A stretch of DNA of 64,000 nucleotides from a virus. Position numbers and translations under genes: made by a program. A model generated the notes under the pieces. The model did no database searches and was not told where the DNA came from. It was given only the letters and a program-made list of their open reading frames with translations. Positions 1 to 64,000 of this stretch are shown here, piece by piece (the stretch's first letter is position 1; each line of letters opens with the position of its first letter). The stretch is from positions 44,581 to 108,580 of the IMG/VR virus record IMGVR_UViG_3300028827_000102, one strand, 5' to 3'.

Positions 1-416
1 TCGCGTACCAGCACTTTTTCGCCGCCAATAGTCTGCATAGACCATGTGCTTCCATCGGTAGAAGCAAACCTACCGGCACCTACAGGAAGCATACTATTAG
101 CCTTATATGCCGGAAGAGGAAGACGTACTTCTTCGCATATAGCTGTTATAGCATTTAGGTCCTTGTGGCTTCTAAAGGAGGCCACAAGTGGACGTAGGTT
201 ACCATTGAACGTGGTAGTAACCCACTCCATCATTTGTGTTTGTGTGGGTGTGCCGCGCTCGGGAGAGTACTCCACCATGATACGGTATTCCGTGTCACCA
301 ATGCGTTCGTAGTCTGCCAAGCGCATATCAAGACGACCGCATCTAGTAAGCCTCTCATCACGCTCGATTTTTTCTTTGAGCTTTTTAGCTATTTTAGTTG
401 CAATGATCTTATTCAT
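1..416 (-). CDS. Hypothetical protein, 3' part outside window
   Basis: This reading frame begins with ATG at 416 and runs open to the left edge of the window, so at least 138 residues are coded and the C-terminus is missing. A good ribosome-binding site (AGGAGAGG) lies just upstream of the ATG. The N-terminus is lysine-rich and helical (MNKIIATKIAKKLKEK). Further on there is a mixed alpha/beta stretch with no motif I recognise. It is the first gene downstream of a copy of the putative late-promoter motif at 452-468, so it is probably expressed late. Function unknown. Confidence 0.75.
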   Translation of the reverse strand, partial: MNKIIATKIAKKLKEKIERDERLTRCGRLDMRLADYERIGDTEYRIMVEYSPERGTPTQTQMMEWVTTTFNGNLRPLVASFRSHKDLNAITAICEEVRLPLPAYKANSMLPVGAGRFASTDGSTWSMQTIGGEKVLVR

Positions 417-451
417 AACACCTCTCCTTCTGCGGAGTAAAGAATAATCTG

Positions 452-468
452 TCCTACTAAATGTTAAG
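452..468 (-). promoter_or_regulatory. Putative late-promoter motif, copy 1
   Basis: Read on the minus strand the site is CTTAACATTTAGTAGGA, matching the motif [C/A]TTAA-NN-TTTAGTAGRA found at seven other places in the window. It overlaps the stop codon of the gene at 464-1273 and ends 35 bases before the ATG at 416, leaving room for a short leader with the ribosome-binding site. Promoter function is inferred from recurrence and position only. Confidence 0.5.
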
Positions 469-1273
469 ATGTAGAGCTAATAAAATCTGGAGGTGTTATG
501 TTATGTTTTTCTAATAATGCGCGTAATTCTGCCGAATTCAGTCCTAAAGCATTATTCAGCTTTCGTTTCCCATGAAAGCTAGTTATTGCAATTTCAAGTA
601 ATTTCTTTGTAGGGATGCCGAATTCAGATTCTAATCTAAGCTCACTGGGACGTTTGTGTTTGAAACACGACTGACTGCAATAAACAAATCCGTCAGTAAG
701 TTTATAGATATTACCTGTATTTCCACAAACCGAACAACCTGTATCGTATATTTTTACCGTATCTGCAGCAGCATCTGAAGCGGCTTTGCGAAGAGCCAAT
801 TTTTGTAATTTTGTTATAGCGGAGTTTGTTATTCTTCTAAATTGCGCTTGTGTGATACCTAACAAAAAACGTATCTCATTTACATCTAAATCCTGTTTGT
901 TTTGGCTATATATGTAACGTATTATACAGTTTCCTGTCCATCTATTCATTGTATGAAACATGCACGACGAAACTGTACATGGTACATATATATCTAAATC
1001 TATTTCGGTACATTTAAATGGTTTTACATCTTCTAGACTGTAAACACCTGGGTCTGGGAGATATGCGCCTATGTATTCTAATACAGTTTCTACCGAAGCC
1101 GGGCTAATGGCTTCTCCTATATACTGCAATCTAGACAGCAACTCGAAGCACGGACCAGATTTTGTACACGTTTGAATAGTGTCATTTCTTTTGGATAGCT
1201 TTTCAACAAGTTTACTTACACTTGTACATATGTCGGTAAACTCACAGCGCATATCTCCCAGACCACCTGACAT
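464..1273 (-). CDS. Cysteine-rich regulator with sigma region-4-like helix-turn-helix
   Basis: 269 residues. Around residues 130-160 the segment DVNEIRFLLGITQAQFRRI followed by a basic helix resembles the helix-turn-helix of sigma-factor region 4 or a related transcription regulator. Further on, CSVCGNTG...YCSQSC is a four-cysteine zinc-knuckle-like motif, and more cysteines occur near residues 85-110. It follows the gene at 1281-2000 closely. The start at 1273 has a weak ribosome-binding site; the ATG at 1252 is an alternative. A role as a phage transcription factor is an inference from the HTH plus zinc motif. It could equally be another kind of DNA-binding protein. Confidence 0.6.
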   Translation of the reverse strand: MSGGLGDMRCEFTDICTSVSKLVEKLSKRNDTIQTCTKSGPCFELLSRLQYIGEAISPASVETVLEYIGAYLPDPGVYSLEDVKPFKCTEIDLDIYVPCTVSSCMFHTMNRWTGNCIIRYIYSQNKQDLDVNEIRFLLGITQAQFRRITNSAITKLQKLALRKAASDAAADTVKIYDTGCSVCGNTGNIYKLTDGFVYCSQSCFKHKRPSELRLESEFGIPTKKLLEIAITSFHGKRKLNNALGLNSAELRALLEKHNITPPDFISSTS

Positions 1274-1280
1274 GGTTTAA

Positions 1281-2000
1281 CTATAGATCATCAAGATCTA
1301 GATCGTCGTCAGACCACGGTAAATCGTCCAGGTCGTCATCATTCTCGTCAGCATCATCAAGATCAAAGTCATCCAGGTCATTCAAATCGTCGTCATCTTC
1401 TGTATTATTGTCATCGGCATCATCGAGATCAAGTTCATCTAGATCATCATTGTCTTCATCTAAGCCAAAATCGTCCGAGTCAGCAGCATCGCTTTCGTCT
1501 GCCTTGGTTTTTGCGTCCGAATTACTACCCTGATCAGACACATCATTAAAATCCAAATCGTCCAAATCATCCAGATCATCTATGCCCAAACCATCATCGT
1601 CGTCCAATACCAAATTTGTCTGACTGTCCTTTTTGTTTACATTCTTTTCGTCGTCTTTCTTCTTTGCCTCTTCATCGTCCTTCTTCGCCTTACGCTTACG
1701 TCCACGCTTACCCTTGGTCTTCTTCTCCTGCTCTTCCTCATCCTTCTTCGCTTTACGCTTACGTCCACGCTTACCCTTGGTCTTCTTTTCGGTTTTCTCA
1801 GCCCTTTCTTCCTTTTTCTCTGTTTCTACCCTAACATTCTCCTCTACCAACGCAGGAGCAGGCGAAATAGGAAAAGTATATATCTTTACACCTTCTCCAA
1901 TGTCACCAGAAATGGTAAACATTGCGTCTTTTACTGCTACTACCTTGCCTTTTGTAAGTAGTGTTTCTACCTGACTAGAAGACAAAACAATCATAGACAT
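1281..2000 (-). CDS. Low-complexity protein with basic repeats and acidic tail
   Basis: 239 residues with three parts. The first is a short N-terminal domain of about 60 residues rich in beta-strand residues. The second is a lysine/arginine-rich segment with two near-identical 21-residue repeats centred on KGKRGRKRKAKK. The last is a roughly 100-residue tail made mostly of Asp, Leu and Asn that ends in DLDLDDL. The basic repeat is AT-hook-like (RGRK core), and acidic tails of this kind occur in phage ssDNA-binding proteins, where they recruit partners. Binding to nucleic acid is therefore plausible but unproven. The start is supported by GGAGGT ten bases upstream. Confidence 0.65.
   Translation of the reverse strand: MSMIVLSSSQVETLLTKGKVVAVKDAMFTISGDIGEGVKIYTFPISPAPALVEENVRVETEKKEERAEKTEKKTKGKRGRKRKAKKDEEEQEKKTKGKRGRKRKAKKDDEEAKKKDDEKNVNKKDSQTNLVLDDDDGLGIDDLDDLDDLDFNDVSDQGSNSDAKTKADESDAADSDDFGLDEDNDDLDELDLDDADDNNTEDDDDLNDLDDFDLDDADENDDDLDDLPWSDDDLDLDDL
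1678..1787 (-). repeat. Two tandem 63-bp repeats inside the acidic-tail gene
   Basis: Two copies of about 47 matching bases (1678-1724 and 1741-1787), differing at one position, are offset by 63 bases. The offset equals 21 codons, so the duplication keeps the reading frame. It encodes the doubled KGKRGRKRKAKK block. Confidence 0.8.
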
Positions 2001-2012
2001 GAAATACCTCCA

Positions 2013-3539
2013 CTATAGATCGTCTCGCAGACGAACAAATCTGTTGAAACGCCCAACAGCAACTTTATTTGGATCACTTTGACTTATGTAATCAATTTTC
2101 TTTCCCACTAATTTGGACCTGTTTTTCCATAATTGTTCCCTTTCTTTATCCTTTATCCCTCCTCCTATACGTATTTTGTCTCCATTAGAAGTTACAGCCA
2201 TAAAATAACCTAGACGAGGACCATATCTAAAATATATACGATTGTTTTTAACCGTTAGTCTCCTATCTGTGCTGTCACCAATAATTTTGCGTAGTTTCTT
2301 TGCCACTTGGACGCACTTAGAAGAGTCATTAAATTCGCATATTAAATATATATCTGTTTTCTTTACTTTGCCATACTTTTTAAGCGTTTGCAGTACGGTT
2401 TGTACCGTCTCCTTGTCTGCTTCTGCGTGCTTTCCTTTCCCGCATACAACTTCTACTATAGTAGCAGTGTCTTCGTCTTCTGGTTTTACTTTTAGTATAT
2501 CTTTTGTCCTTTTTACTTCATAACCTGCTTCCATGCTTTTTAGCATTATACCTTCAAAGCCATTATCAACCATCTTCTCATAATATAGCATCGCAGTTTT
2601 TTCGTCACGTAAGATACGATGTCCTATTATTGCTATATTATCTGAAAACTTGATTGTTTTTGTGTGCTTATCAGCACCTATAGCTTTGAACAAAGACGTT
2701 TTCCTGTCTTTCCATGGTTTAGCGGATGAATTTACATAATCTTCATAAGGCAACCAATCCCACACATATAAACACACATCAGACAAAAATTTGTCTTCGT
2801 CGAAGTTTTTTGTTCTACGTATTATTTTTGAAGTAGAATTCCAGTCTTTAGCTAAAAACTCTCCGTCTAAAAACACTTCGTTTTCCGGCAAAACACTAGC
2901 CAGTTGCAAAATTTGCTGTACAAATCGTTTTGATTGTTCAATCGGATCTCTTCTTTTTCCGCTCCGAGTAAAAACATAAACATTATCACCAGAAACAAAA
3001 ATTAATGCCCGTTCTCCGTCCAGTTTTGGTTCTCCAGCCATTGGCCAAGTTAATTTACTCGACTCTATGTCTGAATACTTCTTTGCTAAAGCACAACCAC
3101 GAAATACTATATCACCCTCTGATCTTTTAAAAACATCAGGCCATATATTAGATATTGTTTGTGCTGCTACACCTACTCTAAGATCGTGTAGCATGATACG
3201 TACAAACCATTTTGCCATCTTCGGCTTTGTCACCGACAATAGCTTAGAGGTTTCTTCTTTTGCTTTTTTACCTGTTATTGTTCTAGTACGTAGTCTATCC
3301 AACAGCATTAAAAAAGCATTCCAAGCTTCTTGTGCTGTTAAAGACGGGGTAAAAGTTTCTGGTAATTTCGGTCGCACGTAATAACGAGTATCACCAAAAG
3401 ATAATGAGAATATATCCTTTAAAACGTCATTATCCTTAAATTTATGTAATAATGCTTCTTTTTCTTTTCTTTTATCCAATGTTTCTAGCTTATTAAGTAC
3501 TGCTATTGCTATGATTATTTTATCATCCATATCAATCAT
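2013..3539 (-). CDS. ATP-dependent DNA ligase
   Basis: 508 residues. It seals nicks in duplex DNA using ATP. The adenylation motif EPKLDGER (catalytic lysine about residue 172) is present. Motif III-like VFLDGEFLAKDW, motif IV-like FEGIMLKS and the conserved KVKP near the C-terminal side follow in the order expected for nucleotidyltransferase-fold ligases. An N-terminal helical DNA-binding domain precedes them. The length fits medium-sized ATP ligases of phages and archaea. The ATG at 3539 overlaps the end of the upstream gene by eight bases, so the two are translationally coupled in the replication operon. It probably joins Okazaki fragments made by the phage polymerase at 23476-26367. Confidence 0.93.
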   Translation of the reverse strand: MIDMDDKIIIAIAVLNKLETLDKRKEKEALLHKFKDNDVLKDIFSLSFGDTRYYVRPKLPETFTPSLTAQEAWNAFLMLLDRLRTRTITGKKAKEETSKLLSVTKPKMAKWFVRIMLHDLRVGVAAQTISNIWPDVFKRSEGDIVFRGCALAKKYSDIESSKLTWPMAGEPKLDGERALIFVSGDNVYVFTRSGKRRDPIEQSKRFVQQILQLASVLPENEVFLDGEFLAKDWNSTSKIIRRTKNFDEDKFLSDVCLYVWDWLPYEDYVNSSAKPWKDRKTSLFKAIGADKHTKTIKFSDNIAIIGHRILRDEKTAMLYYEKMVDNGFEGIMLKSMEAGYEVKRTKDILKVKPEDEDTATIVEVVCGKGKHAEADKETVQTVLQTLKKYGKVKKTDIYLICEFNDSSKCVQVAKKLRKIIGDSTDRRLTVKNNRIYFRYGPRLGYFMAVTSNGDKIRIGGGIKDKEREQLWKNRSKLVGKKIDYISQSDPNKVAVGRFNRFVRLRDDL

Positions 3540-4278
3540 CCCTTGCTATAAGCTTAACGTTCATCTTATACAAATCCCTAAACCTGAACTTCTTTATCAT
3601 CTTTGGGGTTGAATCGGGCGATGCTTTTACAGCCTTATAATAGTAGTCTGGATCGAAAAATTCTAAGTCTTTGCCAACAATAAGCACTTTGATCCAGTGT
3701 GAATTTTTTGCCGTCTTTTTTACAATACCAGATATATATCTATCACCTTTTCTCCATTCTATCTCATCTCCAATACGTAGTCGTACCATATCTTTTTTCT
3801 TTAGTAATAGCAATCTATTTATTATCGGGGTCAAAGATGCAGCAAGAAACCTCGCATCAGTTTTACTCATTTTTAGTGCTAACAGCAAAGCGTGCCGCAT
3901 TTCGGTTTGCATGCGTACTCCACCCTGTCTTGTTCCCCAATTCCGAAGAACATCTAATGTATTTACTATCATCATCCATTTCCGTGACATAAACCTTATA
4001 GCGGTTAAAATTGGCACGGATTCGTATTTTCCAGAAGGTAAAATTTCATTTATATCAAAATAATATGGAATATAACACTTCTTACAGCTCCATGTATTTT
4101 TATCCATAGGCTCATCTAGCTTAGACCCTAAAAATGTTTGCGCGCCTTGACAACATAACAACTTGCCATGTATTATTTTTTCCCACATGGCACAGGTGCT
4201 ACATATTATAGGTATATCTTCTCCGGTTTTGGGGTGAGTGTAATATTTATTTTTAATACGAGGCAGCTGAGGCATCAT
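3532..4278 (-). CDS. Hypothetical protein with cysteine motifs
   Basis: 248 residues. The N-terminal 70 residues carry CSTC, CC and CKKC, which could bind zinc or form a small metal-binding domain. The middle is helical. Residues from about 160 on (a run containing GDEIEWRKGDRYISGIVKK) look like a small beta-barrel of the SH3/Tudor kind. A strong ribosome-binding site (GGAGGTAGA) precedes ATG-ATG. The gene lies between the DNA ligase and a possible BRCT protein, so a role in DNA processing is likely but not shown. I do not recognise the family. Confidence 0.6.
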   Translation of the reverse strand: MMPQLPRIKNKYYTHPKTGEDIPIICSTCAMWEKIIHGKLLCCQGAQTFLGSKLDEPMDKNTWSCKKCYIPYYFDINEILPSGKYESVPILTAIRFMSRKWMMIVNTLDVLRNWGTRQGGVRMQTEMRHALLLALKMSKTDARFLAASLTPIINRLLLLKKKDMVRLRIGDEIEWRKGDRYISGIVKKTAKNSHWIKVLIVGKDLEFFDPDYYYKAVKASPDSTPKMIKKFRFRDLYKMNVKLIARDD

Positions 4279-5039
4279 TCTACCTCCTTAGCTGTCGAAT
4301 ACAAAAGGATAAGATCATCTGGCTCTACATCGTATTTCTCTGCTATATCATAAATATCAGCTTCTGTATCAGCCATAAAAGATAAATAAGCTTTCGACAA
4401 GGACTTGCCATCATCACCTATCAACCACTTAAAGAAATAAGTAGCAGCTTTTTTCGTTTTTTCGTTGTTTATGATGCGTTTTATATCTGCTTTTAAAGAC
4501 TCTTTATCCGACAAAGCGGCTAAAAACATAAATGTAGGTATTTCAACAGTTTCTTGAAAATCTACATCTTTTGATACAAGTTTTTCCAACAATGACAACC
4601 AAGCATCATATGTTTCAGGCCATCCTTTGTTAGGAGATTTGACAGCGGAGTGTGTTTTTTCTCTGTCTACAAGCGTTAGATCAGATGACTTCTTTTCTAT
4701 TAATTCTATATATTCTGCTGGGGTACGACTGTCCTTTAATTGTAATCTACCATCAACAATATCGGCATCTAATATTGGAATACCTAGTGTGCGCGCTTCT
4801 GATGCTTTTCCGTCTACATACAACAATAAATACTTTATTTTGTCAGCATATTTATATAAACTATCTTTCTTCGACATATTTGGCAGTATAACTACATTAT
4901 TCCCATCCGACACCAACATCAATGTTTTAGGATCACCGCTGTAGATAGATACACGGTATCCTCTGTTTGCCAATACAATGCGCAGCGCATCTGGACCTAA
5001 AAAAGCAAAGGCTGCCGCTTTAACCGTTTTCGTGTTCAT
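4275..5039 (-). CDS. Hypothetical protein, possible BRCT-like N-terminus
   Basis: 254 residues. The first 100 residues alternate strands and helices. They contain the segment KASEARTLGIPILDADIV, which resembles the K-x-x-x-A-x-x-x-GIPIL segment near the end of BRCT domains. BRCT domains are typical of NAD-dependent ligases and other repair proteins, and this gene sits two genes upstream of the phage ligase. The remaining 150 residues are helical, without motifs I know. It overlaps its downstream neighbour by ATGA. The BRCT assignment is a pattern resemblance only and could be wrong. Confidence 0.5.
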   Translation of the reverse strand: MNTKTVKAAAFAFLGPDALRIVLANRGYRVSIYSGDPKTLMLVSDGNNVVILPNMSKKDSLYKYADKIKYLLLYVDGKASEARTLGIPILDADIVDGRLQLKDSRTPAEYIELIEKKSSDLTLVDREKTHSAVKSPNKGWPETYDAWLSLLEKLVSKDVDFQETVEIPTFMFLAALSDKESLKADIKRIINNEKTKKAATYFFKWLIGDDGKSLSKAYLSFMADTEADIYDIAEKYDVEPDDLILLYSTAKEVE

Positions 5040-5532
5040 ACTCTACCTCTTTTTTTAACCGACGATACAGTATTGTATGTAGCCATTTACAAGGAGGCAA
5101 TGCTACTAAAACATTGTCTCCTTTATCTACGAATTTTAGATTCTTTATCTTAATTCTATTAGGAAAGCTGTCCCATACCGATATAAATTTGTTTATCGAG
5201 CTATCGTAGAAAAACCTATTTACATACTTTGTCGGTATTTTTAATTTATTTGCCAGCATTGTGGCTACATAGTAGCCAGTATCATCATGTATGTCATAAT
5301 CACAACATAAACACCACAACAACACGCAAGACAGTCTTAAATGCTTTCCTTCAGTATGCTGCTTTAGTTTTTTCATAAACAATCCGGCACTCAAATACAC
5401 TCGTTCATCGTGAATGTCAAGGACAATATTACCGTCTTTTATATGATATGAACGTACATCTCCATATGTATTTATCACCCAATCTTTAAGTGGTGTGTCT
5501 TCCATTCTATGATATAATCTATGTATTAGCAT
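5020..5532 (-). CDS. Hypothetical protein
   Basis: 170 residues from the ATG at 5532, which shares its A with the TGA of the SbcC-like gene (TGATG), indicating translational coupling. A GTG one codon upstream could also be used. The protein contains a cysteine-rich hydrophobic stretch (CVLLWCLCCDYD) and a basic C-terminus. The last 20 bases overlap the start of the next gene. Function unknown. Confidence 0.6.
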   Translation of the reverse strand: MLIHRLYHRMEDTPLKDWVINTYGDVRSYHIKDGNIVLDIHDERVYLSAGLFMKKLKQHTEGKHLRLSCVLLWCLCCDYDIHDDTGYYVATMLANKLKIPTKYVNRFFYDSSINKFISVWDSFPNRIKIKNLKFVDKGDNVLVALPPCKWLHTILYRRLKKEVEYEHENG

Positions 5533-7982
5533 CACACCAACATTGACTTGTCCAGATACGGTTTAAATTTTTCTGGTAGTCCTGTTTTGTACAATTCCGC
5601 TACATGTTCGTTTCGTACAGCCCACCATACCTGATCAAACATATCTTCGTGAACAAACACATCGCGTTGATTGCCAATAACTATTATTGTACCAATTCTT
5701 TTGCGTAGATCATGCAGTATACGTAAAAGACTACTGGTACCCTGCGGATCAAGGTTAGAGAACGGTTCATCTACGACTAATAGATTGGTACTTGTTCCTG
5801 TATATATTTCTTTTAAATCTCTGATACCAAATAGTAAAGCTAAACCGGCCTTGTTCCTTTCGCCACCACTAAACAACCTGCTTACTACTTCAGGACCACC
5901 GTCTTTTCGTCTAAGAGCCACCTTTACGTCTGTACCCGACGCCACTAAATCAAGCACCACATTGCGCTTTGGCCACATTAATTCACTATAGCGAGGGACG
6001 GTTTTAGTCACAGCATCTGTAAGTATTCGCTCAAATCGTATACGTTTAAGACCTTTCGCACCAAAAGCCTTTTTTAGTGCTTCTAAACATTTATAACGTT
6101 TGCGCACCTCTGTCATTTTAGCAAGACCTGATACAATCTTTTCTTTACGCTTCATCATAGCATCGTATCTATCTACACTAGCACCTAAATTACCTACCAT
6201 ACGGTCAGCTTCTGTTTTGCTTTCACGTATACGGTCCAGCTTCAGTTTTGTGTTATGTATAACTTCTCTTAGCTGTTCTATATCACCTGAAGGTAAATCT
6301 TTAATCCTATTCCTTTTGGAAATCATTTCTGTGGCAGCTTCTATCAATGTTTTCTTTTCTTTTATTACTTTTTCATACCGTTTCTTATCTTTTGTTATTT
6401 TATGCTGATCGTTTCCAGACGGAAGTTCTGCCAATTTTGCTTGTATAGTCATCCTAGAAGCCGCAGCTTCTAATTCTTCCACCAAATTTTGCTCTTTTAC
6501 CATAAGAGAATTAAGCATTGTACGAAGAGCTGGCGCATTTTTAGGTGGTTTTGGTATATTCTGAAGTTTTTCTTTTAGCTTGGAATGCTTGTCTGCTGTT
6601 TTCAGCGCTTTTGATATTTCATTTTCCTGGCGAACAAGCTTTTCTAAATATGCACGACGTTTAGCAAGCCTATGTTTCTTTACTGAAACTTCTTTGTCAG
6701 ACATATTAAATGGACGATGACACGTCGGGCACACATCACTCTTTAGGGCTCTATTAAGATCATCTATCTCTTTTTCAGTCTTTGCTATTTCGCCTGTTAA
6801 ATCTTTCCATTGTGCCCTTAGTGCCGTTATATCCATGTCAGGAATAGGACCAAGAGCTTTAATTTCTTCAGCAATCTCTATTCTACGCTCTGCGTTGGGT
6901 ATATAAACATCTTCTATTTTTTGTATTTTCTTTCTAACGCTTTTTAAATCATCTTCTATTTCGTCTTTATCTCTTGAATCGGGCAATGCTTCTAATCTTG
7001 TCTTCAGTGTAGCAACTCTTCCTATGGCATCTAAAGCAGCTTTGCATTGTTCTACTTGCTTTATTGCATTTTCATAGCTGACCGACAATTTTTCAACATA
7101 TTCGTCATCTATATCATCTACAGAACCTACACCAAAATCAACACTGCTCCATATTTCTTCTATTTCTTTTTGTATTTGATTATATTCTTTTACTTCACGT
7201 AATCTATGCTGTAAACGATTCAACCGTTTTGTTCCGACAGAAAATTCTTTATCTAGACGTTCTGCTTCTTTTCTATAGTAAGCCAGATCCTCTACCAGAT
7301 CGTACATAGACTTCCCAAAGCTATCCAAGGCTGCATTAACATCTTCCAACTCTCGTTCGAGTTTTTCGGCATCCCTGAGTACTATTTTGTCGGTAACTAA
7401 CATAGATTTAGTCTTCTCTAGTAAATCATCATATACATCTAGAGAAAACATTCTCATCAGACTTTGTTGTCTTTCACTATCTGTTCCTGACAGCAAAACA
7501 TTATTATAATCTTGCGGTAAATAAACAAGACTGAACAAAGATCTGTCATCTAATTTTGTAATGTTATCTACCAACCATTTGGTAGGGTGTTTTCTTGCAG
7601 AAGAAGGTAGTATATTATCGCCTGTGGCAAGATCTATTATACGAAAGGAATTTCCATATTTTCCGTGGTTTCTGTACTGAACAATTTCGTATTTATGTCC
7701 ATCTACAGATAAATGTAAATGTGCCTCATAGTTTCCGCCAGATTGTACATTTATCACATCAGATACAAATGTGCGTTCGCTTCTACCAGTACCTTTTCCG
7801 CTTTTTCCTACTAGTAAATGAGAAAAAATTTCAAATGGGCTGGTTTTACCGGCTCCTAGAAACCCACCATCATCTACATTCAATCCACGTAAAAGCACCA
7901 ACCCCTGATTCTGCAGCGGAATATCACATGTTTTGTACGCATAACCATTATTAAACCAAAGCTTTGTGTATTCTACTCTCAT
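5532..7982 (-). CDS. sbcC: SbcC/Rad50-like recombination ATPase
   Basis: 816 residues. This SMC-type ATPase partners an Mre11/SbcD nuclease to process double-strand ends, as gp46 does with gp47 in T4. Walker A is GFLGAGKT (residues 40-47). Long coiled-coil arms flank a zinc hook CPTCH at about residue 416. The ABC signature FSGGERNKAGLALL lies near residue 702, and Walker B plus D-loop LLVVDEPFSNLD near 735. The order and spacing are as in the family. The partner gene at 9088-10089 lies in the same operon, with the clamp-loader gene between them. ATGA overlap couples it to the dnaX-like gene. Confidence 0.93.
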   Translation of the reverse strand: MRVEYTKLWFNNGYAYKTCDIPLQNQGLVLLRGLNVDDGGFLGAGKTSPFEIFSHLLVGKSGKGTGRSERTFVSDVINVQSGGNYEAHLHLSVDGHKYEIVQYRNHGKYGNSFRIIDLATGDNILPSSARKHPTKWLVDNITKLDDRSLFSLVYLPQDYNNVLLSGTDSERQQSLMRMFSLDVYDDLLEKTKSMLVTDKIVLRDAEKLERELEDVNAALDSFGKSMYDLVEDLAYYRKEAERLDKEFSVGTKRLNRLQHRLREVKEYNQIQKEIEEIWSSVDFGVGSVDDIDDEYVEKLSVSYENAIKQVEQCKAALDAIGRVATLKTRLEALPDSRDKDEIEDDLKSVRKKIQKIEDVYIPNAERRIEIAEEIKALGPIPDMDITALRAQWKDLTGEIAKTEKEIDDLNRALKSDVCPTCHRPFNMSDKEVSVKKHRLAKRRAYLEKLVRQENEISKALKTADKHSKLKEKLQNIPKPPKNAPALRTMLNSLMVKEQNLVEELEAAASRMTIQAKLAELPSGNDQHKITKDKKRYEKVIKEKKTLIEAATEMISKRNRIKDLPSGDIEQLREVIHNTKLKLDRIRESKTEADRMVGNLGASVDRYDAMMKRKEKIVSGLAKMTEVRKRYKCLEALKKAFGAKGLKRIRFERILTDAVTKTVPRYSELMWPKRNVVLDLVASGTDVKVALRRKDGGPEVVSRLFSGGERNKAGLALLFGIRDLKEIYTGTSTNLLVVDEPFSNLDPQGTSSLLRILHDLRKRIGTIIVIGNQRDVFVHEDMFDQVWWAVRNEHVAELYKTGLPEKFKPYLDKSMLV

Positions 7983-9091
7983 AGGTCTTTTGCCAAATTC
8001 GCCAGTTTAACCGCTAACACTTCCAATATAACTTTATTGTTTGTGTAATATGTCTTTATTCTTTCCTGCTCTCTGGTACAAAGATCAAGCATTTCTGCTA
8101 TTATACTGGCCTTAGTAGTAATATTTCCGGATTTGCGGTCAGGTAGTGGGACATTTTTTAACATGAATTTCTTTGTCTCGTCCATTAAATTTGGTGAAAT
8201 CAAATATAATAACAATTGTTCCAACACTACTATAATTTGTCCGATAAAGTAATCATGTGCAGTTACTTCAGTGCTATAAGCTATAGCTTTACCGAACTTT
8301 CCAGACAACACTGAAGCAACATAATGCTGTACAGCTACATAGGTTTTTGTAGCGTCAGATTGCTTGATTATAGCAGGTAGAGCCTTGACTAGATCTTCCC
8401 CTGTCTTACCTGCTGAAGCAACCTGTGATAGCAAATTTAGAGCGTCTCTAGGATGTCCGTCAACAGCCCGGGCAATCTGTAAAGTTGCTTTAGGAGGTAT
8501 AGCTATACCTTCCTTTTTTGCTACAGGCAACAGTAATTTTTTGGCCAAAACTTCTGGCTTAACTGTTTTCAGATAGTATATTAAAGCCCTACTACGTATT
8601 GTGGTGGGAAGTACCTCCGGATTGGTGGTACATAATATAAATCTGGCTTGACTATGAGGTTTCTCAAAAAGACGCAAAGCTGCATCAAACGCCTGCCTGG
8701 TTAGATTATGTGCTTCATCGATTATAAAAAACCGATATTTATGTGGAGATCGGTACTTGGCTTGTTGTTCTAAAGCCCGTATAGCATCTATCCCTCTTTC
8801 GGATACCTGTTTTTCTACTACAGAAGTAGTATCACCACCATAACGAATAGCTTTTATGGTTTGTTTGCAAGAATCACACTTGCCACAAATTTCTCCGTCT
8901 GTCCTATTTGTACAGTTAGCATATAACGCTATCAACCACGCCAATGTGGTTTTCCCTACACCATGAGGACCACACAACAAAATAGTTGGATTGATTTCAT
9001 CTTCCAAAGACCCACGAAGAGACGATACTACGGCATCTTGCCCAACTACTTGAGAAAATTTTATAGGTCTATACTTTGCTGTAAAATTCAT
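7979..9091 (-). CDS. dnaX: DnaX-like clamp-loader ATPase (DNA polymerase III gamma/tau type)
   Basis: 370 residues. This AAA+ ATPase is expected to load a sliding clamp for the phage polymerase. It starts with the typical MNFTAKYRP-x-x-F-x-x-VVGQ. Walker A GPHGVGKTT spans 41-49, followed by a zinc-binding CGKCDSC region typical of bacterial gamma/tau. Walker B is FFIIDEAHN, sensor 1 is LCTTNPE and the SRC-type motif is TIRSRA. The tau C-terminal extension is missing, so it corresponds to gamma. It resembles the bacterial subunit more than the T4 gp44 clamp loader. It lies between sbcC and sbcD with ATGA overlaps on both sides. No clamp or delta subunit is visible in the window. Confidence 0.9.
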   Translation of the reverse strand: MNFTAKYRPIKFSQVVGQDAVVSSLRGSLEDEINPTILLCGPHGVGKTTLAWLIALYANCTNRTDGEICGKCDSCKQTIKAIRYGGDTTSVVEKQVSERGIDAIRALEQQAKYRSPHKYRFFIIDEAHNLTRQAFDAALRLFEKPHSQARFILCTTNPEVLPTTIRSRALIYYLKTVKPEVLAKKLLLPVAKKEGIAIPPKATLQIARAVDGHPRDALNLLSQVASAGKTGEDLVKALPAIIKQSDATKTYVAVQHYVASVLSGKFGKAIAYSTEVTAHDYFIGQIIVVLEQLLLYLISPNLMDETKKFMLKNVPLPDRKSGNITTKASIIAEMLDLCTREQERIKTYYTNNKVILEVLAVKLANLAKDL

Positions 9092-10089
9092 TCATTCACC
9101 TCTATCAACATTTTTCTGGCTATTTTTTCTGCCATAATAATCATATCTTGTTGTAGGTTTTCTTTTTCTAAGAACTCGTGGAGGTGCATAAGCGGATCTT
9201 CAAAAGACGATTCATACTTGCCATGCACCTTAACTGGAGGTTCATAGATTATATTGTCAGGCAAGACTACATTAGGATCAAGCTCTTTTTGTGGCTTTAA
9301 TTTTAAGAATTCAGGTAAATCATCACCTTTAAATTCATCCCAAACAACTAGAGGATATGGATGGTTGATGCGAACAAATTTTGGTTTTGCTTTGCCTGTG
9401 TCTACGATAAGAACGCCTTTATTTTCATCCTCACCAAAATTTACCTGATGTGGCGATCCTGGATAATAAGCGTTGTCAGATATCTTCTGCCTTTTGTGTA
9501 TATCACCAAGAGCCCAGTATACTATATCTGGCACATGGGGTATTTTGATTTGATTTGATTTTATTACCTTTGTACCATTATCCGTCACGGCTCCTGTAAC
9601 AGCTTCGTGCATAACCGCAATTATAGGTTTATTGCTTCTTGTCCTTATCTTTTCCACCATAGATTTTACTACTATATCAAAGTCATATCCAGACCAACCA
9701 TGAAAAGGTAACAATAAAAACACAACATCATTTATTTCGACAAAATCAGGCAGACCGTCACATATAACATGTTTACCAATAGGTAAATGAGACAGATAAT
9801 TAAGAGCCGTATCACCAAACTTATGTGATACTCTTTGATCATGATTGCCAGAAATAGCTATAACCGGTATAGGACAAGAATGCAACCAACCAGAAAATAA
9901 CAATCTTTCGCTGTTTGTTAAATCCGGTCTATCCCAAATATCGCCAGATATAACTATAGCTTCTGCTTTGTATCTATTTGCTATGGCTGTTATTTTGTTT
10001 AGTGTAAATTTGTGTCTTATAAGGTATTTACCAGGAAACTTTGCCCTTAGACAGTTTAAATGTAAATCTGCAGTGTGTAAAAATCTCAT
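9088..10089 (-). CDS. sbcD: SbcD/Mre11-like nuclease
   Basis: 333 residues of the calcineurin-like metallophosphoesterase superfamily. Visible metal-binding motifs are HTADLHL near the N-terminus, ISGDIWDRP, ISGNHDQR and later VMHEA and LGDIHKRQ. All five motifs are present in order, so the enzyme should be active. With the SbcC/Rad50-like protein it would form the end-processing nuclease used in phage recombination and recombination-dependent replication. Overlaps its upstream and downstream neighbours by ATGA. Confidence 0.93.
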   Translation of the reverse strand: MRFLHTADLHLNCLRAKFPGKYLIRHKFTLNKITAIANRYKAEAIVISGDIWDRPDLTNSERLLFSGWLHSCPIPVIAISGNHDQRVSHKFGDTALNYLSHLPIGKHVICDGLPDFVEINDVVFLLLPFHGWSGYDFDIVVKSMVEKIRTRSNKPIIAVMHEAVTGAVTDNGTKVIKSNQIKIPHVPDIVYWALGDIHKRQKISDNAYYPGSPHQVNFGEDENKGVLIVDTGKAKPKFVRINHPYPLVVWDEFKGDDLPEFLKLKPQKELDPNVVLPDNIIYEPPVKVHGKYESSFEDPLMHLHEFLEKENLQQDMIIMAEKIARKMLIEVNE

Positions 10090-10343
10090 AGGTCATTTTT
10101 ACGTATGGCTGTACGGTAGTTGTCAATACTACGCAAGGCCGCTTTTGTTATCAGTTTGTGTACTATTCTAGCCAATTCATCATAAAATTCGTCATCTAGT
10201 ACCCTCATGCCCATACTATGCAACAAAGAGTTAACTTTACTTTTATTAATTAAACGTGATACATTTCCATCTTTGGCCCATTTTTTAGAATGGCGTTTTA
10301 CGGTTACTCTGTCTTTTATTTTTTTCTGTTCTGAACCATTCAT
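10086..10343 (-). CDS. Small basic protein with possible histone fold
   Basis: 85 residues. A basic N-terminal tail of about 35 residues (VKRHSKKWAKDG) leads into a helical core. The core can be laid over archaeal histones without gaps: a short helix ending SMGMRVLDD (histones: ...DAGAERVSDD), a long helix of about 28 residues, then IRKNDL (histones: IKAEDI). The protein stops where the third helix would begin, so that helix is missing or very short. The gene sits in the recombination operon between sbcD and recA. DNA packaging or regulation would fit, but the resemblance is by eye only. Start and stop overlap neighbours by ATGA. Confidence 0.5.
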   Translation of the reverse strand: MNGSEQKKIKDRVTVKRHSKKWAKDGNVSRLINKSKVNSLLHSMGMRVLDDEFYDELARIVHKLITKAALRSIDNYRTAIRKNDL

Positions 10344-10546
10344 TGTATTTTTTGCTTGAATTCTCTATACGTAGTTATAAGACTACGTATTTCATTTTCT
10401 TTAGATAAGACAAATGCTAGTGTTAATACCGAAGCGGCTACGGACATCAAACCAGTACGTACCTTATCAAACAACTCAAACGGAGATGGATTGTGGTACA
10501 TATTTATTGCATAAGATGGAAATGTATGCGATTGTTTATCAGACAT
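10340..10546 (-). CDS. Small putative membrane protein
   Basis: 68 residues with one hydrophobic segment (TGLMSVAASVLTLAFVLS, about residues 31-48) that could span the membrane, followed by a charged helix. It sits one base from the recA stop and overlaps the histone-fold candidate by ATGA, so it is cotranslated with recombination genes. Function unknown. Confidence 0.55.
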   Translation of the reverse strand: MSDKQSHTFPSYAINMYHNPSPFELFDKVRTGLMSVAASVLTLAFVLSKENEIRSLITTYREFKQKIQ

Positions 10547-10547
10547 G

Positions 10548-11702
10548 CTATTCTCCCTCTACTTCTACAGAATCATCTGTGCCGTCTAAAGCGTAGTTTT
10601 TATATCCTAGTAGCTTAAAATGTCGTCTATATACAGCATCCTTTTTTAGTAGAGAAAAACAATAATTTCGGAATTCGTCGCTCTCAGCTACTTTTCTAAA
10701 TGCATCCCAAGCTAGATATTTGTCTGTAAAAAACTTTTTAAGCAGTATTTTATTTTTTCCCTGTTTTCTTTCCACCATTCCTATTGCTTCTAGGAAATCT
10801 AGACCGTCTTGAGCTTTATCTATGCCCTTGCCCATTATAATGTCTAATTCAAACTCTTGAAAAGCGGGGAAAGTCTTGTTTTTTATTGTCCTTACCCATA
10901 CATGTTGGCGATACATACCAACTTTATCTTCTTCGGCTTTCTTTCTACCGTGTACTCTAATTGCATAATCAGGATAATACTTCCAAGCCTGCCCTCCTGT
11001 AGGTGCTTCCGGATTAGCACCAGGCATACGCATATTTATATTCATACGTATCTGATTAGAAGCTATCATTATGGCGCCTTTGTGTGCCAGTAATGATTTA
11101 GTTACGCCAAGAAAACGAGAATGCATTCTAGCTTCTAATCCAGCTGCACCTTCTCCCGTTTCCACATCTCTACTCTTAGAAAACATGGCAGCGACACTAT
11201 CCAACAAAATCAAACAACTTGGTTTATTTATATCATGCAAATTCACATCCGGTAGACGTCTAAGAAATCTATGTAGATGTTTATATACCCCTTCACCTGT
11301 TTCTGGTTGAGCATAAAAATACGCAGGAACATTCTTTCCGTTTATTTCTATTGTTTTGTGTATATCTAATCCTTGTGTACGCATATAAACAGGATCGGCT
11401 GAATGTTCTGTATCATAATGAACAATCGGAATATCTAACTTTTGTCCAGATATCGCACAAGCTTGTAAAAATGTACTTTTTCCGGAAGCTTCTGGACCGT
11501 ATATATGCACTAGCCTGCCACACTGAAAACCTCCACCTAACTTCAGATCTGCTATGAGAGATCCAGTAGACAGGGCTTTATCTACACGATGTGCTTCTCC
11601 CAACGAAACGCAACGTATTTCATCTTTTGTATCATTAAATGCATCTACTATAGCTGTTACCGGATCGGTAAATTCTATATCAGACTTTTTCTTTCTCGGC
11701 AT
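10548..11702 (-). CDS. recA: RecA-like recombinase
   Basis: 384 residues. This strand-exchange ATPase should drive homologous recombination and recombination-dependent replication, as RecA or T4 UvsX does. Walker A is GPEASGKST (residues 69-77). DTEHSAD matches the catalytic-glutamate region and LLDSVAAMFSK the Walker B strand. The later segment NQIRMNINMRMPGANPEAPTG matches the NQ...G-x-x-x-x-P-x-x-x-x-GG loop-2 region of RecA. The ATG at 11702 shares its A with an in-frame TAA upstream (TAATG); that TAA closes the extension of the ssDNA-binding-protein gene described separately. Confidence 0.93.
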   Translation of the reverse strand: MPRKKKSDIEFTDPVTAIVDAFNDTKDEIRCVSLGEAHRVDKALSTGSLIADLKLGGGFQCGRLVHIYGPEASGKSTFLQACAISGQKLDIPIVHYDTEHSADPVYMRTQGLDIHKTIEINGKNVPAYFYAQPETGEGVYKHLHRFLRRLPDVNLHDINKPSCLILLDSVAAMFSKSRDVETGEGAAGLEARMHSRFLGVTKSLLAHKGAIMIASNQIRMNINMRMPGANPEAPTGGQAWKYYPDYAIRVHGRKKAEEDKVGMYRQHVWVRTIKNKTFPAFQEFELDIIMGKGIDKAQDGLDFLEAIGMVERKQGKNKILLKKFFTDKYLAWDAFRKVAESDEFRNYCFSLLKKDAVYRRHFKLLGYKNYALDGTDDSVEVEGE

Positions 11703-11806
11703 TACACTACCTTATCATTTTCTAGATCTATGCACATCGGTAGCCAGAAGCAATTGGCGCATACTTCTTCTTCTCTATACCTGCCATAACAAGCAGGTTT
11801 ACCCCT
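11702..11806 (-). other. In-frame extension of the ssDNA-binding protein after TGA
   Basis: Directly after the TGA that ends the ssDNA-binding-protein gene (11809-11807), the same frame stays open for 34 codons to a TAA at 11704-11702. It encodes a compact cysteine motif, C-x9-C-x2-C-x5-C (KPACYGRY...VCANC...MC). There is no ATG, GTG or TTG before the first cysteine, so it cannot be an ordinary separate gene. The TAA overlaps the recA start as TAATG, the same junction used by clearly coding genes at 26367, 41098 and 60736. I therefore think this is translated by UGA readthrough, or was until a recent nonsense mutation. Confidence 0.55.
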
Positions 11807-12889
11807 TCAATCAAAAGTTAGATCGTCATCGTCATCGAAAGAAAAATCATCAAGGTCGTCAGAAGAATCGGAAGAATCATCGTCATCATCATCGAAAGAA
11901 AGGTCATCGTCATCATCATCGAAAGAAAGGTCATCGTCATCATTCTTATTTTTTGCCTTCTTTTTATTGCCCTTATTGCTTTTATTGCTCTTATTGCCTC
12001 TTTTTCTGCTGCTATTTTTCTTAGTATTTGTCTTCTCTTCGTCTACAGTATCTTCGTCATCAAAAGAAATGTCATCAAGATCATCATCATTGTCAGTATC
12101 AAATTCAATATCGTCAGAAGACGTGCCAGACACAGATACAGACACAGGAGCCCCAGTAGCTTTAGCTAAAGCAGCGTAACACCCCAACGAGTGTAACTTC
12201 TGTTCCAACACATCTGAATCTATGGTTTCTATTGAATCAAGCAAATCTACTAGTACGCCTTTATGTACCTTCCCCCCTAGCTTACATACATAAGCATCCT
12301 TATTTTCAATGTATTTCACGGGGAGACGTTTTCCTGTGGATACGAATTTGTATTCTACTCCACTCATATATGGATTGCTGCTCTTTTGTGCTAGCCATGT
12401 GAGCACTACACCACGCTTGTCGTCGTCAACAGAAGAACCTATTGCTTCTGCTATTCCCTTAAGTTCCTTCCACTCCAATACGTTCATATTTACCAGGCCC
12501 CACTGCTCGTCCGCGTTTTTCTTTATATTTGTGATGTGGAAAGCATGAGCCAAGTATCTGAAACTCTGAGGCATACGCAACCACTCAAAATCATTTCTCA
12601 CGTCTATATACTTGTGGAAATTGGCGCATATGGGGCAACCATTATCGACACTGGTAGCCTCAGCTATATCCCAATTTGGACATAAAGTATAGAATCCCTT
12701 TAGATCGTTTGATCCCTTTGGAACAAACTTGACGTAGTGTGTAACTATGGTAGCAAATCCACCTACCAGCCTAATCTGTACCGGCTTTCCAATAGACGGT
12801 CTAGAAAGCAGAGGAAGCATTTCATCCCAACGTGAATCCGACTGCTGCCCAGGAACCTCTCCCATAGAACGGAAACCCTTTTTTCTCAT
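11807..12889 (-). CDS. gp32-like single-stranded DNA-binding protein
   Basis: 360 residues. It should coat ssDNA during replication and recombination. The N-terminal 200 residues include a zinc-type motif (CPNW...C-P-I-C with nearby histidines) in the position expected for T4 gp32-type proteins, and SNPYMSGVEYKF, typical of the core. From about residue 255 the sequence becomes an acidic tail. It carries a basic block (SRKRGNKSNKSNKGNKKKAK) and repeated DDDDLSFDD units with a 27-base DNA period at about 11878-11935. Acidic tails of SSBs recruit partner proteins. The ATG at 12889 has AAGGAGT upstream. The gene precedes recA, and the frame continues past its TGA into a four-cysteine segment. Confidence 0.82.
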   Translation of the reverse strand: MRKKGFRSMGEVPGQQSDSRWDEMLPLLSRPSIGKPVQIRLVGGFATIVTHYVKFVPKGSNDLKGFYTLCPNWDIAEATSVDNGCPICANFHKYIDVRNDFEWLRMPQSFRYLAHAFHITNIKKNADEQWGLVNMNVLEWKELKGIAEAIGSSVDDDKRGVVLTWLAQKSSNPYMSGVEYKFVSTGKRLPVKYIENKDAYVCKLGGKVHKGVLVDLLDSIETIDSDVLEQKLHSLGCYAALAKATGAPVSVSVSGTSSDDIEFDTDNDDDLDDISFDDEDTVDEEKTNTKKNSSRKRGNKSNKSNKGNKKKAKNKNDDDDLSFDDDDDDLSFDDDDDDSSDSSDDLDDFSFDDDDDLTFD

Positions 12890-12907
12890 GTCTGACTCCT
12901 TGTTTGT

Positions 12908-14269
12908 TTAAATATTGTCGATACGATTGGCCATTTCTTTTGCCACTTGTACCTTACACGCTAACTGTCGAAGTGTTTCTGAATATACTTCAGCCATATC
13001 TAATCCAGAATTATCTATGCCATCTAGAAGACCATTACGTAAACATAATACCCTACACTCATCTTTTGTCAAGTGCTTTAACATCTTTAGAATGAAATCC
13101 TTCGTTTCATCATTTACAGTAAAAGTATGCTCTTCATCTGGGACATATACAAGCTTATCTTTATCATATACAGAAACTTCTTTCCATTCTGCATCTTCCT
13201 TTTGATCTTGGTCATAACTTACCACCTGCGAAGCTTGTACTTCTCTTAATGTATCTTCTATTTTCTGTACACTACACCCTACTTCCTCTGCCAGCATATC
13301 ATTAGTTGGTTCAAAGATATTTAGTTCTGAAGCTAACTTACCAGCAGCTGATTGAATCTTTTGGTACATTCTCCATGTAGATGATGGTATTTTTATTAGT
13401 GGACCTCCACTAGATTTTCTGTATGCTTGTATTCTCTGTACTACCCACTGACGGGCAAAAGTGGGAAAAGACATGCGTTGTCTATAATCATAGTCAGAAA
13501 CAGCTCTCCATAAGCCAAAAGAACCAGCTTGTAGCATATCACTGGCATGTAGGTCAGAATAAGCATATTTACGTACTTCTACTACCACTAATTTCATGTA
13601 TGATTGCACAATGCGATTCTGTATTGTAGAAATACGTTTCACTATATTATTCACTATGCCGACAACTCCGTATAAATAGTTTGGGTACATTATTCCAGCT
13701 CTCTGTTCAATAAGCCTTTTTTTATCCGTAAGTTTGCTTATTCTCTTCATTATTGACACAATCTCATCGTTGTCAGTAGACAACGAAACCTTTGTCTTTA
13801 AGGTTGCCAGTTCTAATTCTATTTGCTGGTAGTTAGAAGTAATGGCATCAAATGTACGCAATATTGCTTCATATCTGCTATTACGTAAACGTAGCCTTTC
13901 TAAAACAGCCTTAGTTTCTTTTTCTGCTACATCTCTCGGAGATGCTGCTAGCCTGAATAGACTATAACCGGTACTTAGTATCTGCAAATTTCCTGTACCG
14001 ATTTGTACATCGTTGATAGTAGTAAAACCTTTGCACGATTCATCGTATATACTATATTTTTCGTTTTTGACAGCACCTCCAGCAATCCTGTAAAGAATAT
14101 AACATATATTGTCTTCCACAAATGTGGTGTATTTTACCAATTCTTGTATGCCGATACTTGTGTATATTTCTATATCTTTAAACAAGGAATCCAATGTATG
14201 GTAATCTATATCCGGGGCAGATAATATTTGCTTTGCAATGCTATTGAACATTTCAAATTTATCGGACAT
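12908..14269 (-). CDS. Sigma-70 family RNA polymerase sigma factor
   Basis: 453 residues. The N-terminal 220 residues are helical and unlike housekeeping sigma factors. Region 2 follows, with ASDMLQAGSFGLWRAVSDYD and FPTFARQWVVQRIQAY, the core-binding and -10-recognition helices, and then KIPSSTWRMYQKIQSAA, which is region 3-like. The segment EEVGCSVQKIEDTLREVQ is a region-3 helix, and the C-terminus (LTKDECRVLCLRNGL onward) matches region 4. It would redirect host RNA polymerase to phage promoters, as T4 gp55 or SPO1 gp28 do. The repeated motif [C/A]TTAA-NN-TTTAGTAGRA in front of structural genes is the obvious candidate target, but that link is inference. Start supported by AAGGA nine bases upstream. 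Confidence 0.88.
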   Translation of the reverse strand: MSDKFEMFNSIAKQILSAPDIDYHTLDSLFKDIEIYTSIGIQELVKYTTFVEDNICYILYRIAGGAVKNEKYSIYDESCKGFTTINDVQIGTGNLQILSTGYSLFRLAASPRDVAEKETKAVLERLRLRNSRYEAILRTFDAITSNYQQIELELATLKTKVSLSTDNDEIVSIMKRISKLTDKKRLIEQRAGIMYPNYLYGVVGIVNNIVKRISTIQNRIVQSYMKLVVVEVRKYAYSDLHASDMLQAGSFGLWRAVSDYDYRQRMSFPTFARQWVVQRIQAYRKSSGGPLIKIPSSTWRMYQKIQSAAGKLASELNIFEPTNDMLAEEVGCSVQKIEDTLREVQASQVVSYDQDQKEDAEWKEVSVYDKDKLVYVPDEEHTFTVNDETKDFILKMLKHLTKDECRVLCLRNGLLDGIDNSGLDMAEVYSETLRQLACKVQVAKEMANRIDNI

Positions 14270-14279
14270 ACCAATGATC

Positions 14280-14296
14280 CTTATTTTTTAGTAGAA
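14280..14296 (+). promoter_or_regulatory. Putative late-promoter motif, copy 2
   Basis: The site reads CTTATTTTTTAGTAGAA and ends 13 bases before the ATG of the SWIM-type protein at 14310. One base in the first half (CTTAT instead of CTTAA) differs from the consensus. Spacing to the start is the same as for copy 4 before the response-regulator gene. Confidence 0.5.
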
Positions 14297-14309
14297 TAGG
14301 ATATATAAC

Positions 14310-14915
14310 ATGCCAATAACAAAAAAATTTGATATACCGCAACTCACACTAAAACATATACTAAAATATTCAAATGTGAGTCCTGTTAAAAGTACAAGCG
14401 GACAGCGACTTAAATCGCCCGCGTCTAGAGTGTCTGAATGTACCTTGATATCTCATCAATATAGTACAGGTTCGCGCGATGGTTTCAGACGAACTAGACA
14501 TAAATATCCTACCATGTACAACGAATTTCGCGGTCTTGTACGTTGCAGCGGAAGCGGTAAGAAACGTTACACATATATCCGTTTCTATGGGCCTCCATCT
14601 CTAGACACTCCTGTTTGGGTGTGGTGTAGCTGTGAACATTTTGCTTACACCTATGAATGGGTTTTAGCAAAATATAAATCCAGTACTATTAGTGCGGGAT
14701 ACAATTCTGTAGGTGTGTCGATACGCCCAGAACCGCCACAAATACGTAACCCAAATAAGTACCCAGGAGCGTGCAAGCATATATTGCTAAGTGCCAAATA
14801 TGCTTTGACCAAAAAGGACCTTATAGAGCAAAGGGAAGCATATGTGGCGGATCTGAAGCGGGCACGCCGCAATAAGATTTTACAGCGTGCCCGCCCCATC
14901 AAGCTTATCCGTTAA
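14310..14915 (+). CDS. SWIM-type zinc-finger protein
   Basis: 201 residues. A C-x-C...C-x-H pattern, VWCSCEHFAYTYEWVL followed after about 35 residues by YPGACKHILLSAKYAL, matches the SWIM zinc-binding motif known in several DNA-associated proteins and in many phage proteins. N- and C-termini are very basic (ADLKRARRNKILQRARPIKLIR), consistent with nucleic-acid binding. It is one of only two plus-strand genes in the replication half and is preceded by the putative late-promoter motif. It may therefore belong to the late set, for example packaging or head assembly, but no specific role can be read off. Confidence 0.75.
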   Translation: MPITKKFDIPQLTLKHILKYSNVSPVKSTSGQRLKSPASRVSECTLISHQYSTGSRDGFRRTRHKYPTMYNEFRGLVRCSGSGKKRYTYIRFYGPPSLDTPVWVWCSCEHFAYTYEWVLAKYKSSTISAGYNSVGVSIRPEPPQIRNPNKYPGACKHILLSAKYALTKKDLIEQREAYVADLKRARRNKILQRARPIKLIR

Positions 14916-15237
14916 CCGACGTCATATCATCATTTGCCAAATCGATACGAATGGAGTGCGAACGGACAAGAGGACCGAGCATAGCCTTCACCACTGTTCG
15001 CAAAGAACGAATGGTTCTACCGTCGCCACCAAGAAACGGACCCCTATCCTTTGGATGCAAATCAAACTCCAGAACCGTCACTCTGCTAGTGCGCATGATA
15101 CGCACGGTAGCGTCCTCTGGATGCTTGGCGATATGATATGCTAGCAACATTACGATCTTTGCAAGGCTAAGGTTGCGCATATCTTCAGTAACCATGTCCT
15201 CAAGTCGGTAAACACCATCAGTAATAGTATCAGTCAT
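14905..15237 (-). CDS. KH-domain RNA-binding protein, KhpA-like
   Basis: 110 residues, close to the size of bacterial KhpA. The pattern is HPEDATVRI...LEFDLHPKDRGPFLGGDGRTIRSLRTVVKAM. It reproduces the KhpA layout: a short helix, beta strand, a helix-GxxG loop (G70-G-D-G73) and helix. Small KH proteins of this family bind RNA and, in Firmicutes, control cell-envelope genes together with KhpB. A phage copy could modulate translation or stability of phage or host mRNA. It overlaps the upstream nuclease gene by ATGA and the convergent SWIM gene by 11 bases at its end. Confidence 0.78.
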   Translation of the reverse strand: MTDTITDGVYRLEDMVTEDMRNLSLAKIVMLLAYHIAKHPEDATVRIMRTSRVTVLEFDLHPKDRGPFLGGDGRTIRSLRTVVKAMLGPLVRSHSIRIDLANDDMTSVNG

Positions 15238-16190
15238 TGTACCTCTCCTTCGTCTATTTTCTGAGAAGTTTCGATTTTCCGTTCCGCTGTCCTATCTTGC
15301 GGTCTCTTGTCTTCTGGATACACCTCGTCGTGCAAAAGGGTTTCAAGCAAAGGGGAAAAGCACATCTGATTAACTTCACAATATCTCGCTGTTGGGTCTC
15401 CCTGACTAGTACATACACCTATCGGAGCGTTTGGTTGTTTCAAACTGTCTTCCGCTGTTTTTATCAGGGCCATTGTCTCTCTGTAAACCCTACGAGATAC
15501 CGGCATCTGTATCGGTACCCACCCTTTCCAATTCCAAGGTGTACCTCTGTCAATATACACTATCACAACACTGTTTATTTTTTCTACTTTTCCTAGATCT
15601 TGACCTCCTATGTTTATTGCATTGGCATAGCAATTAACTTGCACATAGTGCTTTGGGTACGCACTTCTACTATTACGTATCTCGGCTAGCTTGTCAAGGG
15701 AAGATCCCTTAAAATCGACCAGCACATTGTGTCGATAGCTGTCAAAACTAAGAATCATATCTATGTGTCCGGTGAAAGGAACTTTACGATTTTTTGTGAT
15801 TGCATATTCATGGTACATCATTTCTTTTCCACACACCGAACATTTTTGTATACCTAGTTTATGCTTTTTTATCTTCTTACATTTTCGACAGACCCAACAA
15901 CCATAAGCATTGTTAGGCAACATTATTCCGAACCATCGTTGTAGAGCTATGTGTAAAGCCGTGCCTTCTAATGTGGCTGCGTCGCTTATAAACGTATCCT
16001 CTGTTTTCGGTCTTTTACTTAATGGCAAATGTCTATAAATATAGTATTTACGCGGACAGATTGGTAAACTACTTGCTCTCTTTTCCACCCTAAAGGGTAC
16101 ATCGCTTTGCCGTCTTCCCTTTCTTACACGCTCTAGGGCTTGCGCTACCCTACCATCCAATGCTATACTACCCGGTAGTTGGATTTCCAT
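15234..16190 (-). CDS. Cas4/RecB-like PD-(D/E)XK nuclease with cysteine motifs
   Basis: 318 residues. The nuclease core shows GTALHIALQRWFG (helix with the conserved histidine), FTGHIDMIL (catalytic Asp) and VLVDFKGSS (D-x-K motif). One cysteine in CPRKYY near the N-terminus and three near the C-terminus (VC...YC...MC) are placed like the Fe-S cluster ligands of Cas4 and AddB nucleases. A separate zinc ribbon (CWVCRKCK...CSVC, about residues 98-120) is inserted between the first two motifs, which I have not seen as a standard part of Cas4. It probably processes DNA ends during recombination. There is no CRISPR array or cas gene nearby. A good ribosome-binding site (AAAGGTGAG) supports the start. 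Confidence 0.82.
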   Translation of the reverse strand: MEIQLPGSIALDGRVAQALERVRKGRRQSDVPFRVEKRASSLPICPRKYYIYRHLPLSKRPKTEDTFISDAATLEGTALHIALQRWFGIMLPNNAYGCWVCRKCKKIKKHKLGIQKCSVCGKEMMYHEYAITKNRKVPFTGHIDMILSFDSYRHNVLVDFKGSSLDKLAEIRNSRSAYPKHYVQVNCYANAINIGGQDLGKVEKINSVVIVYIDRGTPWNWKGWVPIQMPVSRRVYRETMALIKTAEDSLKQPNAPIGVCTSQGDPTARYCEVNQMCFSPLLETLLHDEVYPEDKRPQDRTAERKIETSQKIDEGEVQ

Positions 16191-16215
16191 TTCTCACCTT
16201 TCAGGCAAAAATACA

Positions 16216-17097
16216 ATGAACGATCTTACTACTATAATCCTTGCGGAACTGGCAAAACACGGAATAAAAGTAGCAAATATAAATGACAATTCTAGAAATA
16301 TTCAAGCTTTCTGTTTCAACGGACATGATCATGATACACCATCCCTATCAATACGCAAGAGCGATGGTGCTTTTTTCTGCTTTGGCTGTGGCACAAAAGG
16401 ACCAAATTGGAATGTACTAGCTGAAAAAATAGGGGCAAAAACCATCGACGACGGTGAAATGCCAAATCCTTTTGGCATCATGTATGAATATATAGAAAAA
16501 GCTATGACTGACTCTGGTGATGTTACCCTACCTATGGGAGCCATTCCTTGGGCGAAGGGAGCATGGCGATCATTACCAGAAAAATTTTTGAAAATGTTAG
16601 GTGCGTACTTTTGGTATGATTCTGGAGTACATGCAGATAGAATTCTTTTTCCCATTATACAGCTAGGTTCATTAGCCGGTTGGGTAGCTAGACGGCTAGA
16701 TGACGGGCGCATGAAATACAGGAATTCATCCGATCTAAGAAGCAGGGAAATATTGTATCCATATGACTTTGTGTATGATAGAGACCCGCGTACAATAGTA
16801 TTGGTGGAAGGACCATTCGATGCTTTACGATTATTACGTTTTCGTATACCGGCTTTAGCTTTTATGGGAACCAATAATTTTACAGAAGAAAATGCCATCA
16901 TGCTTTCGTCTTTTGTATCGGAAGTTATAGTGTGTACGGATAATGATGATGCTGGCAACAAATGTAGAAAAAATATAGTAACACCAATATGCAAAGACTA
17001 TGGATTAAAAGTAAGCCATTTCTTTCCCCCTAAAGGTTCTGACCCAGGAGACATGCCATTGCGTTATATACGAAAGCTAAAAGAGATTTGTTCTTAG
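16216..17097 (+). CDS. DnaG-like primase (zinc finger plus TOPRIM)
   Basis: 293 residues. It makes RNA primers for DNA replication. The N-terminus has a zinc-finger-like C...H...C-x2-C arrangement (CFNGHDHDTPSL...FFCFGCG). TOPRIM motifs are VLVEGPFDALRL (catalytic Glu) and VIVCTDNDDAG (D-x-D). The C-terminal helicase-binding domain of bacterial DnaG is lacking, so it is a short phage-type primase without a fused helicase. It is transcribed from the plus strand in the middle of minus-strand replication genes. It starts only 25 bases from the divergent nuclease gene and converges with 17094-17807. Confidence 0.88.
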   Translation: MNDLTTIILAELAKHGIKVANINDNSRNIQAFCFNGHDHDTPSLSIRKSDGAFFCFGCGTKGPNWNVLAEKIGAKTIDDGEMPNPFGIMYEYIEKAMTDSGDVTLPMGAIPWAKGAWRSLPEKFLKMLGAYFWYDSGVHADRILFPIIQLGSLAGWVARRLDDGRMKYRNSSDLRSREILYPYDFVYDRDPRTIVLVEGPFDALRLLRFRIPALAFMGTNNFTEENAIMLSSFVSEVIVCTDNDDAGNKCRKNIVTPICKDYGLKVSHFFPPKGSDPGDMPLRYIRKLKEICS

Positions 17098-17807
17098 TTT
17101 GTATATTTTTCTTCCACGCCTTTTGACATAAACTGAAACATTTTTTCTACAGATGCCTGCGTCGTTTCAATATCAAAACCTTCCAAAATATCCAGCAACA
17201 TCATTATTATACTAGATATACGAATTATATCTTTACATGCCTGTTCCATGTAAAACAGTCGAATAGTAGTATTCGACGTTTCATAGGCTATCACGTTGGA
17301 CTGTAAAGAATCCAATGCGTCATCAATACGTAAAATACTGAGTGAAGGTCTGAATAAACTTTGATATTCTTTTATGTCATCAAAGTTTTTATATCGAAAA
17401 TCTTTGTCATCTAAAACAGCTTTATACAAAAAACGCACGAATTCGTCAACATACGTAGATATACTCTTCTTGTTACCGTTTATTGTAATATCAGAATAAA
17501 TATACAACCAAAATAGACCTGACAAAGCCATATCTAAAACGGCCAATGCGGATAAACGTTCATGCTCTATAATTACATCCGTTGTTCTTTTACTATTTCC
17601 GTTTACTCCGAAAGATGGGTAATCTGTAGATAAAATTATACACGATTTACGCAAATCTTCTGCACGTAACAACGATGCTACAGATACATATAAAGTTGAA
17701 AAAGATCCTGTTGTTTTGTTTATATTGAAATCCTTATCTATTTTTTCTGCATACTTACCCATGTATGTATGCAGTTTTTTGGTTACTTCTTCCGCCCATC
17801 TCTGCAT
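17094..17807 (-). CDS. Hypothetical helical protein
   Basis: About 237 residues if the ATG at 17807 is used. Longer forms to 17888 (GTG) would overlap the lipoprotein gene by 65 bases, and no start has a good ribosome-binding site. The protein is almost entirely helical with two hydrophobic patches (ALAVLDMALSGLFWLYIYS and ISSIIMMLLDIL), possibly buried helices rather than membrane segments. It converges with the primase gene and overlaps its stop by four bases. Function unknown. Confidence 0.55.
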   Translation of the reverse strand: MQRWAEEVTKKLHTYMGKYAEKIDKDFNINKTTGSFSTLYVSVASLLRAEDLRKSCIILSTDYPSFGVNGNSKRTTDVIIEHERLSALAVLDMALSGLFWLYIYSDITINGNKKSISTYVDEFVRFLYKAVLDDKDFRYKNFDDIKEYQSLFRPSLSILRIDDALDSLQSNVIAYETSNTTIRLFYMEQACKDIIRISSIIMMLLDILEGFDIETTQASVEKMFQFMSKGVEEKYTN

Positions 17808-17823
17808 TGACACATTTTCTGGT

Positions 17824-18291
17824 CTACTTAGAAAGGCGTTCAACCGCGATACCAAAGTCTTTACCAAAATCAATTGTACACTCCACACTGATATTAAGGT
17901 TTCCTATATTAGCTGGAAGATCAAACAATAAATCGAATCCTTCCAATTGCCTGCTAGATTTAGACGGTATCTTAGTCTTGGCTACATAAGGCGTACCTAG
18001 AACACCATCATCTACGGTGTATATACATTTTATCGCTACATTTAATGATGATGTAGTTGGGTTATGTATTACTACCGTTGTTCCCGCCCAATAACTGCAT
18101 AGATTATTGGTACACCCTCTATCTCTAAGTGTCATGTCTTTTACTACCATATAAGGCTTATTGACATCAGGTTTACCTGTATAGGATGTAGGAGCCCGCG
18201 CGACAGTATCACACGAAGCTAAAGAACAACCATTGTCCCCACAAGAAATGGCAAATAGCAGACTTACTACCACAAACACAATTTTTCTCAT
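17824..18291 (-). CDS. Putative lipoprotein
   Basis: 155 residues. A positively charged start (MRK), a hydrophobic stretch and a lipobox (LFAISC, cysteine 17) indicate secretion and lipid attachment. The rest is beta-rich with several cysteines. The ribosome-binding site GAGGTAA supports the start. Phage lipoproteins of this size have been linked to superinfection exclusion, but nothing here identifies that function. It lies in the middle of nucleotide and replication genes, directly after dCTP deaminase. Confidence 0.65.
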   Translation of the reverse strand: MRKIVFVVVSLLFAISCGDNGCSLASCDTVARAPTSYTGKPDVNKPYMVVKDMTLRDRGCTNNLCSYWAGTTVVIHNPTTSSLNVAIKCIYTVDDGVLGTPYVAKTKIPSKSSRQLEGFDLLFDLPANIGNLNISVECTIDFGKDFGIAVERLSK

Positions 18292-18298
18292 TTTTACC

Positions 18299-18964
18299 TC
18301 ACTTTGATACCCTTGGCAACATCATTTCGGGTACCCATTGACGTTTCTTTGCCTCCATATCTAAAATCGGATCGTAGTTACCTGACAAATTTTGATATAA
18401 TTCAGATTTGCTTGTAAGCATAAAACTTATTTGAGCTATTCTTGCTCCTACCAACAATACAACTACATGATATTTACTAGTATTTGTTATCTCCATGGTC
18501 CATCTGTTGCAATATCCATGATCTCCCCAACCACCGGAACCACACACATCCAAAAAATTACGTACAGTGGTAGACCTACTATGCATTTCTGGAATAATGG
18601 TATTACAAGCAGATCCGATGAATTCTTCGGTATGGGCAAGAATCATAGATCTAGGAGGAATAAAAATAACTTTATCTTCACCATCTAATCCATCTAAATA
18701 TCTTTCATCAACTGTTGATAAAGATATTAGATCTTTTACTTTTGCTGCTTTTCCTTTGCGCCATACACTACCAATCGATTTAGCACTGTAAGGATTGTAT
18801 ATGTTCATCATCTTAGAATCTTTATCGGGTATTTGTTCATACCAAAAATGTTCTCCCAGGCGCACATCATAGCTAGCGCTGGTGACACAACTTTGGTCAT
18901 AAGGTTCTATTATAATCATACCCGCTTTATATGCTTCTATGATCTGATCATGTACTAATAGCAT
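18299..18964 (-). CDS. dcd: dCTP deaminase / dUTPase family protein
   Basis: 221 residues. The motif EMHSRSTTVRNFLDV followed by GWGDHGYCNRWTMEITN matches the active-site region of the Dcd/dUTPase trimer family (S-R-S-x-x-x-R...G..D.G..G..T.E..N). SASYDVRLGE near the N-terminus is also typical. The length is slightly above the roughly 190 residues of dCTP deaminase. It would deaminate dCTP to dUTP or handle dUTP, supplying thymidylate precursors and limiting uracil. The start overlaps the end of the topoisomerase A gene by 17 bases. Confidence 0.85.
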   Translation of the reverse strand: MLLVHDQIIEAYKAGMIIIEPYDQSCVTSASYDVRLGEHFWYEQIPDKDSKMMNIYNPYSAKSIGSVWRKGKAAKVKDLISLSTVDERYLDGLDGEDKVIFIPPRSMILAHTEEFIGSACNTIIPEMHSRSTTVRNFLDVCGSGGWGDHGYCNRWTMEITNTSKYHVVVLLVGARIAQISFMLTSKSELYQNLSGNYDPILDMEAKKRQWVPEMMLPRVSK

Positions 18965-21134
18965 AATATACTTTTACTTCCTTTCTTTTTATTGCTGAGA
19001 TTGTATCTGATAAGCTTAATACTTTTCTTTTTCCATCTAAAAATACCACAAAATTCTTATTTCCTGCGACTGACAAATTCTTTCTTGTGGTTATTGATAA
19101 CTGTTCGACCCTTCTACCATTATCGGATAATAACACATTTCCAGGAGAAAGTACAAGCACTTTCTTTACATCGGATCTACCGATCCTTTTAGGAAGAACA
19201 TTTGGTCTCGTTACTTTTAGATTAGAGACTTCCGTTTTTATTATTCTTCCATTCTTACATATTATTAATATAGTGTCTTCATCGTTTACACCCACAGCAA
19301 ACAAAGGATTATCGTCTTTTTTGAACGCCTTAAATATTTTTCGTCGTTGGTCTGAAGGAAACAAAACATAATTGCGCGTTGACAACACTAAGCAATATTT
19401 TTTTGTACTAATACCAACTATTGATCCAGGTTGCTTTTCATATCTGTCAGCATATGATGTGTCTAAAACAGACACTATATTAGTGTCGTACACAACAACG
19501 GCTCTTTCACTTGCCTTCTCAAAAGATGTATAAGACCATGCTGCTTTTGTGTTTGTAGGTATTTCTTTAAAAACAGATACTGTTTCTTGTCCTGCTCCCA
19601 CCCAATACTGTATGTTTTCTATGGTAGAAATAGACACAGGTTTAACGCATAGCTTGGTGCCGCGTTTCTTTCCTAAAGGTTTTATCTCAAGTAAGTGTCT
19701 CTTGATGACATCATCAATATTAGCCAAATCTTCACGCAAAGCATTGATTTTTTGCTTTGTTTTCTTTATTTCACTTACTATTTTATCTATATCTGAACGC
19801 AGTAATGTAGAAATATTTGCATTTAGTATTATATCGGCCTGTTGTTTTGTTACACCAAGGTTTGTACATAACGACTCAATTGCATCTGTTTTGCCCTCGG
19901 CTGTCTGTAATATTTTCACCACTTCTTTAGCATGTTTAGCTGCTTTGTATTTAGCTATCTGTGTTGCTAGTAATTTACGTTGCGCCAAGATAGACCGTGT
20001 GAGTCTGCCAGACTCAATCTCACGCCTAAATACAATAAATTCTACAAGAAGGGAACGTAAATTATATTTTTTTGGTTTACCGTTTATATCTAAACAATAC
20101 CATTTGTACGAAATTTTACTGTCCAGAAGAGGAAGTATCCTGTCTTTTACCGCTCTACCATCAGAAAATTTTATTGTAAATCTTTGTCCGTTTTCTAACG
20201 TGGTTTCGTCAGTAATCGGACTATCTATTAATCCAGCCTTGAAGCAGCTTATTGATGTGTCTAACAACTTAGATCTGCGTCCACGCATTTCTGGCGCAAA
20301 AGCGGTTATCACCAATAGTTGCTCATCGTCATTAGTTTCTATATGATACTCAGACGAATAATGTAACGATCCCTCTCCTGTTTCATATAAACGTAACAGA
20401 TCCCCTTCAGACGACAACAATACGCCAGAACCGTAATCTGGTCCTTTTATAAATTTCAACAGATCTTTAGTAGTAGCATCGGGATTATCTATAAGATGAC
20501 AACAAGCATCTATAACTTCATGTAAATTATGTGGAGGTATGTTAGTAGATAAACCTACAGCTATACCGTCTGTCCCCTTTATAAGGGATAAAGGTATTCT
20601 GACAGGAAGGATAACGGGTTCATCTAACGTAGCGTCGTAGTTTTTTGTCTTCTGTACTATATCTATATCAATAAACAACGACTCTGCTAATTTTGATAAT
20701 CTGCATTCAGTGTATCTGCTACTAGCCGCCGGTCTCTTTTGATAAGACGAAAAATCTCCAAAATTGCCGTCTGGTATTATAAGCCGGTCTTTGTCATGAG
20801 CCAGTAACACCAAAGCTTGATACACTGCTGCATCGCCGTGTGGATGATATTTACCTATCGTTTCTCCTACTATTCTTCCACTTTTTACAGGAGGCCGGGA
20901 AGACAGAGCATTTAGATTATACATAGCCCATAAAATACGTCGCACGCTGGGCTTTAATCCATCTCTGGCATCTGGAAGGGCTCTGTTTTCTATAGCATAT
21001 TTACCATATTCTACAATACAGTCTTTTACTATTTCTTGAGTAGATTTAAACGTTACATTTCCATCCTTTCCAGCTGTTTTAGTTTTTCGTCCAAGTCTGC
21101 CAGTTGGCGTTCTATTTCTTTTTTTGGTACCCAT
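18948..21134 (-). CDS. Type IIA topoisomerase subunit A (GyrA/ParC-like)
   Basis: 728 residues. This is the DNA-cleaving subunit. GLKPSVRRILWAM, GKYHPHGDAAVYQALV and the catalytic tyrosine in AASSRYTECRLS (Tyr141) are present. A coiled coil near residues 400-480 follows, then a C-terminal beta-propeller-like part shorter than in GyrA and without a clear gyrase box. The enzyme may therefore be closer to topoisomerase IV. With the B subunit at 21567-23393 it forms a complete phage enzyme, as in T4-like phages, to relieve supercoils or decatenate DNA. The start at 21134 overlaps the preceding small gene by 82 bases; no later start exists before the conserved domain. Confidence 0.92.
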   Translation of the reverse strand: MGTKKRNRTPTGRLGRKTKTAGKDGNVTFKSTQEIVKDCIVEYGKYAIENRALPDARDGLKPSVRRILWAMYNLNALSSRPPVKSGRIVGETIGKYHPHGDAAVYQALVLLAHDKDRLIIPDGNFGDFSSYQKRPAASSRYTECRLSKLAESLFIDIDIVQKTKNYDATLDEPVILPVRIPLSLIKGTDGIAVGLSTNIPPHNLHEVIDACCHLIDNPDATTKDLLKFIKGPDYGSGVLLSSEGDLLRLYETGEGSLHYSSEYHIETNDDEQLLVITAFAPEMRGRRSKLLDTSISCFKAGLIDSPITDETTLENGQRFTIKFSDGRAVKDRILPLLDSKISYKWYCLDINGKPKKYNLRSLLVEFIVFRREIESGRLTRSILAQRKLLATQIAKYKAAKHAKEVVKILQTAEGKTDAIESLCTNLGVTKQQADIILNANISTLLRSDIDKIVSEIKKTKQKINALREDLANIDDVIKRHLLEIKPLGKKRGTKLCVKPVSISTIENIQYWVGAGQETVSVFKEIPTNTKAAWSYTSFEKASERAVVVYDTNIVSVLDTSYADRYEKQPGSIVGISTKKYCLVLSTRNYVLFPSDQRRKIFKAFKKDDNPLFAVGVNDEDTILIICKNGRIIKTEVSNLKVTRPNVLPKRIGRSDVKKVLVLSPGNVLLSDNGRRVEQLSITTRKNLSVAGNKNFVVFLDGKRKVLSLSDTISAIKRKEVKVYYAIST

Positions 21135-21295
21135 TTGCGCTTTATTGGACCACTACCTTTTACTATATGTTTTACTCTTGCGTTCAATCGTTCTTTTATC
21201 TTTTTTTCGTTTTCCTCTAACTTTTTCAACTCTTTCTCTGTAAAATACACGCTGTCAATATCAGGAAAGACAAAATCATCTGGATTTACAGACAC
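21053..21295 (-). CDS. Small coiled-coil protein between the topoisomerase genes
   Basis: 80 residues beginning with GTG at 21295, behind GAGAGGTACCG. About 70 percent is charged, with two predicted coiled-coil helices separated by KGSGPIKRKWVPKK. Its last 82 bases overlap the start of the topoisomerase A gene in another frame, an unusually long overlap for this genome. Function unknown; coupling to the topoisomerase is suggested only by position. Confidence 0.55.
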   Translation of the reverse strand: MSVNPDDFVFPDIDSVYFTEKELKKLEENEKKIKERLNARVKHIVKGSGPIKRKWVPKKEIERQLADLDEKLKQLERMEM

Positions 21296-21534
21296 CGGTA
21301 CCTCTCTCCTGCAGCCTGAAGAGCTGCGTTCTCTTTTAAACGTATATCGTCAAGCTGCCTATTATAGGCAGAATCCATACGTACAGGATAAGCCCAACGT
21401 CCCTTTTTTATATGCTCGTCAAAAGCTTTGTCGTATTTAGCACGATAGTACCTATACCATTTATCTATCTTTTGTTGTTCTTCTTGTGTGAATATAGGCA
21501 AATCCGCCATCATTTCTGGAGCCAATTTAAGCAT
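21286..21534 (-). CDS. Small hypothetical protein
   Basis: 82 residues, helical and rich in Tyr, Arg and Lys (KWYRYYRAKYDKAFDEHIKK). A strong ribosome-binding site (AGAGGTGATAAT) precedes the ATG. Located between the topoisomerase B and A subunits. Function unknown. Confidence 0.6.
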   Translation of the reverse strand: MLKLAPEMMADLPIFTQEEQQKIDKWYRYYRAKYDKAFDEHIKKGRWAYPVRMDSAYNRQLDDIRLKENAALQAAGERYRCL

Positions 21535-21566
21535 ATTATCACCTCTTGTATCAGTTGTATCGACAT

Positions 21567-23393
21567 TTATACATTAAGCAATAACTTACGTACACCAACA
21601 TCATCTCCCATGTACGAAATAACCGCATCTTGCGTGCGATCATCCCAAACTACATCCAACACTTTTCTGGTTTTACTATTCATAGCATAGTCCTGCAATT
21701 CCTGTGGATTCGACTCACCCAAACCTTTAAATCTGCGTATCACCACCTTTTCTTTTGGAAGAAATGCTTTGTTCACTTCTTCTATAGAGTCTCCGTAAAC
21801 ACGTTTTTTACCAGAGACACCCATAAACAATGGATTTTGTATCACTGCCACTTTTCCGGCTTTTATTATATCCGGAACATAAACGACAAACAAGGATAAA
21901 AGCAGCGCTACTATATGTCTTCCGTCTGGATCAGCGTCAGCAAGCAAGTATATCTTACTATACCTGCACTTGTCAAGAGAAAACGAGCGACCTACACCAG
22001 TACCTATCGCAGTAAACAAATCACGTACCACCTCATTTTTTGTTACAATATCCATATTTGAACTACGTGCCGCATTAGGTAATTTTCCTCTTAATGGATA
22101 CACTTCCTGAAAATGTACCATTCTGTTGTTAACTTTTCTCATCAACCTAGCTTTAGTGACTATACCTTCAGCACTATCACCTTCACAAATAAACAGTTCT
22201 CTAAATTTATCTGGACAATCAGGTGCTTCAATCAATTTGCCAGGTAATATACCAGATGCACCCTTTTTTACTTTTACACTTTTTATTGCTGTACGTTCTG
22301 CCAAATATTTCTTTTTTGCTGATGCTACACTTTTCGCTATGGCTACGATTGATTCCAGATACTGTTTATTTTTTACCCAATATTTTACTAGAAAATCATT
22401 GGCCTGTTGGTAAATACTATCATAGATATCTTTGTTCTCAAGCCTTGTCTTGGTTTGCCCTCTAAATTGTGGGTTTGTTACTCTTGCGTGTATGACAGCT
22501 ATTATACCTGTACGTATATAATTTCCTTTTATTTTTGTACCAGCAACAGTATTTATACTGTCTTGAATTGCTTTTTTAAGGCCAGATACATGAGTACCAT
22601 GATCTGGTGTATTTACAACATTAACAAAACTATTCCAATCTTCTCCCTCCCCAATAGTCCAGGCAAACACAGCCTCAAAATCATTAGATTTTATCTCTAT
22701 ATATTTATCATTTACTACATCTACTTTTGGTAAAATATCACACAAGCTATTTTCAGAAAATGATTCGTGTTTATCATCTACTAATAAGTCTATTCTTAAT
22801 CCTGGACATAGACAAGAAATAGTATACAACCAATCTCTTATTCTGTTTATATCCCAACGGGCATCTCCGAATACATCAACATCAGGAACAAATCTAACCA
22901 ATGTACCCTTTCGTAGTTTTTTCTTACTGTGATGTATTTTTCTGTGTACTTTACCCCGTACAAAAGATATATGCCACGTAGCAGATCTTCTATTTGTCCA
23001 AACATCAAAACTGGACGATAACGCATTTACAGCCTTCACACCTATACCATGTAAACCTACAATAGCCCCCGTATATGCACCTTTGCCAAATTTGCCGCCA
23101 GCATGAAGTCTAGAAAACACTGCCTCTAATGTTGACACACCTGCTTTTGGATGTTTAGATATAGGTATTCCACGTCCGTTGTCGTATATTTCTGCAGTAT
23201 TGCTTCTTGTATCTATTTTTATTTTTATTTTCGTTACATATTTATCAAGATATTCATCGATGGCATTATCAACCACTTCCCGTAAAAGATGGTGCATACC
23301 ATCAATATCGGTGCTACCGATATACATATGCGGTCTTTTGCGTATATGCTCAAGACCCTCCAGTATTTGTATATCTTTTGACGAGTAACTCAT
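21567..23393 (-). CDS. Type IIA topoisomerase subunit B (GyrB/ParE-like)
   Basis: About 608 residues from the ATG at 23393, which shares its A with the upstream TGA (TGATG). This ATPase subunit has GHKL motifs near the N-terminus: GLEHIRKRPHMYIGS, EVVDNAIDEYLD, IYDNGRGIPI and GLHGIGVKAVNALS. The TOPRIM domain shows ELFICEGDSAEG and LLADADPDGRHI (D-x-D). The C-terminus ends soon after TOPRIM, as in ParE and in T4-like enzymes, without the GyrB-specific insert. It pairs with the A subunit downstream. Confidence 0.92.
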   Translation of the reverse strand: MSYSSKDIQILEGLEHIRKRPHMYIGSTDIDGMHHLLREVVDNAIDEYLDKYVTKIKIKIDTRSNTAEIYDNGRGIPISKHPKAGVSTLEAVFSRLHAGGKFGKGAYTGAIVGLHGIGVKAVNALSSSFDVWTNRRSATWHISFVRGKVHRKIHHSKKKLRKGTLVRFVPDVDVFGDARWDINRIRDWLYTISCLCPGLRIDLLVDDKHESFSENSLCDILPKVDVVNDKYIEIKSNDFEAVFAWTIGEGEDWNSFVNVVNTPDHGTHVSGLKKAIQDSINTVAGTKIKGNYIRTGIIAVIHARVTNPQFRGQTKTRLENKDIYDSIYQQANDFLVKYWVKNKQYLESIVAIAKSVASAKKKYLAERTAIKSVKVKKGASGILPGKLIEAPDCPDKFRELFICEGDSAEGIVTKARLMRKVNNRMVHFQEVYPLRGKLPNAARSSNMDIVTKNEVVRDLFTAIGTGVGRSFSLDKCRYSKIYLLADADPDGRHIVALLLSLFVVYVPDIIKAGKVAVIQNPLFMGVSGKKRVYGDSIEEVNKAFLPKEKVVIRRFKGLGESNPQELQDYAMNSKTRKVLDVVWDDRTQDAVISYMGDDVGVRKLLLNV

Positions 23394-23491
23394 CACACTC
23401 TCGTAAAAGAGCCTAAAATATACACCATGAACAAAGATGTGATGACAATCAAGAGCACTGAGAACATGGTTTCTTTTACTGCATTATCCAT
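23393..23491 (-). CDS. Very small membrane protein
   Basis: A frame ending at 23393 codes for one clear transmembrane helix (FSVLLIVITSLFMVYILGSF) with short charged ends. The longest frame starts at 23584 but would overlap the polymerase gene by 109 bases. The ATG at 23491 (32 residues) keeps the overlap to 16 bases, and the ATG at 23527 is also possible. The stop overlaps the topoisomerase B start as TGATG, which favours real translation. Function unknown. Confidence 0.45.
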   Translation of the reverse strand: MDNAVKETMFSVLLIVITSLFMVYILGSFTRV

Positions 23492-26367
23492 CTCCCTGCA
23501 TCTTTCAAGTCCCTTTTTAATTGCCATATTAGCTTTTCTATCTTCCCTTCTACTATTTTTATCCGGACATCCTTGCTTCCGCATGATTCACACCTCTTGT
23601 TATTTGGTTTTTCGCTTTCTGTCCGTGTAGAAGAACACTCATTACATTCTACTTTCCACGTCTCTTCGTGTTCTACTACGTCATATTGGTCGCCCCAATT
23701 TACACCAACAGAAAAATCTGCAGCAAAAGGCACCTTTGGTTTTATTCCAAACGGTTTGAACAGTTTTGGTGACTCCATTATTCTCCTAGCTATATTGATA
23801 CATTCTTTTGTATCCTCATATGGGACCTCAATCATGATAGAATCATATACAGTATTTATTAACTTCCATTTTTTATCTTTTGCTCTACAATATTCTATAA
23901 TTTTTGCGCACGCTAACAAATTTGTATCAGAAGCCACACCCTGAATGGGGGCATTTCTACAAACACGCGATTCGTAATTATAATGAGAACGTAGGCTTTT
24001 ATATATATTGTCAGTGTTATCCCCAACAAGCAGCCATGAACTGATAATCTTTCTTCTTCCGGTTGGACTTATCACCCTTCCTGTAACAAAGCCAGTTTCT
24101 TCGATATAATTTAGCCACTGTTCTGCTTTAGGGAAACGATCAAAAAATTTACGGATAAATTTCTCTGCCTCAGCGGGTTTTACATTCAACCGAGCGGCCA
24201 GACCGATGGTGCTCATTCCATACACCAGACCAAAGACAATGGCTTTTGCGGCTTGTCTTTGCTCTGAAGTAACATCTACTATTTCCACACCATTCATCAT
24301 AGAAGCAGTGTGCCTATGGAAATCCCCTTCGTATTTCAGCTTATAAGCATTTTCTTTGGATGGGTTTTTAGAATAGTTCACTCTAGCTTTATAAGTCAGA
24401 TTAAATGCTTTGATAAGATTTGGATCACCAGTGATTTCTGCCAGCCAGCGCACTTCTGCCTGACTGTAGTCAGCAACTACCAATACATTACCAGGGTCAC
24501 AGATAAACAACCGTTTTATCGCTTTTGCAGCTTCAGTCTTTTGTCTAGATGGTATATTTAACATGTTAGGATCACTGGATGACAATCTTCCAGTAATAGT
24601 ACCAGTAGGATTAAACGACGGTCTGACCCTTCCATCTTGCATGTCAGGATGCTCATGTATAAATTTATATACAGGTTTTATATACGTACTATGTATTTTC
24701 GTAAGTTTTGACCATTCATCAAACAGCATCACTTCTTGTACATGAGAATACCTAGACTTAAATGCCGAGTCTACTGAAGGCTTGCCGGTCTTTTTGCTTG
24801 TATTAACCGGATCCAAACCGAGAACATCGAAAAACAAAGTTGCTTTACTGTCAGGTTTGTTTATATGGAACAATTTTGGTTTGCTGGCAGACGCAAACAA
24901 ACTATTGGTGGGTATACCAGCTTTTTTCAAAAGAATATCATTTGCTTTTATTACAGAAGGCAAAGAATAAAATTCATCTTCCACTTCTTTCATTCTATTG
25001 GTTATGGGACTAGTGTCTCCCATTAAATGACGTATCTGGTCTACATCTACACGTAATCCGTTTACCTCCATAGTAGATAAAACATCTGTTATAGGTCCAT
25101 GGAGATATAAACCAACAGAACTTAGCTTATTGTAATCTTCAAGAGAGGCCCAGATTTTTTGAAATTCATATAGTCTATATGTAACATAACAATCTACAGC
25201 ATTGTAACGTGCCAATTCATGCAAAGGTACGTCTCTTAAACTCCCCTCACTTCTCGCCTCCAATGTATCACCCATCTGCTCGTAACCATAAAAACCAAGA
25301 TATTCTTTTACAAGTGTTTTCAAACCATAAGCCTCAGATACAATTCCCTTTCTTTCTTCATTTAAAGCATGGGCTCTAAGCATTGTATCTTCTGTAGGCA
25401 TACAGATAGGTACACCAAGTTGTGTGTACGTTATCATTCGCTCGAACTTTAAATTATGAGCAACCAAGGCTTTGAATGATGGGTTTTTTAAAGAAAAGAA
25501 TTTTTTAAGAAGACGTACTACTTCTTTTTTCTCTTTTCCTACCCAAGGTGTTTCATGATGTTCTAACGGAATCACATAACCTATATCACTACACCACGAA
25601 AAGCCTAAACACAGAATAGAATTATGTACTCTACCAAGGCCGTCTGTTTCATAGTCAAACGCAACTATATCATTCTTTGTTAAACCATTTACCATCTTAC
25701 CCAAAAGCTTTCTAAGCTTTGGTATGGTGTCTATCATTACCGCATCTTTGCCTAATTTACTATAATCCGGTAAAGCACCTGTAGCCCTACGTACAGTACG
25801 CAAAATATCGTCTTTCCAAACAGAGGCGACCGTCGGTTTTCTGTGTACATAAGAAAAATGCCATGTTATTGTGGCGGGGATACCAAAAACAGTATAATCT
25901 TTGCCTCTAAGAAAATCTATGGGAGCATTGGAATCAATGTCCGAACCGTCTATATTTTTTGCCAGAGACTTGGCAGGGGTGCTTCCTAACAATACGATTC
26001 TTTTAGGCTTGAGCTTTTTTATATCTCTGGTCAGGTTCTGCCGACATGCAGATATTTCTTCGTTTGTCGGTTTTCTGTCTCTGTGAATATCATTCTTTCT
26101 GGTTGCTCTACATCTTATAGTGTTTCCGATAGCATAGCCTATATTAGGAGCGTACTTTTTTATTAGTCTGCGCAAAATCATGCCGGTCATCCCTACACAA
26201 GGACGACCAGAAACATTTTCTTGCTGTCCTGGGCCTTCAGCAATAAACATTACATCTATTTTTCCGTCTTTATTGGGCTTGTATTCAGTAGAAACTTGCC
26301 GAAGGACGGCTTTGTGTTGATACAAAGGACAGTCGCAGTTTTTTGCCAGAGATGTTAGTTTTGCCAT
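23476..26367 (-). CDS. polA: UDG-DNA polymerase I fusion with zinc tail
   Basis: 963 residues, the replicative polymerase of the phage. Residues 1-205 look like a family-4-type uracil-DNA glycosylase: FIAEGPGQQE, GRPCVGMTG, GNTIRCRA, VLLGSTPAKSL and WHFSYVH. A 3'-5' exonuclease follows (FDYETDGLG, AHNLKFE, YNAVDCYVTY), and then a family A polymerase. Motif A is VVADYSQAEVRW (about 629), motif B RQAAKAIVFGLVYGMS (about 704), and motif C is TVYDSIMIEV (about 841), with Tyr where most relatives have His. A C-terminal CNEC...CESCG ribbon is an extra. There is no 5'-nuclease domain. The ATG overlaps the preceding stop as TAATG. Confidence 0.92.
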   Translation of the reverse strand: MAKLTSLAKNCDCPLYQHKAVLRQVSTEYKPNKDGKIDVMFIAEGPGQQENVSGRPCVGMTGMILRRLIKKYAPNIGYAIGNTIRCRATRKNDIHRDRKPTNEEISACRQNLTRDIKKLKPKRIVLLGSTPAKSLAKNIDGSDIDSNAPIDFLRGKDYTVFGIPATITWHFSYVHRKPTVASVWKDDILRTVRRATGALPDYSKLGKDAVMIDTIPKLRKLLGKMVNGLTKNDIVAFDYETDGLGRVHNSILCLGFSWCSDIGYVIPLEHHETPWVGKEKKEVVRLLKKFFSLKNPSFKALVAHNLKFERMITYTQLGVPICMPTEDTMLRAHALNEERKGIVSEAYGLKTLVKEYLGFYGYEQMGDTLEARSEGSLRDVPLHELARYNAVDCYVTYRLYEFQKIWASLEDYNKLSSVGLYLHGPITDVLSTMEVNGLRVDVDQIRHLMGDTSPITNRMKEVEDEFYSLPSVIKANDILLKKAGIPTNSLFASASKPKLFHINKPDSKATLFFDVLGLDPVNTSKKTGKPSVDSAFKSRYSHVQEVMLFDEWSKLTKIHSTYIKPVYKFIHEHPDMQDGRVRPSFNPTGTITGRLSSSDPNMLNIPSRQKTEAAKAIKRLFICDPGNVLVVADYSQAEVRWLAEITGDPNLIKAFNLTYKARVNYSKNPSKENAYKLKYEGDFHRHTASMMNGVEIVDVTSEQRQAAKAIVFGLVYGMSTIGLAARLNVKPAEAEKFIRKFFDRFPKAEQWLNYIEETGFVTGRVISPTGRRKIISSWLLVGDNTDNIYKSLRSHYNYESRVCRNAPIQGVASDTNLLACAKIIEYCRAKDKKWKLINTVYDSIMIEVPYEDTKECINIARRIMESPKLFKPFGIKPKVPFAADFSVGVNWGDQYDVVEHEETWKVECNECSSTRTESEKPNNKRCESCGSKDVRIKIVEGKIEKLIWQLKRDLKDAGRWIMQ

Positions 26368-26681
26368 TATTTTTTACTAAGCTGTAAAGCTTGTCCTATT
26401 GATATACCCGTTTTTGTATATTTATTTAGTATACCTGGAGATATGTTTTCCAGAGATGATACATTTCTCGCCAAAAGGGACGTAACTGGACCGGTACAGC
26501 CAAATACAGATAAAAAAGAAGAGAGGGGCAAAAATCCTTGTGCATCTGTTTTTATAGCTAAAACAATTCCGGTGTTTGTCACCTTTGGCCAAAGAATATA
26601 GCTGGCACCAGCTCGCTCGATTTTTTCGCATTCAGCTGGTTGGCGAGGTAGTTTTAAACTTCTTCCTCTACAACAACCCAT
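26367..26681 (-). CDS. Small protein starting with a CCRGR motif
   Basis: 104 residues beginning MGCCRGRSLKL. The body is mixed alpha/beta with no family I recognise. The same CCRGR signature begins another small protein at 33304-33498, and the DNA is similar there too. The ATG at 26681 has no ribosome-binding site, so translation may be leaderless or depend on the promoter-like sequence just upstream. The stop overlaps the polymerase start (TAATG). Confidence 0.6.
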   Translation of the reverse strand: MGCCRGRSLKLPRQPAECEKIERAGASYILWPKVTNTGIVLAIKTDAQGFLPLSSFLSVFGCTGPVTSLLARNVSSLENISPGILNKYTKTGISIGQALQLSKK

Positions 26682-26689
26682 AACTTATG

Positions 26690-26717
26690 ATACTACCAGA
26701 TAATAATGAGATGTCAA
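26690..26717 (-). promoter_or_regulatory. Candidate host-type promoter
   Basis: On the minus strand a perfect TTGACA (26717-26712) is followed after 16 bases by TAGTAT (26695-26690), a fair match to bacterial -35 and -10 elements. Transcription would begin within a few bases of the ATG at 26681, giving a nearly leaderless mRNA for the polymerase operon. It is the only good consensus-type match I noticed in the replication half, so chance cannot be excluded. Confidence 0.3.
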
Positions 26718-26724
26718 GGAGTAA

Positions 26725-27165
26725 TCAGATGGAAGGTATACGCTGCCACGGAAAAATGCAATAATAATTGTCAAACCTTCGTTCTTTTACCGGATTGTCG
26801 CGTGTGACAGTATATGACTTATAGTCACCTAAACCAAATCGAGCGATTACCATTTTTTCTGCTTTAGCAGTATCAAAAGGTTTGCATGAGAAAATATCCA
26901 TCATTAACAGTTTACGCAACGGCCAACAGTGCGCTGATATATGACTTGTAGTTATTGGTGCTATTATACTTATACCACCCTCGTCATTGTATGTATCAAT
27001 TTCGCTCTGATCATACGGTACAGTTTGTATGATAGGTTTACATAGATATTTCATACCTAAAGTAGTAACCAGATCGTCTATAATAGACAACAAACTCTCT
27101 TCTACAAACACTTGATCTGACTTTACATAACCATCAATCATTAAATGTGTTCCTAGAGTTTTCAT
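26725..27165 (-). CDS. SpeD-family pyruvoyl decarboxylase homologue (divergent)
   Basis: 146 residues. The family cleaves itself at a serine to make a pyruvoyl cofactor. Canonical SpeD decarboxylates S-adenosylmethionine for spermidine synthesis. Here the processing region is GGISIIAPITTSHISAHCWP, with the key Ser74 and a following His, His79 and Cys94 (IFSCKPFD) all kept. The usual glutamate before the serine is replaced by threonine. Divergent SpeD homologues, including phage ones, have been reported to act as ornithine or arginine decarboxylases, so the substrate is open. A second, canonical copy lies at 47949-48308. Confidence 0.72.
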   Translation of the reverse strand: MKTLGTHLMIDGYVKSDQVFVEESLLSIIDDLVTTLGMKYLCKPIIQTVPYDQSEIDTYNDEGGISIIAPITTSHISAHCWPLRKLLMMDIFSCKPFDTAKAEKMVIARFGLGDYKSYTVTRDNPVKERRFDNYYCIFPWQRIPSI

Positions 27166-27166
27166 T

Positions 27167-27607
27167 TTAATAATCCTCTATCGGCCACTCACTAGTGCCT
27201 CCATGTACTACTATGATCGCATTTAATGCGTACCTTCCTGACGTCTTATGTTTATTTATCAAATGCCTTTTTATCGGAGTTGGGCATACCCACGGATGCC
27301 CAGGTTTGTCTGGTAACATCATTAGTACATTATTTCTTCTCACAATAGTAAACGAACCTGGAAACAAAAACAATATTTCTTGTCTTCCATTTTTATATGG
27401 TAAAGGTTTTAACGGATTAAGTACAAATACACCACGTTCAGTTCCATGACCCACTTCCTTTAGAATATCACAATACCACCATTCATTGTGTTTTGGTTGT
27501 ACTTCTATCCCTTTAGGAAGTACACCAAGTTTTCCCAGTGTTCTACTAATAAGTTTATTTGAACTTGTCTCTTTATAGTTACGAATGAATTTTACCAGAG
27601 TTATCAT
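27167..27607 (-). CDS. Hypothetical protein
   Basis: 146 residues from the ATG at 27607; a TTG nine bases upstream is an alternative, and neither has a ribosome-binding site. The protein is beta-rich, with an aromatic, proline-containing C-terminal half (MMLPDKPGHPWVCPTPIKRH). It lies two bases upstream of the divergent SpeD homologue and may be cotranslated with it. Function unknown. Confidence 0.55.
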   Translation of the reverse strand: MITLVKFIRNYKETSSNKLISRTLGKLGVLPKGIEVQPKHNEWWYCDILKEVGHGTERGVFVLNPLKPLPYKNGRQEILFLFPGSFTIVRRNNVLMMLPDKPGHPWVCPTPIKRHLINKHKTSGRYALNAIIVVHGGTSEWPIEDY

Positions 27608-27618
27608 TTTTATCAAAA

Positions 27619-28545
27619 TTATGGGTATGGCCAGAAGTTAGCTAACAATCTAGATAGTTTTATTTCTTGTCCTACATCTACACTAAATGTAAGCCTAAGC
27701 TCATACGGTTTTCCGCTATCAAATACTCCACTATTGCTATCAACGGTTATCTGAGCAGACGACCAACCACCAGTAGATGTTATGGGGCTACCACTAATGG
27801 TGGTAATATTTAAATCCGTGTCTCTAAGCTCGACTGACAAACTAGCACCAGATCCTACATCAACATAAAGATCATAAGACACAGGTCTTACGCCAGTGGA
27901 ATAAAATTGAATATGCTGTACAAATGTTTCTGCTCCTACAGGTCCAGCAGCCTTTTTTACAGACTGATATACAACAAAATTTGTAGTATCAAATTGCACA
28001 TCGCTTGCTGTAATACCTTTTACCGTGATATTCGCTCCCATAGACGCTGTATCCGAATATGTTCGTGTAAATGGCGCTACGATCTCTACCGGAAGGGTTG
28101 ATGTAACTTCTGACACATACACTTGTGTCTGCATTTTGGGAGCATTTTGTATATGATCAGAACTAAGGGCAACACCTCCTCCTGGATGTCTGATCCATCC
28201 AAGAATGACACCATTAGATACATCTGTCAAGATGCCTGTGCTCACATGATACTCAACTGGAGCACCACCAAATATTTCTACATTATCGTGAGTAGCATAG
28301 ACTGTATAATCAGTGGCTGTGCTAGGTGGAGTAAATGTACCACCAATTTCTCGCACATCTGTTTCGTACCATACTATACCATTATGCTGTACCCCGTAAC
28401 CAGTAGACAGTTCTATATTTCCAGAAGCATTTACACCTAGATCAAAGCCACGATATACACCTTTTGATGCTATAGTGTATCTGGCTGCATTGTCTAACGT
28501 TGCTTCTACTACCGCTCCGTAGTTATATACACGTTGTTGTGCCAT
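27619..28545 (-). CDS. Putative virion structural protein (tail/baseplate type)
   Basis: 308 residues, strongly beta-rich and poor in charged residues, with Thr, Ser, Gly and Val dominating. The C-terminal third looks like a jelly-roll or carbohydrate-binding sandwich. It follows two large proteins of the same composition, so tail, fibre or baseplate decoration is likely. A good ribosome-binding site (AAGGTGATATT) marks the start. Assignment rests on composition and position only. Confidence 0.6.
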   Translation of the reverse strand: MAQQRVYNYGAVVEATLDNAARYTIASKGVYRGFDLGVNASGNIELSTGYGVQHNGIVWYETDVREIGGTFTPPSTATDYTVYATHDNVEIFGGAPVEYHVSTGILTDVSNGVILGWIRHPGGGVALSSDHIQNAPKMQTQVYVSEVTSTLPVEIVAPFTRTYSDTASMGANITVKGITASDVQFDTTNFVVYQSVKKAAGPVGAETFVQHIQFYSTGVRPVSYDLYVDVGSGASLSVELRDTDLNITTISGSPITSTGGWSSAQITVDSNSGVFDSGKPYELRLTFSVDVGQEIKLSRLLANFWPYP

Positions 28546-28554
28546 AATATCACC

Positions 28555-30768
28555 TTATCCATACAAAGCCATACCGTTGGCTCTTCCAGGATAAAAATAT
28601 ACACGTACTTTTTCAGGTACGTATGTTATAGACGTTTCAAATGTTCTATTTACCCCAGACACAGCAAACATGTCGTGAGCATTCCAAGATGAACCATCAT
28701 ACGCCAACAGTTTTGGTACATTCTTGTACCATGTATCTACAGTATCATTCTCCCCAAATAAACTTAATCGCCACACTTTTCCAGAACCAGAAAATACAGG
28801 GAATGTTATTGAACGATAGAAACCATGTACACCATGACGAAGTTTGGTCATACCTAAAGTAGAGAACTCTTTTGTATAGCTAACATATGTCTTTATATCG
28901 TTAGCTATTTCTTCATATGTTAACAAGCTATGGTACTTTGGAGCCCTAAAATCGTCTACAAATAATGTAGCATTGCCTCCAGCTGCCAGTTTAAACAAAT
29001 ACTTATAAGAATCTATTGTTAAATCAGAATTTATAAAATCTTTTATTGTTGTAGTTATGATCCTTTTATCGAATACTGTAGACATTCGCGTACCGTCCCA
29101 ATCTACGGTAGCGATATGAGCCGCGTTTTTTAGTTTGCTGTATGGGTTATATGGCGTATTCGCCATCCATACCATAATAGCAGAATTGGGACCATCATCG
29201 GTACGCTGAAGAATAGATATATCTGTTAGAGTAGCAAATACCTTTGTGCCAAATCTAACAGAATCAGAAACAAGAGATGGTACCATGGGAACAGGAGAAG
29301 GATTAGTCCACTCAGATTGCTTAAAGTAAAATTCTTCTTCTATATTTGTACCACTAGTATCTGTTCCTCTTATCTTTATCTTTACTTCCATAGTGGAAGC
29401 AGAAGATGCTTCCACCAGACCGACTATTAACCTAGCCTCACCATAAGGAGTTATAGAAAATGAATCTGTGGTACCAATATCGTCCAATTTTTTTCTACAA
29501 TAAACTACTTGTGGTGTTTTTAATATATTCCCATCACCATCTATTAGTATATCATAGCGCATCGGAAACATTCCAGCATCAGAAAATGTTTCCTCTGTTA
29601 CATTTAATTGTGTGTGTCCTTGTCCGCCTGCAATAACCAGCTCACCTTCTCCAGGACCTTCAATAGTGAAATTTATATTTCCAGACAATGGCGGTTCTGC
29701 TGCTTGTGCTCTTGTATATTTAACAGTTATTGTATCTCCAACTGGTGGTGTTTCAGTAGGGAAGACTATCCTATTTGTTTCTGGTACATGTAACCCCGCT
29801 AACTCAACACCCGAATTTGTCCATACTCTTCCCACACGTACTGGAAAATAAGGTAATTCTATGTACGATGCGTTTGCATAACCTGTAAGAGTGCCTATAG
29901 CATCATCCGTAAATACATCCGTAACAGCAGAAGTACAAAGAAAACCAGGAACCCTGGCAACATTTTTATCTTTTGATATTATTATTCCATGATCTAAATA
30001 CAGATCAAACATGGTCAGATCGCCAATAATCAAATCATCTGGACCTATACCATGCGGATTACTATCCGATACAGTACCGGTGCCTGTTTTATTTCTATGC
30101 TCTATATCAACAGAAGAGAACCACGGTCTATTAAAATCATAACTGTTTCTAGTGTGATCTATTGATAATTCCGTACTAGTAGTACCTGTACCACTATCAA
30201 CAACAGTCTGAGACGTAACTATAGCCAAGGAACAGTATTCTTCTTTGGTAGAAGAAGACAGTGCGTTCCATGCGTCTACTGTCATGGAACCAACCAAAAC
30301 AGTTTCAGAGGATACTGTACCTTCATTATTTGGATCACCAAATCTATAAGTATAAGGCACAGAAATAGTTTGTTTGTAGTAATTTGGTACAGGATCACCA
30401 CTAGCCAACAAAAATCTGATATAAATAACGTTTGGAATACCTATAGACGGATCTGACAGTTCTATTCCTCTTACTGTATCGTGTAGTTCTAAATATGATC
30501 CTGATTGAAACACAACAATACCAGGATTGATATCAACTGTGGTGCTATCAACAAGATTAACTGACACAGCTAAAGGCGACGAACTTCCTGCAGAATGTCC
30601 AGATGGATCGTCTGATGACACTATACCATATGATGAGCTTGTTATATTGGGATGACCAAACAACAGCTTTCTAGTAGTAATTATTTCGTCTTCGATATAG
30701 TCCTGTTGCCGCATCAGCCTATCGGCAGAATGGGTTACTGTAAAACTTAATCCTGGTATCTTATTCAT
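28555..30768 (-). CDS. Large virion structural protein (tail/baseplate type)
   Basis: 737 residues. The N-terminus (HSADRLMRQQDYIEDEI...LLFGHPN) is helical, followed by long beta-rich domains with LVDSTTVDINPGIVVFQSG-type segments often seen in phage baseplate wedge and fibre-attachment proteins. No signal peptide or membrane segment is present. It starts four bases after its upstream neighbour ends. Probably part of the tail or host-binding apparatus. Confidence 0.62.
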   Translation of the reverse strand: MNKIPGLSFTVTHSADRLMRQQDYIEDEIITTRKLLFGHPNITSSSYGIVSSDDPSGHSAGSSSPLAVSVNLVDSTTVDINPGIVVFQSGSYLELHDTVRGIELSDPSIGIPNVIYIRFLLASGDPVPNYYKQTISVPYTYRFGDPNNEGTVSSETVLVGSMTVDAWNALSSSTKEEYCSLAIVTSQTVVDSGTGTTSTELSIDHTRNSYDFNRPWFSSVDIEHRNKTGTGTVSDSNPHGIGPDDLIIGDLTMFDLYLDHGIIISKDKNVARVPGFLCTSAVTDVFTDDAIGTLTGYANASYIELPYFPVRVGRVWTNSGVELAGLHVPETNRIVFPTETPPVGDTITVKYTRAQAAEPPLSGNINFTIEGPGEGELVIAGGQGHTQLNVTEETFSDAGMFPMRYDILIDGDGNILKTPQVVYCRKKLDDIGTTDSFSITPYGEARLIVGLVEASSASTMEVKIKIRGTDTSGTNIEEEFYFKQSEWTNPSPVPMVPSLVSDSVRFGTKVFATLTDISILQRTDDGPNSAIMVWMANTPYNPYSKLKNAAHIATVDWDGTRMSTVFDKRIITTTIKDFINSDLTIDSYKYLFKLAAGGNATLFVDDFRAPKYHSLLTYEEIANDIKTYVSYTKEFSTLGMTKLRHGVHGFYRSITFPVFSGSGKVWRLSLFGENDTVDTWYKNVPKLLAYDGSSWNAHDMFAVSGVNRTFETSITYVPEKVRVYFYPGRANGMALYG

Positions 30769-30771
30769 TTA

Positions 30772-32865
30772 TCATAACCTCATATGACCTGTATTCATAC
30801 CTATTCCTTTGTCTAAATAGGTTTTCAGGTCGTCCAATGACGGAAACAACGGCTTTAGTATTAAAGTGCTAGAAGCAAAGTTTCTCTCGCCAAATACCCT
30901 GGCAACATATGAATGCTGTATAGCAGACACTCTATCACCATTAATGGTCCAATCATACAGATACACTTTTGTATTAGGTGTACCATTTATCAAAATATCT
31001 ATACGCTCTACATTACTGTCGGTTGGAGATAAAATCACTGGTATTGATACAGTAGAACCGCCGGATACAGTATAATCGCTGAAATCATTTGGAAACAGTC
31101 TAACTCTTATGGTTATATCTTGATCTGGAGAAACACGGAAATTCCACTGAGCGCCACCAGAACCGCCTGACATACCACTAACAACAAAGCCAGAATTCGC
31201 TACCGACTCTACTATTGGAATGTTTCCAAGTGTTCCTTTATCGCCGCTCACCAGATTTACAGACGGTGCTATTCCAGGCCATTCAGCAGATATATTCAAT
31301 TTACTGCTATTTATAGCAGCAGCCGTGAATTTCGCTACGTCCAAGTCAGAAGAAGAAGTACTTATATCAACAGTAATTACAGCTTCTGTTCCACCAATAA
31401 ATTGTTGTGTTATTGATAAAGCGGAACTGGATACTATAATGGTTGTATTGCCTCTTTGACTTATATTGTCGTTAGTTAAACCTAGAACTGGCCCTACGTT
31501 ATTTGCTGTTATCTGTAACGTAGATACAGCATTGATAGCTTGTTCCATTGCTATAGCCACATCTGTAGTCAATACTGATGTGGTTATATCTACCGTTTTA
31601 TATGACACATCTGAAGGAGAGAAACTGCCAGTACGTTTAAACTCAAAAGTAACTACAGAACCAAAACCATCATCCAACGTAAATGTATCATTGTCTGATG
31701 GTATTCCTGTAACAGTTATTTCTCCGGTTGCTGCTGCAGAAGCTATAGGAGTATAACTAGCATCTACTTTGTAGTCAAAAATGATACTATCGTAAGCGTC
31801 TGACAACTTAAAATAATCGTTATTTACCATCAATGATGGGTCTATACATATTATATAGCCTTTAGCATATGTATAAGGAACTTCTACTTTTGGAATACAT
31901 GTATATTTAAACCACCAATTTCCATCATCATCTAATTCAGCCACGGCTGCTTTTTTAGAATTGTCGTAATTTATAGTACCAGAAACTTTGTCCCAAAAAA
32001 GCAGCTGATCCGCTCTTATGGGTACATGCAAAACTTGATGGTTTTTATTTACTGTTATAGGAGTATTTACAGGCAACAATGCACTATTATACTCCTGAAT
32101 TGTCTGCACTTCTGTTATATCCAACCCAGCCAATAAATTTCCGGAGATCCAATCTACTAAAAACGGACCAACTAGAGGAAAGTCTGAACCGACTGTAGGT
32201 ATATGTAGTATATTTGAAAAATATGCTGGATACGCTATTAGTTGTATTTCTTCTTCGTCTTCCAAATCTCTGTGGATTGGATTATTAAGAGTGATCTGAT
32301 ACTGTATGGTGTTGCCAGAGGAACCTGTTTGTGTTATTTCTTCTACTATATATTCTACAAAAAACGTATCTAAATCTTCTGATGAGGATATACCTATTAC
32401 ATCACCCACTGTCATTTTATATGGTGTATCTACATTTATAATGGTTTTACCTGAAACATAATTCCCTTCTACTATTATAGAACTGCTATAATGATATACT
32501 AATTGTCCTTGTGGATGATCTGCCAACAATACATCACTAATTATGATTGTAGAATCGACTACATCTGTTACTTTATGCAGTTCTGTGTTTCCGACTTTTA
32601 TGTAACCACCACTAGAAATCCATTGTGAATATCTATCCACTTCTATCTGATTGGTACCATACACCGCATCAGAAGCAAGCGTATACATATTATCTGGAGC
32701 TATTAATGGCATTATATAGCCGACTTTTTTGGCAAATCTAACAGTACCAGTAGCAAACTGATCGATGGGATGTATTGTCCCCCTTGGCATTATACGTACA
32801 GACGTACCAAGTGTTAATGTTTTGTTTACGATACGCTCTATACGAGTGAGTATATTATCTTTCAT
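30772..32865 (-). CDS. Large virion structural protein with repeated beta domains
   Basis: 697 residues, beta-rich. A central module of about 120 residues (starting GEITVTGIPSDNDTFTLDDG, with VTFEFKR and a later IAMEQAINA helix) resembles a domain common in phage tail proteins, where tail-fibre or adhesin modules are exchanged. The order of three consecutive large beta-rich proteins suggests a baseplate or fibre operon. The start overlaps the upstream membrane-protein gene by 11 bases. Confidence 0.62.
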   Translation of the reverse strand: MKDNILTRIERIVNKTLTLGTSVRIMPRGTIHPIDQFATGTVRFAKKVGYIMPLIAPDNMYTLASDAVYGTNQIEVDRYSQWISSGGYIKVGNTELHKVTDVVDSTIIISDVLLADHPQGQLVYHYSSSIIVEGNYVSGKTIINVDTPYKMTVGDVIGISSSEDLDTFFVEYIVEEITQTGSSGNTIQYQITLNNPIHRDLEDEEEIQLIAYPAYFSNILHIPTVGSDFPLVGPFLVDWISGNLLAGLDITEVQTIQEYNSALLPVNTPITVNKNHQVLHVPIRADQLLFWDKVSGTINYDNSKKAAVAELDDDGNWWFKYTCIPKVEVPYTYAKGYIICIDPSLMVNNDYFKLSDAYDSIIFDYKVDASYTPIASAAATGEITVTGIPSDNDTFTLDDGFGSVVTFEFKRTGSFSPSDVSYKTVDITTSVLTTDVAIAMEQAINAVSTLQITANNVGPVLGLTNDNISQRGNTTIIVSSSALSITQQFIGGTEAVITVDISTSSSDLDVAKFTAAAINSSKLNISAEWPGIAPSVNLVSGDKGTLGNIPIVESVANSGFVVSGMSGGSGGAQWNFRVSPDQDITIRVRLFPNDFSDYTVSGGSTVSIPVILSPTDSNVERIDILINGTPNTKVYLYDWTINGDRVSAIQHSYVARVFGERNFASSTLILKPLFPSLDDLKTYLDKGIGMNTGHMRL

Positions 32866-33304
32866 TATTTTCTAGCTTTATTAAAAGTAGATTAAATACA
32901 TACACACAAGTTGCTACAAATAAATCTACTACTAACACAAAAAGTGTTATCTCCCACCAAGCACGAAATATTATATTTCTAAGTACACCATTACCAGTAA
33001 CGTCAAAAGCTATGTCTACTATTAATATAGATATTACGCCTAACCATACAGATAAGCAAAAATAACACCCAAATAGCATACGTATATATTCATTTTGCAG
33101 CAGCTTCTGTCTGATTTTAAATATTCCTGTTCTATCTCTTTTTAGGAATTCGTTCAAGGCTTTGTCATTTTCTCCAAAATATTTGGTAGTTAATGTATCA
33201 ATACCAAATATGTGGGCGTCAGATACTAAAAAGCATAGAGCCCAACAAACTCCTATAGTTACCCCAACAAATAACACTAATGTTGTTAATGGCATATCTG
33301 ACAC
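32855..33304 (-). CDS. Membrane protein with CxxCLSVW motif (DUF1360-like)
   Basis: 149 residues with three hydrophobic segments: near the N-terminus (LVLFVGVTIGVCWALCFLV), the middle (WLGVISILIVDIAF) and the C-terminus (ITLFVLVVDLFVATCVYVF). CYFCLSVW before the second segment resembles the signature of DUF1360-type phage membrane proteins. It starts with GTG overlapping the upstream TAG (TAGTG). It could be a holin-like protein, but the family has no proven function that I know of. Confidence 0.62.
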   Translation of the reverse strand: MSDMPLTTLVLFVGVTIGVCWALCFLVSDAHIFGIDTLTTKYFGENDKALNEFLKRDRTGIFKIRQKLLQNEYIRMLFGCYFCLSVWLGVISILIVDIAFDVTGNGVLRNIIFRAWWEITLFVLVVDLFVATCVYVFNLLLIKLENNER

Positions 33305-33498
33305 TAATGAACAAAACCGGTATTGTTGTCGCTATTAGATGTTATTATATCATTTACTGTGTCAACCACAGCTGTAAATTGTTCTAATGACATTCGTACT
33401 ATTACGCCATAATCGTCTTTTATTTCTATAGTGTTGTCGTTTATCCTAACTTCAGGACAAGCAGACGCCCTGCCTCTACAACAAGAAGTCCACATCAT
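33304..33498 (-). CDS. Small protein with CCRGR motif (second copy)
   Basis: 64 residues. MMWTSCCRGRASACPEV opens the protein and is followed by a beta-strand pair and a helix. The CCRGR signature is shared with the protein at 26367-26681. ATG-ATG follows ACGAGGTAAT. Function unknown. Confidence 0.55.
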   Translation of the reverse strand: MMWTSCCRGRASACPEVRINDNTIEIKDDYGVIVRMSLEQFTAVVDTVNDIITSNSDNNTGFVH

Positions 33499-33499
33499 A

Positions 33500-34006
33500 T
33501 TACCTCGTTGTGGTGGAAGTATTTAACGATTTCCCACCTGTAAGAATATACATTACACCAGTCACTATACCCATACCAACAACAGCTCCAATCGAAAAGA
33601 ACAAAGCGGGCCCATGTTTATCCATCCAACTACGTTTAGCCTTCTCTGCTAAATTTCTATAAGTAGCTTCTCTTATTATTCTATTAGTTTTGTTTCTTAA
33701 TATCTCCGCATCTAACTCATTTCTAAGTCTATCTCTTTCAGCTTCTATCGCCTTCAAACATGTGGCTCTGTCTGTAGTAAACAATAAACCAGTATATGGT
33801 ACATTTGTACCCTTTTTCAAAACAATCGGCTTATCATCACATTTTAACCCAAGACGAACCTCTGCTTTAGGTTGAATAAATGGGGCCTCTTTAATAGCCT
33901 GTTTACGTGCTTCTTCGTAGGTAGGAATTTTATTTGTTTTTATGCCACCAGCACAACCAGCGCTAAAACATATCAGCAAGACGCTTAGCTCTCTCTTCTT
34001 CATCAT
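33500..34006 (-). CDS. Lipoprotein with C-terminal membrane helix, spanin candidate
   Basis: 168 residues from the ATG at 34006, behind AAGGAGATTG. The N-terminus has a lipobox (LLICFSAGC). The middle is a charged coiled coil, and one transmembrane helix (ALFFSIGAVVGMGIVTGVMYIL) lies near the C-terminus. A lipid anchor at one end and a membrane helix at the other is the layout of a unimolecular spanin, which fuses inner and outer membrane at lysis. That role is inference. The adjacent small membrane proteins strengthen the idea of a lysis cluster, but no endolysin is visible nearby. Confidence 0.55.
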   Translation of the reverse strand: MMKKRELSVLLICFSAGCAGGIKTNKIPTYEEARKQAIKEAPFIQPKAEVRLGLKCDDKPIVLKKGTNVPYTGLLFTTDRATCLKAIEAERDRLRNELDAEILRNKTNRIIREATYRNLAEKAKRSWMDKHGPALFFSIGAVVGMGIVTGVMYILTGGKSLNTSTTTR

Positions 34007-34286
34007 CAATCTCCTTTATTTCTTTCAATTTATCCAATACTTCTTTCTCTGCTATCAATGCTTCAGCTTTACGTATCTTTGCTTCTATGTCAGCTTTTGC
34101 AGATGCGTCTTTGGCCAGCCTCAACGTGGATGCTACTGCCTCAGATGGACCAGTCTTGCGTACTGCCATAATAATAGCAATACCCAATAATGTAATTATA
34201 CCTAATATCGCTCCGCTCCATATAAGGATCTTTTTCCATACAGGAGCTTTAGCTTTTTCGATACGTTGTTTAGTTTCTTTATCCAT
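33963..34286 (-). CDS. Membrane-anchored coiled-coil protein
   Basis: 107 residues. One N-terminal transmembrane helix (ILIWSGAILGIITLLGIAIIMAV) is followed by about 60 residues of highly charged coiled coil (AEKEVLDKLKEIKEIDDEEER). The form is that of an i-spanin-like or other inner-membrane protein. There is no ribosome-binding site before the ATG; it begins only five bases after the T-run of the terminator at 34291-34329. The end overlaps the lipoprotein gene by 44 bases in another frame. Confidence 0.5.
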   Translation of the reverse strand: MDKETKQRIEKAKAPVWKKILIWSGAILGIITLLGIAIIMAVRKTGPSEAVASTLRLAKDASAKADIEAKIRKAEALIAEKEVLDKLKEIKEIDDEEERAKRLADMF

Positions 34287-34290
34287 AACA

Positions 34291-34329
34291 ATAAAAAGCC
34301 GGGTGTGATAAAAACTACCACACCCGGCT
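34291..34329 (-). terminator. Intrinsic terminator
   Basis: A perfect 11-base inverted repeat (34297-34307 and 34319-34329, arm AGCCGGGTGTG) with an 11-base loop is followed on the minus strand by a T-rich run (TTTTTATTGTT). It ends the transcript of the gene at 34336-34845. Some readthrough must be expected for the genes that follow. Confidence 0.85.
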
Positions 34330-34335
34330 ATTCGT

Positions 34336-34845
34336 TTATTGGTCTTCCTCAGTGGTATCTGCTACCTTATCAGCAGAAGCATCTTCTGCTGGTTCATCCT
34401 TTTCCTCTTCATCCTCAGAAACATCGTCTCCCAACAAGTCACGCTTGCGTACTTCCACAATCTTCTTCACCGTAGCCACTTCCTCATCACTCAAATCACC
34501 CAAACGAGCAGCAACTGCTTCCAAGATAGCGGCAACAATGTCGTCCCATTTAGCATCACTCTTCTGAGCATAATCCTTAAACCAGCTGATAGCATTGTCT
34601 GCTACCTTTAGCACCATCTTGAAGCGTTCGTTCTTGGCCCACTTGGTATAACCAAAAGCACCGAGGATTGTAAACACTAATCCCAGCACACCTGATCCTA
34701 CCATGATCCAAAACGATGGATCTTTATAAGTCGGTGTACCTGCTCCACCTACTGGAGTTGCATCGCTAGTAGAAGCCAACGCTAAGCCAGACGCTACAAG
34801 CAAAAAACACACGAAGGAAACCATTGTTGCTACAACCTTTCTCAT
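34336..34845 (-). CDS. Secreted or membrane protein with acidic tail
   Basis: 169 residues. An N-terminal signal-like helix (VVATMVSFVCFLLVASGLALAS) is followed by a second transmembrane segment (FWIMVGSGVLGLVFTILGAF), a helical domain of about 80 residues and a very acidic tail (EDEEEKDEPAEDASADK). Two membrane segments with a charged C-terminus would fit a holin. An alternative is a periplasmic protein whose signal is cleaved at ALAS. It has a strong ribosome-binding site (AAGGAGAAGTAAAA) and its own terminator, suggesting a strong, separate transcript. Confidence 0.55.
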   Translation of the reverse strand: MRKVVATMVSFVCFLLVASGLALASTSDATPVGGAGTPTYKDPSFWIMVGSGVLGLVFTILGAFGYTKWAKNERFKMVLKVADNAISWFKDYAQKSDAKWDDIVAAILEAVAARLGDLSDEEVATVKKIVEVRKRDLLGDDVSEDEEEKDEPAEDASADKVADTTEEDQ

Positions 34846-34865
34846 TTTTACTTCTCCTTGTTTGG

Positions 34866-35621
34866 TTATACGTGGTTATATGTACAAATCCACGTATCTG
34901 TTCCATTTATTGTTATTTTTACCATCCGATGCAACGTCCATGAAGCATCAGTTGGGCCTATAACAGACCCAGCACCAAAGTCAACACTTTCTGTTGAGTT
35001 ACTCAAAGACAAACTAGAAAACGTTCCCTTTCCTCCTGCTTCTATATTACGTCCTATGTAAACATCTCTAGGACGCATTTTAGTAGAACCACCATCACTG
35101 CTACCTATATCATATTCAGAATCTTTTTCATATTTAATGTGCGTCCCAAGAGATAATATACTTCCTTTTTCCAGAGAAAACAATACTCTTTCTGTAGTAT
35201 CGGTATCTGTTGTGATTTTAAAATAGTCTATAGTCGTGTCGTCTAAGTAACTTATCTTTATCGGTCCAGATGAATGAGATAATGCTATCGAACTACCATC
35301 ATTATATGCTGCCTGTAGAGGAAATACAAGACTTCCACTCGTATGAGTATGACCAACACCCCCATTCACCCCATCTTCGGTACTAAACTGAACATTTAAA
35401 TAGTAAGTACGTAACATACCCACCATTCCAGTAGAAGTAAGCTCAGCACCAATATAATACATATTTTCGTCTAGGCCAGCTTTTGCTAAAATGTCCTTAT
35501 AAACAACGGACGATCCTACGTATGCTACAGGATCAGAAATTGTATCGTAAGATGATAAACTTACCTTTACTTCATATGTAGACGTACCGGCAGAAGATAT
35601 TGTAGATATGTTAATAGACAT
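34866..35621 (-). CDS. Putative tail-fibre-like structural protein
   Basis: 251 residues, Ser/Thr/Gly-rich and beta-rich, with GHTHTSG and repeated short strands typical of fibre shafts (ENMYYIGAEL; NIEAGGKGTFSSLSLS). The N-terminal 100 residues share short segments with the next protein upstream (VSLSSY, AGLDE), and the DNA under them is similar, suggesting an ancestral domain duplication. Role inferred from composition and neighbours. Confidence 0.55.
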   Translation of the reverse strand: MSINISTISSAGTSTYEVKVSLSSYDTISDPVAYVGSSVVYKDILAKAGLDENMYYIGAELTSTGMVGMLRTYYLNVQFSTEDGVNGGVGHTHTSGSLVFPLQAAYNDGSSIALSHSSGPIKISYLDDTTIDYFKITTDTDTTERVLFSLEKGSILSLGTHIKYEKDSEYDIGSSDGGSTKMRPRDVYIGRNIEAGGKGTFSSLSLSNSTESVDFGAGSVIGPTDASWTLHRMVKITINGTDTWICTYNHV

Positions 35622-35623
35622 AA

Positions 35624-35902
35624 TTAACTCACTGCTGCCTCTAAAACATATACATAATGATCTGTATATGTTTTTGTTTCAAGTAAGCCATACGATGATA
35701 AACTTACTTCTTCGTCCAGACCGGCTATACTAATCACTTCGTGCTCTAAGCCATTATCTGTTATAAATGTTGTAGGACTAGAAAGCGAAGTTTTTGTTTT
35801 GATAAATATTTTCAGCTTTATTACCTCACCCTCATCTAAAGATGAGGCTATCGCCATATCAATGGTACCACTAGCAACTGGGACGTAATCTATATATTCC
35901 AT
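35624..35902 (-). CDS. Small structural-type protein
   Basis: 92 residues, beta-rich, containing AGLDEEVSLSSYGLL, which resembles parts of the N-terminal domain of the following protein. It lies two bases from that gene. It may be a fibre or baseplate accessory protein. Function not identified. Confidence 0.5.
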   Translation of the reverse strand: MEYIDYVPVASGTIDMAIASSLDEGEVIKLKIFIKTKTSLSSPTTFITDNGLEHEVISIAGLDEEVSLSSYGLLETKTYTDHYVYVLEAAVS

Positions 35903-35910
35903 GATTCTGC

Positions 35911-37440
35911 CTATGCCATTTTACCAAAAACAAGTAATTTATCGATAGACCAAGACTGATCTATCATTTTTACATCGCTTAATTTGCCTTGCAATCTAAA
36001 CTGAAATGTCTTTGATTCTTCAGTCATACCTTCTTGTGGTAGGTTTTGAAATTGGTCTGTTTGAGAGGTACGGTATTGTACTGAAATTATATCAAGTGGT
36101 ACGTTTCCATTAATTCCCCACCCCGTTATAACTATTGGCACATCATAGCTAATCCAGTCAAAATTGACAAAATTGTTGTCTGTATATACATCTAGATTAA
36201 ATCTATGTATCCTACCATTTTGATAATCTGTTACAACTAATACATTGGTATCTTGTTCATCAATAGTAACAGTATCTACTAACACACCATACGGTGAAGC
36301 AAGAGCCCCAAAAACGTATTGTGATGGTCTCGTGTACGAACCTATATTATCTTCAAGAGCACGGATACCGTATGTCTTTAAATGTTTAAATGTAACTCCA
36401 TCAAACTCTTCTACTGTACCATTTACCATATTAGCTATATATAAACGTTTGAACCCGCCCACAAGATCACGTATGTATATCTGCTGTGGTGTACGCAGAG
36501 TATAGTTTACACCACTTGGTTCTATATAACGCACGCACAAAGGCGAAGAGCCTGACATATCAAAAGCACCAACTTCGCTGCGTACAGAATTTACCACCCA
36601 TAAATTATCACCATCATGAAATACATCTACAGGAGTATTTACCTGATTATCTAGAACGGCTCCTGTTCCGCTGTAATATAATGGAATACTAGTAAATACG
36701 GGCGAATTAACTGTAGATACATCCCAAACAGCCACGAAACCATTTGAAGCTGTGGCTCCAGCAGGTTGACCATCCTCACAGGAAATATATAAAGTATTAT
36801 TGTTAAATGCCAATCCATTTGGTTTGGACAAATGTGTTGCGTCAGCTCCAGCATTTCCTACTGTACCTATGGTAGCCTGATGTGTTCCATCATAGGTATA
36901 TAATAATACAACATGATTGGTGTAATCTGCTATAGCTATATAATCAGAACCACCCACACTGAATAATATAGCAGCAGAGGGATCTGCATATTCCCCTCCG
37001 GCTACATTTGTACCAAAATTTGGAAACCTTCTCAAAATCTCCATGTCTTGGTTCAAAACCAAGACACCATTAGCTGTACCACCCAAACCTCCATCAGCTA
37101 AAAGGTACTTGGCGCCGTCACTTTTGGCCGAGGACATATTAAACAGTCTACGCGGAGAATTTATGCTACCTTCTCTGTACTCTGATATAGGTATATCAAA
37201 ACCTTTTGGCGCAAAAGAAATGGTACGTTCTTGAATGTTTTGTGTAAGAAGACCTAAACTGCTTATGATGTCAGAATAGTCGTTGTAGATAATTATATCG
37301 CCAGTAAGCGCTTCCACTCTAGAAGTAACCAAAGACAAGTATGAACTATCTTGTAACAATGAATTTTTACGTATAAAATCTGTATCCTGAACTGCCTGAG
37401 ACAGCAACAATTTAAAATGGTCAAACTGTGTTGTACTCAT
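35911..37440 (-). CDS. NHL-repeat beta-propeller virion protein
   Basis: 509 residues. After a helical N-terminal region of about 90 residues there are repeated segments of the NHL type: SDYIAIADYTNHVVLLYTYDG, HLSKPNGLAFNNNTLYIS, VNTPVDVFHDGDNLWVVNS and YGVLVDTVTIDEQDTNVLVVTDYQNGRIHRF. These predict a five- or six-bladed propeller. The C-terminal 100 residues form another beta domain. Propellers of this kind bind proteins or sugars, so a receptor-binding or tail-surface role fits. It is the first gene of the leftward structural operon, next to the divergent intergenic region. Confidence 0.68.
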   Translation of the reverse strand: MSTTQFDHFKLLLSQAVQDTDFIRKNSLLQDSSYLSLVTSRVEALTGDIIIYNDYSDIISSLGLLTQNIQERTISFAPKGFDIPISEYREGSINSPRRLFNMSSAKSDGAKYLLADGGLGGTANGVLVLNQDMEILRRFPNFGTNVAGGEYADPSAAILFSVGGSDYIAIADYTNHVVLLYTYDGTHQATIGTVGNAGADATHLSKPNGLAFNNNTLYISCEDGQPAGATASNGFVAVWDVSTVNSPVFTSIPLYYSGTGAVLDNQVNTPVDVFHDGDNLWVVNSVRSEVGAFDMSGSSPLCVRYIEPSGVNYTLRTPQQIYIRDLVGGFKRLYIANMVNGTVEEFDGVTFKHLKTYGIRALEDNIGSYTRPSQYVFGALASPYGVLVDTVTIDEQDTNVLVVTDYQNGRIHRFNLDVYTDNNFVNFDWISYDVPIVITGWGINGNVPLDIISVQYRTSQTDQFQNLPQEGMTEESKTFQFRLQGKLSDVKMIDQSWSIDKLLVFGKMA

Positions 37441-37476
37441 ATTTTCACTCGCTATTTCTGTTAAACTGTATTGTTT

Positions 37477-37520
37477 ACAGTACCTTATTGTATATACGTT
37501 CTAACGCTTACAGGTACTGT
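37477..37520. promoter_or_regulatory. Inverted repeat in the divergent intergenic region
   Basis: ACAGTACCT (37477-37485) and AGGTACTGT (37512-37520) form a perfect nine-base inverted repeat with centres 35 bases apart, in the 135-base gap between the leftward structural operon and the rightward packaging operon. The spacing and position suit a two-site operator or a weak hairpin. A regulatory role is inferred from location. Confidence 0.4.
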
Positions 37521-37533
37521 GCTACCATTAAAC

Positions 37534-37550
37534 ATTAAGGTTTAGTAGGG
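37534..37550 (+). promoter_or_regulatory. Putative late-promoter motif, copy 3
   Basis: The site reads ATTAAGGTTTAGTAGGG and ends 25 bases before the ATG at 37576, with AAGAGG between them as ribosome-binding site. It would drive the packaging operon (terminase, portal). Confidence 0.55.
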
Positions 37551-37575
37551 ACCATCAAGGTTAAGAGGTATAGCT

Positions 37576-37800
37576 ATGCCAAGTTACACAATATTGTTGG
37601 ACAACAAAGAAATAGAAGTTGGAGATATTTTTGATACTTTAGACGAAGCTATGATGCTAGCAGAAGAAACACAGAAAGAGATTACCATTCTTAAAAACGG
37701 AAAACCGTATTCTAAAGTATCGCCACCTCAATACGAAGAATGCGATGACGGTACAATGTATTCTGTACACGATGTTGATAGTATAAATATGGAGCTTTAA
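37576..37800 (+). CDS. Small hypothetical protein
   Basis: 74 residues, acidic, with beta-alpha-beta character (YTILLDNKEIEV; EEITILKNGK-like strand). It is the first gene after the putative late promoter and is separated from the next gene by one base. Function unknown. Confidence 0.6.
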   Translation: MPSYTILLDNKEIEVGDIFDTLDEAMMLAEETQKEITILKNGKPYSKVSPPQYEECDDGTMYSVHDVDSINMEL

Positions 37801-37801
37801 A

Positions 37802-38410
37802 ATGAATTTTATCGATGAAGTAAGAGATAGACTATTGTTACGTTTTCCTCGTACAGCTATAAAAGAAAGAATAAAAGGAACTGACACAATAATAGAATAC
37901 ATCGTGAAGATTCCTAAGAATGACGAGTCCGTCATTACGGATGTTATACACGAGGTTGAACCTATATTTCCCTGGTTGAATATAAAAACTAAAAGAACTA
38001 AAAAGGGTGCAGTAAAAATAACTGCTGAGCCAAAAACCGACGACATACCAAGAAGTACAGATCAGGTGAGACCCATCCCAATTACTTTTTACGTTGGAGA
38101 TGATGTAATAAGTCTTGCAATGGATGGCGATACATTTGCAATTCTCAAAAACGGAGATATTCTGGAAACCGATTTTCCCAGTCCGGGTTTTGCTTTAGGC
38201 GCAATGGTAAAATATGTAGCCGAAAGCATGATATCTCTGGAAAATGATGGATCTATACCTAGCAGCCCAAACAGTGATCTTGTTGCCGGTATGGCAGAAC
38301 TGCTGGTAGATCTTCCTGACGTAAGCAAAGAAGCGAAAAACCATTTCATAAAATTCTACGAAATGGTAACATTAAAAGATTTCGCATCTACCGTGAAAAA
38401 TGAAGATTAG
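37802..38410 (+). CDS. Hypothetical protein
   Basis: 202 residues. Two halves can be seen: an alpha/beta domain of about 85 residues with several lysines, then a second part containing VISLAMDGDTFAILKNGDILE, whose strand pattern resembles the small protein before it. It overlaps the following gene by 11 bases. Function unknown. Confidence 0.6.
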   Translation: MNFIDEVRDRLLLRFPRTAIKERIKGTDTIIEYIVKIPKNDESVITDVIHEVEPIFPWLNIKTKRTKKGAVKITAEPKTDDIPRSTDQVRPIPITFYVGDDVISLAMDGDTFAILKNGDILETDFPSPGFALGAMVKYVAESMISLENDGSIPSSPNSDLVAGMAELLVDLPDVSKEAKNHFIKFYEMVTLKDFASTVKNED

Positions 38411-38891
38411 TGCTGAGATAATAGTTGCAGCAGTCAGTGCAATTACTGCATTGGTTAGCCTTTTCTTCTCTTTACGAAAAGAGTCCAGACAGGAGGCAAA
38501 AGAGAGAAAGGATAAAGAAGATAAAGTACGCAACAAAGTACTAGATATACAAAATAAATTAAATAGAATGCGCGAGGATGTGGACAAGATAACATCTAAA
38601 ACTAACACAATAAAAGCAAATTGTAAAGCACATGAAGCACTATCAAATACGGCTGACATAGAAGAATTAAAAACTGAATTGAGGGAAGAGATAAGTAAAA
38701 TAAATGCTACTATATCTCGCGTAGGAGATAACGCCCAAAATACGCGAGAAAAACTTATGGAACGTTATGTTACTAGAGAAGTACATGACAAAGACATGGA
38801 TAATATAAAAGAATATATTAATGCAATGGCCGAGCAGTGGAAATTGGCCGACAAGTTGGCCGAAGCGCTAAAGAGGCGCAACGGTGATTAG
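38400..38891 (+). CDS. Membrane-anchored coiled-coil protein
   Basis: 163 residues. An N-terminal transmembrane helix (IIVAAVSAITALVSLFFSL) is followed by about 135 residues of charged coiled coil. The layout resembles inner-membrane spanins and XhlA-like proteins, but the position just upstream of terminase argues for caution. It overlaps the previous gene by 11 bases. Confidence 0.55.
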   Translation: MKISAEIIVAAVSAITALVSLFFSLRKESRQEAKERKDKEDKVRNKVLDIQNKLNRMREDVDKITSKTNTIKANCKAHEALSNTADIEELKTELREEISKINATISRVGDNAQNTREKLMERYVTREVHDKDMDNIKEYINAMAEQWKLADKLAEALKRRNGD

Positions 38892-39095
38892 ATGGAGACC
38901 ATGATGACAGTAACAAAACCTAGTAATGACTATGTAGATTATTCTACAGGCGGGCGCACCATTACAGACGTGATAGACATTTACGAAGCAGAGGGGGATA
39001 ATGTCAGAGCGTCATTGTATAAGGTTATGCGCCAAACACTTAAAGACATGCGAAAGACAATTAAAACGCTTCAAGAATTAGTAGAAGACATGTAG
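38892..39095 (+). CDS. Small hypothetical protein
   Basis: 67 residues, with a helical C-terminal half (LYKVMRQTLKDMRKTIKTLQEL). Lies directly before the terminase gene, where a small terminase subunit would be expected in many phages, but no DNA-binding motif is visible. It starts right after the preceding stop codon. Function unknown. Confidence 0.5.
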   Translation: METMMTVTKPSNDYVDYSTGGRTITDVIDIYEAEGDNVRASLYKVMRQTLKDMRKTIKTLQELVEDM

Positions 39096-39133
39096 TCTGC
39101 CCAGTACATACCACAAACCTGGCAGAGGAAAAT

Positions 39134-41098
39134 ATGGATAACGAAGAACTTGACCTTATCGCATTGGTCAACAAAGCTATTGATGCAGATTTAGACAGTT
39201 CAGTTTTCACTGAAAAAGAGTTCGATACGGCTCCAAATTCTATAGCATGGTGTCTTGAAAGAAAATACCTCAATGCTTCTGCGACTCCATGGCCCAGACA
39301 AATAGAAGTAATAGCAAGATTCTTTGAAGATGTGTGTTATTTTTGTAGTGATGTAGAATACGTACATAATGTAAAAGTAGATGACTCAGTAGACGAGTGC
39401 TTAGACCGCTTTGTGTTATTACAGCACGGAATCTGTCCAAAATGCAAACGAAATAGATTAGAAATGTTGGAAGAATGGATCAAAGATCCAAGATATGCGA
39501 AATACCACAATTGGGACAACGATATAGTTGTCCGACCAGTACCTCCGAACGAGTTTACTGGTATATGGGGACAACGCTCAGGGAAATCCTTTACCACAGC
39601 CTCTTTCATTTGGACGTATGTACTACACCGATATTTGGCTTTGCCAAGCTTGCCTCGTTATTTCAGGATGCCGATGAACACGGTACTTGAGGCAGCTTTT
39701 GTTGCTCCTACTAAAGAGCAGGTTAATACATATATGTGGCAGCCTTTTTTCAACGCATATGATTCATCTCCATGGTTCAAGGAGATGGTCAGCTATTTGC
39801 AAGACGAAGGAAAACGATTAGGCATACCCACATATCACAGACAGACCACGTTTGTCGCTTTTCCGTACAAACGATTAGTTGTATATATGAAAGCAGCCAG
39901 TTCTACCAATCTACGAGGCGGGACACGTATATGGGCCTCTTTAGACGAATTAGGCTGGTTCAACGTATCTGACAAAGGTTCTAGAAAATCTTATGTAAAA
40001 GATGGAACGGAAGTATTTACAGCATTAAATAGATCACTGAGAACTGTAAGAAGCAAAGCCAATAGACGTAGAAAACAGCTTGGTGATTTCAATGCTTTAG
40101 ACGGTTACATGTGTTGCATTTCTTCGCCTTCTTCGATGACTGATCCCATAGAGCAGAGAGCGGCGATAGCTTCCAGGTCTCCGAGGATGTTTTTCACTAG
40201 GTACGCCACTTGGGAGGTAAACCCAGACGAAGACGAAGACACAATAGTAGAAGAGGAAGGAGCCGATCCTATTAAACTGAAAAGGGATTACTATGCACAA
40301 CCTCCAAGGGCGTCTGCTCCTTTTATCGAACCGTCTGAAAACATCAAAGAATTGATTTTAAAACAAGATAGACCATTATTTTCTTATAGTATCAAGACAG
40401 CGGAAGATTCTGATACCGGAATACAACTATTACGTCCTGTATTAAACACTATTACGGCAGATAAAGTCACCCCAAGAGTACTTACTGTAGACAACGGAGA
40501 AAAGAACAATAGCTTTTCTGTCTGTTTGGCACGGTTTTTCCCAGAACAATCTGGTGTGGTTTTAGAAGAATTCATCGAAGTATCACCTTACCATGGTCAT
40601 CATGTAGACATACAATGGGTATATGATGAAGTAATAGTAAGGCTAGTAACAGCATACAATATAATACATGTAGTGTATGATAGATGGGAGTCTGCATATG
40701 CTATCAGAGACCTTCGTACAAACCATAATGTCAATGCCTTAAGATACACTTTAAAATGGAAAGAGTTTACTGATTTCAGGAATGCTATAAAAGACAGCAG
40801 AATTTATTTCCCACAACCAGAAGTGGATCCTGAAGATCTGTTAAAGATAAATCCACACGAACGAGCGAAGTATCCAAAAGCGAACTTTCAGGTGCAAATG
40901 ACTACAGTAAACGAATTTCACAAAAAAGTGACTAAACCTGATAACGGAGAGGATGACCTATTTCGTTGTGGTGTTTTAGCTTACTGGGCTATAACTAAAC
41001 ACTCAAAAGAATATCAATTCACCAAAGCAAAGAAGAGGCGTCGAAGAGCAGGAGGTTTTTACGGCTCACGACGCTTTTCTTATTCCAGGAGACGGTAA
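39134..41098 (+). CDS. terL: Terminase large subunit
   Basis: 654 residues. This motor ATPase and nuclease packages the genome into proheads. Walker A is GIWGQRSGKSF (about residues 142-152). RIWASLDELGW supplies Walker B and the catalytic acid. The C-terminal nuclease domain follows: TVDNGEKNNSFSVCLA is the first acidic strand, and HVVYDRWESAYAI a later one. Two cysteine pairs before the ATPase (CYFC and CPKC) form a likely zinc site not found in most terminases. The C-terminus is basic. It is followed by a TAATG overlap with the next gene, and portal comes two genes later. Confidence 0.9.
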   Translation: MDNEELDLIALVNKAIDADLDSSVFTEKEFDTAPNSIAWCLERKYLNASATPWPRQIEVIARFFEDVCYFCSDVEYVHNVKVDDSVDECLDRFVLLQHGICPKCKRNRLEMLEEWIKDPRYAKYHNWDNDIVVRPVPPNEFTGIWGQRSGKSFTTASFIWTYVLHRYLALPSLPRYFRMPMNTVLEAAFVAPTKEQVNTYMWQPFFNAYDSSPWFKEMVSYLQDEGKRLGIPTYHRQTTFVAFPYKRLVVYMKAASSTNLRGGTRIWASLDELGWFNVSDKGSRKSYVKDGTEVFTALNRSLRTVRSKANRRRKQLGDFNALDGYMCCISSPSSMTDPIEQRAAIASRSPRMFFTRYATWEVNPDEDEDTIVEEEGADPIKLKRDYYAQPPRASAPFIEPSENIKELILKQDRPLFSYSIKTAEDSDTGIQLLRPVLNTITADKVTPRVLTVDNGEKNNSFSVCLARFFPEQSGVVLEEFIEVSPYHGHHVDIQWVYDEVIVRLVTAYNIIHVVYDRWESAYAIRDLRTNHNVNALRYTLKWKEFTDFRNAIKDSRIYFPQPEVDPEDLLKINPHERAKYPKANFQVQMTTVNEFHKKVTKPDNGEDDLFRCGVLAYWAITKHSKEYQFTKAKKRRRRAGGFYGSRRFSYSRRR

Positions 41099-41448
41099 TG
41101 AATATAACAAAAACAGTAAGACAGGCAGCTATTAAAAGCGGAAAAGATATACCTGAGACAGTTATACGCAAGATAGTATCTACTATTCGCACGGCTGGAG
41201 ATCTACCTATCGACTTAATGCTGGATCTTATCAACGAAGAGATCAGCAAATATGGAAAACAGCAACAGAGAACGAATGAAGGAACACAAGAGCACAACGA
41301 AGAGACCTTCACCAAGGTGGATGCTGCTCTAGAGAATGGTACATGTCCAATTTGCGGACAAAAAATGTCAGACGTAAAACTAGCTGACTATACTCCTGCC
41401 AAGTACTGCACTGGAGAGTGTAGGGTCACTCTATGGAGTAAAGATTAA
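41098..41448 (+). CDS. Small zinc-ribbon protein
   Basis: 116 residues. The N-terminal half is helical and the C-terminal half holds CPICGQKMS...YCTGECR, a zinc-ribbon. It is positioned between terminase and portal with a TAATG overlap to terL, and is probably involved in packaging or head assembly. Function not identified. Confidence 0.6.
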   Translation: MNITKTVRQAAIKSGKDIPETVIRKIVSTIRTAGDLPIDLMLDLINEEISKYGKQQQRTNEGTQEHNEETFTKVDAALENGTCPICGQKMSDVKLADYTPAKYCTGECRVTLWSKD

Positions 41449-41450
41449 TA

Positions 41451-43613
41451 ATGTTTTACCCAAAATACCGTTTCGGAAATTATAGTATGATCAGTCAAGG
41501 TAGAAGGCGCACGTCTATGTTGCATAAAAGAGACAACAAAAAACGTGTGGCTTTTAACGCAGGTACAGGAGGGTTTTTAGGTGCTGGTGGAGGTCATTTT
41601 ATACCATACACTCCTGTATATGAAAGAGCCGAAGCACCGACATTAATAGAAGATTTTCTTCCTACAGACAGGCAGACTCAAAACAAAATATTCCGTAATA
41701 TTATGCTTTTCGATCCGATTGCAGGTCCTGCAGTAGATTACTATTGCGACATGACTTTCGGAAAATACGTCCATCTTTCTGGTTTGGAAGACTCTTCTAT
41801 AATAAAGTTTTACAATGATGCTATAAAAGCTTCTGGCATCGAGTCTCTTTTTCCCCTTCTACTTAAATCATTTTTGGTATTTGGTAATTATACACTACAT
41901 CAAAATTGGAATAGAAAATACGGCTATTGGGATGGTACTGTTATACATGATCCAGATTATGTAGAGGTAAAGGTAGCGCCTTTTCCTGGAGAAGCACCTA
42001 TTATAAATCTGCAGCCGAATAACGAATGGAAGGAGTGGGCCTCTTCTCAAGATCCCAGGATAATGGAACAGCGCAAAAAATACGATCCTACTATGATTCA
42101 GCTTATGCAATCGGGATCGCCTTTTCCTTTACCCTCTGAGCATACGCTATTTGTACCTCGTATGGCTTTTCCCACAGACTATTACGGCACGTCTTTTCTC
42201 ACCAGAATACTACCGATAAAGATATACGAAAAAGCCATCATGGATGCGTCTATTTCAGCTTCAAGAAGATTTGCCGGTCCTACCTGGATAGTTCAGGTAC
42301 CTGAAGACTACGAAGCAGAAGAAATACAGGAAATAATAGACAATTTGTTTGCGGCAGAAGAAGACCCAATAGGCAGCAAGGTAGCAGTAAGAGAGGGGGT
42401 AACTATTAATCAATTGGGTGCAGGCGGCTCAAACAATTTTTGGAACATATCTTCTGAGTGGGAATTTATAAAGTCGGTAAAGCTAGCAGCTTTGGGAATT
42501 ACAGAAGATTTTGTATCTGGCGGTGCTTCTTATAATTCAATGGACAAGAGTCTACAGATTTTCCTGGAACGTCTCCGGGCAATTAGGTATAAGTTTACGT
42601 ATGACGTGATTATAAATCATATGATAAAACAGCTTGCTAAACAGCACAAGTTCTTTAAGAAGCCAAAGACAGAGGTTACTCATGGTTATAGAATAGCACG
42701 AAAGAACGTGCCAGATTCCGAATTGCTTATACCGAAGGTAGAGTGGGACAGACCTTTGGAGCCCACAGCCGACGTAGAGTATTTAGAATTGCTAGAACGA
42801 CTGGAAGAAAAGGGTATACCCATTCCAAAGAGGAAGTACGCTCAGGTTGCAGGTTACGACATAAATGAAACCTTTGACACAGCGGAAGCGGAGATATTAG
42901 ACAGAGAGCGTTTGTATTCTATCAAGAGGGCTTTGATAGAGCAAGCAGAGCAACTTGGTTTTGATCCTAGCGGCAATTATGTAGGTGAAGATATCATGGC
43001 TTCTTCTTTAGGGGGAGGATTAGAAACAACTTCACCGACCATGAATTTTTTAGAGGAGGAGCCAGGTTTTGGCAATGGACCGTCTTTGGAGGGTATAGAA
43101 AGACCGGAGATACCAGAGCTGCCAGAGTTACCGGAAGGAATGGGAGCAGCTTTAGAGCGTTCTCGTTTTCCGGCTCCCAAGCAACCTGCTATTTTACGCA
43201 CAGCTAATTTGGACAATGTAGCTATTTTTGACGAGGATGGAAAAGCCTATGGGTTACATCGCAAGATGGTAGAGAGGCTAGTGGACATGATAGCCAACGC
43301 CAAATCTCTGCACAAGATCAACGATATTCTTGTAGAGAACGGGCTTACGCGCACGCAAGCAGAGATAGTACAGTACTGCGCTGCAAGGTTAGGCAAGATC
43401 AAAAAGCCGGTCATTTCGTCCAATACTATTAAGTATATAGAGAAAGATTTACTAGCCAAGGCCGAGCGAAACGGACTACACAAAGATATTTTGACAGAGA
43501 TGGAGGCTTTGGCCAATATAGACAGGACAAGAGACGCTAGGACGGTACCGGTTAAGGTACTTACAAAAGATGCCAGGATAGACGATACTCAGGTATTATC
43601 TGGCGTTCTTTAG
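41451..43613 (+). CDS. Portal protein
   Basis: 720 residues. It forms the dodecameric ring at the capsid vertex. IMLFDPIAGPAVDYYCDM, a long alpha/beta core, IYEKAIMDASISASRRF and the region YNSMDKSLQIFLERLRAIR are typical of portal proteins of large tailed phages (T4 gp20-like arrangement). The C-terminal 200 residues are proline- and glutamate-rich, then helical. It follows terminase in the usual order and ends six bases from a convergent gene, so the packaging operon stops here. Confidence 0.82.
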   Translation: MFYPKYRFGNYSMISQGRRRTSMLHKRDNKKRVAFNAGTGGFLGAGGGHFIPYTPVYERAEAPTLIEDFLPTDRQTQNKIFRNIMLFDPIAGPAVDYYCDMTFGKYVHLSGLEDSSIIKFYNDAIKASGIESLFPLLLKSFLVFGNYTLHQNWNRKYGYWDGTVIHDPDYVEVKVAPFPGEAPIINLQPNNEWKEWASSQDPRIMEQRKKYDPTMIQLMQSGSPFPLPSEHTLFVPRMAFPTDYYGTSFLTRILPIKIYEKAIMDASISASRRFAGPTWIVQVPEDYEAEEIQEIIDNLFAAEEDPIGSKVAVREGVTINQLGAGGSNNFWNISSEWEFIKSVKLAALGITEDFVSGGASYNSMDKSLQIFLERLRAIRYKFTYDVIINHMIKQLAKQHKFFKKPKTEVTHGYRIARKNVPDSELLIPKVEWDRPLEPTADVEYLELLERLEEKGIPIPKRKYAQVAGYDINETFDTAEAEILDRERLYSIKRALIEQAEQLGFDPSGNYVGEDIMASSLGGGLETTSPTMNFLEEEPGFGNGPSLEGIERPEIPELPELPEGMGAALERSRFPAPKQPAILRTANLDNVAIFDEDGKAYGLHRKMVERLVDMIANAKSLHKINDILVENGLTRTQAEIVQYCAARLGKIKKPVISSNTIKYIEKDLLAKAERNGLHKDILTEMEALANIDRTRDARTVPVKVLTKDARIDDTQVLSGVL

Positions 43614-43619
43614 GAGCTA

Positions 43620-44162
43620 TTACAGGACAGAAGACAGTCTTTGGTAGGTCGAGAGGAAGATATGTTCTGCCCATTTAGGGTTATGGCAGCTAATAATTAC
43701 AATATCTTCATCGGTCATATCATTCAGGTTAGGCAAGTCATAGGCCCAACTATGGGTTTGCATCAGGCTGATAGCTTCTATACGCAGGACCATATCATCG
43801 GCTAATACTATTTTCTTCGCGTCCGCATCGGACAATTTCTCCAACCCAAAGAATTCCAGCATACTTTCCCATATTTCTTTTTCTAGCTTTTTTATCTCTG
43901 GAAACATGGCTTTTACTGGTCTAGGCAAGTCACTAATGTAGGCTTCTGTCGCGTCGTGTAAGAGACCATAGTACGCCAAACGTTTGCCCCACAGGTGTTC
44001 ACACACAGCACTTACGTTTACCGAGTGCTCGGCCACGCTGTAAAATCTTTGGGTGTGTCCGTTGAAACGACAAATTTGGCTAAGAGAATGGGCTATGTCA
44101 TTTAGTCTATAAACTGGATCGCTGAAGTCATACCATCCACTATATACGGCAATATCAGTCAT
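43620..44162 (-). CDS. HD-domain phosphohydrolase (YfbR-like)
   Basis: 180 residues. The metal-binding HD motifs are RFYSVAEHSVNVS and LLHDATEAYISDLPRPVK, followed by a conserved Asp region (IVLADDMVLRIEA). This pattern is found in YfbR-type deoxynucleotide 5'-phosphatases and in many phage proteins annotated as HD hydrolases. It would dephosphorylate dNMPs and so tune nucleotide pools together with the phage dCTP deaminase. It lies on the minus strand in the accessory island, with an eight-base overlap to its upstream neighbour. Confidence 0.83.
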   Translation of the reverse strand: MTDIAVYSGWYDFSDPVYRLNDIAHSLSQICRFNGHTQRFYSVAEHSVNVSAVCEHLWGKRLAYYGLLHDATEAYISDLPRPVKAMFPEIKKLEKEIWESMLEFFGLEKLSDADAKKIVLADDMVLRIEAISLMQTHSWAYDLPNLNDMTDEDIVIISCHNPKWAEHIFLSTYQRLSSVL

Positions 44163-44355
44163 TGTCTTCCAAGCTCCTTAGTACAAGACGATAGGTTCTG
44201 TCTTCTATTACTGTGTCTACGTGTTCGTCGTCTACGTTTTCTCTAGACCATTCCAAGTCTCTCCCGGTGGCTTTCCACCCGTTTTCTGTTTCCTGAATTT
44301 GTATTCGTGTGCTTAGCCACACCTTTCCGCGTTTTACTTTTACTATTCCTTTCAT
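44155..44355 (-). CDS. Small hypothetical protein
   Basis: 66 residues, beta-rich and charged. A good ribosome-binding site (GGAGATTGAAAA) precedes the ATG. It forms a two-gene unit with the HD hydrolase. Function unknown. Confidence 0.55.
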   Translation of the reverse strand: MKGIVKVKRGKVWLSTRIQIQETENGWKATGRDLEWSRENVDDEHVDTVIEDRTYRLVLRSLEDND

Positions 44356-44389
44356 TTTTCAATCTCCTTCTAAAATTACAACGAAGCGG

Positions 44390-44406
44390 ATTAATTTTTA
44401 GTAGAA
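44390..44406 (+). promoter_or_regulatory. Putative late-promoter motif, copy 4
   Basis: The site reads ATTAATTTTTAGTAGAA and ends 13 bases before the ATG of the response-regulator gene, with AAAGGGG immediately following as ribosome-binding site. It sits in a 64-base divergent gap. Confidence 0.55.
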
Positions 44407-44419
44407 AGGGGAAAATTTC

Positions 44420-44953
44420 ATGTGTTATGTTATTCCAGTTTCTGTTTTGTGTATAGAAGATAATTCTGGCGTAGCAGAAGTCATCAAGCAGCTACTTATC
44501 TATTCTAAAGCCAGACTAAAGTACCGCAATGTACCAACACTAAAGATAGCTCTTCGGGAACTAAAGAAGCACAAGTTTGACATAATTTTGTTAGATCTGA
44601 AGCTACCTGATTCTGTTGGTACAGACACGTATCGTGCAATAGCAGAGGCAACGGATTTGCCGGTAATAGTTATTACCGGAACAGCGTCAGAAGAAGAAAG
44701 ACAAAAAATTTTAGAAATGGGGGCAAAGGATTGTATTCGTAAGGATGAAATTACTTCTGACAATTTATGGCGAGCCATTCGATACGTATTGATAGAAAAA
44801 CTCCATGAGGAAGAGATAGCTAATGTAATGAAGGAAATAAAAGAGATAAAGGAACACGTACGTCTGGCCTTTGCCAAGATCCATGCAGTGACAGATCGGT
44901 TAGACAACATCATGCTACCTTTTTCTTCCAACGATGACGCCACGCAGAAATAG
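44420..44953 (+). CDS. Response-regulator receiver-domain protein
   Basis: 177 residues. The CheY-like fold is complete: acidic pair E13-D14 (CIEDN), phospho-acceptor Asp59 (ILLDLKLPDS), threonine 86 (VITGTAS) and lysine 108 (CIRKD). No DNA-binding or enzymatic output domain follows, only a helical, probably coiled-coil tail of about 60 residues. Such a single-domain regulator could take phosphate from host kinases or act as a decoy in host signalling. It stands alone behind a putative late promoter and its 3' end overlaps a convergent gene by 44 bases. I see no partner kinase. Confidence 0.85.
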   Translation: MCYVIPVSVLCIEDNSGVAEVIKQLLIYSKARLKYRNVPTLKIALRELKKHKFDIILLDLKLPDSVGTDTYRAIAEATDLPVIVITGTASEEERQKILEMGAKDCIRKDEITSDNLWRAIRYVLIEKLHEEEIANVMKEIKEIKEHVRLAFAKIHAVTDRLDNIMLPFSSNDDATQK

Positions 44954-46085
44954 GTATGGGCGGTCCTCTAGACGGGCGGGAGCGCATTCTGTAGTCTAAA
45001 AAGGACTGTGGCGGCTCTGTTTCTTCCAAGTGTCGGTATCTGGTTAAAGGTCGGTCGTACAGACTGATACCTTGTCCACTTCTAGCATATTTTTGGATAC
45101 TCTTCCATATTACCGGAAAATAGCGGCTACCATCATAGCCAAATAGGTCACACAACCCAACGCTTAGTATTTTTCGCAAAGGTTCGGCCAATGGAGTACG
45201 GATGAACCACGTTTTAGCCACTCTTCTAGCGCTGGCATAGTCGTAAGCTGGCTCCATTCCTTCTATTTTTGACAGTTTTTTATAGTAGTAGAAAGCCTTT
45301 TTGTACCTTGCATTGCTACGGAGCTTGTCTTCTCTGAAAGCTACGTGAAAGACCATGTAAAACGGGCTTTTGGCTGCGGTATTATTTATTATTTTCTTTA
45401 AGTCTGAGAAACGGACGCTTCTTGTTTGACCTAAGATAGCTTTCAGTCGTTTGTGTCGGCATACTACTTCAATTCGGCATACCATGTCTTCTGGGTTCAT
45501 AAGGTCTGGGTCTACATAGTATTCTCTTCTCTTTTTAAGTGTTTCTTCTTGCTTGTCGTAGATACGTACTGGGCCTTTACCCTTCAGTTTGCCATATCTC
45601 TTCCAGTTTCTATGTCTGGTACCGGTATGAGTTCTTACAAAATGACGGTTAACTAGGGGAAGAAGGTCCGGACGGTTCTCTGGAGTAAGAAAATCAACAA
45701 AGAAATCACATCTTACCATTATTAGTAGGTCCAAAGAAGGACACTTCACTACTCGGTTAATGGCCGCTAACAGTTCTTCCTGTGTTACATAACGTTCTGT
45801 TAATTTTCTTATTCTTATGTAGGCTCTGTCTAGAACACGGGAGTAGTATAATGTTAATGGTGCAAAGTCTTTGTCATACGTGTTCCATACACCCTTGTAC
45901 ATACCTTTCGGGTATATGTTATATACACGGAATATGTCTACTTCCGGATGTAACTTCGTCTTCCGTACAACGTATCCCCCTTTTCTGTAAGAATTACGGT
46001 AAAGCATAGACTTATGGCGTAAAGGAAACCGGTTAAGGTTTACCTCAAAAAGTATGTCGTCTATGCCGGATAAGACTGGTTTCAT
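44910..46085 (-). CDS. Possible rolling-circle-type replication initiator
   Basis: 391 residues from the ATG at 46085; a GTG at 46151 would add 22. The protein is very basic. Segments LIMVRCDFFVDF, VRIYDKQEE and CRIEVVCR follow each other in the manner of replication initiators of the phage gene II/X and Rep_trans groups (strand, then Y-D-K, then an R-x-E strand). No second catalytic tyrosine or HUH motif is obvious, so activity is uncertain. It borders a 370-base intergenic region with repeats that could be an origin. It might instead be an unrelated DNA-binding protein. Neither start has a good ribosome-binding site. Confidence 0.4.
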   Translation of the reverse strand: MKPVLSGIDDILFEVNLNRFPLRHKSMLYRNSYRKGGYVVRKTKLHPEVDIFRVYNIYPKGMYKGVWNTYDKDFAPLTLYYSRVLDRAYIRIRKLTERYVTQEELLAAINRVVKCPSLDLLIMVRCDFFVDFLTPENRPDLLPLVNRHFVRTHTGTRHRNWKRYGKLKGKGPVRIYDKQEETLKKRREYYVDPDLMNPEDMVCRIEVVCRHKRLKAILGQTRSVRFSDLKKIINNTAAKSPFYMVFHVAFREDKLRSNARYKKAFYYYKKLSKIEGMEPAYDYASARRVAKTWFIRTPLAEPLRKILSVGLCDLFGYDGSRYFPVIWKSIQKYARSGQGISLYDRPLTRYRHLEETEPPQSFLDYRMRSRPSRGPPIPISAWRHRWKKKVA

Positions 46086-46323
46086 CACTAAAATACTAAG
46101 CCCGTAGAAGGTACTGATGTAGAGTATACCGGGAGAGAAGGAGGATGTCACTAAAAAACTATTCTAATAACTCTTACGCTTAATCTTAGTGCATAATTAT
46201 GTTTATTATTGATTCCATTAACTTAGTTAATTAAGTCACGGATACACTGAAGTAGGTAGTACGGCTAAATAACGGTGATTTAATAACTACGGATATACAG
46301 AAATACAAATGGAATACGTAGAA

Positions 46324-46400
46324 GGAAGTACGGAAGTAGGGAGTACTAGGAGTATGGAGTGAGGGAGTACTGGGAAAGGAAGTACGGAAGTAGGGAGTAC
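46324..46400 (+). repeat. Iteron-like GGAAGTAC repeats
   Basis: A 23-base sequence beginning GGAAGTACGGAAG occurs identically at 46324-46346 and 46378-46400, 54 bases apart. A partial third copy (GGAAGTACGTAGGGAAG) lies at 46454-46470, and single GGGAGTAC units lie between. Confidence 0.8.
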
Positions 46401-46500
46401 AGGGAAGAGAGTTAGAAGGGTCCATGTTTCCGTAATTACACGGAAAGTTGTAAGGAAGTACGTAGGGAAGGTGACGGAGGGGGGAGGAGGGAAGCCCAGC

Positions 46501-46517
46501 CTTAATTTTTAGAGAGG
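46501..46517 (+). promoter_or_regulatory. Putative late-promoter motif, copy 5 (degenerate)
   Basis: CTTAATTTTTAGAGAGG matches the first 12 positions of the motif exactly and then departs (AGAGG instead of TAGRA), merging with the ribosome-binding site of the gene at 46525. It may be a weak or decayed copy. Confidence 0.35.
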
Positions 46518-46524
46518 TGACTAG

Positions 46525-47298
46525 ATGTCTAAACCAGAGAAAGAGCTTGAGCGTTTGTTGCGTGTTGTACTTCCTGGGACTGAATTTGAGCATCGTGTTT
46601 TTGCGGTGGGTGGATATGTTCGTGATGAGTTACTGGGCGAAGAGGCTCATGATTTAGATGTAGTGGTGGAGATGCAATACGGTGCTCAACGGTTTGGTGA
46701 ATTTCTTGTAGACTTTTTTGGTGACGAAATTGTATTGGGGCCGATACCCCTTAGTTTACGGTATCCGGTATGGCGTGTCAAGTTTGCCGATGACGTATTA
46801 GTCGGTAATAATGTATATGGCACTAAGGGGGCTTATTTAGACATGGCGGACACTCAATCTGTAGTAGACGGTACATACTCTTTATTCGGTCCGCTGAGCG
46901 ATGATTTTCGCAGGCGTGATTTTACCGTAAATATGGTATTTAAGGATCTCACCGATGGTACATTGGTCGATCCTTCTGGTTTGGGTTTGGCTGATATAGA
47001 GCGAGGTATACTACGCACATTACCAAGCTACAATGAGCATGAAGACCTTGTTGCGAACCCAAAGAAGATTCTCAGGGCTATACGTTTTGCACTTAAGTAT
47101 GATTGGGGACTAGAGCCGTCTTTAGTGGAGACGATTAAACAGTCCGAGGACGTCATAAGTAGCATTGATGCTAAAGCGATCCGTAGAGAGCTACGAAAAA
47201 TAAGGGACGATGGCAATTTGACTAAAGCCGTCGGTATGTTTAAGGAGCTTGGTTTATGGGACGCTATACTAAAGACGTTAAGTGCAAGCGAGCACTAA
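46525..47298 (+). CDS. cca: CCA-adding / poly(A) polymerase-type nucleotidyltransferase
   Basis: 257 residues. Class II tRNA nucleotidyltransferase motifs are visible: FAVGGYVRDELLG, HDLDVVV (catalytic D-L-D, residues 43-45), RRDFTVN, VDPSGLGLADIERGILRT and NPKKILRAIRFALKY. The C-terminal body domains are shorter than in bacterial CCA enzymes, which usually exceed 400 residues. It would repair or add CCA ends of tRNA, or add A tails. No tRNA gene occurs in this window. The last six bases (CACTAA) are part of the first 51-bp tandem repeat. Confidence 0.88.
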   Translation: MSKPEKELERLLRVVLPGTEFEHRVFAVGGYVRDELLGEEAHDLDVVVEMQYGAQRFGEFLVDFFGDEIVLGPIPLSLRYPVWRVKFADDVLVGNNVYGTKGAYLDMADTQSVVDGTYSLFGPLSDDFRRRDFTVNMVFKDLTDGTLVDPSGLGLADIERGILRTLPSYNEHEDLVANPKKILRAIRFALKYDWGLEPSLVETIKQSEDVISSIDAKAIRRELRKIRDDGNLTKAVGMFKELGLWDAILKTLSASEH

Positions 47299-47936
47299 AG
47301 CGGACGTTTCTCTTTAGTGGCACCAGACTAAAGGGACAACAGGCACTAAAGCGGACGTTTCTCTTTAGTGGCACCAGACTAAAGGGACAACAGGCACTAA
47401 AGCGGACGTTTCTCTTTAGTGGCTTCTTGTTGTCTTTAGTGGTCTCGTGTCCACCTAAGCGTTATCCGATATACTTCCTTAATGTCACTTCGTATAAGGT
47501 GTATACAGATCGTGTGACTAAAGACGGAATACGGTTTAGGGTACCATACAACGTAGATGCCGATAAGTTTGCTGTTGCTGTAGATCAAAAAGTACGGGAG
47601 CTGGAAACATGTTTGGGAAAAAAGATTCGTAGGGATTGGTTTGCGGTATTTGTTCCAGATGATTGGTATGTGTCTAAGTGCAGTGGTGAGCAGTTGGTTC
47701 CTAGCAAAGCAGACCCTAAATTATGCAGAACGAAGGGATTGGTGCTGCCTCCGGAGTGTGAGTGGGTAATATATCCCAACGATAAGTGTCCTTGTGTGTG
47801 TAATTTTCGTGCGGTTACTCAGGACAATTATTATATAGTAACAGCGCCCAATCTAAAATTGTTTAAGAATGAGTTAGCTAGCATAGTATTGAATAACAGA
47901 AACTTGTGGGTGACAGAGTGGGCGAAGTGTTTATAA
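47256..47936 (+). CDS. Lipoprotein with tandem-repeated signal region
   Basis: 226 residues in the open frame, overlapping the nucleotidyltransferase gene by 43 bases. The N-terminus has three copies of ALKRTFLFSG (period 17 residues). Only the last runs on into a full signal peptide with lipobox (FLLSLVVSC). The mature part of about 160 residues has eight or more cysteines, several in pairs (CPCVC), and an ordered beta-rich core. The ancestral gene probably had one ALKRTFLFSG unit, later multiplied. There is no start codon inside the repeats in this frame, so translation should begin at the ATG at 47256. Function unknown; it is probably exported to the cell surface. Confidence 0.6.
   Translation: MGRYTKDVKCKRALKRTFLFSGTRLKGQQALKRTFLFSGTRLKGQQALKRTFLFSGFLLSLVVSCPPKRYPIYFLNVTSYKVYTDRVTKDGIRFRVPYNVDADKFAVAVDQKVRELETCLGKKIRRDWFAVFVPDDWYVSKCSGEQLVPSKADPKLCRTKGLVLPPECEWVIYPNDKCPCVCNFRAVTQDNYYIVTAPNLKLFKNELASIVLNNRNLWVTEWAKCL
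47293..47421 (+). repeat. 51-bp tandem repeats, each with an inverted repeat
   Basis: Two and a half copies of a 51-base unit start at 47293, 47344 and 47395. Each unit contains CACTAAAG, 11 bases, then CTTTAGTG, a perfect eight-base inverted repeat (arms 47293-47300/47312-47319, 47344-47351/47363-47370, 47395-47402/47414-47421). The period is 17 codons, so the lipoprotein frame is kept. The stop codon of the preceding gene lies in the first arm. Confidence 0.9.
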
Positions 47937-47948
47937 ACGAGGCGAGCG

Positions 47949-48308
47949 ATGTTGGGATCACATGTACTGGTAGATATGTATGGAATATCTAATCATGATA
48001 TGATTGATGACAACACCAAATTATTTTCTCTTTTTAAAGAAGCAATAGATATAAGCGGAGCGACTTACGTGTCTCATAAATTTTCTCCGCAAGGTGTCAG
48101 CGGAGCTATAATTATATCAGAGTCACATTTGACTTGGCATACTTGGCCAGAGCTAAATTTCCTTAGTTTCGATTATTTTATGTGTGGCGATCATGTTCGG
48201 ATCGATATAGCAGTGGATCATATTACCGAAAAATTATGTCCTGAGAAGATAGATAAAAATATATATGTTAGGGGAGCATATTTTCCGTCTGCTGCTATTA
48301 GCGGATAA
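47949..48308 (+). CDS. speD: S-adenosylmethionine decarboxylase (SpeD)
   Basis: 119 residues, the normal size of the short bacterial/archaeal class. The enzyme cleaves itself into two chains and uses the resulting pyruvoyl group to decarboxylate S-adenosylmethionine for spermidine synthesis. The full processing motif is present: GVSGAIIISESHLTWHTWPE with Ser59, His64 and then Cys79 (YFMCGDH). It begins twelve bases after the lipoprotein gene. The phage thus has two SpeD-family genes; this one keeps the standard residues. No spermidine synthase gene is in the window, so the product may feed host enzymes. Confidence 0.88.
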   Translation: MLGSHVLVDMYGISNHDMIDDNTKLFSLFKEAIDISGATYVSHKFSPQGVSGAIIISESHLTWHTWPELNFLSFDYFMCGDHVRIDIAVDHITEKLCPEKIDKNIYVRGAYFPSAAISG

Positions 48309-48320
48309 TTGGAGGTGCAG

Positions 48321-48578
48321 ATGGACCATACACATAGAGTAGTTGCTATAAATAAGCTACGCGAGCTATTAGACAGTCTTGCGTCTGAAGCAGCTGCTCA
48401 ATCTAGAGAAATACATACACTTAAAGAAAAAATTACTGTTCTTACGAAGGATTTGGAAGAAAATTGGAAAGAGATACAGAAGATACGTAAACAGTTGGTG
48501 ACAGAGATGGATACATTTTTGACTCCTGTTCCTTTGCCTAAAGAGGAGATACCAAATGCGGGAAATTATAAAGTATAG
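48321..48578 (+). CDS. Small coiled-coil protein
   Basis: 85 residues from the ATG at 48321 (GGAGGTGCAG directly upstream). Almost entirely a charged coiled coil, ending in a proline-rich tail. The end overlaps the next gene by 23 bases. Function unknown. Confidence 0.55.
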   Translation: MDHTHRVVAINKLRELLDSLASEAAAQSREIHTLKEKITVLTKDLEENWKEIQKIRKQLVTEMDTFLTPVPLPKEEIPNAGNYKV

Positions 48579-48921
48579 GGGACACACGTATATAGCAGCC
48601 GAAGAGAGTGTTGTGGAAACAAAGGAGGACGTTTTTGAACGTTTGGAAAAATCTCCGAGTATAGACTGGGAAGATAAATATCTACACCCTATACTTGTTG
48701 TTTTGCGCGAAATGTTTGATGTAGAACAGGAACAAATTTCTATCGATAATTACCGGAAAATAAGTCCATTCGGAGATGATAGATTTGGTTTTGCTATAGT
48801 GGGGACTGTAATATTCAAAGATTTTCTTCCAGAAGATTATGGTAATCCTCCGTATATGTTTTTTGCACAGATTTCGCCTGATGGTGAACTTATGCTTCCG
48901 ATAGAAGTAGAAGGGAATTAA
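48556..48921 (+). CDS. Hypothetical protein
   Basis: 121 residues, acidic alpha/beta protein with several aromatic residues in the C-terminal half (DYGNPPYMFFAQISPDGE). AGGAG lies before the ATG. No family recognised. Confidence 0.6.
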   Translation: MREIIKYRGHTYIAAEESVVETKEDVFERLEKSPSIDWEDKYLHPILVVLREMFDVEQEQISIDNYRKISPFGDDRFGFAIVGTVIFKDFLPEDYGNPPYMFFAQISPDGELMLPIEVEGN

Positions 48922-49161
48922 TTGTCTAATTTAACCGAATCAAATAGGAATTTGTTATTATCAGAATTGCGTAGACTTAATTTACGCATGACTGAGCTAG
49001 AGATGCAGCTTACTTCGGTCCGTTCTGATATGGTATCTCTTGAATCTGCTTTTTGTGAACTTAAATCGGCCATGTCTGAAATAGAACAAATAGATGTAAT
49101 AAAATTAGCAATTGCAGCTTTGGAGACAGAAATAAACAAGTTAGTCACCAAACTAACTTAA
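48922..49161 (+). CDS. Small coiled-coil protein, TTG start
   Basis: 79 residues. The TTG at 48922 directly follows the preceding TAA and has GAAGGGA seven bases upstream, so it is the likely start. Leucine heptads throughout indicate a coiled coil. Its TAA lies inside the putative promoter motif at 49157-49173. Function unknown. Confidence 0.55.
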   Translation: MSNLTESNRNLLLSELRRLNLRMTELEMQLTSVRSDMVSLESAFCELKSAMSEIEQIDVIKLAIAALETEINKLVTKLT

Positions 49162-49173
49162 TATTTAGTGGTG
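49157..49173 (+). promoter_or_regulatory. Putative late-promoter motif, copy 6
   Basis: CTTAATATTTAGTGGTG, one of the weaker copies (GTGGTG instead of GTAGRA), 24 bases before the ATG at 49198. TTTAGTGG also occurs inside the tandem repeats at 47293-47421. Confidence 0.4.
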
Positions 49174-49197
49174 AAGATATATCTGGGTTGAGGTCTA

Positions 49198-49590
49198 ATG
49201 GCTAATTGGAATAGAGTATGGTCTTCTCAGTGCAATAATTCGTGTTCAACGGATTGTTTTAATATACGTGGACCATCTGATGTATCCAGCGGTAAGCCTA
49301 CTGCTTTTGATGGTCTCACCACTAATATAACTTCTTTGGCTGATGTGACGGCTTTTTATGCCGAGGAAATAAAAAAGAGAACCAGCGCTAGCAGATATGT
49401 AATAACAGGAACAACCAGCACGTCATTTGTTGTTGTATTTAAGATACACAGACAAAATGACAAAATACTGACCATACAATATAGTAGTGCTGAAGGAACA
49501 ATGCCGGTGGCTGTCACATTTTCCGGTGGTTATTCTGCTAATATTTATAGTATGACCCAGATGGTAGATTGGGTTGTCGATAAAATGTAG
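49198..49590 (+). CDS. Hypothetical protein
   Basis: 130 residues. Four cysteines in the first 25 residues (QCNNSCSTDCF) are followed by a beta-rich, Ser/Thr-rich body. It is placed just before the scaffold-like gene, so it may be a minor virion protein. Function unknown. Confidence 0.55.
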   Translation: MANWNRVWSSQCNNSCSTDCFNIRGPSDVSSGKPTAFDGLTTNITSLADVTAFYAEEIKKRTSASRYVITGTTSTSFVVVFKIHRQNDKILTIQYSSAEGTMPVAVTFSGGYSANIYSMTQMVDWVVDKM

Positions 49591-49650
49591 TGCGCTCTCA
49601 CCGATAGACAAAACAGGCTGCACTTCATAGATTACCTATTGGAGGAAAAA

Positions 49651-50871
49651 ATGAAAGTTTCAAAGCGCAATGACAGGTTACATGCTATTCGTCGTTCTCG
49701 TGCTCGTGAGGCTGCACGTATTCTGCGAGCCCGTAGAATACGAAGAGCTTTGGAAGATCTAGATATGGACATAAATCTAGATGAAATTTTGGATGAGGAC
49801 GTTGAGGAGCTATCGGAAGATGAGTTCGAGCCGGTAGAGTGCCCGGTAGGTTGTGTGCCGGAAGAGGAGAAAGAGGAAGAGAGGGAAGAGGAAAAGAAAG
49901 AAGAAGAGGCTGAAGAAGCAGAAGAGAAGGAAGAATCAGAAGAAGAGGAAAAGGAAGAAGTAGAGGCAAGCGTGTCTGATGTTTCTGAGGAGCAGGGAGA
50001 GACATCTGATACTACTGAAGATGTGGTTACAGCTACAAACGCCGAGGAAGATGTAACCACAACAGACCGTGTGGCCACTATTGTTCCCAAGACAGCTCTT
50101 TCAGACGTGGATCCGAATACTATCAATTTGGTTCTGCATAACACCGATAAGCCACACTATGTTATCATGGCTTCTGGTCATCCAGTAGGTGAAATTCATC
50201 TCGAAGATATGGATATTCCAGAAGACATGCAAGATCTATTTGCTTCCGATCAGTTTACTAATGGGTTGTTGGACAGCATTCAGCATTTTGGTGTGTCGGC
50301 TGCTCTACATGATATGCCTGTACGTTATTATGAGGATGCTGTTTCTGTTCCACAGGCAGAGGACAGGGGCCGCAAGGCAGCTTTGCAGGATCTAGAGGAA
50401 GCATACCAACGTAAGGTTGCTGCTATCAAAGACGAAATGTTCAACAAGGTTCATTTGGCGTTTGAGGCTTCTTTGAAAAACGTTCTTCTCAGTAACCCAC
50501 TGCGTGATGCTTTCCGTCAGGCTGCCACAGCTTATGGTATGACTGATTCTGCTGCTGTTGAGGTGTTTGAGCAAGCTATGCAGACAGCTGGCGCAGACTA
50601 TTTTGCCTCTTTGTTCCAGAAGGCCGATGAATGGTTGGGCTTCCAGCCTGAAGCAATGCAGCAAATTGAGGCTACTATACGAGAAGCAGAGTATAGTCAT
50701 CCTGTAGATCGTGGGCTCGAAGTAGCTGAGGAAGAGGTACAACCCGAGCGTGTGGCATCTATTCCACGTACTATGATGCCAAAGCAGGCACCACAGGCGG
50801 AAAAGACAGCTGCTGTAAATGGTGAGGAGATACTGCGCAATTACCTACGGGGGATAGGCTTCCGTAAGTAA
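49651..50871 (+). CDS. Scaffold or prohead-core-like protein
   Basis: 406 residues from the ATG at 49651 (TTGGAGG upstream). The N-terminus is very basic (RLHAIRRSRAREAARILRAR). A long Glu/Lys low-complexity stretch (about residues 65-110) follows, and then a folded helical part. Highly charged, helical proteins beside prohead-protease genes are usually scaffold or core proteins degraded during head maturation. The order here (this gene, protease, capsid) supports that. A strong terminator follows. The assignment is by composition and position. Confidence 0.55.
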   Translation: MKVSKRNDRLHAIRRSRAREAARILRARRIRRALEDLDMDINLDEILDEDVEELSEDEFEPVECPVGCVPEEEKEEEREEEKKEEEAEEAEEKEESEEEEKEEVEASVSDVSEEQGETSDTTEDVVTATNAEEDVTTTDRVATIVPKTALSDVDPNTINLVLHNTDKPHYVIMASGHPVGEIHLEDMDIPEDMQDLFASDQFTNGLLDSIQHFGVSAALHDMPVRYYEDAVSVPQAEDRGRKAALQDLEEAYQRKVAAIKDEMFNKVHLAFEASLKNVLLSNPLRDAFRQAATAYGMTDSAAVEVFEQAMQTAGADYFASLFQKADEWLGFQPEAMQQIEATIREAEYSHPVDRGLEVAEEEVQPERVASIPRTMMPKQAPQAEKTAAVNGEEILRNYLRGIGFRK

Positions 50872-50881
50872 TACGTTAGTT

Positions 50882-50925
50882 AGTCTCTTGGGGAGATGTT
50901 TCCCCAAGAGACTCATTTTTCTTTT
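50882..50925 (+). terminator. Strong intrinsic terminator
   Basis: A perfect 12-base stem (arm AGTCTCTTGGGG, 50882-50893 and 50902-50913) with an eight-base loop is followed by CATTTTTCTTTT. It separates the scaffold-like gene from the protease gene. Confidence 0.9.
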
Positions 50926-50940
50926 CAAAGTGAATAAAAT

Positions 50941-51723
50941 ATGAAATCTGTTTCCTATGGTCCTGGTCTTCATTTAGGTACTCCGGTATTAGCCCATACG
51001 ATAGATAAAGATAGGGTAGTGGAAAAGAAGCCCAAGGTAATAATGGGCCATAAATTGGACATTGTAACCCACAAAACTTTAGGCAAAATAGCCGTCGGAG
51101 ATGCGTTAGATTCGTGTGCTTGCAATCAACTAAGAATCGACTGGTTGCCTTTTGCATCTGAATCGTATCATATATCTCCCAAAATAGAAGACTATGTTTT
51201 AGTGGAGGTGCCGATTGTAGTAGAAATGTATCCTAACAGAAATATGGATGCTTTTCCGTTTTCTGAGCTTACTGCTTGGCGACCAATGATTGGTCGTACA
51301 GCCTGGCAAACATTTATAGGAAAACCGGTACATCAGGACCACCAAAATGAAGATCCCACTAAGGCCAAGGGTGTAATATTCGACGCTTCTCTGTCCAAAT
51401 TTCGGGGCAGGTGGCATGTTAAGATTTTAAAGGGGTTTGATCGTACAAAAGACCCTGCTTTAGCGAAAAAGGTTCAGAAAAAAGATCGAGTTGGTCATTC
51501 GATGGGTACCTTGGTTGATCGTGCTGAATGCTCGCTTCCTTGGTGCCGCTACTTGTCTGATAATGTTAATACATGTGAGCATATAGCTCAAGGTAGCGGT
51601 AAGGGTATGGTAATTAGAGGGCATTTAGTGTATGAATTATTAAGAGACTTCAATTTCATAGAGTCTTCTAGTGTAGAAGATCCTGCATATGCTGTAGCTT
51701 TAACAGATTATTTTATAGGATAA
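50941..51723 (+). CDS. Putative prohead protease
   Basis: 260 residues. The region GKPVHQDHQNEDPTKAKGVI with a later KKDRVGHSMGTLVDRAECS has the His...Ser spacing of phage head-maturation proteases. The block CRYL...NTCEHI plus GKG may be a zinc loop. The C-terminal stretch (NFIESSSVEDPAYAVAL) is also typical. It would cleave scaffold and capsid precursors. It sits between the scaffold-like and capsid genes. There is no clear ribosome-binding site and no other start before the conserved part. Confidence 0.68.
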   Translation: MKSVSYGPGLHLGTPVLAHTIDKDRVVEKKPKVIMGHKLDIVTHKTLGKIAVGDALDSCACNQLRIDWLPFASESYHISPKIEDYVLVEVPIVVEMYPNRNMDAFPFSELTAWRPMIGRTAWQTFIGKPVHQDHQNEDPTKAKGVIFDASLSKFRGRWHVKILKGFDRTKDPALAKKVQKKDRVGHSMGTLVDRAECSLPWCRYLSDNVNTCEHIAQGSGKGMVIRGHLVYELLRDFNFIESSSVEDPAYAVALTDYFIG

Positions 51724-51725
51724 CA

Positions 51726-52670
51726 ATGAAACTTTACAGCGTTAATTTTGATATATGTGTAGACGACTTAGATTTATTAGATGATCCAAATTCGTACTAT
51801 AAAATCCAGAGAGCCGCATTAACAGAATTTAGCCGTCGTACTGGTTTGGCGGCAGTAATAGTCGGCTCTGTTACAGATAATTGTTTTCTTGGACAAATAA
51901 AAGGTTTAGTTAGTGTTGAGGACATAATTAGTTTGTACGATTGGGTTACTAAAAATAGTGCTGTAATAGATGGTACCGTTTTCAGCGATAAATATCCAGT
52001 ATACTTTAGTGATTTTACGGCTACAGAAATGACTGGTTCCGGAAAACCTATACCATTAAGCATAGGACAGTGGGAAGATAATATTTTCCCGGATATAAGT
52101 GCCGATGAGGTGCTATTAACAGAAGCTCGTTATGAGCAAAGGAGTGGTATCATGACCCGGAGAATGAGTAAGGCCCGTAGAAGAGAAATGGCCCGTCGTT
52201 TGGCTGCTGCACGCAGAGCAGCTAGAAGAAAGGCAGAGCGCAGAGCACGCGACATCGATGCTACAGATCTACGCAAGCGTATTGCCAAGCTACGTGCTCG
52301 TCTCGATGAGATGGAGGTAGAGGAACGTAGTGCAGGGCGCAAGAAGACTTCCGAGACAGTTAAACGTGCAACCAAATTGGCTGCTGCAGAAGACAGAGTA
52401 AAGGTTCTACGTCGTTTACTTAGACGCGCAGAAAAAGAATATAAAGAGCTACGTCAAAATGGTGCAGAGATAGTAGATAAGCGTCGTGCGGCTTTACGTA
52501 AACGTAGACTAGAGCAAAAGAAAGCTGAGATACGTCGTCGCAAGATGTTGGCAGCTCTACGTGCGCGTAGAAAGGCGTTTAGTGCGCGGAAAGCTGACGC
52601 TGAAAATGAGGCGCCGCGTATGATTCGTCGCAAGCGCGATGGTAAGCTGTTCCTGCGTACTGATATATAG
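51726..52670 (+). CDS. Basic coiled-coil protein, possibly head-internal
   Basis: 314 residues. The first 140 form a globular alpha/beta domain. The rest is an extremely arginine- and lysine-rich helix (AAARRAARRKAERRARD and similar blocks). Such proteins are often internal head proteins that bind packaged DNA or are cut by the prohead protease. A strong terminator follows 12 bases after the stop. Function inferred from composition only. Confidence 0.55.
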   Translation: MKLYSVNFDICVDDLDLLDDPNSYYKIQRAALTEFSRRTGLAAVIVGSVTDNCFLGQIKGLVSVEDIISLYDWVTKNSAVIDGTVFSDKYPVYFSDFTATEMTGSGKPIPLSIGQWEDNIFPDISADEVLLTEARYEQRSGIMTRRMSKARRREMARRLAAARRAARRKAERRARDIDATDLRKRIAKLRARLDEMEVEERSAGRKKTSETVKRATKLAAAEDRVKVLRRLLRRAEKEYKELRQNGAEIVDKRRAALRKRRLEQKKAEIRRRKMLAALRARRKAFSARKADAENEAPRMIRRKRDGKLFLRTDI

Positions 52671-52681
52671 TAAAACATTAC

Positions 52682-52713
52682 AGCCTGCACGGAAATTTTC
52701 CGTGCAGGCTTTT
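52682..52713 (+). terminator. Intrinsic terminator
   Basis: An almost perfect palindrome (AGCCTGCACGG with CCGTGCAGGCT) with an A/T-rich loop is followed by TTTT. It closes the transcript of the basic coiled-coil gene. Confidence 0.88.
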
Positions 52714-52723
52714 AGGTGGTCAC

Positions 52724-53227
52724 ATGGATTATTCTATTCTATTGCCAGAAGAAGAAAAACAACCAGGCGAGGTACATCCACAACTTCGTAAACGTATGGG
52801 TGTGGCACTAGCGGATCTTTTTGATGAGCATGGACCACAAATATATAGCAGCATAGTATCTTCTTTGAAAAAGATAGCTGTAAAGGCTTTTAGTGATGGT
52901 ATAGATGATTTAGAAGCCGCTGTTGAATCGGAACTTGGTAATAGGGGATTGGAAGAATCAAAAAAGCATATACGTGATTGGATGGAAAGCATAGTCGAAG
53001 ATGTATTGTATTATGGAATAAATGAGCTTGCTCTTGCATTGGGAAACATGGCCAATGATCTTGTAGCAGAATATATTCAGGATGATGTGGATGATGTATC
53101 TCCCAGTGATATTGATGATCTTTTACCTTCGATAAATATGGATTCTGATATACCGGAAGAAGTGCAAGATGATTTAGACGAGACTGAGGAAGAAGAGAAA
53201 GAAGAAGAAGAAGGATTAATCGGATGA
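52724..53227 (+). CDS. Hypothetical acidic helical protein
   Basis: 167 residues. The middle is helical with several small-residue-rich segments (YYGINELALALGNMANDL) and the tail is very acidic. Head-gene context; function unknown. Confidence 0.55.
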   Translation: MDYSILLPEEEKQPGEVHPQLRKRMGVALADLFDEHGPQIYSSIVSSLKKIAVKAFSDGIDDLEAAVESELGNRGLEESKKHIRDWMESIVEDVLYYGINELALALGNMANDLVAEYIQDDVDDVSPSDIDDLLPSINMDSDIPEEVQDDLDETEEEEKEEEEGLIG

Positions 53228-53670
53228 TCAATCCTCACGAAGTAGTAAATTTTCTTCTTGGAAGGAAAGCTTCTTTGGGGGTAAAAATATCTACTGATGT
53301 TGATAAACAGCAGGCTAGAAAAGTGCTATCACGTATGGCACATAGGTACGGTGGTTATGTACCTACAAAATGGCTGAAATATATAAATACAAATTATGAC
53401 ATAAACAGTGATGCAATTAAACTTCAGCCAGGTATGACTGTACCAGTCACTATAGGTGGCGTAGAGACTACGATGTATATAGAATCACTACGTCGTCTAA
53501 ATTTCCGTGGTTTACCGTGGTATGTCCAAATGCGTGTAAATCTGGACACAGAAAATATGCCTGTATTCATTGGTAATGAAAGTCGTTGCGCGTGTAGGTA
53601 TTGTGGTACAAATCCAAAAGGTAACGAAACAAGTTGCCTTTCTTGCGGAGCGCCGCTCCCACATTGTTAA
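53224..53670 (+). CDS. Hypothetical protein with C-terminal zinc ribbon
   Basis: 148 residues. The last 35 contain CACRYCGTNPKG...CLSCGAPLP, a zinc ribbon. The first part includes a tyrosine-rich segment (YGGYVPTKWLKYIN). It overlaps the previous gene by ATGA. Function unknown. Confidence 0.6.
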   Translation: MINPHEVVNFLLGRKASLGVKISTDVDKQQARKVLSRMAHRYGGYVPTKWLKYINTNYDINSDAIKLQPGMTVPVTIGGVETTMYIESLRRLNFRGLPWYVQMRVNLDTENMPVFIGNESRCACRYCGTNPKGNETSCLSCGAPLPHC

Positions 53671-53678
53671 ATATAGCT

Positions 53679-53981
53679 ATGGCAAAAATAAACGTCCCAA
53701 CATATTTACTTCCATCTTACATAGAAAGACTTAGATGGGAGACTAGACAACAAAAAGCATTATTAGATTTAGCTGAACGTAGATTAGATCCAATGATAAA
53801 TTGGGATGGTTTATTGGAGCATTATAAAGTATTTTTTCATGAGGACTTGCCGTCAGATTTAGTATTTAGACGGTATTTTGATGAGCTGAAAACTTTAAGT
53901 GAAGATGAATCACTTAAAGGAAAAAAGTTCATAGAAGTATCTTCTGATTTAGCTAGAGCGGTAAAAGAAATTGCGCAGTAA
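53679..53981 (+). CDS. Small hypothetical protein
   Basis: About 100 residues from the ATG at 53679, nine bases after the previous stop. An upstream start at 53634 would overlap that gene. No ribosome-binding site is obvious. Helical, charged. Function unknown. Confidence 0.5.
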   Translation: MAKINVPTYLLPSYIERLRWETRQQKALLDLAERRLDPMINWDGLLEHYKVFFHEDLPSDLVFRRYFDELKTLSEDESLKGKKFIEVSSDLARAVKEIAQ

Positions 53982-54285
53982 ACTAAAAGACTGGATTCGG
54001 CTACTTGAGTCGATAGATTTCGGTCTGGCTAGCATGTCGGAACGTGCTGAAGATAGTATGTTAAGAGTATTAGAGCACGTTTCGGAAGAAATGTCTGATT
54101 TAGGGTTTGATACTTCAAAGATAGATTTGGCCATCCGCACTTTTAGAACTAGTCCTGAAGAGTCTAGAGGATATTTATTTGGTCCGGCTAATACTGGAAA
54201 TGGCGCAGGTGTAATAGATGACTTAAAAAAGTCACTGCACAGCTCTGTAATTTATATGGGTCATCTATACAGTCCGGTGGATTAA
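53971..54285 (+). CDS. Small hypothetical protein, TTG start
   Basis: 104 residues if TTG 53971 is used, overlapping the previous gene by 11 bases; the ATG at 54034 is an alternative. Helical N-terminal half, glycine-rich stretch (GPANTGNGAGV) later. It is the last gene before the capsid leader. Function unknown. Confidence 0.5.
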   Translation: MRSKLKDWIRLLESIDFGLASMSERAEDSMLRVLEHVSEEMSDLGFDTSKIDLAIRTFRTSPEESRGYLFGPANTGNGAGVIDDLKKSLHSSVIYMGHLYSPVD

Positions 54286-54321
54286 AAATCCGTCACATTC
54301 ATCACATTTTGGCGAAATAGT

Positions 54322-54338
54322 CTTAAATTATAGTAGAA
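54322..54338 (+). promoter_or_regulatory. Putative late-promoter motif, copy 7 (capsid operon)
   Basis: CTTAAATTATAGTAGAA lies at the left end of the leader of the capsid operon. Only one base of the second half differs from the consensus (TATAG for TTTAG). Confidence 0.5.
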
Positions 54339-54495
54339 GATTTAATCATCTCTTACTAATCACACCTTACGTAAATCATCTGGTCGTAAATCACCGATAG
54401 AAAAATAACGTATTAGCTGTAATGGTGCAGTTAATGCGAATAAAGTAACCGGTTCGCGTTTTTTACGAATCGAATCATGGTTATGGAGGTTAACA
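54339..54495 (+). other. Long leader of the capsid operon
   Basis: 157 bases lie between the motif and the first capsid-operon ATG, far longer than any other leader here. It contains a direct repeat CGTAAATCA (54370-54378 and 54385-54393), a weak hairpin around GGTTCG...CGAATC (about 54451-54471), and an excellent ribosome-binding site (GGAGGTTAACA) before 54496. An eight-codon frame (54422-54448) has no ribosome-binding site. Leaders of this kind can stabilise highly expressed mRNA; function not shown. Confidence 0.4.
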
Positions 54496-55281
54496 ATGGC
54501 AATTCAACCAGTAGGAAGCGTTCGGTCGAAGTACGACCTCACGCGATCCCGCTTCCAGTTTCGTGATGAGTACGAACTGGTATCGGGGACAAATCTGACT
54601 GAGGAAGGTCAGTGGATGATCGCGGGCGGGTCGTCAAGCCAGCAAGTGACCACATCTGCTGGTAGTGCCAATGAGGTACCCATGGGGGCAGCTCTTATGG
54701 GTAAGATTCTTGGTGCTACTTTTACCAACTATGAAGAGGGGACGGTTCCCGCTTCTCCAGGTCCATATACCTATACCTTAGAGTATAGTAACCTTGTTAC
54801 CAACTCTTACACCAGTCTGGCGGATGCCTATATCTACGACACCACAGCTGGTAGTGAGGTTGGTGTAGCAGGTAGCGTTTCTAGCGGTAATGCGACTGTA
54901 AACGTATCGACGGGCGTGGTTACTTTCCACAGTGACGAGGCCGGTCATGAGTTTTACATTCGTTATCGCTTCAATTTAACAGTGGCACAGGCTCGTGCCA
55001 TTTTGAAGCAGTCTGCGGTAGGTGCTGGCAGCGAAGACACCTTTTCTAAGGTATTCGTCGGTCGTGGACACTGTGTGATTTACACAACCATGTTCGACTG
55101 CGATGCTGCTTGGGTACTGAATCAGCAGACATTTGCTGCTGCTAGCGGTAACCCTGTATTGGGAGCCGGTGGCGTGTTGACTATTTACGACAACAACAAT
55201 GCCGGTACTCGTTTTGGTCGTGTTGTGTCGCTTCCGTCCACAGACGACCCGTACCTCGGCGTAGAGTACGAGACCCCATAA
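54496..55281 (+). CDS. Capsid-operon structural protein, possible head decoration protein
   Basis: 261 residues, rich in Gly, Ala, Ser, Thr and Val and almost free of charge clusters. It has a strong ribosome-binding site. Codon choice shifts here to C-ending and GC-richer codons, as in the next gene, which signals very high expression. Directly upstream of the likely major capsid protein, it is best explained as a decoration or other abundant head protein. It could also be a tail tube protein. Confidence 0.55.
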   Translation: MAIQPVGSVRSKYDLTRSRFQFRDEYELVSGTNLTEEGQWMIAGGSSSQQVTTSAGSANEVPMGAALMGKILGATFTNYEEGTVPASPGPYTYTLEYSNLVTNSYTSLADAYIYDTTAGSEVGVAGSVSSGNATVNVSTGVVTFHSDEAGHEFYIRYRFNLTVAQARAILKQSAVGAGSEDTFSKVFVGRGHCVIYTTMFDCDAAWVLNQQTFAAASGNPVLGAGGVLTIYDNNNAGTRFGRVVSLPSTDDPYLGVEYETP

Positions 55282-55299
55282 TAGAGGAGGGATGAAGAA

Positions 55300-56403
55300 A
55301 TGAAGTTCAAGTTTGTTGATAAGCAAGGACAAGACATCTCCCAGGGGCCTAAGTACTGGCGTACTCGTTCCGGAAAGTTCGAGGCAACAGACACGCCTCT
55401 GGTAGATAAACACGGTAACTACAATGCTACGTCCAAAAAGGACCTTATTGAGACCGTAGCCACCATCGTAGCTATGCTGCAGTCCGGTGATCTTCAGCAC
55501 GAGTCCGAGCCGGATGTAAACGAGAAGGCTGCTCTTAATAAGCTGGTAGAGGCTGCTCTTGGCGATCCATCTGAACGGGGCGGGGCTTTCGAGCGTCTCG
55601 GTCAGGTTTTCGTAGATGTAGTCTCCGAGACCATGGGACGTCAGGCGTTTACTGATAAGATCATGGCTCAGCTGGACATACCTGAGAGAGGTATTCCAAA
55701 GGTCGAGATCGATCAGTTTGACGTGGTTACTTGGCATATGACCAGTGCTGGTGCTGTAAAGGAAGTGGTATCCAAGCCACGTTTCCACTTCCCTGAAGGC
55801 TTCTGGCTCAATTGTATGCTAGTAATCGAGGAGCAAGATCTACATTTCGCAGGCGAGCAGTTCCTGGAGCGTAAGTATAATACTGCGTTGCAGTCGCTTA
55901 TGGTACGCGAAGATAACGTTACCAAGTTCCTGCTTGATCAGGCAGCTCCTATTGCCAACGATGTTATTTCTTTCTCGGCATTTACACCTGTTGTATTTGC
56001 TCTTCTAAGAGAGCAAGTATGGCAGCATGGGCTTACAGCTACCACAGCGTTGGTATCGGTAGATCTGCAGAATGATATTCTGGCGGATACAGACTGGCAC
56101 AATATCTATTCTCCTGTTGAGAAGCACATTCTTCTCACAGAAGGAAAACTTGGTAGTCTAGCCGGTATCGAAGTATTCACGGATGGTTATCGTATGGACA
56201 CCCTGCGTGTGCTGGATAGCGGTGAAGTATACATGCTTGCCGCTCCCCAGACACTGGGTGTAAAGGGCGTGATGCGTCCGCTATACTCTGATCCCATCAA
56301 CCTGCATGTATTCGGTCGTCCTGCTCGTGGTTGGTTCCTCGGGCAGTACGAGGTGATCGACGTAACCAACCATCGTGCTGTCGCTCGCGGCACGAAGCTG
56401 TAA
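55300..56403 (+). CDS. Probable major capsid protein
   Basis: 367 residues. It is placed after the protease and follows the capsid leader, with the strongest ribosome-binding site in the window (GAGGAGGGATGAAGAA) and the codon bias of an abundant protein. The N-terminal 110 residues are charged and helical (FERLGQVFVDVVSETMGRQAF), like the delta domain or E-loop region of HK97-fold capsids. The rest is mixed alpha/beta. An alternating pattern such as GEVYMLAAPQTLG near the C-terminus fits the P and A domains. It is followed by a terminator. Assignment from context and composition; fold not proven. Confidence 0.7.
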   Translation: MKFKFVDKQGQDISQGPKYWRTRSGKFEATDTPLVDKHGNYNATSKKDLIETVATIVAMLQSGDLQHESEPDVNEKAALNKLVEAALGDPSERGGAFERLGQVFVDVVSETMGRQAFTDKIMAQLDIPERGIPKVEIDQFDVVTWHMTSAGAVKEVVSKPRFHFPEGFWLNCMLVIEEQDLHFAGEQFLERKYNTALQSLMVREDNVTKFLLDQAAPIANDVISFSAFTPVVFALLREQVWQHGLTATTALVSVDLQNDILADTDWHNIYSPVEKHILLTEGKLGSLAGIEVFTDGYRMDTLRVLDSGEVYMLAAPQTLGVKGVMRPLYSDPINLHVFGRPARGWFLGQYEVIDVTNHRAVARGTKL

Positions 56404-56440
56404 TCTACCATGACTCCTTCCTAGTGTCCCCTCCTACAAG

Positions 56441-56472
56441 CGGACGAGTAGTTATCTACTCGTCCGTTTCAT
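56441..56472 (+). terminator. Intrinsic terminator after capsid gene
   Basis: CGGACGAGTAG (56441-56451), loop TTAT, CTACTCGTCCG (56456-56466), then TTTCATT. A perfect 11-base stem with a modest T-run. Confidence 0.8.
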
Positions 56473-56498
56473 TGAGTGGATACTTGCGGGGTCGGTGA

Positions 56499-57338
56499 AT
56501 GCCAAAAAAAGTAAACGACAATTTTTACCGAAAAGGACAATTTGTATTGTCCTTTAATGTGTCTTGTCCATCCGAAAAGGCTTTGGATAAGGATGTAGTT
56601 TTACGAGCAATTGGTGTATTTATTTCCGATCTGCGTGATAATACAAAATTAAAGGCATCAGAATATTTTGATATAGAACCAATTAAGGATAAAAAGAAAG
56701 ATTACGGTGACGACAAATTAATGCAAATGGTGGATAAGCAAGGCACAGAATATGTTCAGTGCTATAAAGTTGATTTTATAATTTATAATAAACTAGGCGT
56801 AACAAATTTACGCACATTAACAAGATATTTCACCGACCGTACAGAAAGTACATACCTGAGAGTTATTGACCCGCAAACCAAAATTAGGGTGAGGTTGTCC
56901 AACTTCACCATAACATTCTATTTCATAGATTTTGTTTTTAGTCCTTATGGTTCTTTCACTTGGTCTGTTCTACAAGACTTATTAGGTGAAAGAAACAGAG
57001 GATACGAAAAGTTAAAAATAATGTATAATCAGCAACACAGCCAAAGGAGGAACGCCATGCGGCGCACAGCTATTACTAACCCAGCTATTACTTTACTAAC
57101 AAACGCTACTAAGCGTTTGCAGACAACACAGGACAAAGATGAGGCGGTTTTGGCCATTAATGATATCATTGATGCCGCCAATGATATTCTTGATGATATC
57201 ACAAGATCTGCTTCTTACGAACGAGTAACTCGTAGAAAGCGCATAAGCGAGAAAGACTTTAACGAAGCAACACAGCGTCGAGTACTTCGGCGCATTTTAG
57301 CTGAGCGTCGTGAACGTAGAGAGTGCAAATGCCGTTAG
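56499..57338 (+). CDS. Hypothetical protein, possibly with an internal start
   Basis: 279 residues. The N-terminal 185 residues form a beta-rich domain with many aromatic residues (FTITFYFIDFVFSPYGSFTW). The C-terminal 93 are basic and helical and begin at a methionine preceded by a perfect ribosome-binding site (see 57057-57338). It is head/tail-junction type by position after the capsid gene. Function unknown. Confidence 0.6.
   Translation: MPKKVNDNFYRKGQFVLSFNVSCPSEKALDKDVVLRAIGVFISDLRDNTKLKASEYFDIEPIKDKKKDYGDDKLMQMVDKQGTEYVQCYKVDFIIYNKLGVTNLRTLTRYFTDRTESTYLRVIDPQTKIRVRLSNFTITFYFIDFVFSPYGSFTWSVLQDLLGERNRGYEKLKIMYNQQHSQRRNAMRRTAITNPAITLLTNATKRLQTTQDKDEAVLAINDIIDAANDILDDITRSASYERVTRRKRISEKDFNEATQRRVLRRILAERRERRECKCR
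57057..57338 (+). CDS. Possible internally initiated short product
   Basis: Inside the preceding gene, AAAGGAGG (57043-57050) lies six bases before the in-frame ATG at 57057, the best ribosome-binding site of this region. Initiation there would give a 93-residue basic helical protein (MRRTAITNPAI...) identical to the C-terminus of the long form. Two nested products from one gene are known for phage scaffolds and terminases. The site may instead be a remnant of a gene fusion. Confidence 0.4.
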   Translation: MRRTAITNPAITLLTNATKRLQTTQDKDEAVLAINDIIDAANDILDDITRSASYERVTRRKRISEKDFNEATQRRVLRRILAERRERRECKCR

Positions 57339-57355
57339 TAAAATAAAGGTTTATC

Positions 57356-58075
57356 ATGCCAGATTTGTATGAATCGCTTTCTGTGTTTCGCGATAAAGCG
57401 CTAAGTGTATACGAACAGATAGAACGTGATTTGTCTCGTTTGTCTCGTTTGGCTGATACTATAGAACGTATGGCAGATAAATTTAATGAATTTTGGGTTG
57501 ACGGGGATAAATGGGAAGGCTACTCTGACGCATATGGTTCTGTGGGCACACAGTTGATAGAAATAGCAGAACGTTTTAGAGAGCCAGTTAATTATGCTGC
57601 CAGAGTAAAAAAGATGCTTAATTCTCTTTCGCGTGTACCAATGAACGAGGCAGAGGAAGGTATATATGACGAAATAGCTTCTGTTTTTGGAAGTAGATTA
57701 GCTTTACGTGCAAAGAAATCAGTGGACTGGGATATAGCTGCAGAAAGTTTTAAGCGTAAAGGTTTAGATATTTATTCGTCGGCAAAGGATACTGTAGAGG
57801 GCGCATCATTATTTGCTGTCAACTCAATTGATAAAGTAATAAAAACCTTATCAGAAAATAATTTTTCCGTTGATGTATTAGATGATTTGGCTGAATCTGG
57901 ATTAGGTTTAGTTGATGCTTCTATTACTATGGAAAATCTTGGACAACAAGCTGATGCTTTATGGGCGCTTTTAGATGATTATATCGATAGATTATCAAAT
58001 AATCCGACCAAAAACGATAGATATATAGAAAAATTAGAAGGTGCGGCTAGAGCTTTATTCTATGGAGAAAAGTAG
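57356..58075 (+). CDS. Hypothetical helical protein
   Basis: 239 residues, almost wholly helical, with regularly spaced leucines (YEQIERDLSRLSRLADTIERMADKF). AAAGG precedes the ATG. Downstream gene begins at the next base. Virion-module position; function unknown. Confidence 0.55.
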   Translation: MPDLYESLSVFRDKALSVYEQIERDLSRLSRLADTIERMADKFNEFWVDGDKWEGYSDAYGSVGTQLIEIAERFREPVNYAARVKKMLNSLSRVPMNEAEEGIYDEIASVFGSRLALRAKKSVDWDIAAESFKRKGLDIYSSAKDTVEGASLFAVNSIDKVIKTLSENNFSVDVLDDLAESGLGLVDASITMENLGQQADALWALLDDYIDRLSNNPTKNDRYIEKLEGAARALFYGEK

Positions 58076-58450
58076 ATGTTTACACTAGACGATGCGATTT
58101 CTGTGGGAAGAGAAATTGGTATAGATTGGGACAGCGCAGATTTTTCTCCAGATGATTTACTAAAAGGAATGGAAGTAGAATTGGAACATGGAACAGCGTT
58201 AGATGAAAGAGTAAATATAACTGATGATGACCCCGTTTTAACAGCAAAGATAGCTTGGGCTCATTTAATGGAATCGCCTTTATACTATGAATTTTTAGAG
58301 CAGATGGAAAGAAATATGGAAGCCGTGTCTTCGTATATATCTGGAGATGCAAGAGAGAAAGCAGCAGGAATGATTAAGATAGCTGAGTCTAGTGATAGTG
58401 CTGTTGCTCATATTTTACTAGAAGCGGCAGAAAAACTACTTGATCTATGA
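58076..58450 (+). CDS. DUF5661-like protein
   Basis: 124 residues. Segments LLKGMEVELEHG, VNITDDDPVLTAKIAWAHLMESPLYYEFLEQMER match the pattern of a small helical phage domain (DUF5661-like: GxEVExEHG...KIAxAHLxExPxYYxxLxxME). The role of that domain is not known. It overlaps the next gene by ATGA. Confidence 0.65.
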   Translation: MFTLDDAISVGREIGIDWDSADFSPDDLLKGMEVELEHGTALDERVNITDDDPVLTAKIAWAHLMESPLYYEFLEQMERNMEAVSSYISGDAREKAAGMIKIAESSDSAVAHILLEAAEKLLDL

Positions 58451-60162
58451 AAAAAGTAGCAATAATTAAACCTTGTGAAAAGCGTGATATTGATCCGGAT
58501 CGTCCTTTAAAAGACCAAAAAGTGTGTCTATACGCACACCCTAAGACACCAAAAGAAAAGAAAAAGGGGCATGGAAAATTATTAGGTAGGCATCCAAACG
58601 AGGAGTCAGCAGTGAAGCAAGAAAAAGCAATAAAAGCTAGACAATCCGCAATTAGAAGATATGTATCGACCGCATTGTTGGATGAATTTTCTGTGCTCAA
58701 TGGTGGGTCTGATTTTACACGTATTGCTGATATATGTGTAAATTCAGCGATGGTGCGCAAACGGAGAGATCTGAAAGAAGCATCTGAAACGGTAGCACTC
58801 AAATATGGTATTTCGTCTTTTCCAGTTGATGCTATGTACAATAGAGCGATATACCTTATTAATGCTGCTGAGAAAAAATTAGACGACGTACACACAGTTT
58901 TAGCCGAAGATACTTCTGATGATACTATACAATCGTCTGATAAGTATTCGATATGGTGGAATGGTGCGGATGAAGTATGGGTAGTATCATCCCAGGATGA
59001 TCAAATATCCATACCACTAGAAATGGATAAACATTCCACCACAACAGAATTGATATCTGCTGCTTTAAGTCTGGATCTGCCTGGTGATCCAAGCAGAAAA
59101 GATTTTCTTGTTATACCGTTCTCGGGCGATACAATATATGGAGAGGTTTTGGGGGAGGATGAAGACATGCACAAAAAACAAGCTTCCGGTTGGGAAGGCG
59201 AACCCAAAGGATGGACAAATAAGTCCAAAGAACAATTTTTTGAGTCTCTGGGCGGATCAGTAAGCGAATGTATAAAAAAGATGGAAGGGGACGTTGACGA
59301 TCCCGAGGCTTTTTGTGCGTCGCTAGCTGATGAAGTGGAAGGCACTGCTTGGAGACACAAACCAAGGAAGGGTAACATGAAAAAGAAGGCAGAAGTAATT
59401 GTAGTAAACGGTGTGCGCTATGTTGAGGCACATGGTGCAACAGTTACAGACAAAGTAAAAGACTTTTTTAAGTCTCTGAGTTCGAGTAAAAGTGACGCGG
59501 CTGAAGGTGGGACAAAAAGTTGTGGTTGTGGCCGCAGAAGCGGTGGAAAGGTGGTGAAGCTTCCTACCGATTGTGTAGAAGAAGTGATAGGGGTTGCTTT
59601 TGGCGACTCCGATACCACTGTGTTTGAAAAGAAAGGTGATACGTGGTTAGTTAACAATGTAGATAGCAATGGTGTTATTGACGATCCACTTATCATGGCT
59701 TTGGTAAGCTATTGTGAGATGAACAAAACAGCCAATCATTTTGCTCGGCTCGCCCCAGATGGTTTCATGCGTCCAGAGATAGTAAAGGATACATTTTATC
59801 TGTTAACAGACGACACCGGTGAAACCATTTATGTACCGGCAGAATTTCTGGACAGCAAAGATGTAGAGCAGGCAAAATCTGTTGTAGAAGACGGTAGAGA
59901 CTTTAATGTAAAAGGAACCAGCTTGGAAGATTTCGTGCTTGGTGATATGATTACAGATATTAGTGAAGAAAAAGGCTGGTTTGCTCGTTTGTCTGCTCCC
60001 GGTTATCTGGATGCTACAGAGTGGTCTGGTCCGTTTGATTCCGAAAAAGAGGCAGAAGAATATTTAGATGAGATGTACGGTGAGGATGAATGGGTAGACG
60101 AGGATGAATACGGTCTTCCTCCGGTGGACGAGGAAAAACAGGAAATGCCTTTTGAAAAATAA
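58447..60162 (+). CDS. Multidomain phage protein, possible virion component
   Basis: 571 residues. N-terminal segment VCLYAHPKTPKEKKKGHGKLLGRHP plus EESAVKQEKAIKARQ is a recurring phage motif. Residues about 275-305 (EQFFESLGGSVSECIKKMEG, then DPEAFCASLADEVEGTAWR) form a second familiar phage module. The C-terminal half carries CGCGRR, acidic repeats and a segment FARLSAPGYLDATEW. An internal in-frame ATG at 59377, behind AAGGAAGGGTAAC, could start a second, 262-residue product. It may have arisen by fusion of two genes. Function unknown. Confidence 0.6.
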   Translation: MKKVAIIKPCEKRDIDPDRPLKDQKVCLYAHPKTPKEKKKGHGKLLGRHPNEESAVKQEKAIKARQSAIRRYVSTALLDEFSVLNGGSDFTRIADICVNSAMVRKRRDLKEASETVALKYGISSFPVDAMYNRAIYLINAAEKKLDDVHTVLAEDTSDDTIQSSDKYSIWWNGADEVWVVSSQDDQISIPLEMDKHSTTTELISAALSLDLPGDPSRKDFLVIPFSGDTIYGEVLGEDEDMHKKQASGWEGEPKGWTNKSKEQFFESLGGSVSECIKKMEGDVDDPEAFCASLADEVEGTAWRHKPRKGNMKKKAEVIVVNGVRYVEAHGATVTDKVKDFFKSLSSSKSDAAEGGTKSCGCGRRSGGKVVKLPTDCVEEVIGVAFGDSDTTVFEKKGDTWLVNNVDSNGVIDDPLIMALVSYCEMNKTANHFARLAPDGFMRPEIVKDTFYLLTDDTGETIYVPAEFLDSKDVEQAKSVVEDGRDFNVKGTSLEDFVLGDMITDISEEKGWFARLSAPGYLDATEWSGPFDSEKEAEEYLDEMYGEDEWVDEDEYGLPPVDEEKQEMPFEK

Positions 60163-60167
60163 TTTGC

Positions 60168-60410
60168 ATGAATGATTTGTTGGACAATGTAATTAAAAAT
60201 GCAGATGTGTCTAGGCTTCTGTGTGTTGCTATAGCAACAGAAGCAGTAAAAATGAATATATCAGATTTATCATATAAAGACATATCTCGTGCATTTAGAT
60301 CGATAGTACGCAGCTTACAACGCAAACCTTTTACGGAAGAGTGTCGTCTGTTGGTGCGTTTAGGTCCAGCAGATTATTTAAGACAAATAAGTAGGCAACT
60401 AAACAGATGA
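60168..60410 (+). CDS. Small helical protein
   Basis: 80 residues, basic and helical (FRSIVRSLQRKPF). Six bases after the previous stop. Overlaps the next gene by ATGA. Function unknown. Confidence 0.55.
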   Translation: MNDLLDNVIKNADVSRLLCVAIATEAVKMNISDLSYKDISRAFRSIVRSLQRKPFTEECRLLVRLGPADYLRQISRQLNR

Positions 60411-60736
60411 AAACTGATCAGATACCGATACGTTCGGTACCTCTTTTTCATGTTGGTTCTATCGTAGAGACGGATGAAGGATTAGGGGAGATTATAGATA
60501 TAGTTATACAGGCAGGAAAGTATGATAGATGGGAATTAGATCCACCCAAATTGGTAATCATGTTGGAAAATGGATCTATTTTAAATGCTTGTATGTGTTC
60601 AATAAGAATACCAGAATCAGAAAAAGCTACTGAATTGCTTCACCGCGAATATGATAGATTATGGCCACCAGTAGATGTGGATGGTGGTTATATTTATGAG
60701 GAAGATGATAATACAGTGATACGAGAAGGTGAATAA
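60407..60736 (+). CDS. Small hypothetical protein
   Basis: 109 residues. The N-terminal half looks like a small beta-barrel (PLFHVGSIVETDEGLGEIIDIVIQ), similar in style to the start of the next protein. The tail is acidic. TAATG overlap with the next gene. Function unknown. Confidence 0.55.
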   Translation: MKTDQIPIRSVPLFHVGSIVETDEGLGEIIDIVIQAGKYDRWELDPPKLVIMLENGSILNACMCSIRIPESEKATELLHREYDRLWPPVDVDGGYIYEEDDNTVIREGE

Positions 60737-61428
60737 TGAAGGTTGGCGATAGAATAAAAGAGCTTGGTGGGATTGATTTTGGTTCTGGTGCTGTTGTCGA
60801 GAGCATAGATAACGATATTATTTATCTTAAACTGGATTCTGGCGAACGTATAAAAGTTGATATGTCAGATTTTGGTGCTTCGGTATCTGACGACGACATC
60901 ATACCTGATAATTCTTTTTACGATTCTGACGCTTTACATAGCCCAGAATTACATAATATCAGAAGTTTGCCGTTGTGGTGGGGACCAAGGGATCCTAATA
61001 TGCCAAGCTCGATTACAAGGGTAATATGGCAGCCTATAAATTACATAAATCGTAATTGGCAGAGAAGGTGGGGTATGAATAAAACAGCTTATAGTAATAT
61101 ACGTGTACTGCCGAGACGTATGCGAATAGATAAGTGGGTAGAAGAAAAAGACCATCCTCTTAATACAGAAGATCTGATTGCACTTACAGAAACTTTGTGG
61201 GAAGAATATAAAGATAAACAAAATACGTATTTACCTGAAAGAGGAAAAGCTGGTAGTTTGCCGCTTTATCTATTTGCTATAGCTTTTATGCGTAGACATA
61301 ACCTTTCTCCAGAAGAATTGTTATTATTGTTTGAATTTATGGTTGCTACAGGTCTCATATTGTATACAGAATATCAGTATGTTTTAGATACTATTGACGG
61401 TGCTCTAGCTTATTACTTGGACAAGTAG
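60736..61428 (+). CDS. Hypothetical protein
   Basis: 230 residues. An N-terminal beta-barrel-like domain (GSGAVVESIDNDIIYLKLDSGERI, reminiscent of KOW/Tudor-type folds) is followed by an aromatic linker and a helical C-terminal domain. Function unknown; virion-module context. Confidence 0.55.
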   Translation: MKVGDRIKELGGIDFGSGAVVESIDNDIIYLKLDSGERIKVDMSDFGASVSDDDIIPDNSFYDSDALHSPELHNIRSLPLWWGPRDPNMPSSITRVIWQPINYINRNWQRRWGMNKTAYSNIRVLPRRMRIDKWVEEKDHPLNTEDLIALTETLWEEYKDKQNTYLPERGKAGSLPLYLFAIAFMRRHNLSPEELLLLFEFMVATGLILYTEYQYVLDTIDGALAYYLDK

Positions 61429-61429
61429 T

Positions 61430-62698
61430 ATGCCCAGACCATTCTATCTCAGGAAAGCGGATATAAAAGGAATTGAAAAGGCTAAAGAATCTGGCTACAC
61501 CGATAATGATATAGCTAAAGCTATAGAAGTATCAGAAAAATTGCTAGTATCGGCTGGATTATCTCCCACTGTTGTATCTATAGAAGCAGAAGAAGATGGG
61601 TTAGATGTGCAAATGGCGATAAAATCGCCGTTTAATATAGTTATAACTGTTGATCTGTCGGCAAAGAGACGGAAGATACAAGAATTACAAGCAAGAATTT
61701 GTGATGCGATATATACAGCACATAAAAAAGATATAATTGGTCTGCTTGATGCAATTACGTTTATCATAACCAATAAAATCAGACCAATGGAAAGAATTAA
61801 CCCCGATGATGAAAATATAGAGAAAAATGACGCAAAGGAATGGTTAATTTATACTATTACCACAGACTGGAACAGTTTGGATATTGATATATTTAGCAGG
61901 AATCGATTTATCAGTCAGATGACAGAGGCTTTGTTAAATGATGGTGAATTACCTAATGATGCAGGTAAAGTGGCACCAAAAGACGCGCAAGCAGCGATAG
62001 AGGTGGCACAAAGTTTATCTGACAAGGATTGGGAAGACGTAGTAAAGGAAATAAAAAGTTCTGGAGGTATAGCATACGTACCTACCAAAAAACTAATAGA
62101 TAAAGCAGTGAAAGAACTTACCTCGCATGAGGGTAACATTACAATGTACGATGTAGTGGTTGTAGACGACGAGGTAATGGTAAGTATACCCACAAAGTAC
62201 AGATATGTTTATTACGTTCTTCAACGTACTCCTGGCAATAAAATGAATCCGGTTGATGGTATGTTGGTAGTGTGTGATAGTACAATTCACACCGGACCGG
62301 ATTTAAATAAGATGAAGAAACTTATAACAGTTGCCATAGATCTAGATATAGGAAGAGATAATACACCTAGAAGTGAGATAAATCGTCCTAAACGCCCTGA
62401 CAAGCAGAAAAAAGATACCGTCGATTCGCAACTGCTGGAAAACAGTTTGGTGTTTTATTATAATGCTGACGATAATTCTATAACATATAAGTATAAGTTT
62501 GGTTCTGGAACGATTTCGTTTGATGAATATGCTCGATTGTGGTTCCCGGATAAAGAAACGATGAAATCTAGGTGGTTTACTATGATGCAACAGGGTGGCG
62601 TAAAAGACGCACTCTTAGTACAAGACGGAAAGGTATTCTTGCTAGATTCTGCTACCGGCAAACCTGTCCGTGACCTTGGTTACCTACCTGAAAAATAA
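61430..62698 (+). CDS. Hypothetical protein
   Basis: 422 residues, mixed alpha/beta, with several strongly alternating charged helices. An internal region (YDVVVVDDEVMVSIPTKYRY) and the C-terminal FDEYARLWFPDKETMKSRWF suggest two domains. Starts two bases after the previous gene. Function unknown. Confidence 0.55.
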   Translation: MPRPFYLRKADIKGIEKAKESGYTDNDIAKAIEVSEKLLVSAGLSPTVVSIEAEEDGLDVQMAIKSPFNIVITVDLSAKRRKIQELQARICDAIYTAHKKDIIGLLDAITFIITNKIRPMERINPDDENIEKNDAKEWLIYTITTDWNSLDIDIFSRNRFISQMTEALLNDGELPNDAGKVAPKDAQAAIEVAQSLSDKDWEDVVKEIKSSGGIAYVPTKKLIDKAVKELTSHEGNITMYDVVVVDDEVMVSIPTKYRYVYYVLQRTPGNKMNPVDGMLVVCDSTIHTGPDLNKMKKLITVAIDLDIGRDNTPRSEINRPKRPDKQKKDTVDSQLLENSLVFYYNADDNSITYKYKFGSGTISFDEYARLWFPDKETMKSRWFTMMQQGGVKDALLVQDGKVFLLDSATGKPVRDLGYLPEK

Positions 62699-62722
62699 GC
62701 CATTTCAAAGTCCCTCCTTCTC

Positions 62723-62739
62723 CTTAACTTTTAATAGGA
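62723..62739 (+). promoter_or_regulatory. Putative late-promoter motif, copy 8
   Basis: CTTAACTTTTAATAGGA, 43 bases before the ATG at 62783, in an 84-base gap. One base differs from the consensus core (AATAG for AGTAG). Confidence 0.45.
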
Positions 62740-62782
62740 CAGGTTTTATCATTTACCATTTTCTGGTAGAGGTTTATTTTCC

Positions 62783-63991
62783 ATGTTAAAATCTACAGTC
62801 ATATCAAGGGATGTTTCTGGTAATACCACACTTACACACAATGTAAGCGGTGGCACATATTCAGGTGAACCGTCTGGTACTTCTGCGGGGTTTTGGATAA
62901 AAGCACAAGGTAATCAGACATATGATGCTTACGAAATGACCTATACGGTAAGTGGAGGTGATGCTACCACTACTGTTAGTTTCAGGCCATGGTATTATAT
63001 GGTTGATCATCTTACAGGCGGATCGCCTGGTTGGGTAGCTGGTACAGCTATGGAGGACTTACCTGTTTCTTCTGCTTCAGGTGGTTCCGCTCCTGTACAA
63101 CGTATTAATTCTGTTCCAACAGCTGCTTTACGAATGTATATTCAGGTAACAGGTACAGATGGCACAGCTCCAACGGATGTATATATAACAGTTTATGGTA
63201 TAGAAGGGATGGTGGCTGATGTTTCTAGCGGCACTTCTTCTGGAGGTGGAGGTAGTTCTTCTGCTTCTGCTAGTGCTTCTGCGGGTGGTGGAGACGCTTT
63301 ATACATATCTCCGGAAGATTTTGTGGTGACTTATACAAGTGCAACCACTTTAACCCTTACTGGCCTGCCTTATACTCCTGATATAGAACAGTTTGTTTCT
63401 GTTTCTGTATTTGATTCAACAGGCAAAGAAACGGTTTATACCCCTTCGTCCAATGCATTTTCATACAATAGTTCTACAGGGGTATTAACAGTATCTGGGG
63501 CAACTTTTTCTGCTACTGATGGTGGTTATAGAGTATTAGTATGGGGACCGGATAAAGCATACAGTCAGTCAATAGACGCTAAACAAGAATTATTGGTAAA
63601 TCCTCCTTGGGATCATTACAGTACTGGAGTACTTTTAGAAAAAACGTCTTATGCCGATACAACTGGAGATTATTATTATTTAGATATGTCTGGCTTTACC
63701 AATGGAAGCTTTCAGCTAATACTGGATGGGGGTTCAGGTACAATTACAGCCACTCTTGAAGGAACGATACAGGATGACGGTACTGCTCCTTCTGCTTGTT
63801 CTTATGCAGACATAACCAATGCTACTTTTGGTACAGCATCTTTTAGTGCTACCACACCTGCTAGTACTTTTATGGCCATAGATAATACTAGTAAGTTGGG
63901 TGGGTATAAATACCTACGTTGGAAAATAGTAGTAAATACCGGTGGTGCGAATGATGCTAGTGCTGATATTTACTACAAACTGTGGTATTAA
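62783..63991 (+). CDS. Putative tail-fibre or surface-exposed structural protein
   Basis: 402 residues. Beta-rich, Thr/Ser/Gly-rich, low charge. A flexible linker (SSGTSSGGGGSSSASASASA, about residues 150-170) separates an N-terminal sandwich domain from two further beta domains. This is characteristic of fibre, tail-tip or capsid-decorating proteins. TAGAGG before the ATG supports the start. Own promoter motif upstream. Specific role not identified. Confidence 0.6.
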   Translation: MLKSTVISRDVSGNTTLTHNVSGGTYSGEPSGTSAGFWIKAQGNQTYDAYEMTYTVSGGDATTTVSFRPWYYMVDHLTGGSPGWVAGTAMEDLPVSSASGGSAPVQRINSVPTAALRMYIQVTGTDGTAPTDVYITVYGIEGMVADVSSGTSSGGGGSSSASASASAGGGDALYISPEDFVVTYTSATTLTLTGLPYTPDIEQFVSVSVFDSTGKETVYTPSSNAFSYNSSTGVLTVSGATFSATDGGYRVLVWGPDKAYSQSIDAKQELLVNPPWDHYSTGVLLEKTSYADTTGDYYYLDMSGFTNGSFQLILDGGSGTITATLEGTIQDDGTAPSACSYADITNATFGTASFSATTPASTFMAIDNTSKLGGYKYLRWKIVVNTGGANDASADIYYKLWY

Positions 63992-64000
63992 TACTGTGAG

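Follow-up and report, generated by a model that had tools for sequence, protein, structure and literature searches.

A short oriented motif (consensus CTTAATTTTTAGTAG) recurs upstream of genes in the analysed window, a stretch of 64,000 bases (39% G+C) that corresponds to bases 44581-108580 of a 108,580-base IMG/VR virus contig, and probably represents a real, lineage-conserved class of late promoters that lacks a -35 element. With moderate confidence, we propose that it is the main recognisable late-type promoter of this phage, i.e. a -35-less -10 element read by the host core RNA polymerase together with a phage-encoded RpoD-like sigma factor. Promoter activity, the start site, the pairing with the sigma factor and the late timing are all inferred from sequence comparisons.

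The window encodes the large terminase, portal, head protease and major head protein, as well as a DNA polymerase, a topoisomerase II, an ATP-dependent DNA ligase and the aforementioned sigma factor. The terminase exhibits 27-30% identity to its relatives among named phages, most of which are jumbo phages (NCTB, Motura, PaBG, Yoloswag), and a higher identity (51-64%) to IMG/VR contigs. One IMG/VR relative, G006, comprises 349,793 bases and possesses homologues of 78 predicted proteins of the studied contig, largely arranged in conserved blocks; in view of its size and these blocks, the studied contig therefore probably covers only a fragment of the phage genome. As a side observation, counted against our preferred explanation, such a fragment may lack other factors.

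The motif and its sites

The initial annotation listed eight sites of the 17-base string MTTAANNTTTAGTAGRA, and at all eight coordinates a motif-like sequence is indeed found on the indicated strand, directed at the next gene (Table 1). The motif is real, but looser than claimed: only two of the eight sites match the string exactly (452 and 44390; 0 expected by chance), four (14280, 37534, 54322 and 62723) deviate from it at one position, 49157 at three, and 46501 at four, so that the last is missed by a search allowing three mismatches. The spacing is invariant, as proposed, but it is best written with three free bases instead of two, TTA-N3-TWTAR. Likewise, the sites are nearly all intergenic, except that two of them, 452-468 and 49157-49173, share bases with the stop codon of the gene before. 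The whole 108.6-kb contig carries about 14 copies, including one site in the window that had been overlooked (37523, overlapping 37534 head to head) and five outside it, at contig positions 4696 (-), 8966 (-), 20253 (-), 36855 (-) and 36880 (+). The contig site 4696 is located within a predicted ORF of 66 codons, which we count against the preferred explanation. The distances from the motif to the start codon range from 3 to 157 nt; gene starts were taken from a simple purpose-written caller and these values may shift slightly.

Table 1. Candidate promoter sites and related genes (window coordinates unless indicated otherwise)
Feature	Position	Strand	Sequence	Context
Motif, promoter candidate	452-468	-	CTTAACATTTAGTAGGA	exact match, matrix score 24.0
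Gene after site 452-468, 262 aa	starts at 416 (contig 44208-44996)			35 nt from motif
Cys-rich protein, 269 aa	464-1273	-		conserved in G006 and G002
RpoD-like sigma factor, 453 aa	12908-14269	-		Pfam sigma70 regions 2 and 3
Motif	14280-14296	+	CTTATTTTTTAGTAGAA	13 nt before 14310-14915, divergent from sigma gene
Motif	37523-37539	-	CTTAATGTTTAATGGTA	82 nt before 35911-37440
Motif	37534-37550	+	ATTAAGGTTTAGTAGGG	heads terminase/portal operon (37576 onward; terminase and portal by PHROG)
Motif	44390-44406	+	ATTAATTTTTAGTAGAA	exact match; 13 nt before response-regulator gene 44420 (Pfam Response_reg)
Motif	46501-46517	+	CTTAATTTTTAGAGAGG	7 nt before 46525-47298; 3' end doubles as Shine-Dalgarno
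CCA-type nucleotidyltransferase gene	46525-47298			Pfam PolyA_pol
Motif	49157-49173	+	CTTAATATTTAGTGGTG	24 nt before 49198-49590
Motif	54322-54338	+	CTTAAATTATAGTAGAA	157 nt before 54496-55281
Virion structural gene	54496-55281			PHROG 16710
Major head gene	55300-56403			adjoins 54496-55281; PHROG 2522
Motif	62723-62739	+	CTTAACTTTTAATAGGA	43 nt before 62783-63991 (weak tail-fibre PHROG match)

A weight matrix built from the eight originally listed sites was applied to the 44,580 contig bases outside the window, which served as held-out sequence. All five top-scoring matches precede a start codon on their own strand at a distance of 70 nt or less, a zone that takes in 3.3% of the held-out positions (p about 4e-8). 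Ten sites of the entire contig reach 18 bits or more, compared to 0 in 25 third-order Markov genomes, and 12 reach 14 bits or more, compared to a mean of 0.5. De novo expectation-maximisation on 36 upstream regions returned TTAattTTTAgtaG as the top motif, the same as that originally reported; no second motif on this contig stood clearly above shuffled sequence. When the reduced core pattern, TTA-N3-T(A/T)TA(A/G), which comprises only letters that occur at the window sites, was compared with permuted patterns, 16 of its 39 matches on the studied contig fell upstream of genes (control mean 4%), as did 7 of 16 in G006 (11% for the controls, one of 40 of which was equally high). At three mismatches the string MTTAANNTTTAGTAGRA is no more frequent than chance would predict (20 vs an expected 15.9), and the significance of the motif hence derives from position and the weight matrix, not from counts of the string. 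This last count would agree with mere chance similarity within AT-rich intergenic DNA, but that explanation is contradicted by the held-out test, the Markov controls and the conservation at orthologous genes (see below), and we regard it as extremely improbable. The search of all viral contigs for the exact 17-mer CTTAANNTTTAGTAGRA identified 49 stretches with one copy each and no contig with multiple copies, which is about the chance level; the full 17-mer is not widespread and is seen in the studied phage only.

The initial annotation also stated that most of the downstream genes are packaging, capsid or other late-type genes, which was borne out for terminase, portal, head and connector genes. 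Among the remaining genes behind the motif are those for the response regulator and the nucleotidyltransferase (Table 1) and others with no assigned function; such non-virion genes were likewise counted against the preferred explanation. The claim that no copy precedes the replication operons is mostly right, but the newly found site 37523 (-) heads a minus-strand run of genes with no assigned function that carries, at its far end more than 11 kb on, the genes for DNA polymerase and topoisomerase. For the first product of this run (509 aa, 35911-37440), no family name could be convincingly proposed.

Conservation in related phages

The search in related phages that had been called for revealed that IMG/VR relatives, the 350-kb contig among them, carry the reduced core at orthologous sites. 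Of the 22 orthologs of genes that bear a site, 4 are preceded by the core at no more than 150 nt, compared to 0 of the 117 remaining orthologs (p = 5e-4, an approximate value, as are all conservation p-values here, given the common descent of the relatives and the low counts). An analogous test with 300 nt (9/22 vs 0/117) was set aside, as it includes four matches within coding sequence. In G006 the core precedes the orthologs of the contig genes 8419, 36932 (whose product is weakly similar to head-tail connectors) and 80491, the last being window gene 35911-37440 behind site 37523, with the core 45 nt upstream; several other orthologs of site-bearing genes in G006 lack it. In G002 the core is found 15 nt before the ortholog of 37802-38410 of the terminase operon, as well as in the leader running divergently from the sigma gene, before a homologue of 14310-14915 with 45% identity. 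In five relatives it lies 28-37 nt before the start codon of the 49198-49590 ortholog (four exact copies and one with a single mismatch), and the three spacer bases vary among them. In G005 the core is located 284 nt before the predicted start of the 54496-55281 ortholog. A conserved TTA-NNN-TATAR located some 2 kb ahead of the protease gene in the relatives was considered as the ortholog of site 49157 and rejected, as it lies within coding sequence. Expectation-maximisation alone yielded nothing clear for the small fragments G002-G005.

Anatomy of the element and its candidate reader

At all 14 sites T2, T3, A4, T8, T10 and A11 are invariant, base 9 is T (A once) and base 12 is G or A. Bases 3-8 thus conform to TANNNT, the -10 pattern of the sigma70 family (-12, -11 and -7), with T3, A4 and T8 as its fixed bases at every one of the 14 sites; among exact core matches in the relatives, the invariance of these three bases reflects the pattern by which the matches were selected. 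The absence of a -35 box, noted previously, was corroborated: with spacers of 15-19, the best match to TTGACA agrees on average in 3.07 of 6 bases, compared to 2.89 for random positions. At the three sites nearest to a start codon (contig 36855 and 8966, window 46501) the 3' end of the motif coincides in part with a Shine-Dalgarno-like sequence, and the simplest reading of this overlap is therefore a transcription start at about base 15. In the proposed mechanism, T3, A4 and T8 of (C/A)TTAANNTTTAGTAG would correspond to positions -12, -11 and -7, the conserved TTAG/ATAR after T8 would be the discriminator, and transcription would begin at about base 15.

Two alternatives to a core promoter element bear on this anatomy. 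The conserved block exceeds a normal -10 element in length and takes in downstream bases, as might be expected of a binding site for a phage activator that acts with the host sigma70 in the manner of T4 MotA; however, the block approaches start codons to 3-7 nt, leaving no room for a downstream -10, and neither a -35 nor another -10 element is conserved beside it, so we find such a role improbable. The motif might instead be an element of the leader RNA, such as a processing or translation signal, given that it is oriented, near start codons and overlaps the Shine-Dalgarno sequence at three sites. Against this stand the wide range of start-codon distances (3-157 nt), the overlap of the divergent pair 37523/37534 and the TANNNT form of the pattern, which make a function in RNA improbable.

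The presence of a phage-encoded sigma factor, as initially annotated, was confirmed both by Pfam (regions 2 and 3) and by Foldseek, in which the best matches to the predicted structure are chains of E. coli sigma70. Confidence in the AlphaFold model is limited to some segments, which include regions 2-3. No Pfam region 4 was detected in this protein, the profile alignment with RpoD shows a gap at the helix-turn-helix of region 4.2, and the C-terminus is modelled with low confidence. Homologues are encoded in G002 and G006, while the sigma factor gp237 of Yoloswag exhibits no detectable similarity to the profile of the window sigma. For the Cys-rich protein 464-1273, the proposed role as a second region-4-like protein found no support: searches against Pfam and PHROG were negative, the PDB comparison gave nothing significant, and the structure prediction was of low confidence. 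Members of the Rpb1/Rpb2 families were not found by Pfam in four contigs including the studied one and G006 (controls were positive in 14 of 14 genomes), with the reservation that the contigs may be incomplete and that Pfam can overlook diverged phage subunits; no T7-like polymerase was matched, though none of the control genomes matched either. In our preferred reading, the motif would be recognised by the host core RNA polymerase with the sigma factor 12908-14269, which lacks a recognisable region 4.

Other promoter-like classes and known systems

A further alternative retains a phage-specific promoter but assigns it to another reader, namely a sigma factor encoded outside the contig or an unrecognised protein, with the RpoD-like sigma serving a different element, (T/C)GTAAA(A)TA. 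It would fit the probable incompleteness of the contig, the two single-element classes carried by the relatives, and the report of a second possible sigma factor in PaBG (PMC7412058), but only one sigma factor was recognised on the studied contig and no second promoter-like motif rises above shuffled sequence there, and we consider this alternative rather unlikely.

The classes in question are as follows. In G006, CTTGTAAAATA occurs in 17 exact copies, of which 15 are located between genes, with no conserved -35; this element was rejected as the direct counterpart of the window motif, as most of its sites occupy non-orthologous positions and a related element marks replication genes in cultured relatives. 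Some 50 sites of the CTTGACaacGTaAaGT type, with a TGATATT-like -10, are found near the contig ends of G006. In six named relatives (Yoloswag, PaBG, NCTB, RHph_I42, Motura and GR7B) the word (T/C)GTAAA(T/A) is sense-strand-enriched upstream of genes, and most of them exhibit a similar enrichment of (G)CTAATTT-like words, including those before tail sheath and endolysin genes. Based on orthology to annotated Yoloswag genes, 35 of 102 replication genes and 1 of 94 virion genes are preceded by (T/C)GTAAA(T/A), compared to 3 and 5, respectively, for (G)CTAATTT (two-by-two p = 3e-4 between the words, to be read in view of the relatedness of the phages and the data-driven choice of words). The former class precedes none of the homologues of the site-bearing window genes.

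The late timing of the window motif is favoured because the genes behind it include terminase, head and connector genes and because the other class in the relatives marks replication genes. In the cultured relatives, CTGTAAATA may represent a putative mid-infection class and (G)CTAATTT a putative late class. The hexamer TAATTT is all that (G)CTAATTT and the window motif have in common, which is only suggestive of their belonging to one class. In G006 a site of the GTAAA class is located 67 nt ahead of the sigma gene. This arrangement would agree with a cascade where the GTAAA class directs synthesis of the sigma factor and the latter then opens the late promoters; before the sigma gene of the studied contig, no such site was seen.

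Precedents for a -35-less motif combined with a sigma factor lacking a recognisable region 4 are provided by phiEco32 and by gp55 of T4. The middle/late promoters of phiEco32 comprise a single element, tAATGTAtA, with no -35, and are read by the phage sigma factor phi32_gp36, which has no homology to region 4; the start sites are located 6-8 bp downstream of the element, and 7-11, a distant relative of phiEco32, exhibits a different consensus at similar genome positions (PMC8948821). The studied motif is likewise single and -35-less, with a start proposed at a similar distance. Its sequence, however, does not fit tAATGTAtA, its candidate reader is RpoD-like with regions 2 and 3, and it is a putative promoter; moreover, phiEco32 is a small podovirus of enterobacteria, while the studied phage is related to jumbo phages.

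T4 late promoters have the consensus TATAAATA, and the earlier comparison with them holds for the missing -35 but not for the consensus (CTTAATTTTTAGTAG in the window). They are served by gp55, gp33 and gp45 with the host core polymerase, the sigma factor lacking the domain that reads the -35 (PMC2988020). In contrast to the studied sigma with its 453 aa and RpoD-like regions, gp55 is very small. phiKZ and AR9 are also jumbo phages with phage-specific promoters, but these are read by phage multisubunit RNA polymerases, in contrast to the studied contig and G006 with their lack of Rpb1/Rpb2 matches. A sigma factor has been reported for PaBG, with no promoter motif (PMC7412058), and in the literature searched we found no report on the upstream motifs of Yoloswag, PaBG, NCTB, RHph_I42, Motura or GR7B. 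In agreement with the initial annotation, the same literature contains no established promoter with this consensus, which is thus apparently new, although the kind of promoter, -35-less and read by a phage sigma, is already known from phiEco32 and T4.

A tentative scheme, which we regard as possible but less than probable, is that of a family of large phages, both uncultured and cultured, with early, middle and late promoter tiers. The middle and late tiers would depend on phage sigma factors that shift in specificity between relatives, with the promoters retaining their positions. The early tier would consist of promoters for the host sigma70 that overlap with a palindromic operator observed in G006 (CTTGAC-N4-GTCAAG), the middle tier of (T/C)GTAAA(A)TA before replication genes and the sigma gene, and the late tier of TTA-N3-TWTAR before virion genes. 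If true, a promoter that remains fixed at orthologous genes while its sequence and the sigma factor diverge would constitute a natural experiment in sigma-promoter co-evolution. The motif also provides promoter maps that can be put to the test, and with them provisional temporal classes, for a large number of phage genes that lack annotation, among them those of the cultured relatives.

A second upstream element at replication genes

A second upstream element without a -35 box, (T/C)GTAAA(T/A), distinct from the TTA-N3-TWTAR motif of the window, is present in the cultured relatives Yoloswag, PaBG, NCTB, RHph_I42, GR7B and Motura, and takes the form CTTGTAAAATA in two related IMG/VR contigs, G006 and G005. 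It lies upstream of 35 of 102 replication genes versus 1 of 94 virion genes. On the window's own contig the regions in front of genes show a mild excess of AGTAAAA (8 sense and 3 antisense sites, 1.5 expected). This word precedes the topoisomerase and DNA polymerase genes, and it may be this phage's own form of the GTAAA class. The polymerase gene also has a sigma70-like promoter candidate upstream (see the table).

Features of the window and of relatives' protease-gene loci (locus:position)
Feature	Location	Strand	Context
AGTAAAA sites	upstream of 18948-21134, 21567-23393, 23476-26367	minus	
sigma70-like candidate, TTGACA-N16-TAGTAT	26690-26713	minus	upstream of DNA polymerase gene 23476-26367
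response-regulator receiver protein	44420-44953		immediately downstream of one of two exact motif copies
perfect tandem repeat, 51-base unit, 2.6 copies, containing TCTTTAGTGGCACC	47292-47423		directly 3' of nucleotidyltransferase gene
in-gene TTA-NNN-TAT	L127:6718, L128:7918, L130:7024, L131:7936, L133:7726, L136:7916, L138:7731		

Early-type sites in G006

G006 (IMGVR_UViG_3300018080_000098, loci L026-L043), which encodes a homologue of the response-regulator receiver protein, carries about 50 CTTGACaacGTaAaGT early-type sites with a TGATATT-like -10, mainly at 1-38 kb and 297-349 kb. Many of them include the palindrome CTTGAC-N4-GTCAAG, which looks as if it were an operator overlapping the -35, and many of their leaders contain CGTCGGACGGAAAC.

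A conserved site before the protease gene

All seven loci compared encode Leu-x-Tyr as TTA-NNN-TAT at a place inside a coding sequence, roughly 2 kb upstream of the protease gene. This spelling is kept although neither codon is the usual choice: in the three relatives examined, TTA makes up about 5% of Leu codons and TAT about 20% of those for Tyr. The site may be a promoter lying within the gene.

Follow-up and report, generated by a model that had tools for sequence, protein, structure and literature searches.

In-frame VNTR-type repeats of bacteria and phages consist of perfect head-to-tail copies inside an open reading frame (ORF), with a period divisible by three. Adjacent imperfect inverted repeats characterize quasi-palindrome template-switch mutations (Ripley model; PMC8604942, PMC7202029), and template switching between such repeats, originally put forward for bacteriophages, is established (PMC8604942). 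Palindromic amphipathic repeat coding elements (PARCEL) are coding repeats that occur in tandem, carry palindromes and are linked to lipoproteins and membrane proteins; the PARCEL unit comprises 25 aa (75 nt), belongs to the DUF285 family and builds protein domains (PMC2996958). Rickettsia palindromic elements (RPE) place palindromic DNA in frame within protein genes; they are selfish palindromes found in ORFs, at assorted positions in many genes (PMC2996958).

The window analysed here is a 64,000-nt stretch, bases 44581–108580 of a virus record totalling 108,580 bp. It carries a perfect tandem array of a 51-bp unit within the gene of a predicted lipoprotein, and the likely explanation is that an intragenic tandem duplication, in frame, took place in the leader region of this phage-carried gene. 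The features of the locus, in window coordinates, are as follows.

46525–47298, + strand: gene of a CCA-adding enzyme / tRNA nucleotidyltransferase (Pfam PolyA_pol, 2.4e-14; phrog_2244, 1.4e-27)
47242–47247, + strand: Shine–Dalgarno sequence AAGGAG, read from the sequence, 8 nt before ATG 47256
47256–47936, + strand: predicted lipoprotein, 226 aa, with a cysteine-rich domain; overlaps the upstream gene by 43 nt
47292–47423, + strand: 51-bp tandem array, 2.6 identical copies, in frame (17 codons, ALKRTFLFSGTRLKGQQ)
47292–47321, + strand: core copy 1, with the inverted repeat CACTAAAG-N11-CTTTAGTG and the stop codon of the upstream gene
47322–47342, + strand: 21-bp spacer 1, ACCAGACTAAAGGGACAACAG, similar to downstream sequence in inverted form
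47343–47372, + strand: core copy 2
47370–47452, + strand: predicted long nested RNA/DNA hairpin of spacer 2, core 3 and downstream sequence
47373–47393, + strand: 21-bp spacer 2, with the same letters as spacer 1
47394–47423, + strand: core copy 3, the sole core continuing into a complete hydrophobic core and lipobox
47406–47450, + strand: hydrophobic core TFLFSGFLLSLVVS and lipobox LVVSC (Cys codon 47448–47450)

TRF places the array at 47292–47423 with a period of 51, 2.6 copies, a 100% match and a score of 264, the top score among the nine TRF rows in the window. The order is core–spacer–core–spacer–core, the unit being composed of a 30-bp core, GCACTAAAGCGGACGTTTCTCTTTAGTGGC, and the 21-bp spacer; the inverted repeat is present in all three cores. 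A perfect array of 132 bp is far beyond chance. The repeat is real and, as its copies are identical, the duplication is probably recent. The first-pass annotation had described about 2.5 copies with a period of exactly 17 codons and a perfect inverted repeat in every copy, in agreement with these data. It had spread the repeat over the whole ORF 47256–47936; the array in fact lies entirely between the start codon and the lipobox. The upstream stop codon, which it had placed in every copy, is a feature of copy 1: the TAA of the CCA-enzyme gene (47296–47298) lies inside the first core only, and the other copies just repeat its letters.

Like VNTR-type repeats, the array consists of perfect head-to-tail copies within an ORF, with a period that is a multiple of three. 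The kind of event is ordinary, but its place, a signal-peptide n-region, is unusual; the array is read from one sequence. The periods of all TRF arrays in the window and in the loci of relatives are divisible by three, as expected if those duplications that keep the frame are the survivors in coding DNA, so in-frame duplications are common here. Other coding duplications in frame are located at 1668–1787 (63 bp × 1.9, 94%) and 11877–11943 (27 bp × 2.5, 100%). The array resembles PARCEL in its tandem, palindrome-bearing coding units in a lipoprotein gene, whereas its unit is 17 aa (51 nt) long and lies in the leader of a protein that lacks a Pfam match; with this period in place of a 25-aa DUF285/TIGR02167-like repeat, PARCEL identity was rejected. 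Palindromic DNA in frame within a protein gene recalls RPE, and a dispersed RPE-like element was also rejected, since the unit is found at one locus rather than several: its sole matches in the 108,580-bp record are the array itself.

The ATG at 47256 is the only plausible start of the lipoprotein ORF. No in-frame ATG, GTG, TTG, CTG, ATT, ATC or ATA follows before TTG 47427, which is too late to serve as a start, as no signal peptide would remain. Being downstream of the only Shine–Dalgarno sequence and usable start codon, the array leaves the start site unchanged; it adds 34 amino acids to the leader. The leader sequence is MGRYTKDVKCKR-ALKRTFLFSGTRLKGQQ-ALKRTFLFSGTRLKGQQ-ALKRTFLFSG-FLLSLVVSC, and the ORF indeed holds the three ALKRTFLFSG segments and the one lipobox (LVVSC, at Cys65) noticed in the first pass. 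In each of copies 1 and 2, a run of only six hydrophobic residues (TFLFSG) gives way to a polar stretch, TRLKGQQ. The final copy alone extends to a 14-residue hydrophobic core with a mean hydropathy of 2.04 and a lipobox, and the 14-residue windows with a mean hydropathy above 1.2 form a single group, at residues 50–67. Since only the last copy reaches a complete hydrophobic core and lipobox, one signal is present. What has been multiplied is the n-region and the first six hydrophobic residues and not, as had been proposed, the complete signal region; the idea of a slippage-prone in-frame repetition upstream of one lipobox stands, with a perfect 51-bp array and a single LVVSC.

The resulting n-region is long and basic, with 15 K/R and one acidic residue among residues 1–50. 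The positive n-region, the hydrophobic core TFLFSGFLLSLVVS and the lipobox ending in Cys are features of a type II signal peptide. The lipobox Cys is usually located about 15–35 residues in (PROSITE PS51257); here it is residue 65 with the array and residue 31 after computed deletion of two units. As Cys65 is not near the N-terminus, the product of ORF 47256–47936 is termed here, from its sequence, a predicted lipoprotein and is not assigned to the class. Its mature domain is cysteine-rich, with DWYVSKCSGEQLVPS and CPCVCN motifs. Three homologues with 44–51% identity were found in viral contigs; each has a single short ordinary signal peptide and lacks the repeat. Cys65 is invariant in the alignment of four homologues, and in one of them (L001) the lipobox Cys is residue 31, matching the collapsed window protein. 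In L002, the lipoprotein homologue is directly preceded by another ORF, at 4474–4947, which carries a lipoprotein-like signal (LLTGGGC) and overlaps the start of the homologue; the arrangement in L003 is similar. Annotated phages, genome contigs, Pfam and PHROGs yielded no match to the lipoprotein, and a PDB sequence search gave one match, MTH0777, which is not significant (E 0.052). The AlphaFold model, built on four sequences, is weak (mean pLDDT 59) and found no match at E <0.001 in fold searches; for these two reasons, no function is claimed from structure.

The gene is located in the head-gene region, which includes terminase (39134), portal (41451), head protease (50941) and major head protein (55300) genes. 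A SpeD-like AdoMet decarboxylase is encoded directly downstream of the lipoprotein gene, at 47949. Five relatives (L010, L012, L013, L014 and L015) retain synteny from terminase through protease, but tblastn found no homologues of the response regulator, CCA-adding enzyme, lipoprotein or AdoMet decarboxylase in them between the portal and the 49198 homologue. Since these syntenic relatives lack the lipoprotein gene, it is accessory in this phage group. With terminase as the query, six distinct loci were found, none of which has the lipoprotein gene in the available stretches, and the CCA-enzyme protein used as a query found no viral relative. An accessory block at 43620–48308 comprises genes for a response-regulator receiver protein, a 413-aa reverse ORF, the CCA-adding enzyme, the lipoprotein and the SpeD-like AdoMet decarboxylase; in its place, the portal gene of the five relatives is followed almost directly by the 48556/49198 homologues. 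The purine-rich intergenic stretch 46320–46470, before the CCA-enzyme gene, contains repeated GGAAGTACGGAAGTAGGGAGTAC-like words.

In reverse complement, the DNA immediately 3′ of the last core aligns with the spacer. The match of ACCAGACTAAAGGGACAACA to ACC--ACTAAA--GACAACA scores 24, a value that 9 of 25,494 overlapping genome windows attain, and the extended arm alignment scores 36, against a maximum of 28 across 25,496 genome windows. Owing to this resemblance, the last copy and the downstream DNA are predicted to fold into a nested hairpin; at 47370–47452 its energy is −36.7 kcal/mol (z −4.85), none of 200 shuffles being as stable, and the wider fold 47280–47460 has a z of −4.6. The duplication may have arisen as follows. 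The ancestral gene would have encoded a single signal peptide, its lipobox Cys located at about residue 31. A two-hop template switch at the quasi-palindrome with arms CACTAAAG/CTTTAGTG, returning at the CACTAAAG arm, would have inserted, next to the first core, a second core together with downstream DNA copied imperfectly in inverted orientation. Unequal pairing of two identical 30-bp cores, through slippage or recombination, may then have added a further unit, selection on the downstream lipoprotein would have preserved the reading frame, and the outcome would be a longer, positively charged cytoplasmic n-region ahead of one predicted functional signal. The locus shares with quasi-palindrome mutations adjacent imperfect inverted repeats, what looks like neighbouring sequence copied in inverted form, and microhomology (CACTAAAG) where the switch returns, whereas the copy here is imperfect, diverged by several indels. 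For that reason, the putative switch is not a clean match, and the inverted copy could instead reflect chance and selection on an RNA hairpin. In exact searches of viral contigs, neither the 29-bp core nor CACTAAAG-N11-CTTTAGTG was found, and a pre-duplication state of this phage's sequence was not found.

It is unlikely, in our estimate, that the hairpin is itself a functional RNA element at the gene junction, tuning translation, mRNA decay (RNase III-type cleavage) or lipoprotein membrane targeting and strengthened by repetition. Both folds are far more stable than shuffles and a hairpin arm includes the stop codon of the CCA-enzyme gene; however, the hairpin lies >100 nt 3′ of the ribosome-binding site, within translated sequence, a terminator-like site was not found, the repeat is absent from homologues, and tandem and inverted duplication by itself inflates both the fold and the count of ACTAAAG boxes. 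These boxes exceed synonymous-codon expectation even with the array collapsed (7 versus about 1.2 expected; none of 20,000 resamplings reaches 7), but the motif was selected post hoc and the core and inverted copy account for three of the seven boxes, so the excess is only a lead. ACTAAAG is also the most locally clustered 7-mer in the window, 13 of its 28 sites in the record being concentrated within about 400 bp around the array, as might be expected of a protein-binding site array (origin, packaging or regulator boxes in both orientations). This is highly improbable, given that the cluster consists mostly of the array and its inverted copy, that the other boxes (47120, 47221, 47268 and 47517) are irregularly spaced in coding frames and that the GC skew turns near 38 kb, not at the array. 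Equally improbable is an assembly artefact hiding a copy number other than 2.6: although the contig is metagenomic and successive copies share 81 bp, near short-read k-mer sizes, a 132-bp array fits within one 150-base read and is resolved by assembly with k >81, and the ORF is open whichever copy number holds.

The first-pass annotation had also suggested phase variation and a late promoter. The period being 17 codons (51 = 3 × 17), a change in copy number never shifts the frame, and frame-based phase variation is excluded. Modulation of the contingency type, in which slippage alters the number of 17-residue units and, with it, export or lipidation efficiency without a frame switch, appears very doubtful. 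The copies are identical, the period is in frame, and the array moves the Cys from 31 to 65, beyond the range of common lipoprotein patterns, whose [MV]-X(0,13)-[RK] type limits the N-terminal extent (PMC13068155); on the other side, no second copy-number state was found, and the unit occurs in no other viral contig in exact searches. Compared with known contingency loci, moreover, 2.6 copies of a 51-bp unit make a weak substrate for slippage. More doubtful still is that the phage tunes export or expression of its accessory lipoprotein through the number of these hairpin-forming n-region units, as a frame-neutral contingency control, although an effect of copy number on export or mRNA structure is possible. 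TTTAGTG had been likened to part of a late-promoter motif. The candidate phage promoter motif TTAATNTTTAG occurs at 44391–44401, 46502–46512 and 49158–49168, ahead of genes 44420, 46525 and 49198 by 22–39 nt; TAATNTTTAG has three occurrences in the window, each 22–39 nt before a gene start. The array contains the TTTAG half of the motif only, its boxes lacking the TTAAT half, and no promoter-like site was found on its + strand; with TAATNTTTAG absent from the array, the promoter reading was rejected. Under the favoured in-frame duplication, the extended n-region is probably tolerated or mildly modulating and not a switch.

The locus neatly illustrates how nested inverted repeats can give rise to tandem duplications that keep the frame of a phage gene. 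With its expanded n-region, it puts the permissible length of a lipoprotein leader to a natural test, and variation of copy number within the population, were it to occur, would represent an unusual, frame-neutral route to tuning export.
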